Assembly: GCA_029948255.1 (NCBI GenBank)
Contig: JALIZF010001612.1
Location: 372,001-436,000, forward strand
Length of the DNA stretch: 64,000 bases
Direction: 5' to 3'
From: Telmatactis stephensoni
Lineage: Eukaryota; Cnidaria; Anthozoa; Actiniaria; Isophelliidae
The notes under the pieces were generated by a model. The model saw only the letters and a program-made list of their open reading frames with translations, did not search any database and was not told the origin of the DNA. Position numbers and translations under genes: made by a program. Positions 1-64,000 of this stretch are shown here, one piece after another; the stretch's first letter is position 1; every line of letters starts with the position of its first letter.

Positions 1-2339
1 ATCTTGAGAGGTTTTTGTACTGAATTTTAATACGGAATTCTAAAGCAGACCATTGCATGGAACGGATAGCTTCCATTGACCTTGTTGGTCACGTAACGTC
101 TTTTATTATTTAAAACATCCGAAACATGAACGAAAATATTCACGATTTGTTATTTTGTTAAAAACGCCGTTGTAGAAGTCTTTACAGCAAACAATTGAGA
201 CATATAGTGAAATAAAAAGTTGAATAAACTGGTATATTCGCTGGTAATATTTTGCATGTCGACTAATAGCTGCTGACAGACAAATTGACTAATCAGATAT
301 TCTTTAAAAAGGTCAAAAAAGGTCTTTATTATGTTATGGTTAAGTGAAGAATGCGTGAAACGGCTCGGGAAAGAGTACGAACGGGGCTGGTCATTGAAGC
401 CTCTCCTATAAGGGGGCTTCCAGGGCACGAGTGAACGCACGTGTGCGTCTAGTTTGCAAGTATTTAGCATTTCCTTATTAGTCTGGCGCATCCATATTTT
501 ATCAGAGATAAGAGTGGTGTTGGAGCTCATTATACGATGTTTTTTTTTCCAGGAAAATAGTTGGTGCAAGCCACTGGGTTCAGCAAGATGAGCCAGATCT
601 CGTCAACAGCTACATCCGTGAATTCGTCAGCAAGAATTGAAGCAGTTACAATTATGATGGGCGAAAAGAAAAAAGAAGACAGTGCTCCCATTTATACTGA
701 TATAATTTGCCATTGATCTCTAGTTTGACTAGTCCTTCAATCAGCAGAAATTATTGTAATGAAGTAGTTTTCATGTGTACTAATATGTCGGGGACCTGAG
801 GGGGATTCACATATGAAAAAGAAAAAGGAAACCTTTCAAATACACTGCTCTTGTTTATACCGATTTGCCAATGATCTGCGTATAACTCTAGTTTGACTTC
901 TAGACCTGCAATCCACAGAAATTATTGTAATAAAGTAGTTTTCATGTAAAAAAAGATAAAAAGTCGTTTTTTGCAATGGGCGTGGCGTACAATTTATAAT
1001 TCCTAAAGGATGCCAGTATAGATAATAATAGATAATACGAGAATTAAATGGCTAAGCTCAGCTTCTTTTGAACCTTTTCCACAATTGAAGGTTTTGAAAT
1101 ACAATCTAGGAATTTGTATCGAAACATTCTAAGACGGATATCAATGTACGATACATCCTCAGGGACCCTAGTCCTTATAGTTACCATGCCTTCTTCAAAG
1201 TTGTACGAAATCAGTACTGATCCACTCTATCTCCTACTCGTTCTCGGGCTATTTTAATGAAATGATATTTTACGCGCTAAGATTCAGTTTTGTGGACAGG
1301 GGAAGAAATCACTACGCGAAACAGCTCGGTCTTTCTTGAAAAATTAGCTCCTGAAAAATTAAGGGAAAGCGCGCACCCGTATTAAACTTGCCAGTAAAAT
1401 CATAGAAATTGAAAATAACGTGCGCTCCATGTGTTTATGTAATCGTTCCAAAAGCGAATATGTTTTGTATAAGCAAAAGTCCGGGTTCATAAATTTTAAT
1501 TTCCATTGCCTGAGTGCGCTTTTATAAATGACCACTGAAAAAAGTGCACAGAAGTCCAGGGTCCAGAACATAAACCTAATTAACCATCATGCCTTGCGCG
1601 CCGTTGACTAGGCTCTGTTCCTTGGGACGGCCTGACTCACTACGGGAGCAACAAAACAATGGGTTTTGAAAGGCTGATCGCTTTTACAATTGGACTTTTC
1701 TTTGCTTTCATGGCCTTTCTTAGGGTTGCTATCAGTTTCATTTTCAATCCTAAGATATTCAGGAAAGTTCAACGATCCGGTAAGTACGAATATTTCACTT
1801 CTTTGTAAAAAAATATGACATGACTGATTGCATGCTCTTTGCAACTTTGGACTTTGGCCTGCATTTTGCCTGAGCTCTCAGGACTAGAGGACAAATTAAA
1901 TCGCTCCGGGCAATTATACGGGACGATTGTTCGAGAGCGGGTCAAGGTTCCTGACTCTTTGTGGGATGATAAAAATCTATTAGCCTCAAGATTCTGACAA
2001 TTAACTTAAGCCTTAAGCTTAAGTTCTTAAGCTCTTATAGAATTTCATATTTGTGATTTCCTTCAAGCACTAACTTAAGCTTAAGCTTATATCTCGAAAT
2101 ATATTTCCTTAAAACAAGCACTTTATATCTCAAGTCTTAGTGTGTTGTCTGCAGTCCCTACTTTTCCTCTCCCTTCTCCCCTCCTTAACTCGTCCCCATT
2201 GAAGCTCGTCCACGTATCATCAGCTCGTCTTTACTGATCGAATCTGGAGGGAAAAGTGGGAAAGTTAGAGAGCTGCAAACATCTGACAATCTCGCCAGCA
2301 ACTTGCAATCTGGCTGCTTCTGTCAACTTTGCATTGCAA
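1..2339. other. Non-coding flank, no gene recognised
   Basis: I see no convincing coding region in this stretch. Short open frames here lack recognisable motifs and splice context. Two things stand out. There is an imperfect direct duplication at about 691-776 and 853-947, both copies ending in a shared stretch with AAATTATTGTAAT and GTAGTTTTCATGT. There is also a patch rich in overlapping CTTAAG/AAGCTT palindromes at about 2003-2090. Both look like ordinary repeat debris. Confidence 0.6.
691..947. repeat. Imperfect direct duplication (two ~90-bp units)
   Basis: Units at about 691-776 and 853-947 share the order TTTATAC, GATTTGCCA/ATTTGCCA, ATGATCT, TCTAGTTTGACT, a purine-rich core, and end in GTAGTTTTCATGT. 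The divergence is visible but the order is preserved, so this is an old local tandem duplication. Confidence 0.6.
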
Positions 2340-2466
2340 GGCCCTGTTGTTTGAAGGATGATTAATGCTAATCCTGGGTTAAAATGAATGGTTTTCTTCA
2401 ATCAATCCTGGGTTTCTTTCAGTTAATCCTGGGTTAATGCTAATCGTCTTTTGAACAATTGGCCCC
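2340..2466. mobile_element. Miniature inverted-repeat element (~125 bp)
   Basis: The ends form an imperfect inverted repeat. The left end starts GGCCCTGTTGTTTGAAGG; the right end, read on the other strand, starts GGGCCAATTGTTCAAAAG. Inside, GATTAATGCTAATCC on the left is matched by GATTAGCATTAACCC on the right, and TAATCCTGGGTT occurs three times. There is no coding capacity. This fits a MITE-like element; a target duplication could not be fixed with certainty. Confidence 0.6.
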
Positions 2467-2496
2467 AAGTCTAAAAAAAATTGCCTCATGCATGCA

Positions 2497-2636
2497 TAGA
2501 GTAGATTTCGTATGACTGTGAAAATGGCACGGCATGGTCACGGCACAGTTGTAGGGCAGGAATTTCGAATATTACACAGCACTGACACGGTCACAGCACG
2601 GCAGGTCCATTTCACACTCATACGAAATCTGCTCTA
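2497..2636. mobile_element. Miniature inverted-repeat element (140 bp)
   Basis: The left end reads TAGAGTAGATTTCGTATGA and the right end read in reverse complement is TAGAGCAGATTTCGTATGA. The inverted repeat continues for about 50 bp with GTGTGAAA and a CACGGCA-rich core. There is no open frame. It lies only 30 bp from the preceding MITE. The superfamily is unknown. Confidence 0.7.
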
Positions 2637-3172
2637 AAGAGTGCCTTTACAGATTTTGATGTATTATTGTCAGTTTATGAAAAAGAAGAATGAATACTCC
2701 ATCATTTTCCAAAATCTGCAAATGATTCATTTAATTATTACCCTAATTACATTAAACTAGTAGATACATGTAGCAGACAGACCTGCACACAGCTACAGCA
2801 AACGTATCCCCAAAACACCTACTTGTCAATTATAGCATTTTTGAAATAATGGGAACTCTGACCTCCAAACAGTCTGTTGCAATTTGGTTTTTCACCTCCG
2901 CCCACTTCAAACAAACAACCCCAAAAATACTTATAGAGATCCCTAAAAACATGGAAATGACATATTAAATATGATCTTTAAACAACCTTTAAAAGCTAAA
3001 TATGATTTTGGTATAAATTTGATTGATGGAAGTGAATAACCAAATTCCAATGGCCACCTTTTTCAATGCATGAGTTTGCATAATTTCAAAAATGGCTGTA
3101 AAGAATGTACTAAATTATTCTGCATGTTTGTGGCCAGTATAAGTTTAAAACTTATTTTTTTTAACCTTTCAG
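2637..3172. other. Non-coding, intron-like sequence
   Basis: AT-rich sequence with no coding signal. It ends in a polypyrimidine tract and AG (3171-3172) that act as the acceptor for the epoxide-hydrolase-like exon, so at least the right part is likely an intron of that gene. Confidence 0.5.
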
Positions 3173-3306
3173 CCCCAGCCTGTCTAACAGATAATGCATG
3201 TGGAGAACACAGTTATGTCAGGACTGCCTCTAACATCAAAATCCACTGTGTTTCAAAGGGGGATGAAAGTAAACCTCTCATGCTCTTTCTTCATGGATTT
3301 CCAGAG
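3173..3306 (+). CDS. Single exon of an epoxide-hydrolase-like alpha/beta hydrolase (EPHX4-type), partial
   Basis: The 134-bp exon has a good acceptor (pyrimidine tract plus AG at 3171-3172) and donor (GAG then GTGGGT at 3307). It encodes about 45 residues. These include the N-terminal beta strands typical of epoxide hydrolases and related alpha/beta hydrolases (HSYVRTASNIKIHCVSKG) and the oxyanion-hole motif HGFPE preceded by LMLFL. The catalytic Asp, His and acid of the family lie in later exons. I do not find those exons in the window; the next 27 kb is a transposon-like unit. It may be the only visible host exon here, or a stranded exon of a broken gene. Confidence 0.6.
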
Positions 3307-3742
3307 GTGGGTGTCTGTTTATATTATTATATTGGGAATCACTGCAACAAATGTGACAGATTTTAAACTCATCACCATTAGATGAGCTTAGGGTTGGGTG
3401 CAGAAACGGGGACCTGCATTGCCCATCCAGGTCCCTCTGGGAGGTCACCATGGCAACCCTGCCACAGTCCACCACCTCACACCCATCACACTGAGCAAAC
3501 ACTGGAGCTATACCTACCTGGTAGCCCTCCCAAGGTCAGGGCAGAGCTTGGTGGGACAAAGGCAAATGATTTGCAATGATCAGCAATCACAACAAACTGC
3601 AAAGCTAAAAGTAGCTTGATTGGCAACAATCAGCAATGAAGGCCAAGATACAATTTTGTAGATTTGACATAAGCATGTATATAGCCCCTGAACATGCGCT
3701 GAGGTCCCCTAACATCCTCCCACTGAAATGGGAAATACTGAC
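3307..3742. other. Non-coding; local GC-rich patch
   Basis: Intron-like sequence after the donor of the hydrolase exon. Positions about 3395-3550 are clearly more GC-rich than their surroundings (GGGGACCTGCATTG, GGTCACCATGGCAACC), which suggests an inserted short repeat. No RNA-polymerase-III boxes could be assigned, so its nature is open. Confidence 0.4.
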
Positions 3743-6700
3743 AACGCTGCACCATTTTAAAGTGGAAAACCCCATTTTAAAGTGGAAAATACAATCAGTC
3801 TGACCTCTGTCTAGGACAGTCCACAAGTTTGACCAATGAGAGAAGGTTTTAAATCAAGGCTTTTAGACCTTGAGGACTGTCCTCGGTGTTATCCAATCAC
3901 AAGTTGATACTCAGAGGACTGTCCACAAGATAGACCTATGAGAGTACATGATCATCAGACCGTGAAATCATAACTCTGATAAGCCGTGGACTGTTCTCTG
4001 TGTTAGCCAATGAAATCACGTTTGTCTGGTTAATACATGTCACCATTAATAGCTATGGATGACAGAACATGTTCCAAACTCCCGGTTATACACTAGCTTA
4101 AAATCCTCAATGTATTTCATTTAATTTATTTGGTTTTTCGAATAATGCAAAGTTAAAGTGTCATTTTGGGTTTTCCATTTTGGCACTCACCAGGAAAATA
4201 CATAAAGAATTACTTTACGATGAAATGAAACGGCCTCAACAAAATGCATTTCTTTCAAAGTGCAAAATGGCCGCAAAAAGCCTAAAAGTGTACTTTGAAA
4301 TATTGTTCAAGCAAGCAAATATATTTTGAGTCCGATATCTAATGAACGGGACTGTCCTGGGTGTTATCCAATCACAGTTTCGTACTCAGAGGACAATTCT
4401 CACGCTAGACCAATGAGAACAAGTTTTCAACAGACCGTGAAATCATACTCTGATAAGCCGTGGACTGTTCTCTGTGTTAGCCAATGAAATTTCGTTTGTC
4501 TGGTTAACACATGTCATCGTTAATAGCTTTTGATGACAACACAATTATTGCATGAGTGCAACCAAAAATGCGGTTCTTCTATCAACTTTTACAAAATCCG
4601 TCGAACTACAATAGAAGTTTGTCACTTTGTATTATTTGCATTGAGTTCCTCACTTGTCTCTCTTCAGCTCTACAGGGTAATCATCAAAAGAAAAGAGTTG
4701 CTGCTTATTAAAAACTTAACCTGGGAACCATCACAACTAAACTTGAATGAAATGCAATTAAACGTTTGGCGTTGCACTGTGATTTTCGTTCAATACATAA
4801 AACTTCATTTCTACGTGTACATTTTCTACGAGAGCTAGGTGTCCTGAATGCAAGTTCTTACATCGAGGACTATCCGCACGTTAGACCAATTAAAAAAGCT
4901 GATCATCCGTTAGCTAAACGTCATCGTCCTCGCACTTCACCCATCTGTCACGTTTCTCTAATCGCAAAGTCAAGATCGAACAGAAAAAATTTATTCCACA
5001 TTGACATAACCTTCATGACCATTACAATTCTTTGAATTTACTTGACGATGCATTTTATTCACTTTAAATACCAGGTCAAAAAATGTAGGTGAGCGAAGTA
5101 TCTGGTGATTGTGTTTTCGCGATTGTTTATACGTGTTCGACGTGATCACTGCCAATTGAGTGTAATCTTGAAATATTAAAAAGTGGCTGTGCAGTATTTT
5201 GAACAACCTCAAAGTTGTCAGTTTGAAAGTTTTGGTCTCTAGAGTTTTAATAATGGTGTGCCGGTCGAGGTCTCGGCCGACTGTCAGCAAGCGTAAATCG
5301 CTCGCACAGTCTTGTTAATGAGCGCCTCAAGAGGTCACGGCGCATTAACTTGACCAAGCCACTACAAGCAAATTTCATCCCCAAAGATCACTTTGCTGTT
5401 CTTGGTATCGCTATGATATTCATACAGTTGCTTTTTACTCACCGTTTCCTACTTTTCGGTTCATTTAACGTCTTGATCCATGGTATTCTAGATCGCGACC
5501 AAATAACAAGCTACGGCATGGCGAACTACGGTAATCGAATATAATATTCTTGGCGCGAGTTTTTACCGCCCACTTGTAAATTTCTGTGTAATACTATACT
5601 CCCAGAGGTAGCATCACGTGTAGTCTCCTTAAACGTTTCCTTGTTCTGCCCCAGTGTTGACACCAAAGAATCATCAGAGGAAAGAATTAATAATGACTAG
5701 AATGTACGCAATACAATATTGAACGGGTTTATTGAAATCACTTAGACTTAGTTATTTGCAAGCTTCACGTATATGACGAGCAACCTAGATATTTTCCCGC
5801 CGCGTTACCAATGTAATCCAATAATTTCAAGATTTTCTACCTGACTGGCCGGCTATGCATTTTTGCTATGACCTCGTGCTTCTTGGCATGTCGACAAAGA
5901 CACGTTCAATATTACACATACTGACTAAAGGTGATCTTGGTGTATTAGAGGCTGTTTATATGGAAGTAAGTTGTTCCTTGAAGCCGGGATAACTCTTTTG
6001 CTTTGTGTAACAAAAGGGTTATTCCGCCTAACAGGGGTAACTCGCCTTCACATAATTGGCTCCCTAGTCATATCGAAACTGATTCATTTGGATAAAGTAT
6101 ATCTTCAGTAGCGATCTACGGCGAAATCTAATTTAGGCCAATTTGTGATTTTTCTGTCAAAGACGCTTACAGATCAAAGGGGTCCAAGGGCGCCAAATGA
6201 CATTGTCAGTTGTCCGACCAAAGTTTAAATAATCAAAAAGGAACATTAAAATCTTCCTCACTATCCGCACAAAGGTCGCATGAAAAATATCCCAGAAGAA
6301 ATTCTGGATAGTTTTTATTCCATAACAAACACCAGGCAGAAATTGTACAACTAGGGATAACACATTCAGAGCATAAATATACACATTCGTCGGGTAATCA
6401 GATTTTACTATTTTGAGATGACTTATCCGTTTTGTTATAATTGCACATTTTGACACACATTAGTAGGCCGAGCAATATTCAAAATATCCAATGAACGAGA
6501 AAATGTTTGGAAGGGAGCAACAGTCAGATGAAGTTTTCAACATATTTACACATGATTGCATTGATACTTTCTGACACGTATCAATTGACCTAAAAGACCA
6601 TTATGCTAAGAAACGTAGACTCAGTTATAATTTCAGATTGCAACATATTACTATGCCGAGCAATATGTTCGGTGTTCAAAATATCCAATGAACGAGGAAA

Positions 6701-6763
6701 TATCAATGAACGTTTAAAATGTTTTGGTGACATTTCTTGAGGTCAAATATGCGGCGCTCTTCG
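3743..6763. repeat. Left long inverted repeat (~3.0 kb) of the 27-kb unit
   Basis: The sequence matches, in reverse complement and in order, 30702 down to 27590. The outer edge starts AACGCTGCACCATTTTAAAG and the inner edge ends near TATGCGGCGCTCTT. Colinearity holds throughout, with small indels and substitutions; I judge divergence at a few percent. No protein family is encoded. Open frames conserved in both arms (for example 4530-4838) are explained by DNA identity alone. Outer target duplications were sought but not found. Confidence 0.85.
3873..4528. repeat. Two ~180-bp direct modules inside the left inverted repeat
   Basis: Modules at about 3873-4054 and 4349-4528 share, in order, GGACTGTCC, GTTATCCAATCACA, ACTCAGAGGAC, TAGACC(A/T)ATGAGA, CAGACCGTGAAATCAT, GATAAGCCGTGGACTG, GTGTTAGCCAATGAAAT and TTTGTCTGGTTAA. 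The same modules appear inverted near 29930-30110 and 30400-30580 in the right arm. Subterminal repeats of this kind often serve as transposase-binding sites; that role is inference. Confidence 0.75.
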
Positions 6764-6993
6764 AACCATAAGCAGCTCTTACTGCGGTTTTCGGTATTGT
6801 ATCTGCGAACTCTGGCTTTCAAATACCAACCGCAAATATGCGATTTTACTTCTGTCAATCAAAAATAAAAATCACTATTAAATACGAACAACTGTTCACA
6901 TCTAAAGATCGTATTTGGTCATTTTGTAGGATTTTAGGAGTTTTTAGTAGTGAGTTTTTGGATGTTTTGTTCTGGTGGGCGGAAGCGAATAAC

Positions 6994-7762
6994 TAGCCTG
7001 CGTGCAGCCGTTTATTTACCCGTAATAAACGTCTGCGAAACAACGCCAGAAATCCTGTTCTCTGTGACACGAAATAAGAAGCGATTTCTTATTGGCTCTC
7101 GCACAGATCAATTCTTACATGAACTCTGATTGGTCGACGGCTCGTTCTAATCTCTTCCGGTTGCGATGTCAACGGTTTAGTTTTCAATATGGCGTCGTTA
7201 TTGTCAAAGTCTTTTCAGCAAGGAGCGTGCTGATCAGTGATAGCTAAGCTATACCTGGAATGCCAAGATTTTGAAGCTTTTCTACTTGGTCCGTCATCAA
7301 CACTTTTAGAGGCGAGTTTACAACCATAACACTTGAGCCTCGTGGTCTCTCAAAGAGAATATCTGCTACGATTGGCAGGCATTGAAAAATTAATGATTTT
7401 CCACACCCGGTGGGTAGATTTACAAAGACATTTCCCTTCTCAATGAACATACAAAGACTTTCTTTTTGATCATCTAGCAAGCTTTCAATTTCGAATTGAG
7501 TTTCAACTGCTTTAAACGCACTTTTCTATCGCTCCTTGCTGAAAGACTTTGACAATAACGACGCCATATTGAAAACTAAACCGTTGACATTGCAACCGGA
7601 AGAGATTATAACGAGCCGTCGACCAATCAGAGTTCATGTAAGAATTGATCTTTGCAAGAGCCAATTAGAAATCGCTTCTTATTTCGTGTCACAGAGAACA
7701 GGATTTCTGGCGTTGTTTCGCAGACGTTTATTACGGGTAAATAAACGGCTGCACGCAGGCTA
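6994..7762 (-). mobile_element. 769-bp transposon with ~234-bp terminal inverted repeats and a RecQ-helicase fragment
   Basis: The left inverted repeat 6994-7227 starts TAGCCTGCGTGCAGCCG. The right repeat 7530-7762 is its near-perfect reverse complement ending in CAGGCTA. The flanking 8-bp sequence CGAATAAC occurs at 6986-6993 and 7763-7770, a clean target duplication. The only coding content is a helicase fragment on the minus strand. An 8-bp duplication occurs in hAT and P superfamilies; the termini do not let me choose. It appears to be a deletion derivative that retains part of a larger protein gene. Confidence 0.85.
7244..7480 (-). pseudogene. RecQ-like DNA helicase fragment (Walker A region)
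   Basis: About 78 codons encode a superfamily-2 helicase segment resembling RecQ. It has VFVNLPTGCGKSLIFQ (motif I, Walker A, G-C-G-K-S) followed by a motif Ia-like stretch with SPLKVLMTDQVEKLQNLGI. RecQ helicases unwind DNA 3' to 5' using ATP and need motifs II to VI, which are absent. The fragment is closed on both sides by the inverted repeats of a small transposon, so it is captured or residual sequence, not a working helicase. The start is not a true start codon context; it is an internal exon fragment. Confidence 0.75.
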
Positions 7763-7770
7763 CGAATAAC

Positions 7771-8851
7771 CAAATTCACCAAATTCAAAAATTCACGAAA
7801 AGCTCAGTTTTTACTCGGCACATTATTCATAGTAAGACCCCCATAGTAACCCCAGTTAACCTCATTCAATGCCAACGTGTTAGCTATTTTAAAATGAAAT
7901 GGCAAGGGAGTACTAAAGGAGAAAATGCATGTTCATTCTGATATATATTTTGTTTTTCGATTTCTATATTTTTCGCACCAAAACGTTAACGTTTATAATA
8001 GTATTTTGTAGTTAGTTATTTTAATAATGGCTCGCAGGGTGCCTCGCATCATGAGGTATGGCTCGCACACCTCGCAGTTTGTATCGACCCATACCTGTCC
8101 AGAACGTTTATTTACTGGTCACTGTTCCTTATTTGGTTGACGCTAGAAAAGTCAACATAATAATTATCGAGAGATGAGAGATTTGATTTGCCTTCAATTC
8201 CCACTGCATTACTTCTGTTTTCCATTCCTTTTTTGAAGGACATTTTGAACTTACATGTCGACTTCAAAGCTGTCAGAGCGCTGATTTTTATCCCTGAGAG
8301 ATATGACGAGCATACACGACGTTTACAATGGAGTTGCCCCGGGGTTATTGATTTCTTAATTGTTCTTGAATTTCATTTATCAGCGAGTAGAATTGACCTA
8401 TACTTTCATTTACAGTTAGCGTGATTTTCATTCGCCCGTTAACGAAAAAAATGACTATTTTGTCCGTACCAGTTGATCAACAACAAAAAACATTAGATAC
8501 GGAGTCTAATACGTAGAAGATATTATAAGGGCGCACGGAGATACGTATTTTATATTCGAGTATTGTGGTCTCTTGGTTCGATTGATATAGCAATTGAACA
8601 TGAGAATATAAAATCCGTATCTCCGCGCGCCCATGTAACGCTCTGTTTATTATATAAACTCAAATGAAATACAAAAATAGCAAAATAACCCAAAATAGCA
8701 AAATTATGCAAAGAGTATCCATGGTTACGTGTTATTTTCACATTTGAAGTAACATGTGAAGATATCACTTTTTCGCCCGAGAGATCACTTGGTATTTCAT
8801 TAAAGTTTATATAGTAATACACATTATTTGGCAATCCATGTCAAGCCCCAT
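7771..8851. other. Non-coding interval downstream of the protease gene
   Basis: No coding signal is seen. It contains one clear hairpin (8529-8632, listed separately). The rest is AT-rich sequence between the small RecQ-bearing transposon and the stop codon of the C48 protease gene, so it may contain the 3' untranslated region of that gene. Confidence 0.5.
8529..8632. repeat. Hairpin-forming inverted repeat (104 bp)
   Basis: GGGCGCACGGAGATACG...TTTTATATTC at 8529-8557 is the near-perfect reverse complement of 8604-8632 (GAATATAAAATCCGTATC then TCCGCGCGCCC). The loop is about 46 bp. It is either a tiny MITE or the remnant ends of one. Confidence 0.75.
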
Positions 8852-11490
8852 TCAGTATTTTCCGTCCATTACTCGCTCTGCAATTATGTAGCGATATTCA
8901 TCGATGTCTTCCTGCAAAGAAAACGGAATATGCAAAATAAAATTTGTCGTTTCTTCTTCTCTCTTCAGTAAAGATAAATATATATTTTTATTATTGTTGT
9001 TACATGGTATAAGATCATACCTTATTAAAATTCATTTCTCCTGAAAGAAGCATAATGCACTCTGCTATCTGTAAAGGGGTAGATAATGTATAATTCCCTT
9101 TTTATTGTGACACAAATATACTCTGGCTGCTCTATAAAATGGAAAAAGGAATGGAAAAATTGGTAGAGAGGAGAACCGCAGGAGATGGGTCTCTGCATGA
9201 TTTTATTTTGAAGGTTTTCTTACCTTGAGAACGTACACACCACAGCTAACTGCATCCTGTTGCAGTGGGTGTTCAATCTTCTCTTCTTTCCACTCTATCT
9301 CCAACTTTTCTCCCACAAGGAACTTTCTGAAAGCCAAAGGACAATGACAGTCATTACGCATTTTAGCCATATGAAAGGGATAATTTGACCCAAACAAACA
9401 AGCAAAGAAACAAACAATATCAGCAACTTCATCAAATCCATACCTTATAATTTGGTAAGGTGTTTTTAACGTTTTTCCAAGGGGATCAACAATCGCAATT
9501 GTACCTCTTACAAGGTCGACAACCTAATGGCATGTGATGGAATTGAAATACATCGTCAGTAGATAGTATTTACTAGTTTAACCTTTTTGGCAAGTCTCCA
9601 CGTACTCCATTAGTTTTGCCAACCTAAGAAATTGTCAGCGTAATGAACCATAAATAAGCACCTTGAGTTTGAGGACCATCCATAATCATCATTGCAAACT
9701 CCAACGGAATGCACTTGAGAGCTTGAGGTAATGAAAATGTTGAAGCGCACGTTACTTACCCCAATACTCCAGTGGTTTTCTATGAACTGGCTTGGAAAAA
9801 TAAGCTTCTCGAACTTCGAAATCTTAGTCTGTCGAAAGAAGGAACAGTGGCACAATTGCTACTCAGTTTGGTTTGATCACCAACGAAGTGTAAGATTTAC
9901 ATGAATTTACCTTTCTGCAGCTCCAGGGTTTCGACTTGAGTATCCGCTGATAGAATTTTGTGTTAGCCGTTACAACTCGTGTCCCCTAGAATGTAACGTT
10001 GTTATTCTCGAGTGCAGTTCAAAATTGCAGCCTCACAGAAAGTTCTCACAGGTACTTACCATTTTATTTGCGGTTCTCTCCAACAGGCACATATATTCAT
10101 CAATTACCTATAACAAGGAAGTAAAGTCAACTATTTTATTGTGAATTATTCAGTTATTGGTAGTTGTTTGCATCTGATATTTATCAATGAGTATTACCTT
10201 TGCCGATCAATAACTAGTTTTTCAGCCCAATTTTAAAAACCATTATTCCAAATGTAGACTGCTTTTTTGATTGCAACATTAGGCCCAGATCAAACGAGAA
10301 CGCAAGGAGGTGCAAGTCAATGCAAGTTTTGTGCCTTCGTTTGATCGCCGAAAAACACACACACGCACACACAAACACAATATTAATTAAGAATGCTTGT
10401 GGCCTACCTCATCGTTAAGATAGCCCATTTTCCAATTTGTATTTTTCATCAGGTCAATCATATTCATCTCATGAGGAATGGGCATCTCCTTCTGTAACGT
10501 TTTTATGTCTTTCCAGCAGACCTGACCAATCTTTGTGTAAGGTGCGGAAAGATCATTCCAAACCGCCTCTACCTGTAGAATACAACGTACATAAGCTTGA
10601 ACACGAACTACAACATAATGTATGAGACCGTAATACAATTACAAGAGAGGATAAATGAGCACAGCGGAAAAGACAACTGATAAATGTTCACTTTCATAAA
10701 CGCATCAAAAGCAGCGGATATATGCCAGTGATCAAAAACAACTTCCATGTACTCAAAACTGGAAACGTGAAATATCAGAGGCTTTGAAACCAAACATAAA
10801 TTAACGAACAAGAACAATCACTACTTTGTCAGGTATGTGCAGTCGAAATATTCGATCAATAAAAATTGTTGTTCTACTCGTACTCCGTTTTTATAGTGAA
10901 ACTGTATGGCCAAATCAGCACCATTAGGTTTTGTTGCAAAGTACACAGCCTAATATAAGTTACTATTATTTACCTTTGAATGTCGTTCAATAACAACAAG
11001 TTTTTTAATGCAGCACTGGAATTCCTGTTCCAGGTTTTCCATGTCAAACGAGAAATTCCCGTGTTTGACAGTGGCTTTTACATCTCGTGCAAAAACCTGG
11101 TGTGGATATACTTCCTCGATTATATTTCTCTTTGGCCATTGGAACTGATCCTCCCCTCCTTTCACCTTCTGCAGAAATCGCACTTCAAGAGTGCCATTGC
11201 TCCCTTCATTTTCTAGTTTTCCCAGGTAAAAGGCAGGAGGCTTCGGCTTTGGCGCTGTATAGCCGACTGCTATGAAACCAGTCTGCCAGGAAATTAATAA
11301 TAAGTTCAAGACAGAGGAATGTGATAAAATCATTATAACAGTTTCGATTGTACTTTCTAATTCATACCTCAACATCTGGAGCTTGTCTTTTTGTTGGTTT
11401 CAAAAGCTTTTCCTTCAAAGAAGAATAGTCGAGTGTAAGCCCAGGCCGGCAGTCCGATGTTAAGTGTCGGGGGGTTATGCTCGTCATATT
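8852..11490 (-). CDS. Ulp1/SENP-type cysteine protease (peptidase family C48), multi-exon
   Basis: Peptidases of this family cleave SUMO or related modifiers from proteins. Reading the minus strand I can place phase-consistent exons at about 11490-11368, 11282-10974, 10751-10692, 10572-10408, 10107-10060, 9985-9911, 9828-9760, 9523-9224, 9068-9021 and 8911-8852, each with AG acceptor and GT donor. The catalytic set is complete: Trp/His in FIENHWSIG (9760-9828 exon), Asp in IAIVDPLGKT, and the Gln/Cys block HPLQQDAVSCGVYVLK (9224-9523 exon). LNDEVIDEYMCLLERT near the domain start matches the family's usual W/YLND.VI segment. The 5' end is uncertain: upstream exons may be those annotated at 16403-20684, with a hAT transposon in the intervening intron. 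It lies inside the 27-kb inverted-repeat unit. Confidence 0.8.
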
Positions 11491-11945
11491 TTTGGGGGTC
11501 AAAATATGGTTAGTCATGTTTGCATATTTCAAGGCTTCAATATTAAGTTTGCAATTTCAGAATTCAAAGTCATTTTTCAAAAAGTAAAGCTGAGAGAGTG
11601 CTTGTTGTTTACTTGAAGTTTTTTTTTGTATCCACGTGATGGGAAACTTTTGTGGATTATGATAATAAAAAATTGAAAGTAAAAAATAAACCGTTTAGAG
11701 CAGAGTTTTCGCGGGAGATGTAGTTTAACCTCTTTGGGATCAAAAATCGTACGGCCATACCCTTTCAAAGGGTCTTGTATCTTTCATAGTATATATTATA
11801 CTTTTTAGAATTTCTGTCGATCATGTCGGTACATTTGCTTCAGATTGTGATTTACAATCAAATGTGAAGTTCTTTTAACTTGAAATGGGGATATGACTTA
11901 CTATTGATTTATGTGTGGTTGGTTGTTCATGCCGAGTACGTTTGC
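11491..11945. other. Non-coding interval between protease exons and the hAT insertion
   Basis: No coding signal was found on either strand. It is either an intron or the upstream region of the C48 protease gene. It ends at the hexamer GTTTGC, the left copy of the probable target duplication of the hAT element. Confidence 0.45.
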
Positions 11946-12147
11946 CAGGGTTCGTACAAGAAAAGGGATGTTCAAATTCAAGGACTTTTCAGCACTTTCA
12001 AGGTCCAATCTTACAAAATATAAGGACTATTTTGAAAAGGTTTTAGTTAAACTCAACTTATTCATTTTCTAATCAACTGTCATATCTACAGTAGGTACAC
12101 TTTCTAAGTGTATTACTCTAACATAAAACTATAGTTCATCGTAAATG

Positions 12148-14765
12148 TCAAATGGCTCTTAACTCGGACGCTTTCTTCTTAATCTCATCATCAACCTGCT
12201 TTATAATCTGAAGTTTCTTGCTTTCAGCTTTAGCCCACAAAGCATTTGCTGCAGAGAGAATTTCCAGCTTTCCCTTTCTTTCTGCTTCAAGAGAACTCTT
12301 CCTCGAATTTTCTTCAAGGCTGGCTTGATCAACACTCAGTCGCTTGCGCTTTGCCCGAAGGGCCTCTAATTCATCTTCCAAACATTTACGCTTCCTGTTC
12401 ACCTCTCCTTCTGCCTTCTCCTTTTGTAGTTCTCTTAGATAACTCTCATAACGAGATCTGGATGCTGCTGCTGACTTTAAAAGCTCTTTATTTACCACAA
12501 CATTTTGGATTCCACCAACTGAGCGAATGTGATCACAGATAACCCTTTGTGACACATAGCCTTTTTCTGAGAGGTTTTCCACTTCTATGCATCGATTAAT
12601 TGAAAACCCTCTCTCCACTGAAGCCTGACCATGTGAAATCAACAATACCAATTTGACCACTTTCCAAATTTTGGCATATTCTTGTTTACCATTGAAGAAA
12701 CTATAGTAAAAGACATCTCAACGCTCTTTGCTGATATCATAGTCTTTGAACTTTGATGTGTTTGATGCTACAACGTCATTAATAAAACTATTGTATTGCC
12801 ACTTGATATTATCACATTCATTCTCTTTAATGCGTTTTAAGTCGACAAGACAACCAAGTAACCTTTGAAGTTGCTTTTTAATGTTACTTGGTGAGGTTAT
12901 CATTCTTCGTGGATCAAGACATGCTGCATGGCGGGTAAAAGGGTATTTGAGAGGCGCTTTCTCTAAAATCTTCTTACATATAGCAACGAGGCAGTTCTTG
13001 CAGCTTAAACGGAACTCCATCTTTTGCAGATCACTTGTTTGTGACTTACGTAAGGCCCTTTCTGTACTAAAACCAATGTCAATCTTACTACGCTCACTTT
13101 GATGTAGTGAGTCGTCATTTACATCAAACTTCGCCATCTTTTCTGCAGTTGTCAAAAGCTGAATTTGTTCCTCCTTGCAATATCGCGATAAAAGACTTTT
13201 TAGTAGGTTGAATACATCTGTAGATAAGAATGGAACCATAGGCTGATCTGTTTGGTAACGCAAAAGGAAAGGTGTGACTTCATTTGCAACTGATAAAGCA
13301 AACTGAAGCTTTGCTTCAATCAACTTATCTCTGCACGCTTCCCTGGTCGTTTGATATGACTTACAATCTGGCTTGGAATTTCTTTCATCAACAGCTTTTA
13401 CAAATTCTTTTAAATTGGGTAGGACTTCTAAGGCTCTCTGTAAAACATTGCTATTTTCCACCCATCGTGTTTTACAAAATTTCAAAGGCATAGATGGAAC
13501 TTCACCCAAAAGCTTCTCTAAGTCATCTCTTCGTGCAGGGGAATCCTTGAAAAGTTTGTAAAAGCTAGTTAAAGTGTCTGCTAGGGCCCAGCTTGTGGTC
13601 TCAATTCCCCTTTTATAGGCACCATGGATGACATGTAGTCCACAGCTTCCTATGTTGATTAGGTGTATGTTATTTTCAAGAGCCATGTTTTCTTCAAATG
13701 CTTTGAAAAATTTCCAGTTCACTGCTGGACCATCCATTGAAACTTGTAGTACTCCTCGTCTTGGAAGAGTATCTGTTAAATTGTTCAAATCTCTTAGAAG
13801 ATCATTAGCTGTGGCATGTCCCATACACTCTGAGCCAAAGTACCTTGTTTCAACATTATCGGTATTCCAAAATCTGACATAGGCATCTAACTGTTTTTTC
13901 TGATTTTTTTGATTTAAGCTTTCATCAAAAAGCAATACATAGCCATCTTCATTTTCTGTTATCCTTTCTGTGAGGCACTGATGGAAGTATGGAGCTAGGC
14001 CATAGTTTGTCATATAAGATGCTTTCTTCTCACCACATTGAAATGCCTTTGCGATAGCACTATCAGGAAACATTCTTTCAAATAGGAGGCCTAAAAAGGA
14101 GTTACACATCATTTAATATCTACATATATACAATCAAAATACAAGCACAAATCACATACTATTATTTTGACAAGAATGGTAGGACCAATGCGATGCAGAC
14201 ATCTTCAAACACCATAAAACCTCTGCTTTTAATGTATCATCCTTGGTAACAAAAGAATCTAAACTTGACTTCGGTTTGCTTTGGCCTGAATTCATCTGAA
14301 CTGTACATGAACTTCCCTGAGTTGTAGAGGTATCTCCAGTTGGATTTGTTGAAGATTTGTTTTTTTGCTGGGCAAAGAAACTGCTTATTGATGTTGCTGT
14401 AAACATAAATGCAGCAAAAATACAAATGACCAACGAAAAAATATACCATTGATTAGGCAAGAATGAATGACAACTAAGGAAACTAGTTTTTGGTTAATTA
14501 TATGAAAATTCATAATTCAATGAGAAGTCTGTATCGAAAATATATCAATATTGAAATGTTTGCAATATTATAGACAATTAACAAAAAACTTACATGCTTC
14601 TAAATTGCCCATGGCTTTAACGTGTGCTGCTGACTTGGAATGGCTTGTTAAAGCAGACTCTCCCATGCTTGAAATACTAAAAGATTTCATGCAGACACGA
14701 CATCGCGCCAAAAAAATATCTTGCGATACCTTAAGCAGCCAAGGGCGCCAACAATCCTTTACCAA
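12148..14765 (-). pseudogene. hAT-family transposase with one in-frame stop
   Basis: The enzyme would cut and paste its element between the CAGGG ends. Three exons are visible. The first (from about 14765) encodes a BED-like zinc finger with CRVC and a downstream H-x6-H (SHSKSAAH). The second (about 14403-14152) has TSISSFFAQQ and ends in SHWSYHSCQNN. The long third exon starts near 14112 with NSFLGLLFERMFPDSAIA. Probable catalytic acids lie in VLLFDESLNQK and VSMDGPAVNW. The C-terminal dimerisation motif LVLLISHGQASVERGFS is the hAT hallmark. A TGA at 12718-12720 interrupts the frame between SKER and DVFYYSFFNG; the frame is otherwise open on both sides to 12148, so one nonsense change, plausibly CGA to TGA, inactivates it. 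Confidence 0.8.
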
Positions 14766-15008
14766 CCACGCATCATTAAATTTACACTTCCCTATTGGTT
14801 TATTCTTATGTAAATGGACACGACCTGTCGAAGCTCAAAGTGACGCCATTTTGTCCCAGCTACTCTCCCCAGGCTATGCACATCATAACCTTACACAGAA
14901 ACCCCAAATTTGTCATCGTTGAAATTATAAGAGTTTGTTTAACTAAATATTTCGCTTTTATTAGGATAATTCAAACAATACAAGCAAACATATCTGAAAA
15001 GAAGATTT
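14766..15008. promoter_or_regulatory. Spacer between transposase and F-box genes
   Basis: A 243-bp non-coding gap inside the hAT element separates the transposase 5' end from the stop of the F-box gene. Both genes read on the minus strand, so it should hold the transposase promoter and the F-box 3' untranslated region. No TATA-like box was assigned. Confidence 0.3.
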
Positions 15009-15734
15009 TCAGTATAACAGATGACAATAGTCCTCAACTTCTACAATTCTCTCTGGGCCATTCAAAGTAGCTGTGGCAATGAATTCGATCTCATGATCCA
15101 TTAACTGGTGACCACGAATGTCCAGCAAGACAGTGTTATTATTGTATTTGAGCATTTCTAAAATGCATGACAAAGATAGAGCTTCTGGTACATGAGCTAC
15201 ATCTACTACTTTTATATTTCTGTGCTGTTTGAATTGTGAGTCTTTAAAAGTATTTTCTGATATACCTGTTGAACACTGGAGAAGAAATATGTTCAAGACT
15301 TCACAAGTTGATGCGACCAGTTCATATAGAGAGTCAGCTAGTACGCAATTACTCACATCAAGGTAGCGCAAGAATCGTATATTTAGATCAGTTAAACATA
15401 TGGTACAAGTTCCGTTGAAGCTTATGTAAGACAAAGTCAATTCTTCTAAGCATCTGCACCTCTTTAAAACGATATTAATATCATCCCAATTCAAGAAGCA
15501 ACATTCGTTCAGCAGTACAGAATGTGTCCATGGAAACACAAAATCCTGTAATGTCTTTAGGGTGACTGATCGCCTCCAATTAAAATCGACAATATTCCAT
15601 AAATTTGCACAGTGAATCAATTGATGCCACTTTTTGCAGACCAAGGTGACAACAGCTATCCTCTCAAAAACTGTTAAATGTTTAAATATCTCCAAAAGAA
15701 CAACATCTGGTAGGGGAAATGCAGCTTGGTCCAT
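15009..15734 (-). CDS. F-box protein with leucine-rich-repeat-like C-terminus, cargo of the hAT element
   Basis: F-box proteins are substrate adaptors of SCF ubiquitin ligases and bind SKP1. The 241-residue frame from the preferred start (MDQAAFPLPD, 15734) has a canonical F-box at residues 4-45: LPDVVLLEIFKHLTVFERI, then VCKKWHQLIHCANLW. After it come irregular leucine-rich-repeat-like segments such as CRCLEELTLSYISF and RFLRYLDVSNCVLA. An ATG 17 codons upstream (15785) is also in frame but adds no domain. The gene lies wholly between the hAT termini, in the transposase orientation, without introns or damage. It may help the transposon by redirecting host ubiquitination, or be a captured host gene; both are inference. 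Confidence 0.8.
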   Translation of the reverse strand: MDQAAFPLPDVVLLEIFKHLTVFERIAVVTLVCKKWHQLIHCANLWNIVDFNWRRSVTLKTLQDFVFPWTHSVLLNECCFLNWDDINIVLKRCRCLEELTLSYISFNGTCTICLTDLNIRFLRYLDVSNCVLADSLYELVASTCEVLNIFLLQCSTGISENTFKDSQFKQHRNIKVVDVAHVPEALSLSCILEMLKYNNNTVLLDIRGHQLMDHEIEFIATATLNGPERIVEVEDYCHLLY

Positions 15735-16075
15735 TTTGAATTCTGAGAAATGACAAGCTTTGTATTGGCAATATCTACTACGCATGACTAAAAACTCACG
15801 TGATAATAGAACACAGGTATCCCAACTTAAAATTTCTATATTTCGCGTTTCTGTTCGAGTTTTTTTCGTTCTATATTTCCATAAAAATCATGAGAACAAA
15901 GCTGAATTTCCAAAGAATACCAATGGAAAATTCATAACATTTATCGTAATTTCAAGAGCTGAACATTCAAGTACATTCAAGCACCAACTTTGTTATTCAA
16001 GCACTTTCAAGGCCTTGAATTTTTATTTTTGAATTCAAGCATTTTCAAGGACTTTCAAGGCTTGTACGAACCCTG
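15735..16075. repeat. Right subterminal region of the hAT element
   Basis: This 340-bp stretch upstream of the F-box gene contains several copies of the motif (C)ACTTTCAAGG and CATTCAAG, mirrored at the left end (11970-12010). It probably combines transposase-binding sites with the F-box promoter. Confidence 0.5.
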
Positions 16076-16402
16076 GTTTGCCCTTGGTCCTTGAGGTTTT
16101 CTCACATATCTGCTAGTAAAAACAAACTAATCATTGTTTCGCTTGTCTATGCACTGTTTCCTCACTAGTTAGTATATTAAGTATGTTTAATTTGTATCTA
16201 TAAGTTAGGACAGCTAGTGTATATAATTAAGCCTGATCTTCCTCAATAAACATACACCTTTGATTTTGTTCCGAAATTGTGGCAAGTGTAGATAATCTTC
16301 ATAAGGGGCTATTTTTGGAAGCATGGTATTCGGTTTACGACATCGTCATTCCAGATATTTACCGCGCAACGTACATAGACCTTTCGTTGACACATTTCAT
16401 AC

Positions 16403-19400
16403 CTCGTTTTCAACGACCTTTGTTTCTTCTTTCTCTACCCCTGCGTCATTCTCGTCTGGAGTGGACAAATCCTGATTGATGGAAATATAAACGGTGCTTA
16501 TAGATAAGCATGCATAACACCCTTCATAGATGTGGGTGAGGTGTGGGTGACAACTTTCCTACCCCATTTCCAAAGACCTCTGTCTCCTCCACTTTTACCG
16601 CCTCATTACAATTATTCTTGTCTGGAGTTGATGAATCCTGATTAAATGGTAAAATTACAATGTTTGACACTTTTGAACCAAACTTCAAAGGCAAGGGCAC
16701 GGTGATAAATATGAATGCCATTTTACCCTCACCTTTATCTGACTCTGGCTGAACGAGTCTGCTGAAGTGTTCGTAAATGAGAACTCGTCGATTTCATTCA
16801 TGATAAGGGATGTACCAGAGGACAAAGTTATCTATAAGAAAGAATATTCGTGTCATCATATAGGTACATGAAAGCATATAATAGTCATGAGCGTAGACAA
16901 GATGCTAAAACAAGTTCGAGTTTGAGTTTGCAATGGATAGGGTGTTTTACATGTCGAATGAATCCTCCAGTTTAGAGTTCCTTTTTGGTCAGGCTTAGCC
17001 TCGATTACGCAAAATTTATTCCGCTATAGAATGTTTGAAACAGCCCATGGAAGGGATGGAGCTAATGAACGAACAGAGAAAATACTTTAGAATTCAACGG
17101 GGATTTTGCGAAGCCTAAGCAAAACGAATTTCGAAACTGGTCTATTACTTATGTGTATAGTAACAGTAGCCTGGATGATTCTTCTGTTTTGTGTCTTTCA
17201 AGGAGAAGAGGGCAAAAATTATCCCAGCTATCAGGGACAAATTGCATCCTACAAACACCTACATCATACTATTCAATTAAAAAGTGCACATAGCTGAAAG
17301 ACGTGAGTATCAACACAAGTATACCTGCTCCGTTGTTGTAACAGTACTTAGGGCTTTAGGACGGACTACTTCCTCCAAAGTTGGAGCTATAGCCGTTTGC
17401 ATCTTTGTTTCCTGTAGATAATGTGTGGAATTTTGTAACAGTATGATTAAATCTCGCATAAGACTTATTAAACATCGAGCAATCTCATATTTGGGTGCTA
17501 CCAAAACTAAGGCTTTCCTCCCTCAAGACATTTCTTTGTTCACATCCCTAACCCAAACACTCTTGAGAATGGTGTTCGAAGCCACATAACGTCGAGACTT
17601 GTCGTTTTGTAATTAATTCCCCCATAATTGTGTTTTAAAATACCAAAGTTAAATAAATGTTCTTGAAATTTTTATTGTTATATATGAGTGTTTTGTCGCA
17701 AAATTTACATACCCTTGTTTGCCGTTGTTGATCCGCGATGTAACTGGTATCGTCTAAGTCAGCAGTGTCCTTGGATAACGAAATAATGGATATTTAAAAG
17801 ATGTTAAAAAAGCATAACTGGCTCTTATCAAAATTGACCTACTTACCAAGGACTGACTTCCCAAATACTCTGTTTTGAGGGATTTAACTTCTTCTTCCAG
17901 AAATTTAATTCGCTACACATGAAATAGATGTATGCAAGTCATGGCTGACTAGTTTTTGTCGTAAAAATGATAGAAAAGAAAGGGAAAGGAAAATGGAAGG
18001 AACTAGAAATTAAGGAAAACAAGCTGATGTGATTATACCCTGCGAACAAAGCCTCCCTTTAATTTTCTCTTTTGTAGTCTAAAAAAGCAAAAGGTAGCTT
18101 TGCTTCTAGGGTAACTCATGCATCAATAGCCAACCCACTATAACTACTATCCAACCTATATGTCATACTTGTTCGCTTTTTATTCTTTCTTGGTGTTCCC
18201 TCTCTTTGAGCATGTCTATGACATAACACAGCTCATTTCGTTCATGTTGCAGCTGTAAAATTAGAAGAATGACTGAGAATGTATAACAACTCCCTTAATC
18301 ATAAACGCCGGTAAGCACTTTTAGTGCTTTTATATCGAAATTCCTTGAAAAGTAGTAATAGATTTTACTTTCCCGTACATACTTTCTGGCTGAGAAGGAC
18401 ATAATAATTATTGGCACTGGGCTTTTGAGAAGTACTAACAAGAAGGGTTGCATTAAGGAACACACAAACACACACATATAACTTGCCTTCTCAGCTTTTT
18501 CCTTGAGCTGACTGTGTTCAGCCCTCATATCTTCAAGCTCTTTTTTTAAACTTCGAAGATTCGCCTGATGCTACATAAGAAAGGTTAAACGCGTAAATTA
18601 ATACTTATGGAACTAGAAAAATGGTTTTCATTAACACGTGGAACAGCGATAAAAAATAATAAGGTGTAAAATGGTGCGCAGAAAGTTACACACAATCAGT
18701 CAAAGTACTATTGAATTTGGAATTAGCCGTGCAGAAACCTAAAAATCATGAAACCATGGTCAGTCATTGTCATAAGTTGAGGAGTACTTGATTTTACATA
18801 AAAAGGTTGGGTCACAAAAGGAAAAAAATAAAGGGAAAGCAAAGAGATACTTTGTGGTCATAAATTTCATGTCATAAGATCTGTAAGGTTACTCGAGTGT
18901 CAACTCAGTTATGTAGGCACAATCACCAGAACTGAGCTAAAAATCCTTGTTTTCAAATTCCAAACGTCTACAGTATTGTTGTATTGTAAATTTTGCGGGA
19001 ACTGATGTAAGAAGAAAACCACAAGGCACGAATGGACCCGGATAACACATTATTTTTAATATTTTCTTTTGCGTCTTACTCAAAGCAAGCTACTGTTACT
19101 CTCTAATATTAGTATTAGTACCGTCTAACATTCCTCCACTTATATTCTGCGGATTTTTCATTTGCAATCTTTGATGTAAGTTGATTTCCTTGGGTAATAC
19201 AAACAATTTAATCCCAAACACTATTCAAGCACCTCGTTGTTGTTTTTCTCTAAAAGGCGCTTTGTTTCTTGTTCCCTCAATAGATCTCTTCGTAATCTTT
19301 CGTTCTCGCGCTGAAGTAACAAACAAAATATATTAATATGCATCCCTATTTTTTATCCTATTTTTTGCAGTGGCTGCGGAAGCGCTCCCCCTCCCCCCTT

Positions 19401-20684
19401 TGTACCGTTATTTTGATGGGGTGAGAAGCAGACACAAACACGCACACACATCCACAAAATTTCTGATCTTCTGCATCATATTTGCATTCTTTATGTCGCC
19501 TCTTTCCAGGCATTTTTTCATCGGAATTTTACATTTTGAAAGCAATTCCAAACGCATTTATTGCAATTGCGCTTTGTACTCGGAAAAACTAACTACACAC
19601 CTTGCTTTGTTACTGAATGCAAATGCAACCCCTTTTTTAAACCAAGCACGCTACGGACCTGAAAATTGTCAATACAGGCTGTTTGACCCCATCCTCCCAT
19701 CCATGCCCATCCCCCCAAATGACTTATTGCTTCCGCCAACCCTGTCATTTTCACCAGAAGTCAGTTAAGAATACCTGGTAGAGATGGTGGTGTTCTACAC
19801 TGGCGTCCATCACTTCGTTACCCTTCTTCCCTTTTCCCTGTTTGAAAGCAAACAAGTTTATTTTAATACCGGGATTTGAAATAGAAACCGACTCGAAATA
19901 CGGAAATTCACCACACATGGATTTCATAATTGCATAATTTCATTCCATACATCACCTTATTTAGCTGAGCTACAGTTTTTTCTTTGGAGAGAAGTTTACA
20001 AAGGTTTTCATGGATTTCGTCCTCAGTCATGGTCAAGGGTGTGATCCACCTGAAGGTATGCTGGGAAATTTTTCCAGTTGTTGAATTAAATTCAGGCCCT
20101 CTCCGACCGATCTCCCTCACCATTTCAAAATTGCGCCTGCTTAAGGTCGCGATATTCTCAAACCTTCGCAGGTCCTAAAAAAGTGTGCAGTGCATAGTAA
20201 ATAGATGATTCCATTGCAAGTGGTAACGTCAGTCTAAGATTTAATATTTCTGATTATATATCTACATATGCTAAATCAAATTATTAAAGCACAATTCTTT
20301 CTATTGTAAATTGATTTTCAGGCTCGGATCTCTCTCTTATATAGGTACTTCCTTATGCGTTTACTCATCATTTCTAATATTGTTATATATTGATTGCCAC
20401 TATTTGCAATAATATTTAGGCATATGTATACTCACGTTCACGCTTCCATATCGCAGTTGGATGCTCTTTTTCCATTTGGATAGAATTTTACCATCGCTTG
20501 TGGGTTCATTTACTGAGGCATCACCTCCTTGAAGCTCAAAGAGTTTCGCTCTCATGTCCTCGACGGTATCCATGAAGGCTGGGGTAATATAAGGAGTTGG
20601 TTGATGTTTCTTTTCGCATGTTCCCGCAGTGGAACCCGGAGTAGCAGGAGCAATTTTGAGGAACGAATCGAAGTTAGCATACAT
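16403..20684 (-). CDS. Coiled-coil protein of unknown function, multi-exon (possible N-terminal half of the C48 protease)
   Basis: I do not recognise the family. Minus-strand exons, mostly phase 0, are at about 20684-20437 (start MYANFDSFLKIA), 20176-19955 (FENIATLSRRNFEMVREIG), 19839-19774, 19310-19234, 18570-18487, 18252-18169, 17912-17847, 17769-17713, 17411-17325, 16831-16733, 16637-16563 and 16471-16403. The middle exons are charged heptad-like coiled coil (RENERLRRDLLREQE; HQANLRSLKKELEDMRAEH; RIKFLEEEVKSLK). A small exon near 18080-18040 also fits but its phase is unclear. One intron uses a GC donor (AAG then GCAAGT at 18486). The last two exons are similar to each other. The final exon ends in a usable donor (GAG then GTATGA), so it may splice on to the C48 exons. 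Confidence 0.6.
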
Positions 20685-21321
20685 TTTTTCGCCGAATCAA
20701 ACAAGGAGAGAAGCAATTGTAGTGTCAGCAGTATATTCACGAGAGTACCGTCACATTTGTAAGAAAAAAACAGTTGTCGTCAGTTGGAAGTGGTGACTTG
20801 TTATACCTGACCCATAAATACATAACAAAGGCATTACGCAAATCGGATATTTCCTAAACGTTTGAATTTCCATGTAGGCGTTATCGTAAGATAATCATGA
20901 TAAGTCATTTAAAAGTGGTCAAGATGTTTTGTGGTGGGGAGAAATATTCCCGTGGTACAAGAGCAATAAAGGATGGATTGTTTGCACACCTCCACTTCAG
21001 TAAACTGTAGTAACGTCAAAAGAATCATAAAAAATGGCTTCTAATGGAGTTAAACGAGTGGATCAAAAATGCGTTCACAATTAGGTGAATTTTAATGTTT
21101 TTAAATTGGTATTTTGATAATAAAGCAAGGGTATTGCTTTACAGAGGACTTTTAGACTTACCGTCTCGGTCTGTGAATGACCACCCTTGTCATTTGGCCC
21201 ATAGGGCTTTCATGAGGACTGTCCTCTTTAATATCCACTGTTTCAGTGGCAAATCATGTGATTAAAAGCAGGGTTGATTGGTTAATTTTGTGGACTAGTC
21301 TCTTAAACAGCGAATAAACTA
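20685..21321. promoter_or_regulatory. Intergenic region between divergent genes, left part
   Basis: No coding signal. It lies upstream of the coiled-coil gene (minus) and, with 21972-22837, upstream of the DUF7869-type gene (plus), so a divergent promoter is expected here. The stretch at about 21210-21300 contains GGACTGTCC-like and GTGGACTAGTC-like sequence reminiscent of the modules in the long inverted repeats. No core promoter element was identified. Confidence 0.35.
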
Positions 21322-21971
21322 CTCAAGTATGTTAAGGCAAGGAATTTTGCTTCAACAGAAAAATTAACTTAAATAGTTTTAATGATGAGCAAGCATGATC
21401 ATATTTTGTCTTATGGGATATTTCATTGATCTTAACATTTTAAGGTATTTTTTGTGACCATCGACGTATCACGTGACATATGACGTCATAAATTACAATT
21501 TTCAAAATGGGCCAATGGGGAAAAAAGGAGGTGAATTTTTTTTGCTGTTTTAGTATCCTACTAATGACTTCTTCACAAAACTGCCCTCATCGCTGGTCCA
21601 CCTCTCTTGTATGAAGAGATAATATGGAAAACAGGTCACGTGACCTCATACTTTAGCTTATATCTCTTAAACCAAGAGAGATGGACCAGCGATGAGGGCA
21701 GTTTTGTAGAGAACACATTAATAGTGTACTAAAACAGCAAAAAGTGTTTCGCTTCCTCTTTTCCCCATTGGCCCATTTTGAAAATGGTAATTTGTAACAT
21801 CATAGGTCACGTGACACCTCGATAGTCACAAAATAAACCTTAAAATGTTAAGTTCAATGAAATATCCCATAACGCAAAATATGATCATGCTTGCTCATCA
21901 ATAAAGCTAGTTAAGGCAAAAAATAACTTTTTATCGTTTGTATCAAAAGTCCTGGCCTTAACATACTTGAG
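21322..21971. mobile_element. 650-bp foldback MITE with TA target duplication
   Basis: The whole element is close to palindromic. CTCAAGTATGTTAAGGC at 21322 is matched by GCCTTAACATACTTGAG ending at 21971. Further inside, GCATGATCATATTTTG, GATATTTCATTGA, ACGTGAC, GGGCCAATGGGG and CAGCGATGAGGGCAG all recur inverted. TA flanks both ends (21320-21321, 21972-21973). There is no coding capacity. A TA duplication fits a Tc1/mariner-related non-autonomous element. Confidence 0.85.
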
Positions 21972-22837
21972 TATAGCGGTGTCATTTAAGCGGGAAATAT
22001 GAATGTTAGTGCCATTATTAGTCTAGTTGCATTGAGTTCTGGCGCGTACTGTCAACAACATGAAGTTCTGTTTACGACTGTTTGTCTCAGTTTTTCTCAG
22101 TTGGATTGTGTGGTGTGCACTTTTATTTGGAAAAATTGAAATTATGAATCAGATGATACAACCGATGGCCATTTTAGTTAGGAATTCGAAGGTAAACTGA
22201 CTAAACTGCAGAGCTAGTTCTATTAATCGTCTAACATAGTTTTCATGTCAAGTGCTCATGTTTCAATTTAGAAACGCAACGAGAAAGTTATACAACAACC
22301 TCCGCCTGTTTTGCGACTTCAAGGAGGATGTGGCAAAAGCAAGTAAGTACACTGAATAGCAAGTTTTTCTGTACCGGGCCAAAAAACCTATCGTCGTTTG
22401 CTACGCCTGCCACAAATATTACCCGGATCGATAGATGACCCCATGCAAGGCATGTCATCAGGCATGTCAATTTGATGAATTGCCGTCACTTGTCAAGATT
22501 GGTAGACAGCATAGTTTGCCGGCTATGTTATCAGTCTTAGCAATGCGAGCCACAAAGCAAGTGTCATATATTAAAAGCAGGAAGATGGGATGCCCTGAGT
22601 AGTGATGGTGATGTGTGTCCACAACGATTCTTGTCTGATTATATATCAAGAATTTTAGATGCCTGCGTATCACAAAAGATAGATTAAAATGTAAATTCAT
22701 AGAATATTCCGATGCCAGGATAATGGCAAAGATACCTTTAAACTTTGCAAATCTACATTTGTGTTAAAGTTGGAGACTAATTGTTGAGTTATTTTGGGAC
22801 TGTACCATACCACAATGTTCTTTTCTCACAATTTCAG
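21972..22837. other. Upstream region of the DUF7869-type gene, possible 5' exons
   Basis: An open frame starting at an ATG near 22060 encodes a hydrophobic stretch (LFVSVFLSWIVWCALLFG) and ends at a GT donor near 22190. A second potential exon near 22272-22345 has good borders, but the reading phase into the exon at 22838 does not close, so I do not include them in the gene. The rest shows no coding signal. Confidence 0.35.
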
Positions 22838-25800
22838 GGACCTGAATCTTGCAATCGGGATGTCCAAGACAATGCCATAATCCGACAGCCCCTGAGAACA
22901 CTATCGAGTAATATCCCGCGAAAAATACCAAATAAAGGTGCCAGTAAAAAAGGCACCAAGTATACAAGTGGTACACATTTAAACTCTATTCTTACGAAAA
23001 ATTCACAATGCTGCATGAAAGAATGCCTTACGGCGATTTTAAAAAGTGAGGAAATCGAAATCTCCTTGAAGTTCTTTTGGGAGAAGTCCGAAGAGGAACA
23101 GCGGAGTTTTATTCTAGACTATCTCTTCCTAAACCAACTACAAAGGGCTGATGGCAAGTACCAATATAAATACAACATCAAAGGAAAAGAAGTGTGTCAA
23201 GAAGCGTTGAAGCGGTGTTATGGAATAAGTAATGGCAGGTGAGGCCAAATCTAGCCCAAAGTAAATTCAAGTCATAATTTTTATGCCATATTCCACAAGT
23301 GCATTCTCTTTGTAAAACATTGACAATATTTCCTGTATTTCCTAATCTGATGATTGTAGTTTAACTTCGGTTTTTACCTCCTTGATTTTAGGTTTTTCAA
23401 TCTTAAAAAAGACTTAGAAAGTAAGGAAAGAACGTGCCCCATAAGTTTCAGAGTTGGAAGGAAGATAAAATCTGCTCGGTATCTTGCTTCAAAGATGTGG
23501 TTTGAGGGGTACATCCATTCCATGGCTGACAGCATGCCAAATGAAACCAAGAAGCATCTGCCATCGTGTGTGACCAAAAAAGAGGTGTACGGACACTATC
23601 AACAGGCTTTTGAGGCAGGAGACATTTTGTGCAACAAGCCCTTAAGCTACACACAATTTGTAGATAGAATGTGGAAGATGAACTTCTCCCATGTTATAAT
23701 TCCGGAGGTAACTACTTCATTCTATTATTCATATAGCTGGTTACTGTTTTTGTATTGTTGTTGTACGTGCGCGTAGATCGAATTACATTTGTAATATCTT
23801 TCCCTGATGAATGGTCTGTAACCCGAAAGCTCGGATTAAATATCTGAAAAAAAGCGAAGATGAGACGTCTATGTTATAAATCAAATGATTAAATGTGTTT
23901 ACTTGTTTCTGTACTTTTTTAAATAAAATGGAACACCTAAAGAAGACATTTGGATTCTCCCGCAGGTTCAAACATTCACGAAGTGTGGGGTGTGTACACT
24001 ACTTAAAGAGCACACCTTCAAAGTCAGAGGCCAACAAAGGCGTCTTCACTGGTTGAAGAACAAAGAAATACATCTGAAACAACAGTCGTGAGTGAAAAAA
24101 TAATTTAAAATGAAATAATCAGTACTTACAAAAAAATTGCTTGTTCATTTTATGTTTGACAAAAACAGGTGTGAGAGGCAAAAATACTACAAGCACCAAA
24201 CAAAGGCAAAGAAACATCCAAAACGATATTTATCGATAATAATTGATGGGATGGATCAGGCAAAAACGAACCTACCCTATTTCTATATGCCATCTCAGGT
24301 GAGACAAGCCACCGGGTAGGAGATGATTGAACTGGCCGAGCATTGCGTATTGGATATTTTTTTATTCTTACCAACGCAATCGCATTATTTTTTATGTAGC
24401 AGTATTTGGGTTTGCTTCAGCATGCAAAGGTTGCCAAGAGTGTGACTGAGAAGAACTTTGTCGCAAAAAAAAACTTGACAAAGTTTTATTCCACACACTA
24501 TAAGTTTTCCCCAGCACAGCCCCGCTCAATTTCCGGTTAGGCAATAACTCGATTTTAAACAATCAAAACTCTGGATACATTTCTTCCACTGACAAATACT
24601 ATTGATATTCAACAGATTGAGGGAGAGTATTCAAAGTTCTTGAAAACCCACGTGACTGGTGTATTGTCACATGGACAAAAACGTTATTGGTGTTTTCTTG
24701 ATCTTATAAGATGGAAACAAGACTCAAATACTACCCTCAACATCATGTTCATCGTTTTAAAAATCATAGCCAAAAAGGTAACTGAGTAAACAAACCTTGT
24801 AATTGAAAAAACATGGAGCGTACATGACTTAGAAATTCTGTTCGTAATAGGAAGGAAGCTTGCCACCTGTCCTCTATTGGCAGATGGATAACTGTTGGCG
24901 GGACTGCAAAAACATTTTTATTTTTGGATTTTGCGCACTCCTCGTTATGTCTGGAGTTTTCAAAAAGGTGAGAGTTTCGACTTACTGCAAGTGAGTATCA
25001 CAAATGATATACAAAACCCTGCTTATGACGAGTGAAAACGTGGAAGCTACCCTCTAATCTCAAACTAAAGTGACAAAGAACTTTTTTCATTTAAAAACAG
25101 GTTAGACTGTCTTATCTCATGGTGGGCCACACACATGAAGATGTAGATCAAGTAAGTAATTGCGGAAGCTAGCTCTATTAGCTGTAGTGTGTACGAGTGC
25201 TCCTTTCAGTTAATCCCCCAGCATTCAAAACCAATATAGTTTTGTCCTGTAGTTTTTATCATGCTTTGCTGTTTTCACAGATGTTCAGTCGCATTTCTGC
25301 CTCGCTGAAAAAGAAAAACGCAACAACACTGGACACCTTACGAGAAATCATCCATTGTAGTTACACTCCGGCACCATCAACTGTCTACGTAGAAAATATA
25401 TACGACATCAAGTCCTTCATACGACCATACACCTGCACTCTAAAAAACCACAGTACACCACACGCATTCCGATTTAAGAAGAACGAGAAGGGGGAAGTGG
25501 AAATGGCACACCGTCTCTGGGCCGATGACAAGAAATGGAGAGGAACGGAGACGGTTATGTAGGTCATGCCGGAGGGAAAACCATCAGTTCTTCGTCAAGA
25601 AAATAGAAAAAATCCGTCACCGGAAGAAATGATAAACTCCCTTAAACATCTCTCATCTAGGCTAACACGAGAAGATTATACCTGGTGGGAGACGTTTATA
25701 GCAAAGGAGGAGAAAACAAGAACACACATGGAAGACATCAGCGATGAAGAACTGATGGAATTGGGAAAGGCGTTCCACCTTGACAATATGCACTTCACCG

Positions 25801-26118
25801 AGCCCCCCGAAGAGGAAGATGATAGTGAAGACGAAGAAACTCTTAGGGCTGAGGGAGAAATCCAAAAGCTGATTGATAAAGATATGAATCGTCCTCCGGT
25901 ATGCCAATACTGAGTTTCTCAAACTCCCCATTGTCTATCGGGTGTAAATTGTAAATTACGTTGTCTCTCTCTACTGTTGTTATTTACAGGTGAAACTAGT
26001 TCGTAGGCCAGAAAAAAGACGGGCTGTAGCCGAAAATGGAAATGAAGCGCCCCCTCCGGCAAAGAAACAAAAACGCCAGAAGAAACGTGCACAAAAGAAA
26101 TTGAGTTCCAGGGGCTAG
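22838..26118 (+). pseudogene. DUF7869-type protein, candidate transposase of the 27-kb unit; one in-frame stop
   Basis: Exons with consistent splice sites are at 22838-23238, 23392-23707, 23966-24087, 24169-24298, 24616-24777, 24851-24967, 25101-25151, 25281-25898 and 25990-26118; a short exon may lie near 24400. The protein resembles the large invertebrate families named DUF7869 (recalled, not searched). It has a Cys-rich segment (KCGVCTLLKEH), then acidic motifs in order: IIIDGMDQAKTNLPYF, LYWQMDNCWRDCKN and VGHTHEDVDQMFSRI. The ordered acids on predicted strand ends look like an RNase-H-fold nuclease. An acidic stretch (EEEDDSEDEE) and a basic tail (KKQKRQKKRAQKK, probable nuclear signal) close it. 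A TAG at 25560-25562 interrupts exon 8 while the same frame continues, so the copy is probably inactive. Confidence 0.7.
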
Positions 26119-27589
26119 ATTCACCTGGCAATTACATTTTTGATTTTTTCGTCCTTCGTAATCGTGCATGAATCTATTTTTCAACTTACATGAATGTTTT
26201 CTTCCTTTTAAGCTGTCTTCGAGTTTGTTTTTGGTTATTACCCAATCCCCCTCCCTATCAACAATGTAATGGTCCATCCCTAAGTCAATTCCTGTTCACT
26301 CTCCGTCGAATTTTGCTCACGGGTGAACTACCATGCAATGTTTGCACTATGCGGAAATCTGATTACTTTGGGTTTTAGTGAAGTACGTGAAACGGGAAAT
26401 TTTGGCAAACCTTGTCAAACTACAAAGGTGCCGTCGTCTTAATTTTGTCCAGGGTGTGGAATTTTTTTGTCGGCTTTATTGACGTCTGTCAACTTAAATT
26501 CATAACAATTTGCATACTTGTATTACATTCAACATGACTTGGAAAAAGCTCACGATTTTTTTGGACGTGGAAATTAATCTTCAAATTGCCAAAGATATAG
26601 AAATTGCTCTCCTTCGCTCATTGGGTTTTGAAGGACAATAAAAAAATCCATAACATAAATTCAAAATAAATTCAAAACATTTTGAATTTCCTTCAACACT
26701 GACAGGTTAGCAAAGTTAAATACGTTTAACTTCGACACGAAATAACCAACGTTCGGCAGTCTGGAATTTTTTCACATTTCTATTCCAAATCCAAAACACA
26801 TTCATTGGAAAATGTTCTTTCTGTATTTAGAATCCTTAAGCGCTTCCAGGCAGCCAAAAATTTGGAACTTGATGTTTTTACCAACCCTGTTAGCCATCCA
26901 AGCGCGTGACACTTGGAAACATTTCAATGACACTGCCGTGTTACTGTCGAACACAAATTACTAGACGTCTGGTATTCCGATATTTTTTTTATTTTTCGCT
27001 TTGAAACCAACCATCTTTCATTGAAAATGGTCTATCAATATTTTGAATCCTCAAGCGCTTCTAGACAGTCAAAAAATTCGAACATATTCCGCCGCCAACC
27101 TTGTACAAAGGGTACAAAGCAGTCCAAGCGTGTCACTTGGAAAATTTATTAGAAAAAGATTTCCGTTAAAGGTTTCACCAAAAAAGTTTAACAGACATTC
27201 AGTAATTCGAGTACCACGTCCGGCAGTGTTATTTTAATAAAAGTTTCTCTGTCACGCGCTTGGAGGGCCTCGTACTCTGTGTACAGGGTTGGTAGAAAGG
27301 ACAACGTTCGAATGTTTTGACTGTCTAGTAGCACTTGAGGATTCTAAATAGAGGTAGAACATTTTCGAATAAATATTTTTTTGGATTTCGAAGGGAATTG
27401 CGAAAAGATATTGGACTGCCGGGCGTTTAGTTATTCTAAGACAGTGTCTGGCTGATCTCGAAATGTAGTAACTTTTGAAAATTTCATCTTAGTGCAAAAC
27501 GAAAAATTTCGTGGTAGTGCAAACAATCAGTCTAGTGAAACTTTAGAACAAATGATATTTAATATTTATAAAATGTCATGAAATGTTCA
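26119..27589. repeat. Non-coding right core with three degenerate ~200-bp repeats
   Basis: After the gene's stop there is no coding sequence. Between about 26700 and 27440 a unit recurs three times, two direct and one inverted. Shared landmarks are GAATCCT(T/C)AAGCGCTTC, CAG(C/T)CAAAAA, CCAACC(C/T)TGT, and AAGCG(C/T)GT(G/C)AC at about 26830-26920 and 27045-27140. They appear in reverse as CACGCGCTTGGA, CAGGGTTGGTA and GACTGTCTAG at about 27250-27335. These lie just inside the right inverted repeat. Confidence 0.6.
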
Positions 27590-30500
27590 AGAGCGCCGCA
27601 TATTTCACCTCAAGAAATGTCACTAAATGACTGTATCTGTCAACAATACATGTTACAGAGAAAGCGTGTACTTGTTAATATAAACGTTCATTGATATTTC
27701 CTCGGTCATTGGATATTTTGAACACCAAACATATTGGAATTGTTTTTATTGCTCTCTTTCTTTACAAGTATTAATTTTGCAATAATACACATATTGCTCG
27801 GCCTAGTAATATGTTGCAATCTGAAATTTTACTGAGTCTATGATTATTAGCATAATGGTCTTTTAGGTCAATTGATACATGTCAGAAAGTATCAATGCAA
27901 CACGTGTAAATATGTTGAAAACTTCATCTGACTGTTGCTCCCTTCCAAACATTTTCTCATTCATTGGATATTTTGAATATTGCTCGGCCTACTAATGTGT
28001 GTCGAAATGTGCAATTATAACAAAACGGATAAGTCATCTCAAAATAATAAAATCTGATTACCCGACGAATGTGTATATTTATGCTCTGAATGTGTTATCC
28101 CTAGTTGTACAATTTCTGCCTGGTGTTTGTTATGGAATGAAACTATCCAGAATTTCTTCTGGGATATTTTTCATGCGACCTTTGTGCGGATAGTGAGGAA
28201 GATTTTAATGTTCCTTTTTGATTATTTGAACTTTGGTCGGATAACTGACAATGTCATTTGGCGCCCTTGGACCCCTTTGATCTTTAAGCGTCTTTGACAG
28301 AAAAATCACAAATTGGCCTAAATTAGATTTCGCCGTAGACCGCTACTGAAGATACACTTTATCCAAATGAATCAGTTTCGACATGACTAGGGAGCCAATT
28401 ATGTGAAGGCAAGTTGCCCCTGTTAGGCGGAATAACCCTTTTGTTACACAAAGCAAAAGAGTTATCCCGGCTTCAAGGAACAACTTACTTCCATATAAAC
28501 AGCCTCTAATACACCAAGATCACCTTTAGTATGTGTAATATTGAACGTGTCTTTGACATGCCAAGAAGCACGAGGTCATAGCAAAAATGCATAGCCGGCC
28601 AGTCAGGTAGAAAATCTTGAAATTATTGGATTACATTGGTAATGCGGCGGGAAAATATCTAGGTTGCTCGTCATATACATGAAGCTTGCAAATAACTAAG
28701 TCTAAGTGATTTCAATAAACCCGTTCAATATTGTATTGCGTATATTCTAGTCATTATTAATTCTTTCCTCTGATGATTCTTTGGTGTCAACACTGGGGCA
28801 GAACAAGGAAACTTTTAAGGAGAACTGCCTAATAACAAGACTACACGTGATGCTACCTCTGGGAGTATAGTATTACAAAGAAATTTACAAGTGGCGGTAA
28901 AAACTCGCGCCAAGAATATTATATTCGATTACCGTAGTTCGCCATGCCGTAGCTTGTTATTTGGTCGCGATCTAGAATACCATGGATCAAGACGTTAAAT
29001 GAACCGAAAAGTAGGAAACAGTGAGTAAAAAGCAACTGTATGAATATCATAGCGATACCAACAACAGCAAAGTGATCTTTGGGGATGAAATTTGCTTGTA
29101 GTGGCTTGGTCAAGTTAATGCGCCGTGACCTCTTGAGGCGCTCATTAACAAGACTGTGCGAGCGATTTACGCTTGCTGACAGTCGGCCGAGACCTCGACC
29201 AGCACACCATTATTAAAACTCTAGAGACCAAAACTTTCAAACTGACAACTTTGAGGTTGTTCAGCCACTTTTTAATATTTCAAGATTACACTCAATTGGC
29301 AGTGATCACGTCGAACATGTATAAACAATCGCGAAAACACAATCACCAGATACTTCGCTCACCTACATTTTTTGACCTGGTATTTAAAGTGAATAAAGTG
29401 CATCGTCAAGTAAATTCAAAGAATTGTAATGGTCATGAAGGTTATGTCAATGTGGAATAAATTTTTTCTGTTCGATCTTGACTTTGCGATTAGAGAAACG
29501 TGACAGATGGGTGAAGTGCGAGGACGATGACGTTTAGCTAACGGATGATCAGCTTTTCTAATTGGTCTAACGTGCGGATAGTCCTCGATGTAAGAACTTG
29601 CATTCAGGACATCTAGCTCTCGTAGAAAATGTACACGTAGAAATGAAGTTTTATGTATTGAACGAAAATCACAGTGCAACGCCAAACGTTTAATTGCATT
29701 TCATTCAAGTTTAGTTGTGATGGTTCCAAGGTTAAGTTTTTAATAAGCAGCAACTCTTTTGCTTTTGATGAGCTGTAGAGCTGAAGAGAGACAAGTGAGG
29801 AACTCAACGCAAATAATACAAAGTGACAAACTTCTATTGTAGTTCGACGGATTTTGTAAAAGTTGATAGAAGAACCACGTTTTTGGTTGCACTCATGCAA
29901 TAATTGTGTTGTCATCAAAAGCTATTAACGGATGACATGTGTTAACCAGATAAACGAAATTTCATTGGCTAACACAGAGAACAGTTCACGGCTTATCAGA
30001 GTATGATTTCACAGTCTGTTGAAAACTTGTTCTCATTGGTCTAGCGTGAGAATTGTCCTCTGAGTACGAAACTGTGATTGGATAACACCCAGGACAGTCC
30101 CGTTCATTAGATATCGGACTCAAAATATATTTGCTTGCTTGAACAATATTTCAAAGTACACTTTTAGGCTTTTTGCGGCCATTTTGCACTTTGAAAGAAA
30201 TGCATTTTGTTGAGGCCGTTTCATTTCATTGTAAAGTAATTCTTTATGTATTTTCCTGGTGAGTGCCAAAATGGAAAACCCAAAATGACACTTTAACTTT
30301 GCATTATTCGAAAAACCAAATAAACTAAATGAAATACATTGAGGATTTTAAGCTAGTGTATAACCGGGAGTTTGGAACATGTTCTGTCATCCATAGCTAT
30401 TAATGTTGACATGTGTTAACCAGACAAACGTGATTCCATTGACACAGAGAACAGTCCACGGCTTATCAGAGTTATGATTTCACGGTCTGATGATCATGTA

Positions 30501-30702
30501 CTCTCATAGGTCTATCTTGTGGACAGTCCTCTGAGTATCAACTTGTGATTGGATTACACCGAGGACAGTCCTCAAGGTCTAAAAGCCTTGATTTAAAACC
30601 TTCTCTCATAGGTCAAACTCATGGACTGTCCTAGACAGAGGTCAGACTGATTGTATTTTCCACTTTAAAATGGGGTTTTCCACTTTAAAATGGTGCAGCG
30701 TT
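27590..30702. repeat. Right long inverted repeat (~3.1 kb) of the 27-kb unit
   Basis: Reverse complement of 3743-6763, ending outward with GGTGCAGCGTT (30692-30702). It is about 90 bp longer than the left arm because of indels, the largest near 27620-27700. Open frames seen here (28919-29113, 29416-29685, 29613-29918) mirror those in the left arm and carry no recognisable domain. Confidence 0.85.
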
Positions 30703-32464
30703 TAACAAGGATACAATCATCAATAACCAAATACTAACAATCATTTAACTAAATCATACCTCTTTCCTCCGATTGACTTCGATTATACTTAAATTTCTTT
30801 GCTACGAAGGCACAAGGGACGCGAACATGATATGTTTACAAAAGGGATTATGGTTAATTACAATAACAAATACTGCGTTTTGTGCATGTTAGTAGTCTGC
30901 TATTTTTAGCGTCCAGAAAATATGTAATAACCGTTTATAGAAGTAACCAATGAACGTACGATACATTACAACTCTTCCTTTTTGCCAGGGCAGATTGTCA
31001 GATCCTTTGTTGAGAACAAAGCATGCCAATCGCCCAGGATACTCGCTTACAAAAGGTCCATCGAGCACCCCAACCACCTTTGTAAGGGAGTAACCTCCCC
31101 GGAGCCAAATGCAAATGAACCTAACCTCGATTACCAAATTTCAACTGCTCATAATTGCCATTTCCTAAAGATTACATGTGCATCTTGAAATCCAAAATGA
31201 CTGAATAAGATTTTTGGCATATAAAGGCGTTAATCCTTTTTATAAAGCAGAGATTTTCACAGTGAATGCCAACCGTCCCTATTTCAAAATTGTAACTTCT
31301 GCGCGCACAGTTTTCGTTTTAAGAGGAGATTCTTTCCACGACAAACAATAATGGCAAAAAGCGCCAAAAACCAGACCTTTGTGCAAAAAATGTTCATTCT
31401 GGATGAAAAACTCAAATCCTTTTTCAACCGGTTTGAAACTGATGTACCAAGCTACAATACTTTTTATACAAGATTTTTGAATTGTACTTTCTTGAAGTTG
31501 TGTTAAGCTTTTTCAAGCCGAATATGAAAAAAACATAGCAAATTAAGGCTTAAACCTCATTTTCGATCCACATTTTCGCTTTGAATTAACACTTTGATTC
31601 AACTTTCATCAGCCAAAACTACTTACAAACTTAAACTTTCTGACAAAAATGATTTTAGTTTTGTACAACGACTATTTGTCAACTCAGGATTTTTTGTGGT
31701 TCACTGCTCGAACTTGAAAAAAATCCCCTCTTAATTCGATACGCCAACCCAGCAATGTGCAGTTTGACTGAAACTACTGGAAATGTTTGATTTGCGAATT
31801 ACAACTTAACCTTTTTCGACAAACAAATGTACAACCAGTTTTCCTTATTCTCTTTGTTTGTAGAGATCTGGCCAGCAGATTAGTTCAAGTTCCCTTGTTA
31901 ACCTTCCTTGCCCCATACCAACTACAATCTCTCATCGAGATGTGGGACGGATACACCTTGAATACGTGGTGTTTCCTTTCTGTACTGCCGCTGCAATCAT
32001 GTCTGCGACACTTTCACTGGCACCCATAACTTTAGAACATGCAAACTCATGCTCACCAGAGAAAATATTTTGATGCTCCTCAATTTGAAGCACCTCAAGA
32101 AATTTTTTGGAGGTCAAACAACTTATATGACATCCTTCTTGTGGATCGAGCATACAGTAGTTTAGTATGCCTGGTTTAACGAACATTGGACAAAGGGCAG
32201 CTGACTTGGCCCAGCAGATTTGAAAAGTACTACGTTGGTACCTGTGGACAATCGATCTTGAACCATTTCCATAAAATGTAATACAATAATGTAATATGTA
32301 ATACAATGTAATACAACTTTTGTAAAATTCTCCAAACTGACTTTAATTTTTGTTTTTAAAGAGCTGAGATTCATGAGATCACATTTCATGATGCCACGTT
32401 GCTTTGGTCTTTCAAAATTTCAAATTGTTTTGTTCGAATGAAGAATCAGTTTATTTCTTTGACT
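30703..32464. other. Non-coding flank, no gene recognised
   Basis: I find no supported gene. Open frames near 30889-31188 and 31932-32389 lack domain motifs and good splice context. A minus-strand frame at 31932-32306 (for example CMLDPQEGCHISCLTSKKF) might be an old exon fragment, but I cannot name it. This should be the right host flank of the 27-kb unit. Confidence 0.45.
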
Positions 32465-32725
32465 ATAAATGGAATATTTGCGCGCAAATAGGATTTTTAT
32501 GTTTTCTCTTGGCTGTATTTATTTGAGCATTATTTAGAGGCATTATGTAATTGTGTAATCGTAGGTCTTTGTGTAGGAGCATTCATACATGTGAGGTCGG
32601 TATAGGGTACTGGAGTAGTGGCAATTTGAGTGACCCCCCCACTGAGGACAGCACAACACGTGAGCTGTCAGGTGAAGTGATTCATTCTGGTCCTGACTTT
32701 ACATAAGCTGGTAGCTTCAATTTTG
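32465..32725 (+). repeat. Repeat A1 of the split-direct-repeat element
   Basis: Starts ATAAATGGAATATTTGCGCG and ends GTAGCTTCAATTTTG. It is repeated at 36735-36994 with one length change in a run of C near 32634. Confidence 0.85.
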
Positions 32726-34007
32726 GAGGTCGATTTAGTTTCTAAATTCTTTTGGGGTGACTTTCTCGATCTTCAACGCGTCCAAGTTGTCGAGGGACCT
32801 GATTTCTACAGCTCACAAGTACGACTATCTCTGAGAGAACAAGAAAAGTCAGTTACATTCCAGCATAGTGCCGAACCGAGTAGCTGGTACCGCTTCGTAC
32901 TGAACCACGTCAAAGAAACGATCCGTTAGTTATCAGCCAAGTTGTTGCTTTCCCCGGCAATGGTGGCAGCTTTTAAGTGGTCAAGCGTTTGGACTTTTTG
33001 CGACCTTTAGGTACTGTTTGTTATTGACTGAGAGAAAAAGACATGTCAAATTCCTATGTCAAGCTATGACGCCGAACAGGAGCTGTTGTTTTTGGTATCT
33101 GGCTACGAACAGGATACCCGTGTTTTCACCCAAATTCCCGTAATTTCAACACTGCAGTACTTGGTAAGTTTTGTATTTGGTAAGATTCTAATTATTTCAG
33201 TCAGTACATATTACCGACGTGCATGTTTAAGTGTAATTTTCCCCGAGACTTCATGCCACGTGGACTGTCTACCTATCCACATGACCTTTGTGTGGCTGTG
33301 TCTTCATTATGGTTTTTTCTAGCACTTTGTTGTTAGGTATTATGAATTGAAATTAATACAACATGACATTTCTGTTGCCCATATTATCCATGGTTCACGA
33401 AATTATAAGAAAGGAGTCCAAAGATTACAATAATTATCTGCTCACTCAAGGATAAAAAGGGTTTTATGCTGGCTGTTATCAGAGACAAAGCCCTAGATTA
33501 CACTGATTTATTACAATAGCAAGCCTACGGCAGTTATCACTGTTTGTGGGCTTTAGATGAATATAAATTATACCTCTTGCAATATGATATCTTTCCTAGT
33601 TTTCGCGCTTCCACAGGAAGTTGAGTATAGCTTTGTATATTCACTAATTGGAAAGTTTTAAGTCTGTCTCAACTATAGTCAACTTTAATTATTTTATTGG
33701 TTTGTTTATGATATGGGCCATTAGCGTCTTTCATATGTCATGGTTGACTGAGACGTATTGTTACTAGTTAAGTGAATCATATTGGCTAGAAAATACTAGC
33801 TGTTTTTATGGCAATAATCCTACTTTGGCAGGGATTTGCACAGTCTCCCTATAATATTTAGCTGCAATTGTCCATGTTAACATGCAGTCTGGCAATAAAT
33901 CAGACAATTGTAACATTTGAGTTTGTAGTCTACTTGCTAGATCATTATTAGTTTATGTTCATAAATTAGAAGGCGAAGAGCCACTTGTGGATGTACTTCT
34001 AATAAAC

Positions 34008-34065
34008 CATTATTATTATTATTATTATTATTATTACTGTTGTTGTTGTTGTTATTATTATTATT
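34008..34065. repeat. TTA/GTT microsatellite
   Basis: A run of ATT units, then TGTTGTTGTTGTT, then ATT units again. It produces spurious tyrosine- or cysteine-rich open frames. Confidence 0.9.
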
Positions 34066-34141
34066 ATGTTCAATGTCATTATCATCAACAACCATCATCA
34101 TTCGATTATCGCCCTCACTATCATGCTCAATTTTTATGTTT

Positions 34142-34530
34142 GTTCCAAGAAGGCTACGTCCGAGGTATGGAATTTTTATTTATTTTTGTTCCAAGAAGGC
34201 TACGTCCGAAGTATGGAACTTTGTTTATGTTTTTTATTTTGTTGGCGTTATGGGGCTTGCTGTCTGCGTCGAGCTCTCTTGTCTTGACAAGGCTTGTCCC
34301 AGCCATATTTTGTTATTACCTGCGAGGTTACGCCCTCCAGGGTTATTATTACCTGCGAGGCTACGCCCTCCAGGGTTATTACCTGCGAGGTTACGCCCTC
34401 CAGGGTTGTTATTACCTGCGAGGTTACGCCCTCCAGGATTATTACCTGCGAGGTTACGCCCTCCAGGATTGTTATTACCTGCGAGGTTACGCCCTCCAGG
34501 AGTGTTGTTACCTTTGAGGCTCCGTCCTCA
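34142..34530. repeat. Minisatellite: ACCTGCGAGGTTACG units plus a preceding direct repeat
   Basis: A ~21-26-bp unit containing TTACCTGCGAGG(T/C)TACG followed by CCCTCCAGG is repeated about seven times from about 34310 to 34500; a degenerate copy with TTTGAGGCTCCG follows. Upstream, TTCCAAGAAGGCTACGTCCG occurs twice (about 34143 and 34191). All share the (G)AGGCTACG(T/C)CC core. Alternating unit lengths are seen. Confidence 0.8.
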
Positions 34531-36494
34531 AGGATTTGTTTTTATTTATTTATTTGGCATTGCACTGGGCTTGCTGACTTCGTTGGCAGTTTGCTGTCTT
34601 GAAATGGCTTGCCCTGCCACTTCTTCACATCATCATTATCATTCACACTATCATCTCATCATCATATACACACTTAAAATGTACATGTAGATACCTCTGC
34701 TGTTTCTGTGTCATTATCATTTCTCTAAATATATCTTCTTATCTCAGAAGACGTTTATTATGGTACATATATATTTTTATAAAGCTTGAACATGAGGGCT
34801 ACCTAGCAGGGGCAGGAGCCTTCTATCAACAAATATTAGCTTTCTAAAGCGTAGTTAAATTGATATTATCATAGTATATCTCAAACATATGATGTAGTTA
34901 TGTCAAATTTATGTAATGTCAAAAGGCTATAAATCACAGTTCATTATGGTACTATTATTATTCCTTCGTATTATTAGTTTAATACTAGTTAACCATATTA
35001 TAGTGAACTCAATTAGCCTCTTATCGTAATCTTGCTTGTGTGACAAGGCACTTAAAGAACTTATTATAAACAACTAGTTTAATTGGTTATACTGAGTTAT
35101 CAACACTAGTCCTTATATCTACTCGGCATTGTTATTTATCGATAACTGTAATAGCTGATTATGACATATTACTCAATTTATCTTTACTGTATGTTGTGGA
35201 CATGGTACTGGTTGCAGTTTGATTTTATTTCAGAAGCTATGCCTGGCCACCTGCAGTTCACCACAACGTCAATATCATGTCTACTCGGGATCAGAATGCC
35301 ATCCAGTTACACACTTGGGTGTAGTCCCTTCAAGTCTTCTGGTTACTAAGTTCTAGCAAGGACACACATGACATTGAACTCTTACATGTATATTTACATA
35401 TCTTCATATAAGTGTTGGCTAGGAGCCTGAAAACCCTAAAGGTGTCAGCTGTGCATGGTAGGGGGTACACGTTTCCCATTTTCCACAGGGTGGTTTTTGG
35501 GGTTGTTCCTGTCCGGCAAGCTGCAGTCCTGCTAACCATTTTAAAGTTTCACTACATATTCTGGGCAAGCTTTGTCACTGAATTGTATTACCTATATCAT
35601 TGCAAGCTTTAGTTTGCACAACTACACCTTCGCTTCTCTCTGAAACTTGGGCTGTAAGTAAGTGTGATACAGTTTTGGCAACCACAATTCCTATATTGAT
35701 ATCTTGAGAAATGGTCCACAATTTGTTGAAAATGTCAGGTTAACATTCCAATGTCAAATCAAACACAATCTATGGTGGCTTTGGTTGCTTGCTAAGGGTG
35801 GAAGGCCCTTATTAGCTTTAAGTCATGTATGTAGGTTAGAATATAATTTAGGTTAGTGTAATATTAGCAACTAATAAGCTGATGTATCATAAGCTTAGGT
35901 AGTTGGAAAGCAAACGCTCTTTTCCATTTGAATTTGCAAACATGCGTGTAACTTGTAATATCAAGCTTGTCATTGGTCAAAACTACTTGTCTTTAAGAAA
36001 CACTTACAGGAAAACTACCTAGCAGGGGCAGGAGTTTTTCTTTGAAATTGATAATTTATCATCAACGCAGTGCATAAAGTTGACTTTGCTTTGGTATATT
36101 TCAAGTTTTGATGGTTTGACTATAAATTATTAATCATAATTATGACTTTTTATAGAATATACAATGTGTTAGCTAAGTAACAGGACTTTTGTCTTTTCGA
36201 CTTTATACTTCTTATCGAAGTTTTGAGGTTACGTACCCCAACTATCTAATTTGTATTTCTTTGATTGCAATTTTTTTTTAATCTTTGTTCTCATGTGACT
36301 TTGGATTTGAGATGGCAAGCCAGAATAAGAGTGTACATTAGCAGGGGCAGGTGCACTTTTATTTTTGTCACTCTTTTTACTACTGTTTTGTACCCAACTT
36401 GAAGTTTACTATTATTATTGATTTTATTCCTTTTTGTGTGTGCTTGTGCTTTTCCTTTGGGCGGGGCTTGCATCATTACCCATGATGCATGTGG

Positions 36495-36739
36495 CGTTTT
36501 TGTGCCCTCACCTTTACTGGGGCAAGTCTAGATTTCGTACATCCGCATCATATTGTATTTTAACATGGTGTATTTTATGTTGGATGTTTTAATAAAGCGG
36601 CTGTGGGTCCCTTCGCCCACAGCCATAACACTCCAAACTCAGGTGTGTTGAGTTATTGACTTGCCCAGTAAACGAGCTTCAGGAAAAGCAGCAGCACATC
36701 TTAATAGTTTTGTGTGGCGCAGACAGGGGAAAACATAAA
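36495..36739 (+). repeat. Repeat B1 of the split-direct-repeat element
   Basis: Starts CGTTTTTGTGCCCTC and ends GGGGAAAACATAAA. It contains a canonical poly(A) signal AATAAA (36591) directly followed by a perfect 9-bp stem hairpin, GGCTGTGGG / CCCACAGCC (36599-36624). Confidence 0.85.
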
Positions 36740-36994
36740 TGGAATATTTGCGCGCAAATAGGATTTTTATGTTTTCTCTTGGCTGTATTTATTTGAGCAT
36801 TATTTAGAGGCATTATGTAATTGTGTAATCGTAGGTCTTTGTGTAGGAGCATTCATACATGTGAGGTCGGTATAGGGTACTGGAGTAGTGGCAATTTGAG
36901 TGACCCCCCACTGAGGACAGCACAACACGTGAGCTGTCAGGTGAAGTGATTCATTCTGGTCCTGACTTTACATAAGCTGGTAGCTTCAATTTTG
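36735..36994 (+). repeat. Repeat A2 of the split-direct-repeat element
   Basis: Near-identical copy of A1; joined to B1 through the shared ATAAA, which marks the probable recombination or circle junction. Confidence 0.85.
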
Positions 36995-37050
36995 CCCTCC
37001 TCCTCCCCATGCCTTCCTCGTCTTGTCTTGATGTATCCAACATCGTCTAT

Positions 37051-37295
37051 CGTTTTTGTGCCCTCACCTTTACTGGGGCAAGTCTAGATTTCGTACATCC
37101 GCATCATATCGTATTTTAACATGGTGTATTTTATGTTGGATGTTTTAATAAAGCGGCTGTGGGTCCCTTCGCCCACAGCCATAACACTCCAAACTCAGGT
37201 GTGTTGAGTTATTGCCTTGCCCAGTAAACGAGCTTCAGGAAAAGCAGCAGCACATCTTAATAGTTTTGTGTGGCGCAGACAGGGGAAAACATAAA
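37051..37295 (+). repeat. Repeat B2 of the split-direct-repeat element
   Basis: Same length (245 bp) as B1 and nearly identical, including the AATAAA and the GGCTGTGGG hairpin (37155-37180). It ends the element. Confidence 0.85.
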
Positions 37296-37685
37296 AATTG
37301 TATAATTGCCAAACTTGATTGTTTTCCTGGCCAATTTTCATCATATTTAGTGGAGCTCAATGCCGTTAGAGTTGAGTGTATGATGTCAGCAAAGTTTCAG
37401 AACTAATGGACATTTGTTTGTGATATACCTTTGGCTGGTTTGCTGGGAGTGACAGTAGTGTTTAAGATCAGAAACATACCTGGTAAGTAAGGATGAAGTG
37501 ATGCTGTTATTCTTTGGGATAATCCCGATAACCATAGCTCATAGCCTTCTGACGCCTTCACTGCCCCAGGTTTGGGATGGGGCACAACACAATCGGTAAC
37601 ATCAAGAAACCCATGCAAAGAGTTTTTCCTTCTGTGTTTGGATGTTTTAAATCGTAATGCTTGTTCAAAGATTGAAGGGTTTTAA
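37296..37685. other. Spacer before the LINE, no gene recognised
   Basis: Probably a mixture of host flank and the 5' truncated end of the next LINE. A minus-strand frame at 37403-37618 ends in a possible splice donor (CCAGGTATG) but has no recognisable domain. Confidence 0.35.
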
Positions 37686-38735
37686 ATGATTTGGGTTAAC
37701 CAAAGTACAACTAACTCTCATTCGTCTTCACTTCGATGCTTCTTTCAGAACGCCCGCAGCATCAAATCTAGTATCAAGCTAAGCGAATTTCAAGACAACA
37801 TTTGTTCTAATCAATTTGATATCGTTGCCCTTTGTGAGACCTGGCTCACGGAGGAAATTTCTGACTCAGAGATTTTGCCTTGGGGCTATGATGTTTATCG
37901 CTGCGATCGTTGCAACGTTGGTGGTAATTCCTTGCCTGAACGTGGTGGTGGTGTAAACCTAAACTTGCCTGACATTGAATGCTCCGCTATTGAAATAAAC
38001 ACTAACAACAGTGGTAAAGTTCTCCTGGCGGTATTCTATCGCCCTCCCAACGCCAACTCAACTTGGATTCACAGTTTTATTAGAATGTTAAACAACTGCA
38101 CCTATCGCAAACTTATCCTTCTTGGTGATTTCAACTTTCCCTCAATTACGTGGATCGAAGGATCAGGTTTCTGCGACTCTACTGACTCTGCTCTGTTTTC
38201 ATTTTGTGAATCCCTCAGCGATAGCAATTTATTCCAGTTGATTGACTTGCCTACTCGTGGAGAGAACTGTCTTGACCTTCTACTCACAACTATTGTTGAA
38301 GGTGTTGCCAACATCGAAGTCACTGGTTGTAAAGGCGTTGCTTTGTCCTCAGATCACAATGCAATTACGTTCGATTTGCATTTTGCTGCGCAAATAAAGA
38401 ACTTTAACAACCAGCCATCGTATAACTTCAAAAAGGCAGACTTTGATGGTTTACGTTCCTCGTTACAAACCGATCCTCTTGAACATCTGTTATTACCCGA
38501 AACCGCAAGCATCGAGGAAACTTGGCTGTCGTGGAAAAATGCTTTTATTAACAGAATAGAGACTTTTATCCCAAAAAGAAAACCTCGTAAATTCCTTACA
38601 CCTCCTTGGATTGACGGAGAAGCATTACATGCAATTCGTAAAAAAAAAACTACACCAGGAAAAAAGCTAATCAAAAAGATAGCTCTTCTCTATGGGACAA
38701 GTTTCGCCAACTACGTAAAGAAGTCAAATACATGA
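37686..38735 (+). pseudogene. LINE endonuclease (APE-type), frameshifted at its C-terminal end
   Basis: The endonuclease nicks target DNA for target-primed reverse transcription. The motifs seen in order are FFQNARSIKS (start of the fold), IVALCETWL (metal-binding Glu), VFYRPPN, LILLGDFNFPSITW (catalytic Asp/Asn) and ALSSDHNAITFD (catalytic Asp/His). The true frame shifts at a run of nine A at about 38641-38649: downstream, the frame giving SSLWDKFRQLRKEVKYM continues into the reverse-transcriptase frame. Endonuclease and reverse transcriptase were therefore one polyprotein that lost its frame. Confidence 0.8.
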
Positions 38736-40639
38736 TAAGATCTAAGCGAAATACGTACCTTCAAGAGATCTCAGATTCTTGTCATTCCAATCCAAGTCGT
38801 TTTTGGAACTATTTCAACCGATTGAGAAAGCGTTCTTCCATCCCTGATTCTGTTGAACTTGAAAACAATACCTTCTCAAGTCCTGCAGCCAAAGCTGAAG
38901 CCTTTAATTCATATTTTTCATCTGTCTTTAACACTGATGTGCTTCTTCCAAGCAACCTTTCTACTCACCCCTTCACAAAGAACACGATTTCATCCATTTC
39001 TGTCTCAAAGAATGATGTTATGGCTGACCTTCAAAAATTAGACCCAAACAAGTCTCCTGGCCCCGATGGTATACATCCAAAGATTCTAAAGGAATGTGCT
39101 AATGAGCTCGCTCCTTCCTTGTGTGCTCTCTTCAATCGCAGTTTAAAGTCTGGGTTGCTTCCTCTTGACTGGAAGTGCACCAACGTAACTCCTGTATTCA
39201 AAAAAGGGGCAAAATCTGACATCTCTAATTATCGTCAAATTTCGCTTCTATCAGTCGTCAGCAAGCTGTGTGAACGTTGTATACTTAAAAAACTGCTACC
39301 TAAGCTGATCCACCTGCTCTCCTCTGTGCAACATGGCTTTATTAAAGGTAGATCGTGCGTAACACAACTTCTGTCAGTACTCCATGAATTTGGTGCCTCG
39401 CTCGACGCTGGTAAAGAACTTGACATTATCTACTTGGATTTCAGTAAAGCCTTTGATTCTGTCCCTCATCGTAGACTACTGCACAAGCTGACCTTATATG
39501 GTATTGAGGGTCCTCTGCACTCATGGTTCAAAGACTATCTCACGTCAAGGTCTCAACGTGTACATGTTGATGGTGCGTTCTCCTCGTGGGCTCTCCTCGT
39601 GATATCCGGCGTCCCACAGGGCAGTCTGCTTGGTCCCTTCCTCTTCTTGCTATACGTCAACGATCTGCCTGACGTCGTCAACAGTGACACTACCATTGCC
39701 CTCTTTGCCGACGATGCTAAATGTTCACGTGTGATTTCCAGTCTGAATGACTGTGAGACATTACAAACTGATTTGAACTGTCTTTATGACTGGACTGTCC
39801 TTTGGGGCTTATCATTTAATGCTAAGAAATGTGAGGTGTTAAGAGTCTCAAGGAAACGCTCTAGTACTATTCCTCCTCTTGCAGTCAGACCCTACACTAT
39901 TGGTAGCAACTCACTCTCTGTGACTGACTCGGAAAAAGATCTTGGTGTCACAGTGAGTAGCAATCTCACGTGGAGTTTGCATATCTCTTTTGTAGTAGCC
40001 AAAGCAAACAGAATGCTTGGGTTCCTTCGGAGGCATTGTGCTTCTAATGGTCTAGGGTCTGATCGCCGAAGATTGTTATATTTAACTTTCGTGCGCGCCC
40101 ATTTAGGCTATGCTAGTGAAGTCTGGGCTCCTCAATCGTGCATTTCTGACATAAAAACTATTGAAAGTGTTCAACGGCGAGCAACTAGATTTATTCTTAA
40201 CTGCAGCTCTGATGTAAATCGTAGGCCCAGTTATAAGTCTAGGCTTATTTCTCTAAATCTTTTGCCATTGTCATACTGGTTTGAATGTCGGGATCTAATT
40301 TTCTTATTTAAATGTATCAATGGGTCGTATAATTTTCCTACAAGTTTATATTTTGCCTTTAACGCAGGCCGTACCAGAAGCTCTGCTAATTTGTCATTAC
40401 GCCCTATGCATTCCTTTCGTACTAATTTATATAGGGATTCTTTCTTTAATCGAATAGTCATACTTTGGAATAGCCTGCCTATTAGTGTAAGACAACAGTC
40501 AACTTACTCCACGTTTAAGACCAAACTTTATGAATACTACTTTAAGAAATTAGATAGTGACTTTGATATTGCTAGAACTCGTACCTGGAAATCGATTTGT
40601 CCACGATGCAGATCAGTCAACAGGCCTCAGTGCTGTTGA
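38732..40639 (+). pseudogene. LINE reverse transcriptase
   Basis: A 635-residue open frame continues the polyprotein after a frameshift. The reverse-transcriptase motifs are complete: SPGPDGIHPKILKE, HGFIKGRSCVTQL, YLDFSKAFDSVPH (motif A Asp), SGVPQGSLLGPFLFL (motif B) and IALFADDAK (motif C with F-A-D-D), followed by GLSFNAKKCEVL and LGVTVSSNLTW of the thumb. The C-terminal part (RLISLNLLPLSYWFECRD) is typical of CR1/Jockey relatives. The catalytic domain looks intact, so the copy is young, but without the endonuclease in frame it cannot act alone. Confidence 0.85.
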
Positions 40640-41009
40640 CTGTCACTTGAATTCTCTTAGGACCGCTTAATTGTTCATCAAACTACTAGTGGTCTCCTTA
40701 AGCCTTGTCCTTACCCTCCATCGTTCCCTTCTTGTCGTATCCCTCCCCTTACATTGGCTTATGGAGGCCGCTACTAGTATTAATATATATATATTTTTTT
40801 TATAAGTGTTTTATGTATGTCAATTATTATTTTTTTCTTGTTCGTTGTTGGGGGCAACCTTGCCGGGACCCTTTGAGTCCGTTAGTTGCTCCCTCACTTA
40901 GTTTCAAATGTGTTATGATGTAGTCGTGTCTTATCAGTTCCTTTTTGTCTCTCTCTTGTTATTGTAAACTCGCAAACTAGTGGAAGCTTCTAAAAAAAAA
41001 AAAAAAAAA

Positions 41010-41502
41010 TTACAGTTGGTGTGAAATGAAGCCATATCTATCGCTTGATATCGGACTCCGAAGCACATGTACAGCGGTGAATGTGTCACAATCGTTTCAG
41101 TAAAATGATCGCATCTGGAATAATCTCCATTTACCATTTGTAGAAATAATATTTTATGACTGTCCTTGTACTGTAAAGAGTAAACTGACACACCATTTTT
41201 AAATTAAACAAGGTACCATGAATAGAACTAAGTAAACTTAGTTGAATTCCCTTCCAACAAAGTCATTAATATTCCAATCACTAATAAGTACACAACAGCA
41301 TCAACCTTTAAATGTCACATGGTCACGCTGTCACTCTATGATGCAAGTTGTTGGTTCATGCATAATAGAGACTGCAGAGGTATTAGTTCAGCCATTCAAC
41401 GAGTAGTATTATCCGCCTGCTATTCAGTAGCGTTTTTCATCTGGTTGTGATTGAATGAAATTTCAATGTAGATCTAGGATGTTTGCTTTTACAAATGTGC
41501 AT
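41010..41502. other. Non-coding spacer
   Basis: No gene or clear repeat is seen between the LINE poly(A) tract and the SAP-like frame. Confidence 0.4.
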
Positions 41503-41898
41503 TTAGAACTGTTTTCTTGAACGATCAATTTTAAACATTAGGTGTGTTTTCTGGTATTGGCCTTTTCCACCTGCATATTTAGCTTGCTGATAGTCTCGAA
41601 TAGTGTTTTCGTTAACCATAGGGACGTTTAGATCATCATTTTTTCCAATCACTTTCCAATTGGCAGATGCTGGAGGAACTTCCGAGGCTTCCATTGAGGT
41701 AGAAAATTTATACGTTTGAGTGATGCGTAGTACTTTCTTCTCAAATAGTTCAGAAGATTCCCCTAAAGGAGCTAACCTATCGACGAGTTCTTCCTTTTCT
41801 CTGGTAACCTTTAACCCTAGTTCCTTGCAATAATTCTTCAAACTTTCTTTATCAAGTGATGGCCAGGTTTCTGGGGATATATCCCTTTTAATTGTCAC
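41503..41898 (-). CDS. SAP-domain-like protein fragment
   Basis: The frame encodes about 130 residues. Residues 11-43 (ETWPSLDKESLKNYCKELGL then TREKEELVDRL) match the SAP pattern of two helices with a conserved Gly and Leu spacing, a motif that binds AT-rich DNA and occurs in nuclear and chromatin proteins. The rest (SANWKVIGKNDDLNVPMV; YQKTHLMFKIDRSR) is not recognised. The apparent start is not ATG, so this is probably one exon or a 5' truncated gene. An ATG with a short different frame lies upstream at about 41950 and could be a first exon, but I cannot join them. No transposon motif is seen in it. Confidence 0.45.
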   Translation of the reverse strand: MTIKRDISPETWPSLDKESLKNYCKELGLKVTREKEELVDRLAPLGESSELFEKKVLRITQTYKFSTSMEASEVPPASANWKVIGKNDDLNVPMVNENTIRDYQQAKYAGGKGQYQKTHLMFKIDRSRKQF

Positions 41899-42672
41899 AA
41901 ACGAAAAGAGACTTTTGATTCGCGAGTTTTCGAATCGCTTGCCACCATTTTGAATCCGGAATACAAAGTCCGGAAAAATCCAGTAATGCCAGTCCCCTGC
42001 GCACCATGAAATTAGGGAATTGATACATATTTATCCACAGAAATACCAACCAAATATCAACCAACAAATTGAAATTAATATATTAGTACTTATTATATGG
42101 CTAGATAATTTCCTGAATTCTGATTGGCTAACGCATGGTCTGTATTTTGCCATATCAGGACCGCTGTCCCGGATGAAAAGAAAAGTTTGGCAATTGATTG
42201 GCAGGATTTCTCAAAGCCATATAATAAATGTTATTAACCTCGTTTGCTCGGTTAATAACCCTTTAATATTGAAATACCAACTTTGAATACAATGTAGATT
42301 GCAATCAATATATCCATGAGACACTAATTACTAAATATTGAAATTAAAAAGTGGTTAATTAACAATAGAAAAACTATAGAATTATCATGAAATGGTATTG
42401 TATTTGGCAAAATAGTATCATTTAGTATTTGGTGAATATTTTTTTTCATGGACACACTGTTTGCATTCCACATTCAGGTTGGGACAGTGGTTATGTGCTG
42501 GTTATATATAGTAAAAAAATATTTCGATAACTAAAGATCACCATATAACTGATGGGATACAGACTTAAAGGAGCAATCCCCTTCTCCACCGACATCTAGA
42601 GGTCTTAAACCATGTCTGAGTAGTCTATAATTAAACAGCAAGGTAGATCTTTGCCAAACTATCGAGGTCAAT
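41899..42672. other. Non-coding spacer with a possible small MITE
   Basis: At about 42090-42230 the ends TATTATATGGCT and AGCCATATAATA form a 12-bp inverted repeat around 115 bp with no frame, suggesting a short MITE. The rest holds nothing I can support. AAT at 42670-42672 is the left target duplication of the next element. Confidence 0.45.
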
Positions 42673-42829
42673 AGAGCTTTTCCGCACTATGACCTTACAA
42701 ATATAAAATATCAATTCATGACCTTATGTATGCAAATGAAGGGCTTCTTGTGGCTAAAATAAATATTTTCTTGCAAAAGCTTTCGCGAATACCGATTTTT
42801 TTATTTATTACGCGCTCGTAATTTCTTCA

Positions 42830-43063
42830 TGAACTAGAAATAATGGAAAGTTAAAGTGCTTAGAAATGAGGTTATTCCGGGCAAAAACCCTTGGAAATAA
42901 ATTAGGAAAAAATAATTTCCGACCTCGCTGGGAAATTAATTTTTTCGAATTTATTTCCAAGGGTTTTTCGCCCGGAATAACCTCATTTCTAAGCAATTTA
43001 ACTTTCCATTATTTCTAGTTCATGTATTTCATAGTGCTACGCGGTCCACATATTCATATAGTT
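42830..43063. mobile_element. Foldback insertion with 15-bp flanking duplication
   Basis: A ~75-bp stem starts TGAACTAGAAATAATGG and its complement ends CCATTATTTCTAGTTCA; the stems include GAGGTTATTCCGGGC and AACCCTTGGAAATAAAT with their inverse. CTCGTAATTTCTTCA flanks the insert at 42815-42829 and 43064-43078. An unpaired ~38-bp tail (CATAGTGCTACGCGGTCCAC) follows the right stem. Confidence 0.7.
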
Positions 43064-43201
43064 CTCGTAATTTCTTCAAATATTTTCAAAGAGGGAAATT
43101 CGGCGCTCCAATGTATTTGTTTTGGGCGGAGGGAGGGGGACTGAGGAAAAAACACAAAAAAAGTAAACGTATATCAACCTTTATTTTCTCATATCAGGAA
43201 A

Positions 43202-43862
43202 TTACATATCATCAAGTTTACGATTAAGTTTGATCATAACATTGTTCATTATGTCCATGCTGGCCATAGCCTGTTGGCACATTTTCTGGTGAGCTTCTTG
43301 TGCATCAGCAGTCATATCTCTCAAAGATATTTTTTCGGGGGAAGAGTTTGAGTTTCGTCTTCATCATCTTCACTAGACTTGTCGTTGGAGTCTTGAAAAT
43401 GGCCCATTTTATCTTCTTTTCTCTGCAAAGGTGTACGCTTATGAGCATATCACATGTGGCGCTGACTATCGGCCACGTTGTTCTACGCATCGTTTACAAC
43501 TCCTGGCATCTTCACCTGCGAACTTGCTTCCTTGAGAGCTTCGTTGACATTTCTTTTCATCCTTCTTTTGACTTTCTCTTTTTCTCCATTGAGGTAATAC
43601 TTTTCAACATTATGTTTGACGAAGTGTACAAAATCGTCCCAGCCCTGGCCTATCTTTGCATTGTATGCGTCCAAAATCACTTTTTTTTTTCGTGTTCGGT
43701 CACTCTTATTTTCATACGCTCGTTCTTTTCCTTGCTCTGCTGAAGTTTTAAGTCTTTTTCTGTATCAGAAGGCACATCGAAAGGCCTCCAAATATGGACA
43801 ATTTTTGTGCTTCGCCTCCGCGTTTCAGCGAGTTTGGTGAAGAGAGGAACAGAGTAGCGCAA
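43202..43862 (-). pseudogene. Harbinger accessory protein (Myb/trihelix-like), decayed
   Basis: Minus-strand segments in different frames make up one degraded gene. They are an N-terminal basic part (RMKIRVTEHEKKK), a segment ILDAYNAKIGQGWDDFVHF with the pattern of a DNA-binding accessory protein and a basic stretch KEKVKRRMKRNVNEAL, an acidic part (SSEDDEDETQTLPPKK), and a C-terminal helix ending MIKLNRKLDDM with a stop at 43202. Harbinger accessory proteins bring the nuclease to the nucleus and to the element ends. Position and opposite orientation to the nuclease fit that role. Frameshifts make it a pseudogene. Confidence 0.5.
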
Positions 43863-43895
43863 TGAGATGATGTTGCTCCATTTTATATTGAAGAG

Positions 43896-44919
43896 GTGGC
43901 AGTAGTTGAGCGTGCTAAGATTCGAGAATTAGCCAAAATATTTTCTGTATACTTTCTTGTTCTTGAAATTAACAAGTTTTGTTTTGAAATTCACAATATT
44001 TCTACCATTTTGCATGTTTTGTGTGTGGGTGCTGAAGCAACAATAGGGCTTATTGTACAGTTGTGCGTGCTAAAATGCGCACACTTTCAGAATCTTTTTT
44101 GTTCTCTTTTTGTCTTAAACATAACAACATCTGTATATTTGCGACGACAGAGAAATGGTATTCAGATTATAGAAGAGGCTATTCATCTGAGTATCATGGA
44201 CAGAGAAAGGATTCATGTTTTGTCATTAATCAGTTTGGTTGTACAACAGATGATACGCTGTATCACGATTATACATGCTCCGCCCTATGTGCCTTTGGTC
44301 TTAAGACAGGACTATATGCAATTTATAGGCATTTGTTTTCAATTTCTAGGACAAATAGTTGTTTTGGTAACATCGTTGGCACCTCCAACCTATACACAGC
44401 TAAGTTTGAGAGATCGGTTGTTGCCAAACTTTCATGGACATCGTTTTGATGGGCGTGACGTATTTCGAATGATTTGTCAGCAGCGCTACCTATTCTGGTT
44501 AAACACCGGTGAAACTCCCGAGTCGTTCATGCAAATGGTGAATAATGTAGCTCCGCACCTCAATGCAATAACACGACATGGACATTTACGACGTCGAGTG
44601 TCAAGATTCAAGCTAGACATTGCCAACAGGGTTTTATTGTTATTAATATGGTTGCGGAAATACCCGCATCTTGACACTCTTTCTTTGATGTTTGATGTCA
44701 GTCCTCAGACTGTTTCTGCACTGATCTTCCAAGGTATAATTGTTTTATGGCGCCATTTTCATTCACAAATTACGTGGCCTACTAACCGAGAGTGGAATTC
44801 CATGAGAAATACTTGGCCCGAATTTCCTAATGCAGTAGGGTGTATAGATGTCACACCACACGAAATCTACACTCCATCCACTGAACCACAGAGGAACTTT
44901 TACAGCGGTCACAGACATT
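43896..44919 (+). pseudogene. Outer Harbinger nuclease, 5' part (disrupted by insertion)
   Basis: The frame encodes the N-terminal hydrophobic part and helical segments of a HARBI1-like nuclease: LSLRDRLLPNFHGHRFD, FRMICQQRYLFWLNTG, LSLMFDVSPQTVSALIF (helix-turn-helix-like) and the first catalytic Asp in AVGCIDVTPHEIYTP. It is cut after GHRH(W/Y) by the inner Harbinger. The remainder resumes at 48451. The gene is therefore split by 3.5 kb of foreign DNA. Confidence 0.8.
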
Positions 44920-45048
44920 GGCTGTGGTCACACTGAGACATTTAACTGAGGTTAAACATACTTTAGATGACGTAATGCAAAGTTTAGTTAACGTCACGTT
45001 TATATAACTGAATCAAACCAAGGTCACACTGAGTATTTTGGAAGTAAG

Positions 45049-46134
45049 ATGCAGGTCAACCTACCGCTTATACTGCTCCTATTTTCAAGTTGGCAGTCTA
45101 GAAATCGAAGAAAGAGACTTAATGCTATGTTGAACGATGTTTTGTATGATCACGAACCGTACTGGCGACAACACTTCCGCTTATCACGGCAAACGTTCGA
45201 TTTTGTAGTGCAACTTTTACGAGGGTCAATAGAGAAAAGAAACACTCTTCTAAGAGCAGCAGTCGGTGTAGAAATGCGGGTAGCAGTTGCTTTGTGGAGA
45301 CTATCTACTGGAAACTCTTTCAGGACTGTAGCATCTAGTTTTGGGATCAGAAAATCTACTGCTGTTATCATAACAAACGACGTGATCGATTCTCTCGTTG
45401 AATTGTGTGAAGACTGGATAAAGTTCCCTCAGACTATTCAAGAAACTGCCGAAGCCATCAACAGGTTCTCAGACGAAACTAACAGTCCTCTACCACAAGT
45501 TGTAGCTGCAGTTGATGGTTGCCATATCCCTATCAAGGCTCCAAAACAAAACAAAGAAAGCTACTTCAACCGAAAGAAATTCTATTCAATGAACCTACAG
45601 GGTGTGGTAGGTGGTGATTGTAGGTTTCTTGATGTGGCCATTGGATTCCCTGGGAGCATACACGATGCCAGAGTATTAAGGATGAGTGGAATATATGGTA
45701 GGGTACAGAGGAGAGAGATACTTCAGGGTCCTGTACAAAATGTGAGCGGTGTACCTGTTGGGCCTATTATTATTGGAGATAGTGCCTATCCTGGTCTCCC
45801 CTGGCTTGTCAAACCATATCAAAACAGAAATCTTACCCAATCACGACAAAGATTTAACAACTTTGTTAGTAAGGCAAGAGTGGTTGCAGAAAGAGCTTTT
45901 GGCATTTTGAAGTCAAGGTGGCGTTGCCTACATAAGGAATTGGAAAGTCAAACACAAAATGTACCCAAAACAGTGTTAGCATGCTGCATTTTGCACAATA
46001 TTTTTGTAATGCAAGGTGAACCCAACCCTGAAGTGGATGTAAATGATGATGACGATGGTGACCATGATGATGGTGATGATAGCAATGCCAATGATATCAG
46101 AGAAGCAATTCGTTCTCATTTAGATAACCTATAA
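45049..46134 (+). CDS. PIF/Harbinger DDE nuclease (HARBI1-like transposase), intact
   Basis: The 361-residue protein has all three catalytic acids of the DDE_Tnp_4 family: Asp156 in VAAVDGCHIPIKAP, Asp244 in GPIIIGDSAYPGLPW, and Glu281 in ARVVAERAFGILKSRWR. Supporting family motifs are FNRKKFYSMNLQGVVG and GFPGSIHDARVLR. An N-terminal helical region (FRLSRQTFDFVV; FRTVASSFGIRKSTA) precedes the catalytic core. The C-terminus is an Asp-rich tail (DVNDDDDGDHDDGDD). It works with the Myb-like partner encoded on the other strand at 46848-48172. No stop or frameshift is seen, so the nuclease may be functional though its partner is damaged. Confidence 0.92.
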   Translation: MQVNLPLILLLFSSWQSRNRRKRLNAMLNDVLYDHEPYWRQHFRLSRQTFDFVVQLLRGSIEKRNTLLRAAVGVEMRVAVALWRLSTGNSFRTVASSFGIRKSTAVIITNDVIDSLVELCEDWIKFPQTIQETAEAINRFSDETNSPLPQVVAAVDGCHIPIKAPKQNKESYFNRKKFYSMNLQGVVGGDCRFLDVAIGFPGSIHDARVLRMSGIYGRVQRREILQGPVQNVSGVPVGPIIIGDSAYPGLPWLVKPYQNRNLTQSRQRFNNFVSKARVVAERAFGILKSRWRCLHKELESQTQNVPKTVLACCILHNIFVMQGEPNPEVDVNDDDDGDHDDGDDSNANDIREAIRSHLDNL

Positions 46135-46847
46135 CTTTGTCATTTCTGCATGGATCCCTGAGATCTACATAATGCATTTTCTGATTTTCCTGGTTGTAAC
46201 TTTCTGTAATGAAGTTTATTTTGTACTACAACAACAGCTTTTCTGATGGTCTCACAGGATAAACATTCATATTCTTACACTACTTTTTTAATCTAAGATA
46301 GTGTATTCAAGGACCATATTGGAGTGGTTTTCATAAGCCTGAGTGTGAAACAAAGTGTATAAAGTGTAATAATTAAAATATGTACAGTAGAGAAAAAATA
46401 GGAGTGAAGCAGTGATTTAATTAGCTACTCACAAGTTTATGAAAAACCCCTAAGAGAAATTATTGGTTTAAATATACTGCTACAAAGGCCCTAAGACAAT
46501 TGACAAACAATGGCTATTATTCATAAACAATCTATATATTATTATAATTATATGTTGGAATCAGTATATGGCTTTAGAGTATAGTTTTCATTAACCCATG
46601 AAATACACTTCAGTGTATTACACTTTATTCTTTCTGGTTCCTTTGTTGTCTGTTGTGATAATTGGCTAGTATATGTTATTTAGTATACTTTGTTTCACAG
46701 GTTAATGAAAACCACTCTAATACTTCTTAATCATCTTCTATCGTAACTTAACAAGGCAATTTTGATGTAAACAATTAACAGTCAATGAGCAATTTTTGTC
46801 TCATTTAATTCAACACAACATGTTCAGGAACAGTCCACTAAACATGA
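46135..46847. other. Spacer between the two convergent Harbinger genes
   Basis: Non-coding; holds the 3' ends of the convergent nuclease and Myb-like genes and a MITE at 46321-46718. Confidence 0.6.
46321..46718. mobile_element. MITE-like inverted repeat inside the inner Harbinger
   Basis: GGAGTGGTTTTCATAAGCCT at the left and its near complement AGGTTAATGAAAACCACTCT at the right, extended by GTGAAACAAAGT on both arms. A third, internal TTTTCATTAACC copy lies near 46587. No coding capacity is present. Confidence 0.7.
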
Positions 46848-48172
46848 CTAAAGCTTCTCAATAATAGCCATCAATATAGCTTTTTGGCGCTCCTCTGCCT
46901 TTTCTTCCATCTCAAGTAAAGTTTTCATCATGCGCTCTTCCTTCTCTTGTGCATTTTCCATCAGTTCCACTTGTTTCTCTAGAATGTTAACTAACTCAAC
47001 ACCAGACTTCTTTTTTTGCATTTTTTACCCTTTTCTGTTTTTTTCCTAGTGGTTGCATCTTCAGGGTCAGAACATCAGTCAAATATGGGAGGGGCTATCT
47101 CATCTTTGCTCCCAAAGACTCTATCCACCATGTCAAACCACTCAGGTTTAGGTTGTGTACCCTCCCCAGTTTGGCTTTCTTTATCTCTTATTCGTTTCTC
47201 TTCAGATTGTAGGTTACTAATCTTGTCTTTAATCTGACTCAGTGTACAAGGGGCAATGTTTCTATCAGCTAGTGCTTTGGTCAAGCGTTTGTTTAGTTCT
47301 GTCCACCCAGGACCATTTACTTTTGACGTTTTGCTAGAGATAGTTCCATTCATGTACAGATCCTCATATATTTCCCATAATACATTCGTTTCTACAGTGG
47401 TCCAAGTTCTTCTTTTTACTCTAGTAGATTTGTCATCAGACAAACTTGGTCTGCTACCAGATGGAACAAAATAAAGTGTAGTTGAATTTGGAGATGGTGC
47501 TCTTTGACCAGGTGGCTCAAAAGGAACACTTGGAGATGGTACACCGTGATTAGGTTGGATAAAGGGCAAAGTACAGCCATTTGGAGATGGGGCCATCTGA
47601 TGGAGCAGTTGAAAAGGCAGAGTAGTATTTGGAGATGAGGTTCATGGTGGTTCAAATGGCAAGGAGTTTGTATTTGAATGAGGCCTATAGCCTGGTGCTG
47701 GTTCATATCCGTACTGAGTCCTAAACAAACAAAACACAGATATGAATGATTTTTAGTGTAAGAACCCGATTTTCAACACGCAAAGATTAGAATTCAAATG
47801 TCGAATGTTCACGTTATGTTCTAGGTGTGGATTTCGCGGTTTAATTACCAACATTATCGATGTATCTCTGCTGCTTCCACATAATTAAAGCTCCCAAAAT
47901 GCAGCTTGGCTTTAGGGCAGAATATGAGAGCAGTTTGAAGCTTACATATGAGTAAAAAATTTGCTTTTCAGATAAGCCTAATTTGGCATTTCCTTCAGTT
48001 AACGAAGGTAGCCAAAAACCGATCTATTTAGTTCAACAGTTCTGCAAATTCTCTTATACACGTGGACAAAATACTCAAAATAACTCTAAGTTAATAAAAA
48101 TGTGATTTTAGTTTAAAACCAACACGAAAAATGCATAAAAAAGACATCCTCTTTGCTTACCTTCGATCGTCC
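46848..48172 (-). pseudogene. Harbinger Myb/SANT-like DNA-binding protein, damaged
   Basis: A short first exon (MDDRR, ATG at about 48172) splices to a Pro/Ser-rich exon starting at 47720 (TQYGYEPAPGYRPHS). The Myb/trihelix-like domain follows: RRTWTTVETNVLWEIYEDLY with KVNGPGWTELNKRLTKAL and LSQIKDKISNLQSEEKRI. The C-terminal coiled coil (VELVNILEKQVELMENAQ) ends at 46848. Two lesions are visible: an in-frame TGA about 50 codons in (near 47641, after LPFEPP, plausibly from CGA), and a TGA plus frameshift near 47030-47080 between the DNA-binding part and the coiled coil; an unrecognised intron could explain the second. The protein should bind element ends and recruit the nuclease. Confidence 0.7.
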
Positions 48173-48450
48173 ATGATATGATTTTGGCGCGTTCTGCGAA
48201 AGTGGGCATGCCTGTCACGTGAACTCAAGGTTTTGTTGCTCCTCATTGGTCAACGCTACGCTATACCAAGTTATACCATGAGTTCGACTTCAGTTTAACT
48301 TCGGTTTGTATCTATTGTTTTTGTTTAGAGACCAGCATAGCAACTAACTACTGTTAAACTAACAAAGGATAGGTCATATTTGCTTTCGTGGTAACAATTG
48401 TTAAAATTGAGTTAACCTCAGTTAAATGTCTCAATGTGACCACAGCCATT

Positions 48451-48900
48451 ATCATCTATTGAACACTCAAATGATTTGCGACAATTAACAACGGGCATAT
48501 CCGTTTCCTGCAAGGTGGATTCCTGGGAAGCACCCACGACGCCCAGAGTTTTCGTCTCATGGCAAGCATTGGGCCTGGTACCAACCATGATCTACCTCCC
48601 GGTGTTGTTCTTCTAGCAGATAAAGACTATCCGGATGTTCCGCCCTTATTGACACCCTTCAGACAAGTACAGATAAGACGCCTTAGAACTAACAGAGAGA
48701 GGAGAAAAGCACAAAGATTCAATTGTGAACTGTCTAGGAAGAGAATTAGAATAGAACACGTTTTCAAATAGTTGAAAGATTATCACTGCATTTCAAGTAT
48801 GAGCATTTGGCGCCAAGAAAGGTGGCTTCTCCCCGTAGTTATAGAACTTTGTACTTTTCTAACAGAGCGCCGAATTTCCCTCTTTGAAAATATTTAAAAA
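48451..48900 (+). pseudogene. Outer Harbinger nuclease, 3' part
   Basis: Sequence continues the split nuclease gene directly after the inner Harbinger's target duplication. After one frameshift near 48485 it reads NGHIRFLQGGFLGSTHDAQS, then VVLLADKDYPDVPPLLTPF (second catalytic Asp, D-x-D/x-Y-P pattern) and KRIRIEHVFK (third acid, Glu, in the RxExxF pattern). A stop follows FK at about 48769, while homologous frame seems to go on to RRISLFENI near 48890. The order and motifs prove this is the missing half of the frame at 43896-44919. Confidence 0.8.
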
Positions 48901-49083
48901 AAGTAAAAGAAGAATGCGTAATAAATAAAAATGTGTATACCCTTGTAAATATTCGTCATTGAAAAAAATAAAGCTTTTGCAACAAAAGATATTTTATTCT
49001 AGCCATAATAAGCCCCTCATTTGCATACATAAGGTCATGAGTTGATATTTTACATTTTTAAAGTCATAGTGCGGAAAAGCTCT

Positions 49084-49670
49084 AATGAACCAGTATTAGC
49101 TGTCACAGGACCGGGGTTCAGTTCAATATTCCCAGACAGTAAAAGGTTTCGCTTTGAAACATTACAAGCCATTGTTAGTTTCTTAGTTTTCCAAAAATAC
49201 TGCTATAGAAGCTGTCCTCTTTAAGAATATGCCTGATATCCCATTGTTTATAGTTTGATATAATAGCATAGAAAACAGATGACATTGGCACTCTTTTTTG
49301 ACATTTCTGGTGATCTTTCTTCTAAGGCTTTTCGATTTTAAATATTGCATAACCTTTCCTATTGATATTCTAGATGGCTCTCTATTTCTGATTCTGTGAG
49401 TTACATAACCTCTGAAAGTTGTCTAGTAGTTTTTATGCTTTGTTCATTATTACAAATACAACCGTGGTCACTAATACCATTACCACAATTACAAGATTCA
49501 ATATTCATGTCTTGAAAACGATACCAGCCACGGCTTTCGTGCTTGATATTACACAAGGGGCATTTTGAATTGTTTGCTTATCAAATGTCACATTCTTACA
49601 ATTTCTGATGTTACTGCTTTTAAAAATCGTTATACGTCATCCGAAATTGGTTTTGACTCCAATTGTTTAC
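49084..49670. other. Non-coding spacer between Harbinger and LINE copies
   Basis: No recognisable gene. It separates the right target duplication of the outer Harbinger from the first LINE copy. Confidence 0.4.
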
Positions 49671-49984
49671 TCTCCGAAGGAAGTTATTTGGTTTTGAGGT
49701 TTTGTGTCCCATTGCTCAGATTTTTTTTTGCTCTCCAAGGAGAATTACCATGCTCTTCTTGTAGGAAAATTTTAAAAGTGACCCCAGTCAGATTGCCATG
49801 GATGCTAAGCAATTCTTATAAGACATTTTATGGGCAGAAAATCTCTCAAAAACAAATGATAAACCCTACAACTAGGACATGAAAAACACTATACAAATTT
49901 GCTGAAAGCTGTGCCTGATTAAACACAAAACACAAAGTTAAAATACTGAATAATAGCTTACCCGAACTGGTACGTCAAGCTCCA

Positions 49985-51000
49985 AATGATCTATCACTGA
50001 TGAACAGGTTAGAATTTGTGGTTACGATCTCATCAGAAAAGATAGATCCAGAAAAGGGGGAGGAGTATGTATCTATCTTAGAAATTCGATAAACTACAAC
50101 ATTTGAAATGACCTAGTCAAAAGTGATTTGGAGGGTGTCTGCTTGGAGATTTCTAAGCCAAATAGTAGACCATTTGTTGTCACAACAGTTTATCGACCAC
50201 CTGATTGTGCTAATGAGTTTTTTACGGAATTCGAAAGCATGATTAAAGCTGTCAATAATGAGAATAAGGAATTGCACATTCTAGGTGATTTAAACTGTGA
50301 TATGTTAAAGAGTATTCCTGACCAGCCAACAAGATCACTTAAGTCAATTTTTGAGATTTACCAATTGTATCAAACGATACAAGAACCTACTCGTATAACG
50401 AAAACGTCAAGTACCCTTATTGATCATCATATTACAAATTCGACAGAAAAAGTTGCGTTGTCAGGGGTGATTCATACAGGGATCAGTGGCCACAGCTTAA
50501 TTTATGCAGTTAGGAAAACAAACCCTGCTGCAAAATCAGGATCAAATACCAGAACTATTGAATTCAGAAATTTAAAAAGATTTGATGAGAAACAATTTCT
50601 TGATGATCTCCATTGACAGCCCTGGGAATTGATCATGTTAGAGAGTGATACTAACTCTATGTGGCAACGCTGGAAGGAAATGTTTATAGAAACATTAAAT
50701 AAACATGCTCCTATCCAAAATAAAAGATTGAGAACTTTTAGTGTTCCTTGGCTGACAGGGGAGATAAAGGAATTGATACATAATAGAGATAAACTAAAAC
50801 GCAAAGCAATTGCTACCAAACAAGAAGAAGACTGGAAGGCTTATATGTCTTCTCATAATAACGTTAACATTGCTATGCGGAAAAGCAAAACAAATTATTA
50901 TCGAGTTAAAATTGAGCTTCAGAAGGATAATCCTAAAGAAGCCTGGAGAACAATAAATGATATTCTAGGTCGATCCTGTAACAATACAAGTGGTAAATGA
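49985..51000 (+). pseudogene. LINE endonuclease and linker, copy 1
   Basis: The frame has the endonuclease pieces GGGVCIYLRNSINY (near 50060), FVVTTVYRPPD, LHILGDLNCDML (catalytic Asp/Asn), TLIDHHITNS and ISGHSLIYAV, then a linker with RLRTFSVPWLTGEIK and KSKTNYYRVKIELQ. There is a stop before residue Met at 50128 (YN then TGA), an in-frame TGA at 50614-50616 and another near 51000. These lesions are shared by copy 2, so they predate the duplication. Confidence 0.75.
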
Positions 51001-51092
51001 ATTGAAATTGGATAATATCACTGTAAATTCTCCTGAGAAATTGACTGAGGCCTAACTATTTCGTTAATATTGGTCCTAGTTTAGCCCATGAT

Positions 51093-52545
51093 TTGGCTTC
51101 CTCAGATATTTCATTTGAAAGTTTTGTAAGACCATCGCATTCCAATTTGTCAAACTTTGGAACAGTTTCTAATGCCAAAGTTCAGAAACTTCTAAGTGGT
51201 CTATCAACGTCCAAAGCCACTGGAAATGACACAATATCTAGCAAAATACTGAAAGTGGCGGCATCAGCAATTTCTCCATCCATTACCTATATTATCAATC
51301 ACGCTATTAGTTCTTGTTGTTTCCCAGATAATTGGAAGGTAGCAAGGGTTCTGCCCATCCATAAAAATGGTCCTCGCAACCTACCTGAAAACTACAGACC
51401 GATTTCTATTTTACCTGTAATTAGTAAAATAATGGAAAGAATTGTATATGACCAATTATATAGCTACCTCTCAGTTAACAACATTCTCTGTGAGCGTCAG
51501 TTCGGCTTTCATAAACTGCACTCTACTACCTCAGCACTACTGGACTGCACAAATAGCTGGTCGTAAACAGGTATGCCAGCTAAATGGAGTGCGCTCTTCA
51601 GACGGCTGGATTGAATGTGGGATACCTCAAGGTTCTATTCTTGGTCCCCTCCTCTTCCTCTTGTACATTAATGATTTGCCAGAGTGCTTAAAGCAAACAA
51701 CCTCGCGTTTGTTTGCTGATGATAGTAATTTAACAGCATCTGGTGAAACAATTGAGGAAGTAGAGGGTGCCATGAATAGTGACCTGGAGTCCATCAAGAA
51801 CTGGTTACTAGCTAATATATTGAGCCTGAATGTAGCTAAAACTGAATTCTTACTGATTGGCTCCTACTATAACCTGCGTAATTGCACTGCTCAGCCTAAT
51901 ATACAAATTGGTCAAAATTCCTTAAAACAAGTTACTCATAGCAAGGTTCTCAGTGTCAAAATTGACCAGTTTTTGTCTTGGAATGAGCACGTTGATAACA
52001 TAGTTAAAAAGATTACGTCTGGTATAGGAGCAATCAGAAAGATAAGAGATTGCGTTGACAGAGAAACTCTGGTCAGCATATATAATGCTATAGTGCAGCC
52101 GCATTTTAACTACTGCAGTGAGGTTTGGGACACCCTTGGTGAGGGTCATTCTAATCGCCTTCAGAAATTACAAAACCGATCTGCACGTATAATTACGCGT
52201 ATGAGCAACGAAACTCCTCACCAAGAACTTCTAAGAGCTCTAGGTTGGGAACCTCTCAAAAATCGAAGAGAGAAAACCAAGGCCAAACAAATGTATAAAA
52301 TACTAAATGGAATGGCCCCAAAGTGCCTAGCAGGCCTTTTTACTAAGAAACAAGATGTTACAAATTATAATTTAAGGGGTTCTGATACCCTGCTGCAGTT
52401 ACCTCTTCCAAAAACAGAGAGCGGGAAAAGGAGCTTTTCTTATGATGGGGCTAAACTGTGGAATAAGCTCCCTGAAAAACTACGAAATGCTAAAACTTTA
52501 GATTTATTCAAATCTCAAATTGCCACTTGCACTGGTATTCCTTAG
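51093..52545 (+). pseudogene. LINE reverse transcriptase lacking motif A, copy 1
   Basis: The N-terminal fingers (KATGNDTISSKILKVAA; RPISILPVISKIMERIVYDQ; ILCERQFGFHKLHSTTSALL) run to LLDCTNSW. The next recognisable part, in another frame, is GRKQVCQLNGVRSSDGWIECGIPQGS. The palm segment carrying the motif A Asp (the F-D...A-F-D block) is missing between them at about 51560. Motif B (GIPQGSILGPLLFLLY) and motif C (SRLFADDSNL) remain, followed by thumb and C-terminal parts ending at 52545. Loss of motif A abolishes catalysis. Confidence 0.85.
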
Positions 52546-52904
52546 TTTTCATTTTACTCTAACAATAAATTCGTCTTTATTTTTTTTCCTTCTCCGAAGG
52601 AAGTTATTTGGTTTTGAGGTTTTGTGTCCCATTGCTCAGATTTTTTTTTGCTCTCCAAGGAGAATTACCATGCTCTTCTTGTAGGAGGATTTTAAAAGTG
52701 ACCCCAGTCAGATTGCCATGGATGCTAAGCAATTCTTATAAGACATTTTATGGGCAGAAAATCTCTCAAAAACAAATGATAAACCCTACAACTAGGACAT
52801 GAAAAACACTATACAAATTTGCTGAAAGCTGTGCCTGATTAAACACAAAACACAAAGTTAAAATACTGAATAATAGCTTACCCGAACTGGTACGTCAAGC
52901 TCCA

Positions 52905-53920
52905 AATGATCTATCACTGATGAACAGGTTAGAATTTGTGGTTACGATCTCATCAGAAAAGATAGATCCAGAAAAGGGGGAGGAGTATGTATCTATCTTA
53001 GAAATTCGATAAACTACAACATTTGAAATGACCTAGTCAAAAGTGATTTGGAGGGTGTCTGCTTGGAGATTTCTAAGCCAAATAGTAGACCATTTGTTGT
53101 CACAACAGTTTATCGACCACCTGATTGTGCTAATGAGTTTTTTACGGAATTCGAAAGCATGATTAAAGCTGTCAATAATGAGAATAAGGAATTGCACATT
53201 CTAGGTGATTTAAACTGTGATATGTTAAAGAGTATTCCTGACCAGCCAACAAGATCACTTAAGTCAATTTTTGAGATTTACCAATTGTATCAAACGATAC
53301 AAGAACGTACTCGTATAACGAAAACGTCAAGTACCCTTATTGATCATCATATTACAAATTCGACAGAAAAAGTTGCGTTGTCAGGGGTGATTCATACAGG
53401 GATCAGTGGCCACAGCTTAATTTATGCAGTTAGGAAAACAAACCCTGCTGCAAAATCAGGATCAAATACCAGAACTATTGAATTCAGAAATTTAAAAAGA
53501 TTTGATGAGAAACAATTTCTTGATGATCTCCATTGACAGCCCTGGGAATTGATCATGTTAGAGAGTGATACTAACTCTATGTGGCAACGCTGGAAGGAAA
53601 TGTTTATAGAAACATTAAATAAACATGCTCCTATCCAAAATAAAAGATTGAGAACTTTTAGTGTTCCTTGGCTGACAGGGGAGATAAAGGAATTGATACA
53701 TAATAGAGATAAACTAAAACGCAAAGCAATTGCTACCAAACAAGAAGAAGACTGGAAGGCTTATATGTCTTCTCATAATAACGTTAACATTGCTATGCGG
53801 AAAAGCAAAACAAATTATTATCGAGTTAAAATTGAGCTTCAGAAGGATAATCCTAAAGAAGCCTGGAGAACAATAAATGATATTCTAGGTCGATCCTGTA
53901 ACAATACAAGTGGTAAATGA
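52905..53920 (+). pseudogene. LINE endonuclease and linker, copy 2
   Basis: Same motifs and same stops as copy 1. One visible protein difference is IQERTRITK where copy 1 reads IQEPTRITK. Confidence 0.75.
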
Positions 53921-54012
53921 ATTGAAATTGGATAATATCACTGTAAATTCTCCTGAGAAATTGACTGAGGCCTAACTATTTCGTTAATATTGGTCCTAGT
54001 TTAGCCCATGAT

Positions 54013-54812
54013 TTGGCTTCCTCAGATATTTCATTTGAAAGTTTTGTAAGACCATCGCATTCCAATTTGTCAAACTTTGGAACAGTTTCTAATGCCAAAG
54101 TTCAGAAACTTCTAAGTGGTCTATCAACGTCCAAAGCCACTGGAAATGACACAATATCTAGCAAAATACTGAAAGTGGCGGCATCAGCAATTTCTCCATC
54201 CATTACCTATATTATCAATCACGCTATTAGTTCTTGTTGTTTCCCAGATAATTGGAAGGTAGCAAGGGTTCTGCCCATCCATAAAAATGGTCCTCGCAAC
54301 CTACCTGAAAACTACAGACCGATTTCTATTTTACCTGTAATTAGTAAAATAATGGAAAGAATTGTATATGACCAATTATATAGCTACCTCTCAGTTAACA
54401 ACATTCTCTGTGAGCGTCAGTTCGGCTTTCATAAACTGCACTCTACTACCTCAGCACTACTGGACTGCACAAATAGCTGGTCGTAAACAGGTATGCCAGC
54501 TAAATGGAGTGCGCTCTTCAGACGGCTGGATTGAATGTGGGATACCTCAAGGTTCTATTCTTGGTCCCCTCCTCTTCCTCTTGTACATTAATGATTTGCC
54601 AGAGTGCTTAAAGCAAACAACCTCGCGTTTGTTTGCTGATGATAGTAATTTAACAGCATCTGGTGAAACAATTGAGGAAGTAGAGGGTGCCATGAATAGT
54701 GACCTGGAGTCCATCAAGAACTGGTTACTAGCTAATATATTGAGCCTGAATGTAGCTAAAACTGAATTCTTACTGATTGGCTCCTACTATAACCTGCGTA
54801 ATTGCACTGCTC
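54013..54812 (+). pseudogene. LINE reverse transcriptase, copy 2, 5' part
   Basis: Carries the same deletion of motif A and the same frame change as copy 1 (at about 54480). It is then cut after YYNLRNCTA by the insertion at 54813; the downstream part is at 63783-64000. Confidence 0.85.
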
Positions 54813-55285
54813 TATGGTTGCCGGAATGTTGCAATATTCAATAAAGTTCAATTTATATTCAATAAGCCATATATATATTCAATAAAGTCCAATATATATT
54901 CAATAAACCATATATATATTTAATAAAGTTCAATTTATATTCGATATTAAAGCCAATTATATATATTCAATCATTATTCAGACTCAGCGGTCATGTATAT
55001 TCACTACAATTCAATTTTTTATTCAAAAAACCACTTATACATTCAGTGAGTTCCCATATTTATTTAGTAAATCCTTCAGTTTATATTTACCTATTTATAT
55101 GTGATATTTTGCCATTTCTATTCAATTTTTGCCATTTGTATTCAATACTTGGCACTTGTATTTAATGGCCTATTTATATATTCAATAATTTCTGCAATAC
55201 TTAGTGGTCAGTGGCTAATATTCGCTTGGGTTTCCTGTGGAAAAAGGGGCCTGGTGACTAGTCACGTGCAAGGCCGCCATCTTTA
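54813..55285. repeat. Left terminal inverted repeat (~473 bp)
   Basis: Nearly perfect inverse of 63303-63776. It is built largely of degenerate ATATTCAATAAA-like units, with the inner part CTTGGGTTTCCTGTGG and GACTAGTCACGTGCAAG. The inner edge lies immediately beside the transposase start at the other end, so the repeat probably contains promoters for both genes. Confidence 0.92.
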
Positions 55286-55430
55286 TCTTTTCTGGAAGTA
55301 TCACTAAGCACATGTCCCAAGAAGGTAAGAAATTCCATGTATATGATAATTCTATGCTAGAAAAATGCTTTTTTTCTCTTAATTGGTCAATACCATGATC
55401 CTTAAGTTGTGTTTAACTTTTTTTTAGACA

Positions 55431-58400
55431 ATGGATCGCCAATTAAGGGAAGAAATACAAAAAGAAATACAAAAAGCACTTATCGAAATCGGACCTACCA
55501 GTAAGTACAAGCTTTAATCATTTTAGCTACCGGGAAACATGGCAGTTTTTGGGTTTTGGACTGTTTTTACTGAGTATTTGGGTAGGGATTCACTCTAATT
55601 AATTGGGTAAAGTTCAAAATTTTGAACTTGTAAGGTAGCGAACGTGTCAAGCCAAGGTATTCAAGAGAAATAATATTTCGCTGAAAAGATCTAATTAACA
55701 ATTAGACCTCGAGGCCGAATGGACTACGAGTCAATAGCCCATGAGGCCGTCAGGCATGTCAGGCTTGAGAATGTTTACAAGAATTATTATTGTTTTATTT
55801 TTGTAAAATAATGAAGGTACGAGATAAAGATTGTTGTTGTTGTTGTTGTTGTTATTGTTGTTGTTGTTGTAGGCCGAATGGGCTATTCAAACTCGTAGTC
55901 CATGAGGCCGAGAGGTCTAATTGTTTTAGTATTCACCAACATATTGGGCCAAAGGTGAATGAGACTAAACAAAACAAAGAGAGAAAAATGTTTTATTGAT
56001 ATTATTACTCGCGCTTCCTCTCAACTCGGGCTATCACCAATAGCCCGAGGTTAGGGAGCCAATCAGAATGCAGGATTTGTAATAGCCCTTATGTTGGTGA
56101 ATACTAATTAGCAATATCGATCAATACACCATCAAAATTACAGTTAGCTTATTTATACGATATCTACACGTATATAGTGTTTTTCTCAGCAATTATTTTT
56201 TTGTTAGGCTGGCTTTGTGATTATCACTGTGGTACTGACCGTAGCAGATCAATAAAAATCTCTTATAGGGTATAGATAGCTTTTCGTAGATTTTCCAAAT
56301 CTTACAAATCTTAAAGCTTGAGCTGATTAAATCAAAATTACATCCTTAATAAGCCTTAATAAAATGGCTCCTGACAATTTCCTTATAACTGCAATTTTGG
56401 AAGAATAAACTACATTTATTATCATCATCATCATCATCATCACATCACCACCATCATCATCATAATCATCAATAATATTGTTATTATTATTATTGGAATT
56501 TTCTTTGAATTTTCTAGTTAAGTATTTTATATTTTTCCATTCTTATGGTTACATATTAGTTATTCAAAATTGTTTTTTTTTTCACTTATTCGTGTAGACT
56601 TGTGTAATCAACTATCAACCGAAAATCCAACCAATACTACAAACATAGCAGGAGTCATAGGTAGAGCAAGAGACCTCCTTAGATCAAATGTTAGCAGCTC
56701 ACTTGGTAGTCTAACTCAGCAGCCCAAGCGAAGGCGTTTTAGTCCACATCAATACACTTCTGCCAAGGCACCCAAAAAGCCTGAACAAAAGACATTGGAA
56801 ATGGCAGTGATAGACTATATGGATCTAGAAGAATTTGCAGATGAAAACGGAGCTCCAGATGTTCTTCCAAACTACAATCTGGGCAAAGATGACATGCTAT
56901 TTTCTGGTACATTAGATTTATTGACAAATGACAACGAAGACGTCATCAGATCAAAAATTGTAGAGGTTTTGTCATCCAGAGTTGAAGGGATATCCCCAAG
57001 GGATTTTGCCTTTGTTAAAGTGTTAAGAAAACAAGTTATAACCCCTGCTGTAAAAAAGGACCACAAATGGGATTTTCCACAAATCAAGTCACTCATTGGA
57101 CAAGGAAAGCTGTATGTGAGGCTTAGTAAACCACGACAAGAGATTGGAGACAGCTCAGGTATTAACAATTTGATTAGGAAACAGCTTCATTTCAAAAACG
57201 GTTTCTATGCAAACATAATACTAACTTAGTAGATTTCAGTGACACACTCCAAATTATAGAGCTACTAGAGTTTTAAATAATTAATAAAAATGCATGATTA
57301 ATTTAGTATGGCAATATAGTGACATAATGAGCTAGAATATTAGATGTCATAGCACAATAAATGTTTATGATGTAATTGTATGTATATATGTATTTCCACT
57401 AACAGGTAACAAAGATAATGACAATTCTGCTGGTACTTCAGGAGCCAATGTGAATACCATTGGTACCCCTGGACCTTCAGGCATTGCAGCACATAGTACC
57501 CCTGGACCTTCAGGCATTGCAGCACATAGTACCCCTGGACCTTCAGGCATTGCAGCACATAGTACCCCTGGACCTTCAGGCATTGCAGCACATAGTACCC
57601 CCGGACCTTCAGGCATTGCAGCACATAGTACCCCTGGACCTTCAGGCATTGCAGTATACAGTACCCCTGGACCTTCAGGCATTGCAGCACATAGTACCCC
57701 TGGACCTTCAGGCATTGCAGTATACAGTACCCCTGGACCTTCAGGCATTGCAGCACATAGTACCCCTGGACCTTCAGGCATTGCAGCACATAGTATCCCT
57801 GGACCTTCAGGCATTGCAGCATACAGTACCCCTGGACCTTCAGGCATTGCAGCATACAGTACCCCTGGACCTTCAGGCATTGCAGCATACAGTACCCCTG
57901 GACTTTCAGGCATTGCAGCATACAGTACCCCTGGATCTTCAGGCATTGCAGCATACAGTACCCCTGGACCTTCAGGCATTGCAGCATACAGTACCCCTGG
58001 ACAACTGAAAGGAAAATTCAAGAAACAGCAACCATGTTTCCTAAGGAATGCTGAGGAGGAATTGGAGAAAGATGTAGAATATCTGAAGGAAATATTTCCA
58101 GTTAGGGATATTACATATTTATCCCAAAAGAGAAAAGAAAATCTTACCCTAGATGATACTGTAGATGAAATCATCATGGAGTGTGAAGAAGCATCTGAAG
58201 GCCCTATTGAAGGTTTGGATATTTAAGCCCCATATCTATTAAATTGCCTGTATTGTATTTTATACAATTCTCCAAGGGCAGAGTAATAAATTACCCCCAT
58301 CCCTCTCCACCTCCACCACAATTGACTTATTTTAACATTTTTTATATTGTTGATTGCAGAAATGTCCACTTTAAATGAAGTTTTGACTGTTCATCGAAAG

Positions 58401-60067
58401 AAGCATGTGAAGGAGTTTATAGCTGTCAACAGGGTGGATGTTGATCGTGACAGTCTATGGGAGGACAGCATCATAACATTCAAAAACCCAAAGTTTAACC
58501 CATCTGCTAAACTAAGAGTCACTTTTGTAGGAGAAGCAGGCCTAGATGCTGGTGGATTGCGGATAGAATACTGCACACTTCTAGCAAAAGCCCTTTTTTC
58601 TAGAGAGGCAGCTCTCTTTGAGGGATCTACAGATAGATGTGTACCCATTTACAATGCAAATGCCATTCAATCCAACATTTTTGGAATAGCTGGCAAAATG
58701 ATTAGTTACATTATAACACACCATGACATATCAATTCCTTGCCTAAGCCCTGCTGTCTATACATACATTGCAACAGGTGATACTGAAAAAGCAATTGGAT
58801 GTGTAAGCTTGTCAGATGTACCAGACCTTGACATACGCGAAACGATATCCCAGGTAAGTGCACTTATAGGGTTTATTCAAGAATATTATTTTGAAATTTT
58901 CTTCATTGCTCCATTTTATACCAATCTAAAGAAAATAAAAATTCCCTGAAAACAAAGGAGAAACATTGATGGGCTCCAGGGGTGTAGCCAGAACCTGTGA
59001 TCAGGGGGGACACTCTGAATATTGGGGGGCAGACATAGTAAAAAGCATCAATTTGAATGTTTTTCCTCTATACATTTATCAAAATTCCCAAAACGTGCCC
59101 CCCTAGCTAGGCTCCTTTAGCTATATGCCCTTTGTATGTCATATTCCTTCAGTTGATGTTATATTTCTTTGTTTTCATTTATCTTTCAGCTGAATGATGT
59201 GACAACAAAAGACGAACTAGATGCCTTTTTGGTCAATAACCCCGATGTACGTGAAAAACTGACAACATCAGGTTGGGTTAAAAACATCACTACACAAAAC
59301 AAAGGCTGTGCTGCCCAAACCCTCTTAGTTCATGAGGTACTTGTTAAGCGGAAGGTGGCGATGGACCAACTACGAAAAGGTCTCCAATGTTTAGACATGT
59401 GTACTCTTCTTGCCAAACACCCTGACATGATGGAGGTGTACTTTGTCACCCCTGAACAAGATCACTTGACTCCAGAAATAATGATTAAGAAAGTCTTCAA
59501 AAATGCTGATAAAGAAGAAGAAGATCAAGACGAAGAGAGAAGCAGGAACTTCTTTGTACAAAGTGTGACAAAGTTTTTCACGGGTGAGTCTAGTTTCATA
59601 TCTTTTTTCCTGGTAAACTCGTTTTCCAGAGTACTTCACCTGGAGCTTGACAGAAATTGATATCTGTGGCTCCTGCAATATCAATAAATTAATCCAAGTG
59701 ATCATGCTTATTTAAATAAATAAATAAACTTTTTTCCTCTCAGGATGGCACCACTATCCAAAATATGGGGGATAAAAGAGTGAAACTTTTACAGCATGAA
59801 CACTAACTTTTATTTTTTATATACATAACAGATGAAGGCAAAGAAGGACTGAAGAAGGTCCTGATGTTTTGTACAGCAAGAGACAGCATACCACCCTTAG
59901 GCTTGGAGGACAAAGTGCAGTTAGAGTACAGATACTCCAATACCTTTTATGCTGAAACATGCTACTTAGTACTTAAAATTCCCAAAGCATACGAAAACTT
60001 TGAGGATTTTTATGAGCAGTTTGTCTTGTCTGTGAACTTTGCCCACAAAGGTTTTGGCAGTGCTTAA
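55431..60067 (+). CDS. HECT-type E3 ubiquitin ligase with 11-residue tandem repeats, transposon cargo
   Basis: HECT ligases take ubiquitin from an E2 onto a Cys and pass it to substrates. Six exons (55431-55500, 56598-57158, 57406-58212, 58360-58853, 59190-59583, 59832-60067) join in phase and sum to 854 codons including the stop, a strong check on the model. Residues 1-210 are unrecognised (basic patch QQPKRRRFSPH). Residues about 229-410 are sixteen repeats of the type TPGPSGIAA(H/Y)S. Residues about 480-853 form a full-length HECT-like domain: RVTFVGEAGLDAGGLRIEY, FNPSAKL and, near the end, the catalytic Cys819 in AETCYLVLKIPKAY (family pattern T-C-x-x-L-x-L-P-x-Y). The frame has no lesion. 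It converges with the transposase within one set of inverted repeats. Confidence 0.85.
55699..55923. mobile_element. MITE in intron 1 of the HECT gene
   Basis: AATTAGACCTCGAGGCC at the left is mirrored by GGCCGAGAGGTCTAATT at the right; GGACTACGAG and GGCCGAATGG also recur inverted. A GTT microsatellite (55833-55870) sits near its right arm. Confidence 0.75.
55926..56108. mobile_element. Second MITE in intron 1 of the HECT gene, abutting the first
   Basis: TAGTATTCACCAACATA at the left is matched by TATGTTGGTGAATACTA at the right, about 180 bp apart, with GGGCC/GGGCTATT-type inner extensions. Confidence 0.65.
56424..56494. repeat. ATC and TTA microsatellites
   Basis: CATCATCAT runs followed by TTATTATTATTATT, within intron 1 of the HECT gene. 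Confidence 0.9.
57460..58005 (+). repeat. 33-bp coding minisatellite in the HECT gene
   Basis: Sixteen in-frame 33-bp units, each with CCTGGACCTTCAGGCATTGC. Units vary mainly at AAHS, AAYS or AVYS; one unit has I for T and two have L or S for P. Homogeneity and third-position conservation point to recent expansion by slippage or unequal exchange. Confidence 0.95.
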
Positions 60068-60208
60068 TTTACTCTGGTGTATTACATTGTACGTTGTAAT
60101 GTTTATCATTTTTGATACAGTCAATCCCATTAATGTTGTACTGACAGTTGAAAGACATTAGCATAAACTTTTTTTGAGATTGTTGTAGGGATTTTGCAAT
60201 ATCATACT

Positions 60209-60651
60209 TAATAATACAGATTCAAAAATTTCTCACTGCTGCTTGGTTAAGAGCAGTGCAATTTATTTGAAACACCAGTGCAATTTATTTGAAACACCAG
60301 TGCAAAAAGTTGAAATACTTTTCTGTGATTGGTATAGAAAACACAAGCACAGGCAAACAAAAGAATTTTGTGCATTTTTTGTGGATCAAGGTCATGCTTT
60401 TTGCTTTCTAAAAAAGCTTTTAGGTTCAAAATTAAATAGATTCTAGTTTTCTTCGTGATGAAAAATTGTCAAAAAAAGCTTATCCTTGTTCACTTACTTT
60501 GTATTTTGCCATCAAGTTAGCACGCGCACTGAGCACTTGCCTCCTTTGCAGATGTTTTTTTGTGTCGGCTAACTGAGCGTGCGCTCGAAAATCATTTCCA
60601 GTTTTCTAAAAGTGTGAGGTTTGTTCAAAATTTTTGAATCTGTATTATTAA
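60209..60651. mobile_element. MITE-like inverted repeat (~440 bp)
   Basis: The ends 60209-60231 and 60629-60651 are inverse copies containing AATACAGATTCAAAAATTT. The interior has no coding capacity. Confidence 0.6.
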
Positions 60652-60654
60652 TAA

Positions 60655-60820
60655 GAAATCATATGGTTTGTCTCATGCAATTTGGAATAAATTTGAACTC
60701 GTGGGTTTTCAAAAATCTCAAATTGCACTCGCCCTACGGGCTTGTGCAATATTGAACTCTTTGAAAACCCACTCATTCAAATTTATTCCAAATTGCACAA
60801 GACAAACTATATGATTTCCT
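60655..60820. mobile_element. Foldback MITE (~166 bp)
   Basis: GAAATCATATGGTTTGTC at the left and GACAAACTATATGATTTC at the right; the arms continue through CAATTTGGAATAAATTT and GTGGGTTTTCAAA with their inverse. It abuts the preceding inverted repeat. Confidence 0.8.
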
Positions 60821-61786
60821 ATACAAATCTTCATGATCACAATATTTGCACTCTATACTGTTATTAGTTAAAACATGTTGATGTTAATATACATGCAAGA
60901 TAATAAATTAGTTTGGTACACAATGCTTAGCCACAGGACAGACCTATTTCAATATGTGACAATCAGTGTTTGTTATAAAAAAGATACACGATTAAAGCTG
61001 TCATAGCTATTTTATTTCATTGAAAAGAAATAAAATATTTGGGTGGCTTCCAGGTATAGTTTAGTGTGTACAACCAATCCCTTAGCTAAAGAAGGGCAAT
61101 CAAAATTTGTTCACTTTCCTTTCCGCTCATGTGCCAAGTATTTCTGAGCCATTCTACAAAACAAGGCACCTTCAAAGTGCCAGTGACCTCAGTTGATTGA
61201 GTTAGCCAATCAGAGCATGTGTAGTCCCATTACAACGTAAAAATCATGTTGTAATAGTTCTACAGCAAAACAAATTGAAATTGGTTAATCAAATGTCTCC
61301 ATTTGCTAGCATCCAGTCTCTAGAATCAGGGTCATTATTTTGATACTAAAATTATTATCATTTTCACATACCAGAATTTAATAGCTTTCACAAGAGACTG
61401 TATGCTAGTAAGTATCTCCAATTATGTTAAACTGTGCTTGTTTTTACTTATAATGGACAGGAACACGATCACAAGCAAAAATCTTCAGCCACCAAAACAT
61501 GAACATCTAAATTGCTGACTGACGTGTTGAAATTTAAAAATGGGAAAATATCAGACTTTGGTCTTTTAGTCAGCTGCTTGGCTGCAGAGCTTACCTTACA
61601 TAGCAGTCCGTAAATATGACACATTGCAAATCCATCTAGACTTGTGTGCCATTATGTAAGGACCTGATGCTACATTCATTCTACACTGTTAAGGCCATTG
61701 TCTGATATTCTCCTATACTGACATGCACATCCCTCTAGCTTGGTGAAAACCTCTTATAATGTTTGATATTACAACATGATTACTTC

Positions 61787-63292
61787 TCACAGACAATTAA
61801 ACAAAGACAGTGCATCTAGATATATGTCAATGCCAAAATAATCACTTTCTCTCAAAGGATCAATTTGCCTTATCAATGTCAAACCTTCGCATGTTAGGGG
61901 GCAGCACGGGGGAATTACTTCCACTTCAGAACTTTCTTCTACAGGAACAGGGCCATCATGATCAACACCATACAATTCCAAGTTGTCTGGCTCAATGTCA
62001 TCAACTGCTGGGTCTCTCAGTGCAGTTTGACCTTGATTTCTAGGGTTTAACACTCCACTGCTCCATATTTTGTTAGGACTCCAATTCCTTTCAGTTCTTA
62101 TTGGATGAAGGTTAAATGCCATTGCAAATTCTTGCAAAGCAAAATTTATCCTTGGCAGGAAAACATAGTGCAGAAGAAACATATGGATGGCATTTCCAGT
62201 ATGAAGGTAACCATTGTCTTCAAGAGAGTAAAATATACTGTAGAAAAGAAATAGGACACACCTAAATACCTCTCTCCACAATCTCTCAATCCTTTGGTTT
62301 CTTGTTGAAGGTCCCGCTATAAAGCTTCCTCTGTTATCTCCTCTTACATTTACCATTAACCTAGCTACATCCACATTTTCTCCACCATGATCCCCTCTCA
62401 CACGAGATGGCCAGCCAAATTCATCTGCTGCATGATGAAAAACTATGGCAACAGTATCAGCATAATTATTATCTGCACAAAAAAGGTACATGATACGCCT
62501 TGAAAATCCATCAATGCATCCGTGAACAACCATTTTCCATCGTATGAGACAGTGATGGCCGTCCATATGCCACAATGAATTTGGTCCAGGAACACTATAT
62601 ACCCTTCGTGTTATAATGCATGCCCATCTCAGGGAAGTATTTCTAGGGTCAACACGAGAGAGTGATTCTCTTATACGGTCTCTTGGTACTTTCAAATGAA
62701 GTGATCTTATGTATCCTATAAGATATGATTCACCAGTTGTGTAGCCATGTCGTGACATATAATCTCGTAATATTGAATCCAGTTCATCATCAGAAATGTT
62801 TGAAAACCGTCCGAGGTGCTCAATGTTGAAATCTCTCACTCTTCGATAAATTGTCCATCGTGACACTTGAAGCATCTTTGCAATTTCTGCCCAACTAAAA
62901 AAGCCACATGATCTCAAGTTCTCAATTATGACTTTAGGAATTACAATCGAGGGACGACCTGGACTCCCATCATGATTTATAGCTCTTGCTCCAAAATCGG
63001 GCAAATCCACAGTATTTCTGAGCATTCCCATAAGCTTTTGCACCCAAAACAAGTGTACATGGTTAAAAAGATCACCGAGTTCGTGCAAAACTGAATAAAC
63101 ACTGTCATCATTTAAACTTACATTACAGATTTCTGATAGAGAGCAAAGGATTGAAACAGCCATTTCAAGTCTATTCAACAAAAGAGCTGCATCATGGTAT
63201 GCTAAATTGCTATCATTCAATCCAGTTTGTACATCCGATAGCAAATTTTCCATCGAAAGAAACACTTCGGGCCATCGCGGGAAAGACGCCAT
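61787..63292 (-). CDS. Integrase-like DD34E transposase (IS3EU-like), intact
   Basis: The 501-residue enzyme should bind the 473-bp ends and catalyse transposition. Residues about 110-160 form a helix-turn-helix ([20 protein letters not shown]), followed by an HTH_21-like or linker segment ([19 protein letters not shown]). The rve-type catalytic core has Asp244 in [14 protein letters not shown], Asp301 in [13 protein letters not shown] and Glu336 in [12 protein letters not shown], so 34 residues lie between the second and third acid. After the core come helices and an acidic C-terminus. ATG 63292 lies 11 bp inside the right inverted repeat. The gene is intronless and undamaged. Members are commonly annotated as integrase core domain proteins. 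It converges with the HECT gene, an arrangement that suggests co-mobilisation. Confidence 0.9.
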
Positions 63293-63302
63293 TTTTTAAA
63301 TT

Positions 63303-63776
63303 TAAAGATGGCGGCCTTGCACGTGACTAGTCACCAGGCCCCTTTTTCCACAGGAAACCCAAGCGAATATTAGCCACTGACCACTAAGTATTGCAGAAAT
63401 TATTGAATATATAAATAGGCCATTTAAATACAAGTGCCAAGTATTGAATACAAATGGCAAAAATTGAATAGAAATGGCAAAATATCACATATAAATAGGT
63501 AAATATAAACTGAAGGATTTACTAAATAAATATGGGAACTCACTGAATGTATAAGTGGTTTTTTGAATAAAAAATTGAATTGTAGTGAATATACATGACC
63601 GCTGAGTCTGAATAATGATTGAATATATATAATTGGCTTTAATATCGAATATAAATTGAACTTTATTAAATATATATATGGTTTATTGAATATATATTGG
63701 ACTTTATTGAATATATATATGGCTTATTGAATATAAATTGAACTTTATTGAATATTGCAACATTCCGGCAACCATA
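63303..63776. repeat. Right terminal inverted repeat (~474 bp)
   Basis: Inverse of 54813-55285, including GACTAGTCACCAGGCCCC and the degenerate TTGAATATATA units. It forms the upstream region of the transposase gene. Confidence 0.92.
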
Positions 63777-64000
63777 CTGCTCAGCCTAATATACAAATTG
63801 GTCAAAATTCCTTAAAACAAGTTACTCATAGCAAGGTTCTCAGTGTCAAAATTGACCAGTTTTTGTCTTGGAATGAGCACGTTGATAACATAGTTAAAAA
63901 GATTACGTCTGGTATAGGAGCAATCAGAAAGATAAGAGATTGCGTTGACAGAGAAACTCTGGTCAGCATATATAATGCTATAGTGCAGCCGCATTTTAAC
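63777..64000 (+). pseudogene. LINE copy 2, continuation after the insertion (runs off the window)
   Basis: Begins with the right CTGCTC duplication and then matches 51893-52110 of copy 1 base for base as far as I can see, up to the window edge. It encodes the thumb region (IGQNSLKQVTHSKVLSVKID). Confidence 0.92.

Follow-up and report, generated by a model that had tools for sequence, protein, structure and literature searches.

A 27-kb unit with 3-kb inverted ends and a putative DUF7869 transposase in Telmatactis stephensoni is a probable giant DNA transposon

The window is the whole 64,000-nucleotide stretch of contig JALIZF010001612.1 that was analyzed, and all positions refer to it. Comparison of the window with itself by blastn revealed two arms, 3743–6668 and 30702–27789, that match in minus orientation with 96.67% identity over 2,945 columns. 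A second block, 6661–6716 with 27736–27681, is 96.4% identical. The arms of about 3 kb, reverse complements of each other, that an earlier note had described are thereby recovered, and both start at the same outer base. Combining self-blastn and alignment, the left arm extends over 3743–6720 (plus strand, outer end 3743) and the right arm over 27680–30702 (minus strand, outer end 30702). Their common start is AACGCTGCACC, the longer shared start being AACGCTGCACCATTTTAAAGTGGAAAACCCC, and the 81 outermost bases are identical on the left and on the right. In the compared part, the arms differ by 47 substitutions over 2,870 aligned bases (1.64%, 35 of the 47 being transitions) and by 12 gap events. 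Because of these differences, they are not a mirror image introduced by the assembly, but real and diverged repeats. The unit thus delimited terminates in inverted repeats whose outer ends coincide precisely, as is required of class II elements with inverted ends. The left arm matched nothing in the rest of the window beyond one stretch of 20 bp (E = 0.046), and four of its six frames compared with Pfam at 0.01 gave no match. For a cut-and-paste element, 3 kb is an unusual length for arms in which no coding content is recognized.

The outer parts of the arms are repetitive. Tandem Repeats Finder detected 1.9 copies of a terminal 20-bp unit, CCATTTTAAAGTGGAAAACC, at 3752–3789 (plus strand), with a mirror array at 30656–30693. 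It is followed by a left subterminal array (3814–4542, plus strand) where the motif GGACTGTCC occurs, on either strand, at 3814, 3874, 3916, and 4349; this array also contains a 191-bp internal repeat (3874–4064 and 4349–4538, 86% identical). The mirror array of the right arm (29910–30631, minus strand) displays the motif at 30092, 30521, 30563, and 30623. GGACTGTCC is a near-palindrome found at ten sites in the window, counting both strands: four plus four in the outer ~620 bp of the arms, one in the remaining core, and one elsewhere. The subterminal repeats pointed out previously are supported by this array, with eight of the ten sites in the outer arm ends. In 5,000 first-order Markov sequences, the mean number of sites was 0.0046 and the maximum one, to be compared with the four observed in the outer 800 bp of the left arm, although the independent sites are fewer because two of these four belong to the 191-bp duplication and those of the right arm are mirror copies. 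Such subterminal motif arrays are typical of transposase-binding regions.

A target duplication was sought with 25 × 25 border offsets, as exact repeats of 5–12 bp or repeats of 8–12 bp with one mismatch. None of at least 5 bp was present within 12 bases of either end of the unit; the scan starts at 5 bp, and superfamilies with duplications of 0–4 bp are still compatible with this result. The flanks at the exact borders are TGAC and TAAC, the best short match being three bases out of four, for which the chance expectation is about 1 in 20. An apparent TGCA duplication was ruled out because this sequence is palindromic and still part of the arm, the identity of the arms continuing five bases beyond. 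Joining the 300-base flanks and translating them in six frames did not yield any telling open frame. A search of virus contigs with the 25-base terminal pattern gave no confirmed relative, although a miss in such a collection says little. Three other elements of the window, at 11946–16075, 6994–7762, and 54813–63776, have exact duplications of 6, 8, and 6 bp, respectively. For the unit itself, the absence may mean that its superfamily makes a very short duplication, that the duplication was lost, or that the unit is not an insertion.

In the last case, the arms could be a local inverted duplication, that is a palindrome with a long spacer, flanking host genes or genes derived from transposable elements, and nothing would move as a unit. 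The lack of a duplication of at least 5 bp speaks for this explanation, as does a left arm devoid of Pfam matches in the four frames compared and of other window matches beyond 20 bp. However, the same start base in both arms, the terminal 20-bp unit with its repetition, and the motif array within the outer ~620 bp are not what a random duplication breakpoint is expected to give, and the genes described below are of transposon type. A local duplication is considered unlikely.

Two elements have landed between the arms. The larger one, of 4,130 bp (11946–16075, minus strand), has CAGGGTTCGTACAAG ends that match perfectly (15/15) and a 6-bp duplication, GTTTGC. It contains two transposase-like ORFs (14112–12718 and 12717–12148) with one TGA between them, a BED-like finger at 14834–14568 (zf-BED, E = 0.014, below the cut-off), and an open F-box frame of 292 residues at 15887–15009 (F-box-like in Pfam, E = 4.3e-9). 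Judging from its motifs and ends, this element is probably hAT-like; no hAT family was matched in Pfam. Among hAT families, hAT6 is described with 6-bp duplications (PMC12730594). The F-box frame beside the transposase-like ORFs is a possible cargo gene, and F-box domains have been reported with Zisupton elements (PMC12062965). The transposase-like ORFs and the F-box frame were ruled out as genes of the unit itself because they belong to this nested insertion, which has ends and a 6-bp duplication of its own. The smaller element, of 769 bp (6994–7762, minus strand), has 221-bp inverted ends starting with TAGCCTGCGTGCAG and an 8-bp duplication, CGAATAAC. It carries a DEAD-box helicase fragment (7244–7525, Pfam E = 2e-9), which was likewise rejected as a native part, as it sits within this element with its own ends and duplication. 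When both elements are removed with one copy of each duplication, 22,047 bp remain. Self-blastn also disclosed a 654-bp imperfect palindrome, hairpin- or MITE-like and 81% self-complementary (21320–21973), and degenerate hairpin or foldback repeats adjoining the right arm (26748–27435), neither with an assigned strand. The view that the remaining features are later insertions holds for the two elements with inverted ends and duplications, whereas the two hairpin regions come without such proof.

The putative transposase gene, encoding a DUF7869 protein, was modeled on the plus strand in eight exons (22838–23238, 23392–23707, 23966–24087, 24169–24298, 24616–24777, 24851–24967, 25101–25151, and 25281–25559), the span of the modeled part being 22838–25559. 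The spliced protein matches Pfam DUF7869 (PF25273) with E = 2.3e-73, covering positions 5–191 of the 192 of the profile, with a score of 246.3 bits for a cut-off of 26. The region 25188–25562, a single exon, scored 76.2 bits alone. The only further Pfam match of the spliced protein is one sub-threshold zinc finger. Candidate acidic motifs are IIIDGMDQ, QMDNC, and HEDVDQ, separated by 83 and 39 or 41 residues, a spacing that we take to be transposase-like. By sequence, these motifs fit an RNase-H-like DDD enzyme; comparison of the protein with PDB sequences gave no match up to E = 10. An in-frame TAG (25560–25562) is positioned 3′ of the DUF7869 domain. Beyond it, the frame (25560–26118, plus strand, to 25898 and then from 25990) encodes an acidic stretch followed by a basic tail. 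No relative was confirmed in virus contigs with the last exon or the spliced protein, nor in prokaryote genome contigs with the spliced protein, but these misses say little because the collections comprise virus and prokaryote sequence.

The second gene, a C48 (Ulp1-type) protease gene, was modeled on the minus strand in nine exons (11282–10974, 10572–10408, 10107–10060, 9985–9911, 9828–9760, 9523–9444, 9326–9224, 9068–9021, and 8911–8855) that form one open frame followed by a TGA; its modeled part spans 8855–11282. The spliced protein matches Pfam Peptidase_C48 with E = 1.3e-16. It aligns with yeast Ulp1 (1euv) with E = 3.1e-9, including a histidine, an aspartate, a glutamine, and a cysteine, which are presumably the catalytic residues. 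With both the catalytic domain and the His-Asp-Gln-Cys set that define Peptidase C48, the predicted protease is Ulp1/SENP-like. No relative of the spliced protein was confirmed in virus contigs, a miss that again says little.

The third gene, also on the minus strand, encodes a coiled-coil protein and was modeled in nine exons from an ATG at 20684 (20684–20436, 20174–19956, 19837–19775, 19310–19233, 18570–18487, 18252–18169, 17912–17847, 17769–17713, and 17411–17325), the modeled part spanning 17325–20684. One GC donor is used, after 18487. No Pfam family was found above the cut-off, the best being DUF7801 with 19.2 bits for a required 33.2. One heptad register has a hydrophobic fraction of 0.54 at positions a and d, against 0.14–0.36 in the other six.

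The splice models rely on GT-AG borders, apart from the GC donor; the borders were picked by eye and several are below the consensus cut-off. The C48 and coiled-coil models are open throughout, and the DUF7869 model has one stop, after the conserved domain. When exon chains were shifted at random, none of the 2,000 made per gene remained open, a weak control because the real borders were picked by eye for an open frame and splice consensus. All three genes lie wholly between the arms. The splice models bear out the claim of three native gene blocks on divergent strands, C48 and coiled-coil on the minus strand and DUF7869 on the plus strand.

Further coding content was searched for with a Pfam scan of the core (6717–11945 and 16076–27680) in six frames, with E up to 0.01 and stops treated as residues. 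Apart from DUF7869 and the DEAD fragment, the scan returned just two matches, both sub-threshold (K319L-like_PKD and DUF4181). It returned no polymerase, packaging ATPase, capsid, or integrase, but it is a weak scan that missed the C48 gene too; because that gene, with its short exons, was missed, other split genes could escape as well. No match was found in the whole window with Rfam at gathering thresholds. The statement of the earlier note that the unit lacks the DNA polymerase, ATPase, and capsid genes agrees with this weak scan, and its term "self-synthesising-like" finds no support. Polintons, or Mavericks, are elements of comparable length with inverted ends and a cysteine protease, and it was considered on these likenesses, namely the size, the long inverted ends, and the cysteine protease, that the unit might be a decayed Polinton/Maverick or another virus-like self-synthesising element. 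Polymerase, packaging ATPase, capsid, and integrase were all missing from the core scan, which is weak for intron-split genes, and the protease, modeled in nine exons, matches C48 and SENP/Ulp1. Such an origin appears highly improbable.

The gene content also bears on another explanation, in which the arms would be those of a foldback or other non-autonomous element that depends on an enzyme from another locus, with the three genes as captured cargo and a transposase other than the DUF7869 protein. Long arms with internal subterminal repeats resemble, to our understanding, foldback-type ends. Pfam annotates DUF7869 as a domain of unknown function, and a literature search for DUF7869 or PF25273 retrieved no paper with the name or the accession, which leaves room for this explanation. 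Against it, once the two proven insertions are subtracted, the content recognized by the weak scan is limited to these genes, the arms, and the hairpins, and Ulp1 domains are known to accompany DDE transposases (PMC2836005). Captured cargo is regarded as quite improbable.

Both Ginger1 and Mutator transposons include elements with Ulp1 domains, for which a role in transposition was suggested (PMC2836005). Ginger1 elements are DNA transposons of animals, including Hydra, with a DDE enzyme, introns, and in part an Ulp1 protease domain (PMC2836005). The unit is similar in having an Ulp1-type protease and introns. Ginger1 elements are about 2.6–7 kb long, with inverted ends of 40–270 bp and 4-bp duplications CCGG or CCGT, and their Ulp1 is a C-terminal domain of the Gypsy-type integrase (PMC2836005). 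In contrast, the unit measures 22–27 kb, has 3-kb arms and a DUF7869 enzyme, and its protease is modeled as a separate gene. The flanks TGAC and TAAC are not CCGG or CCGT duplications. No rve-type match indicative of a Gypsy-type integrase core was found in the core by a scan that is weak for split genes; the same Pfam library did give an rve-type match at 61790–63295, outside the unit. Because of its size, the unit was also compared with the KDZ group (Zisupton, Kyakuja, and Dileera), DNA transposons that carry accessory domains and are found in animals and fungi. Zisupton duplicates 8 bp of its target (PMC12730594), whereas there is no 8-bp duplication at the ends of the unit. KDZ families were absent from the matches of the spliced DUF7869 protein with E up to 0.5 and from those of the core with E up to 0.01. 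Like the Mutator-like elements with Ulp1, the unit carries an Ulp1 domain. Some Mutator-like elements have long inverted ends, and they produce 9–11 bp duplications. Such duplications are absent from the unit, and neither the core scan nor the spliced proteins showed a Mutator transposase domain.

The anatomy of this well-bounded unit fits a giant autonomous DNA transposon of a family yet to be placed, with a putative transposase. The locus probably holds one copy of such an element, about 22 kb long and with the DUF7869 protein as transposase, that was interrupted and now measures 27 kb because other elements landed inside. Transposition of the cut-and-paste type, with DUF7869 supplying the enzyme, suits the data better than the "self-synthesising-like" interpretation. 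The giant-transposon interpretation given earlier is retained, with the long arms, the subterminal repeats, the three-gene core, and the nested insertions in its favor, stripped of that term.

A mechanism can be proposed from sequence features. The DUF7869 protein, as an RNase-H-like nuclease with a D-D-D triad, would bind the GGACTGTCC array near both ends. It would then pair the ends, cut at AACGC..GCGTT, and join the element to another target. The coiled-coil protein could be an accessory for end pairing or multimerization. The Ulp1/C48 protease may strip SUMO either from the transposase itself or from chromatin and repair proteins of the host. The fold and the role of the DUF7869 protein, the joint action of the three genes, and the movement of the unit are all what we infer in this scheme.

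If the unit moves, DUF7869 gains a role, as a transposase, and a giant multi-gene element is added to the eukaryotic transposons above 20 kb, of which few kinds exist to our knowledge. It would also provide a natural case of a separate SUMO-protease-like gene traveling with a transposase, making the proposed link between SUMO removal and transposition testable. The literature on transposons that are giant or have long ends, and on Ulp1/C48, Zisupton, Mavericks, cnidarians, and scleractinians, revealed no such element in the titles and abstract openings among the matches listed; preprints and Repbase lie outside that search and may catalog the family. It is proposed, tentatively and with somewhat more doubt than confidence, that the unit represents a hitherto undescribed superfamily of giant eukaryotic DNA transposons, which combines a DDD transposase of the DUF7869 type with a separate gene for an Ulp1-type SUMO protease, a coiled-coil partner, 3-kb inverted ends, and a very short target duplication or none.

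Other elements are found in the window outside the unit. An 8,964-bp element (54813–63776) has 474-bp inverted ends (99.8% identical, TATGG..CCATA) and a 6-bp duplication, CTGCTC. It sits in a LINE-like element, and the site without the insertion is seen in a near-identical copy of the latter (49671–52110). The 8,964-bp element codes for a protein of the integrase type (rva_4, E = 9e-78), and in its ends and duplication it agrees with the IS3EU elements described in rust fungi (PMC12730594). Inside it, plus-strand ORFs at 56522–59660 include a tandem repeat in multiples of 33 bp (57463–58002). These ORFs look HECT-ligase-like by eye; two of them gave no match against Pfam at 0.001. Two copies of a reverse-transcriptase element, 49671–51892 and 52591–54812, are in direct order and 99.87% identical over 2,222 bp. 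Finally, a transposase ORF at 44992–46134 matches DDE_Tnp_4 with E = 5e-40 and is presumably of Harbinger type.
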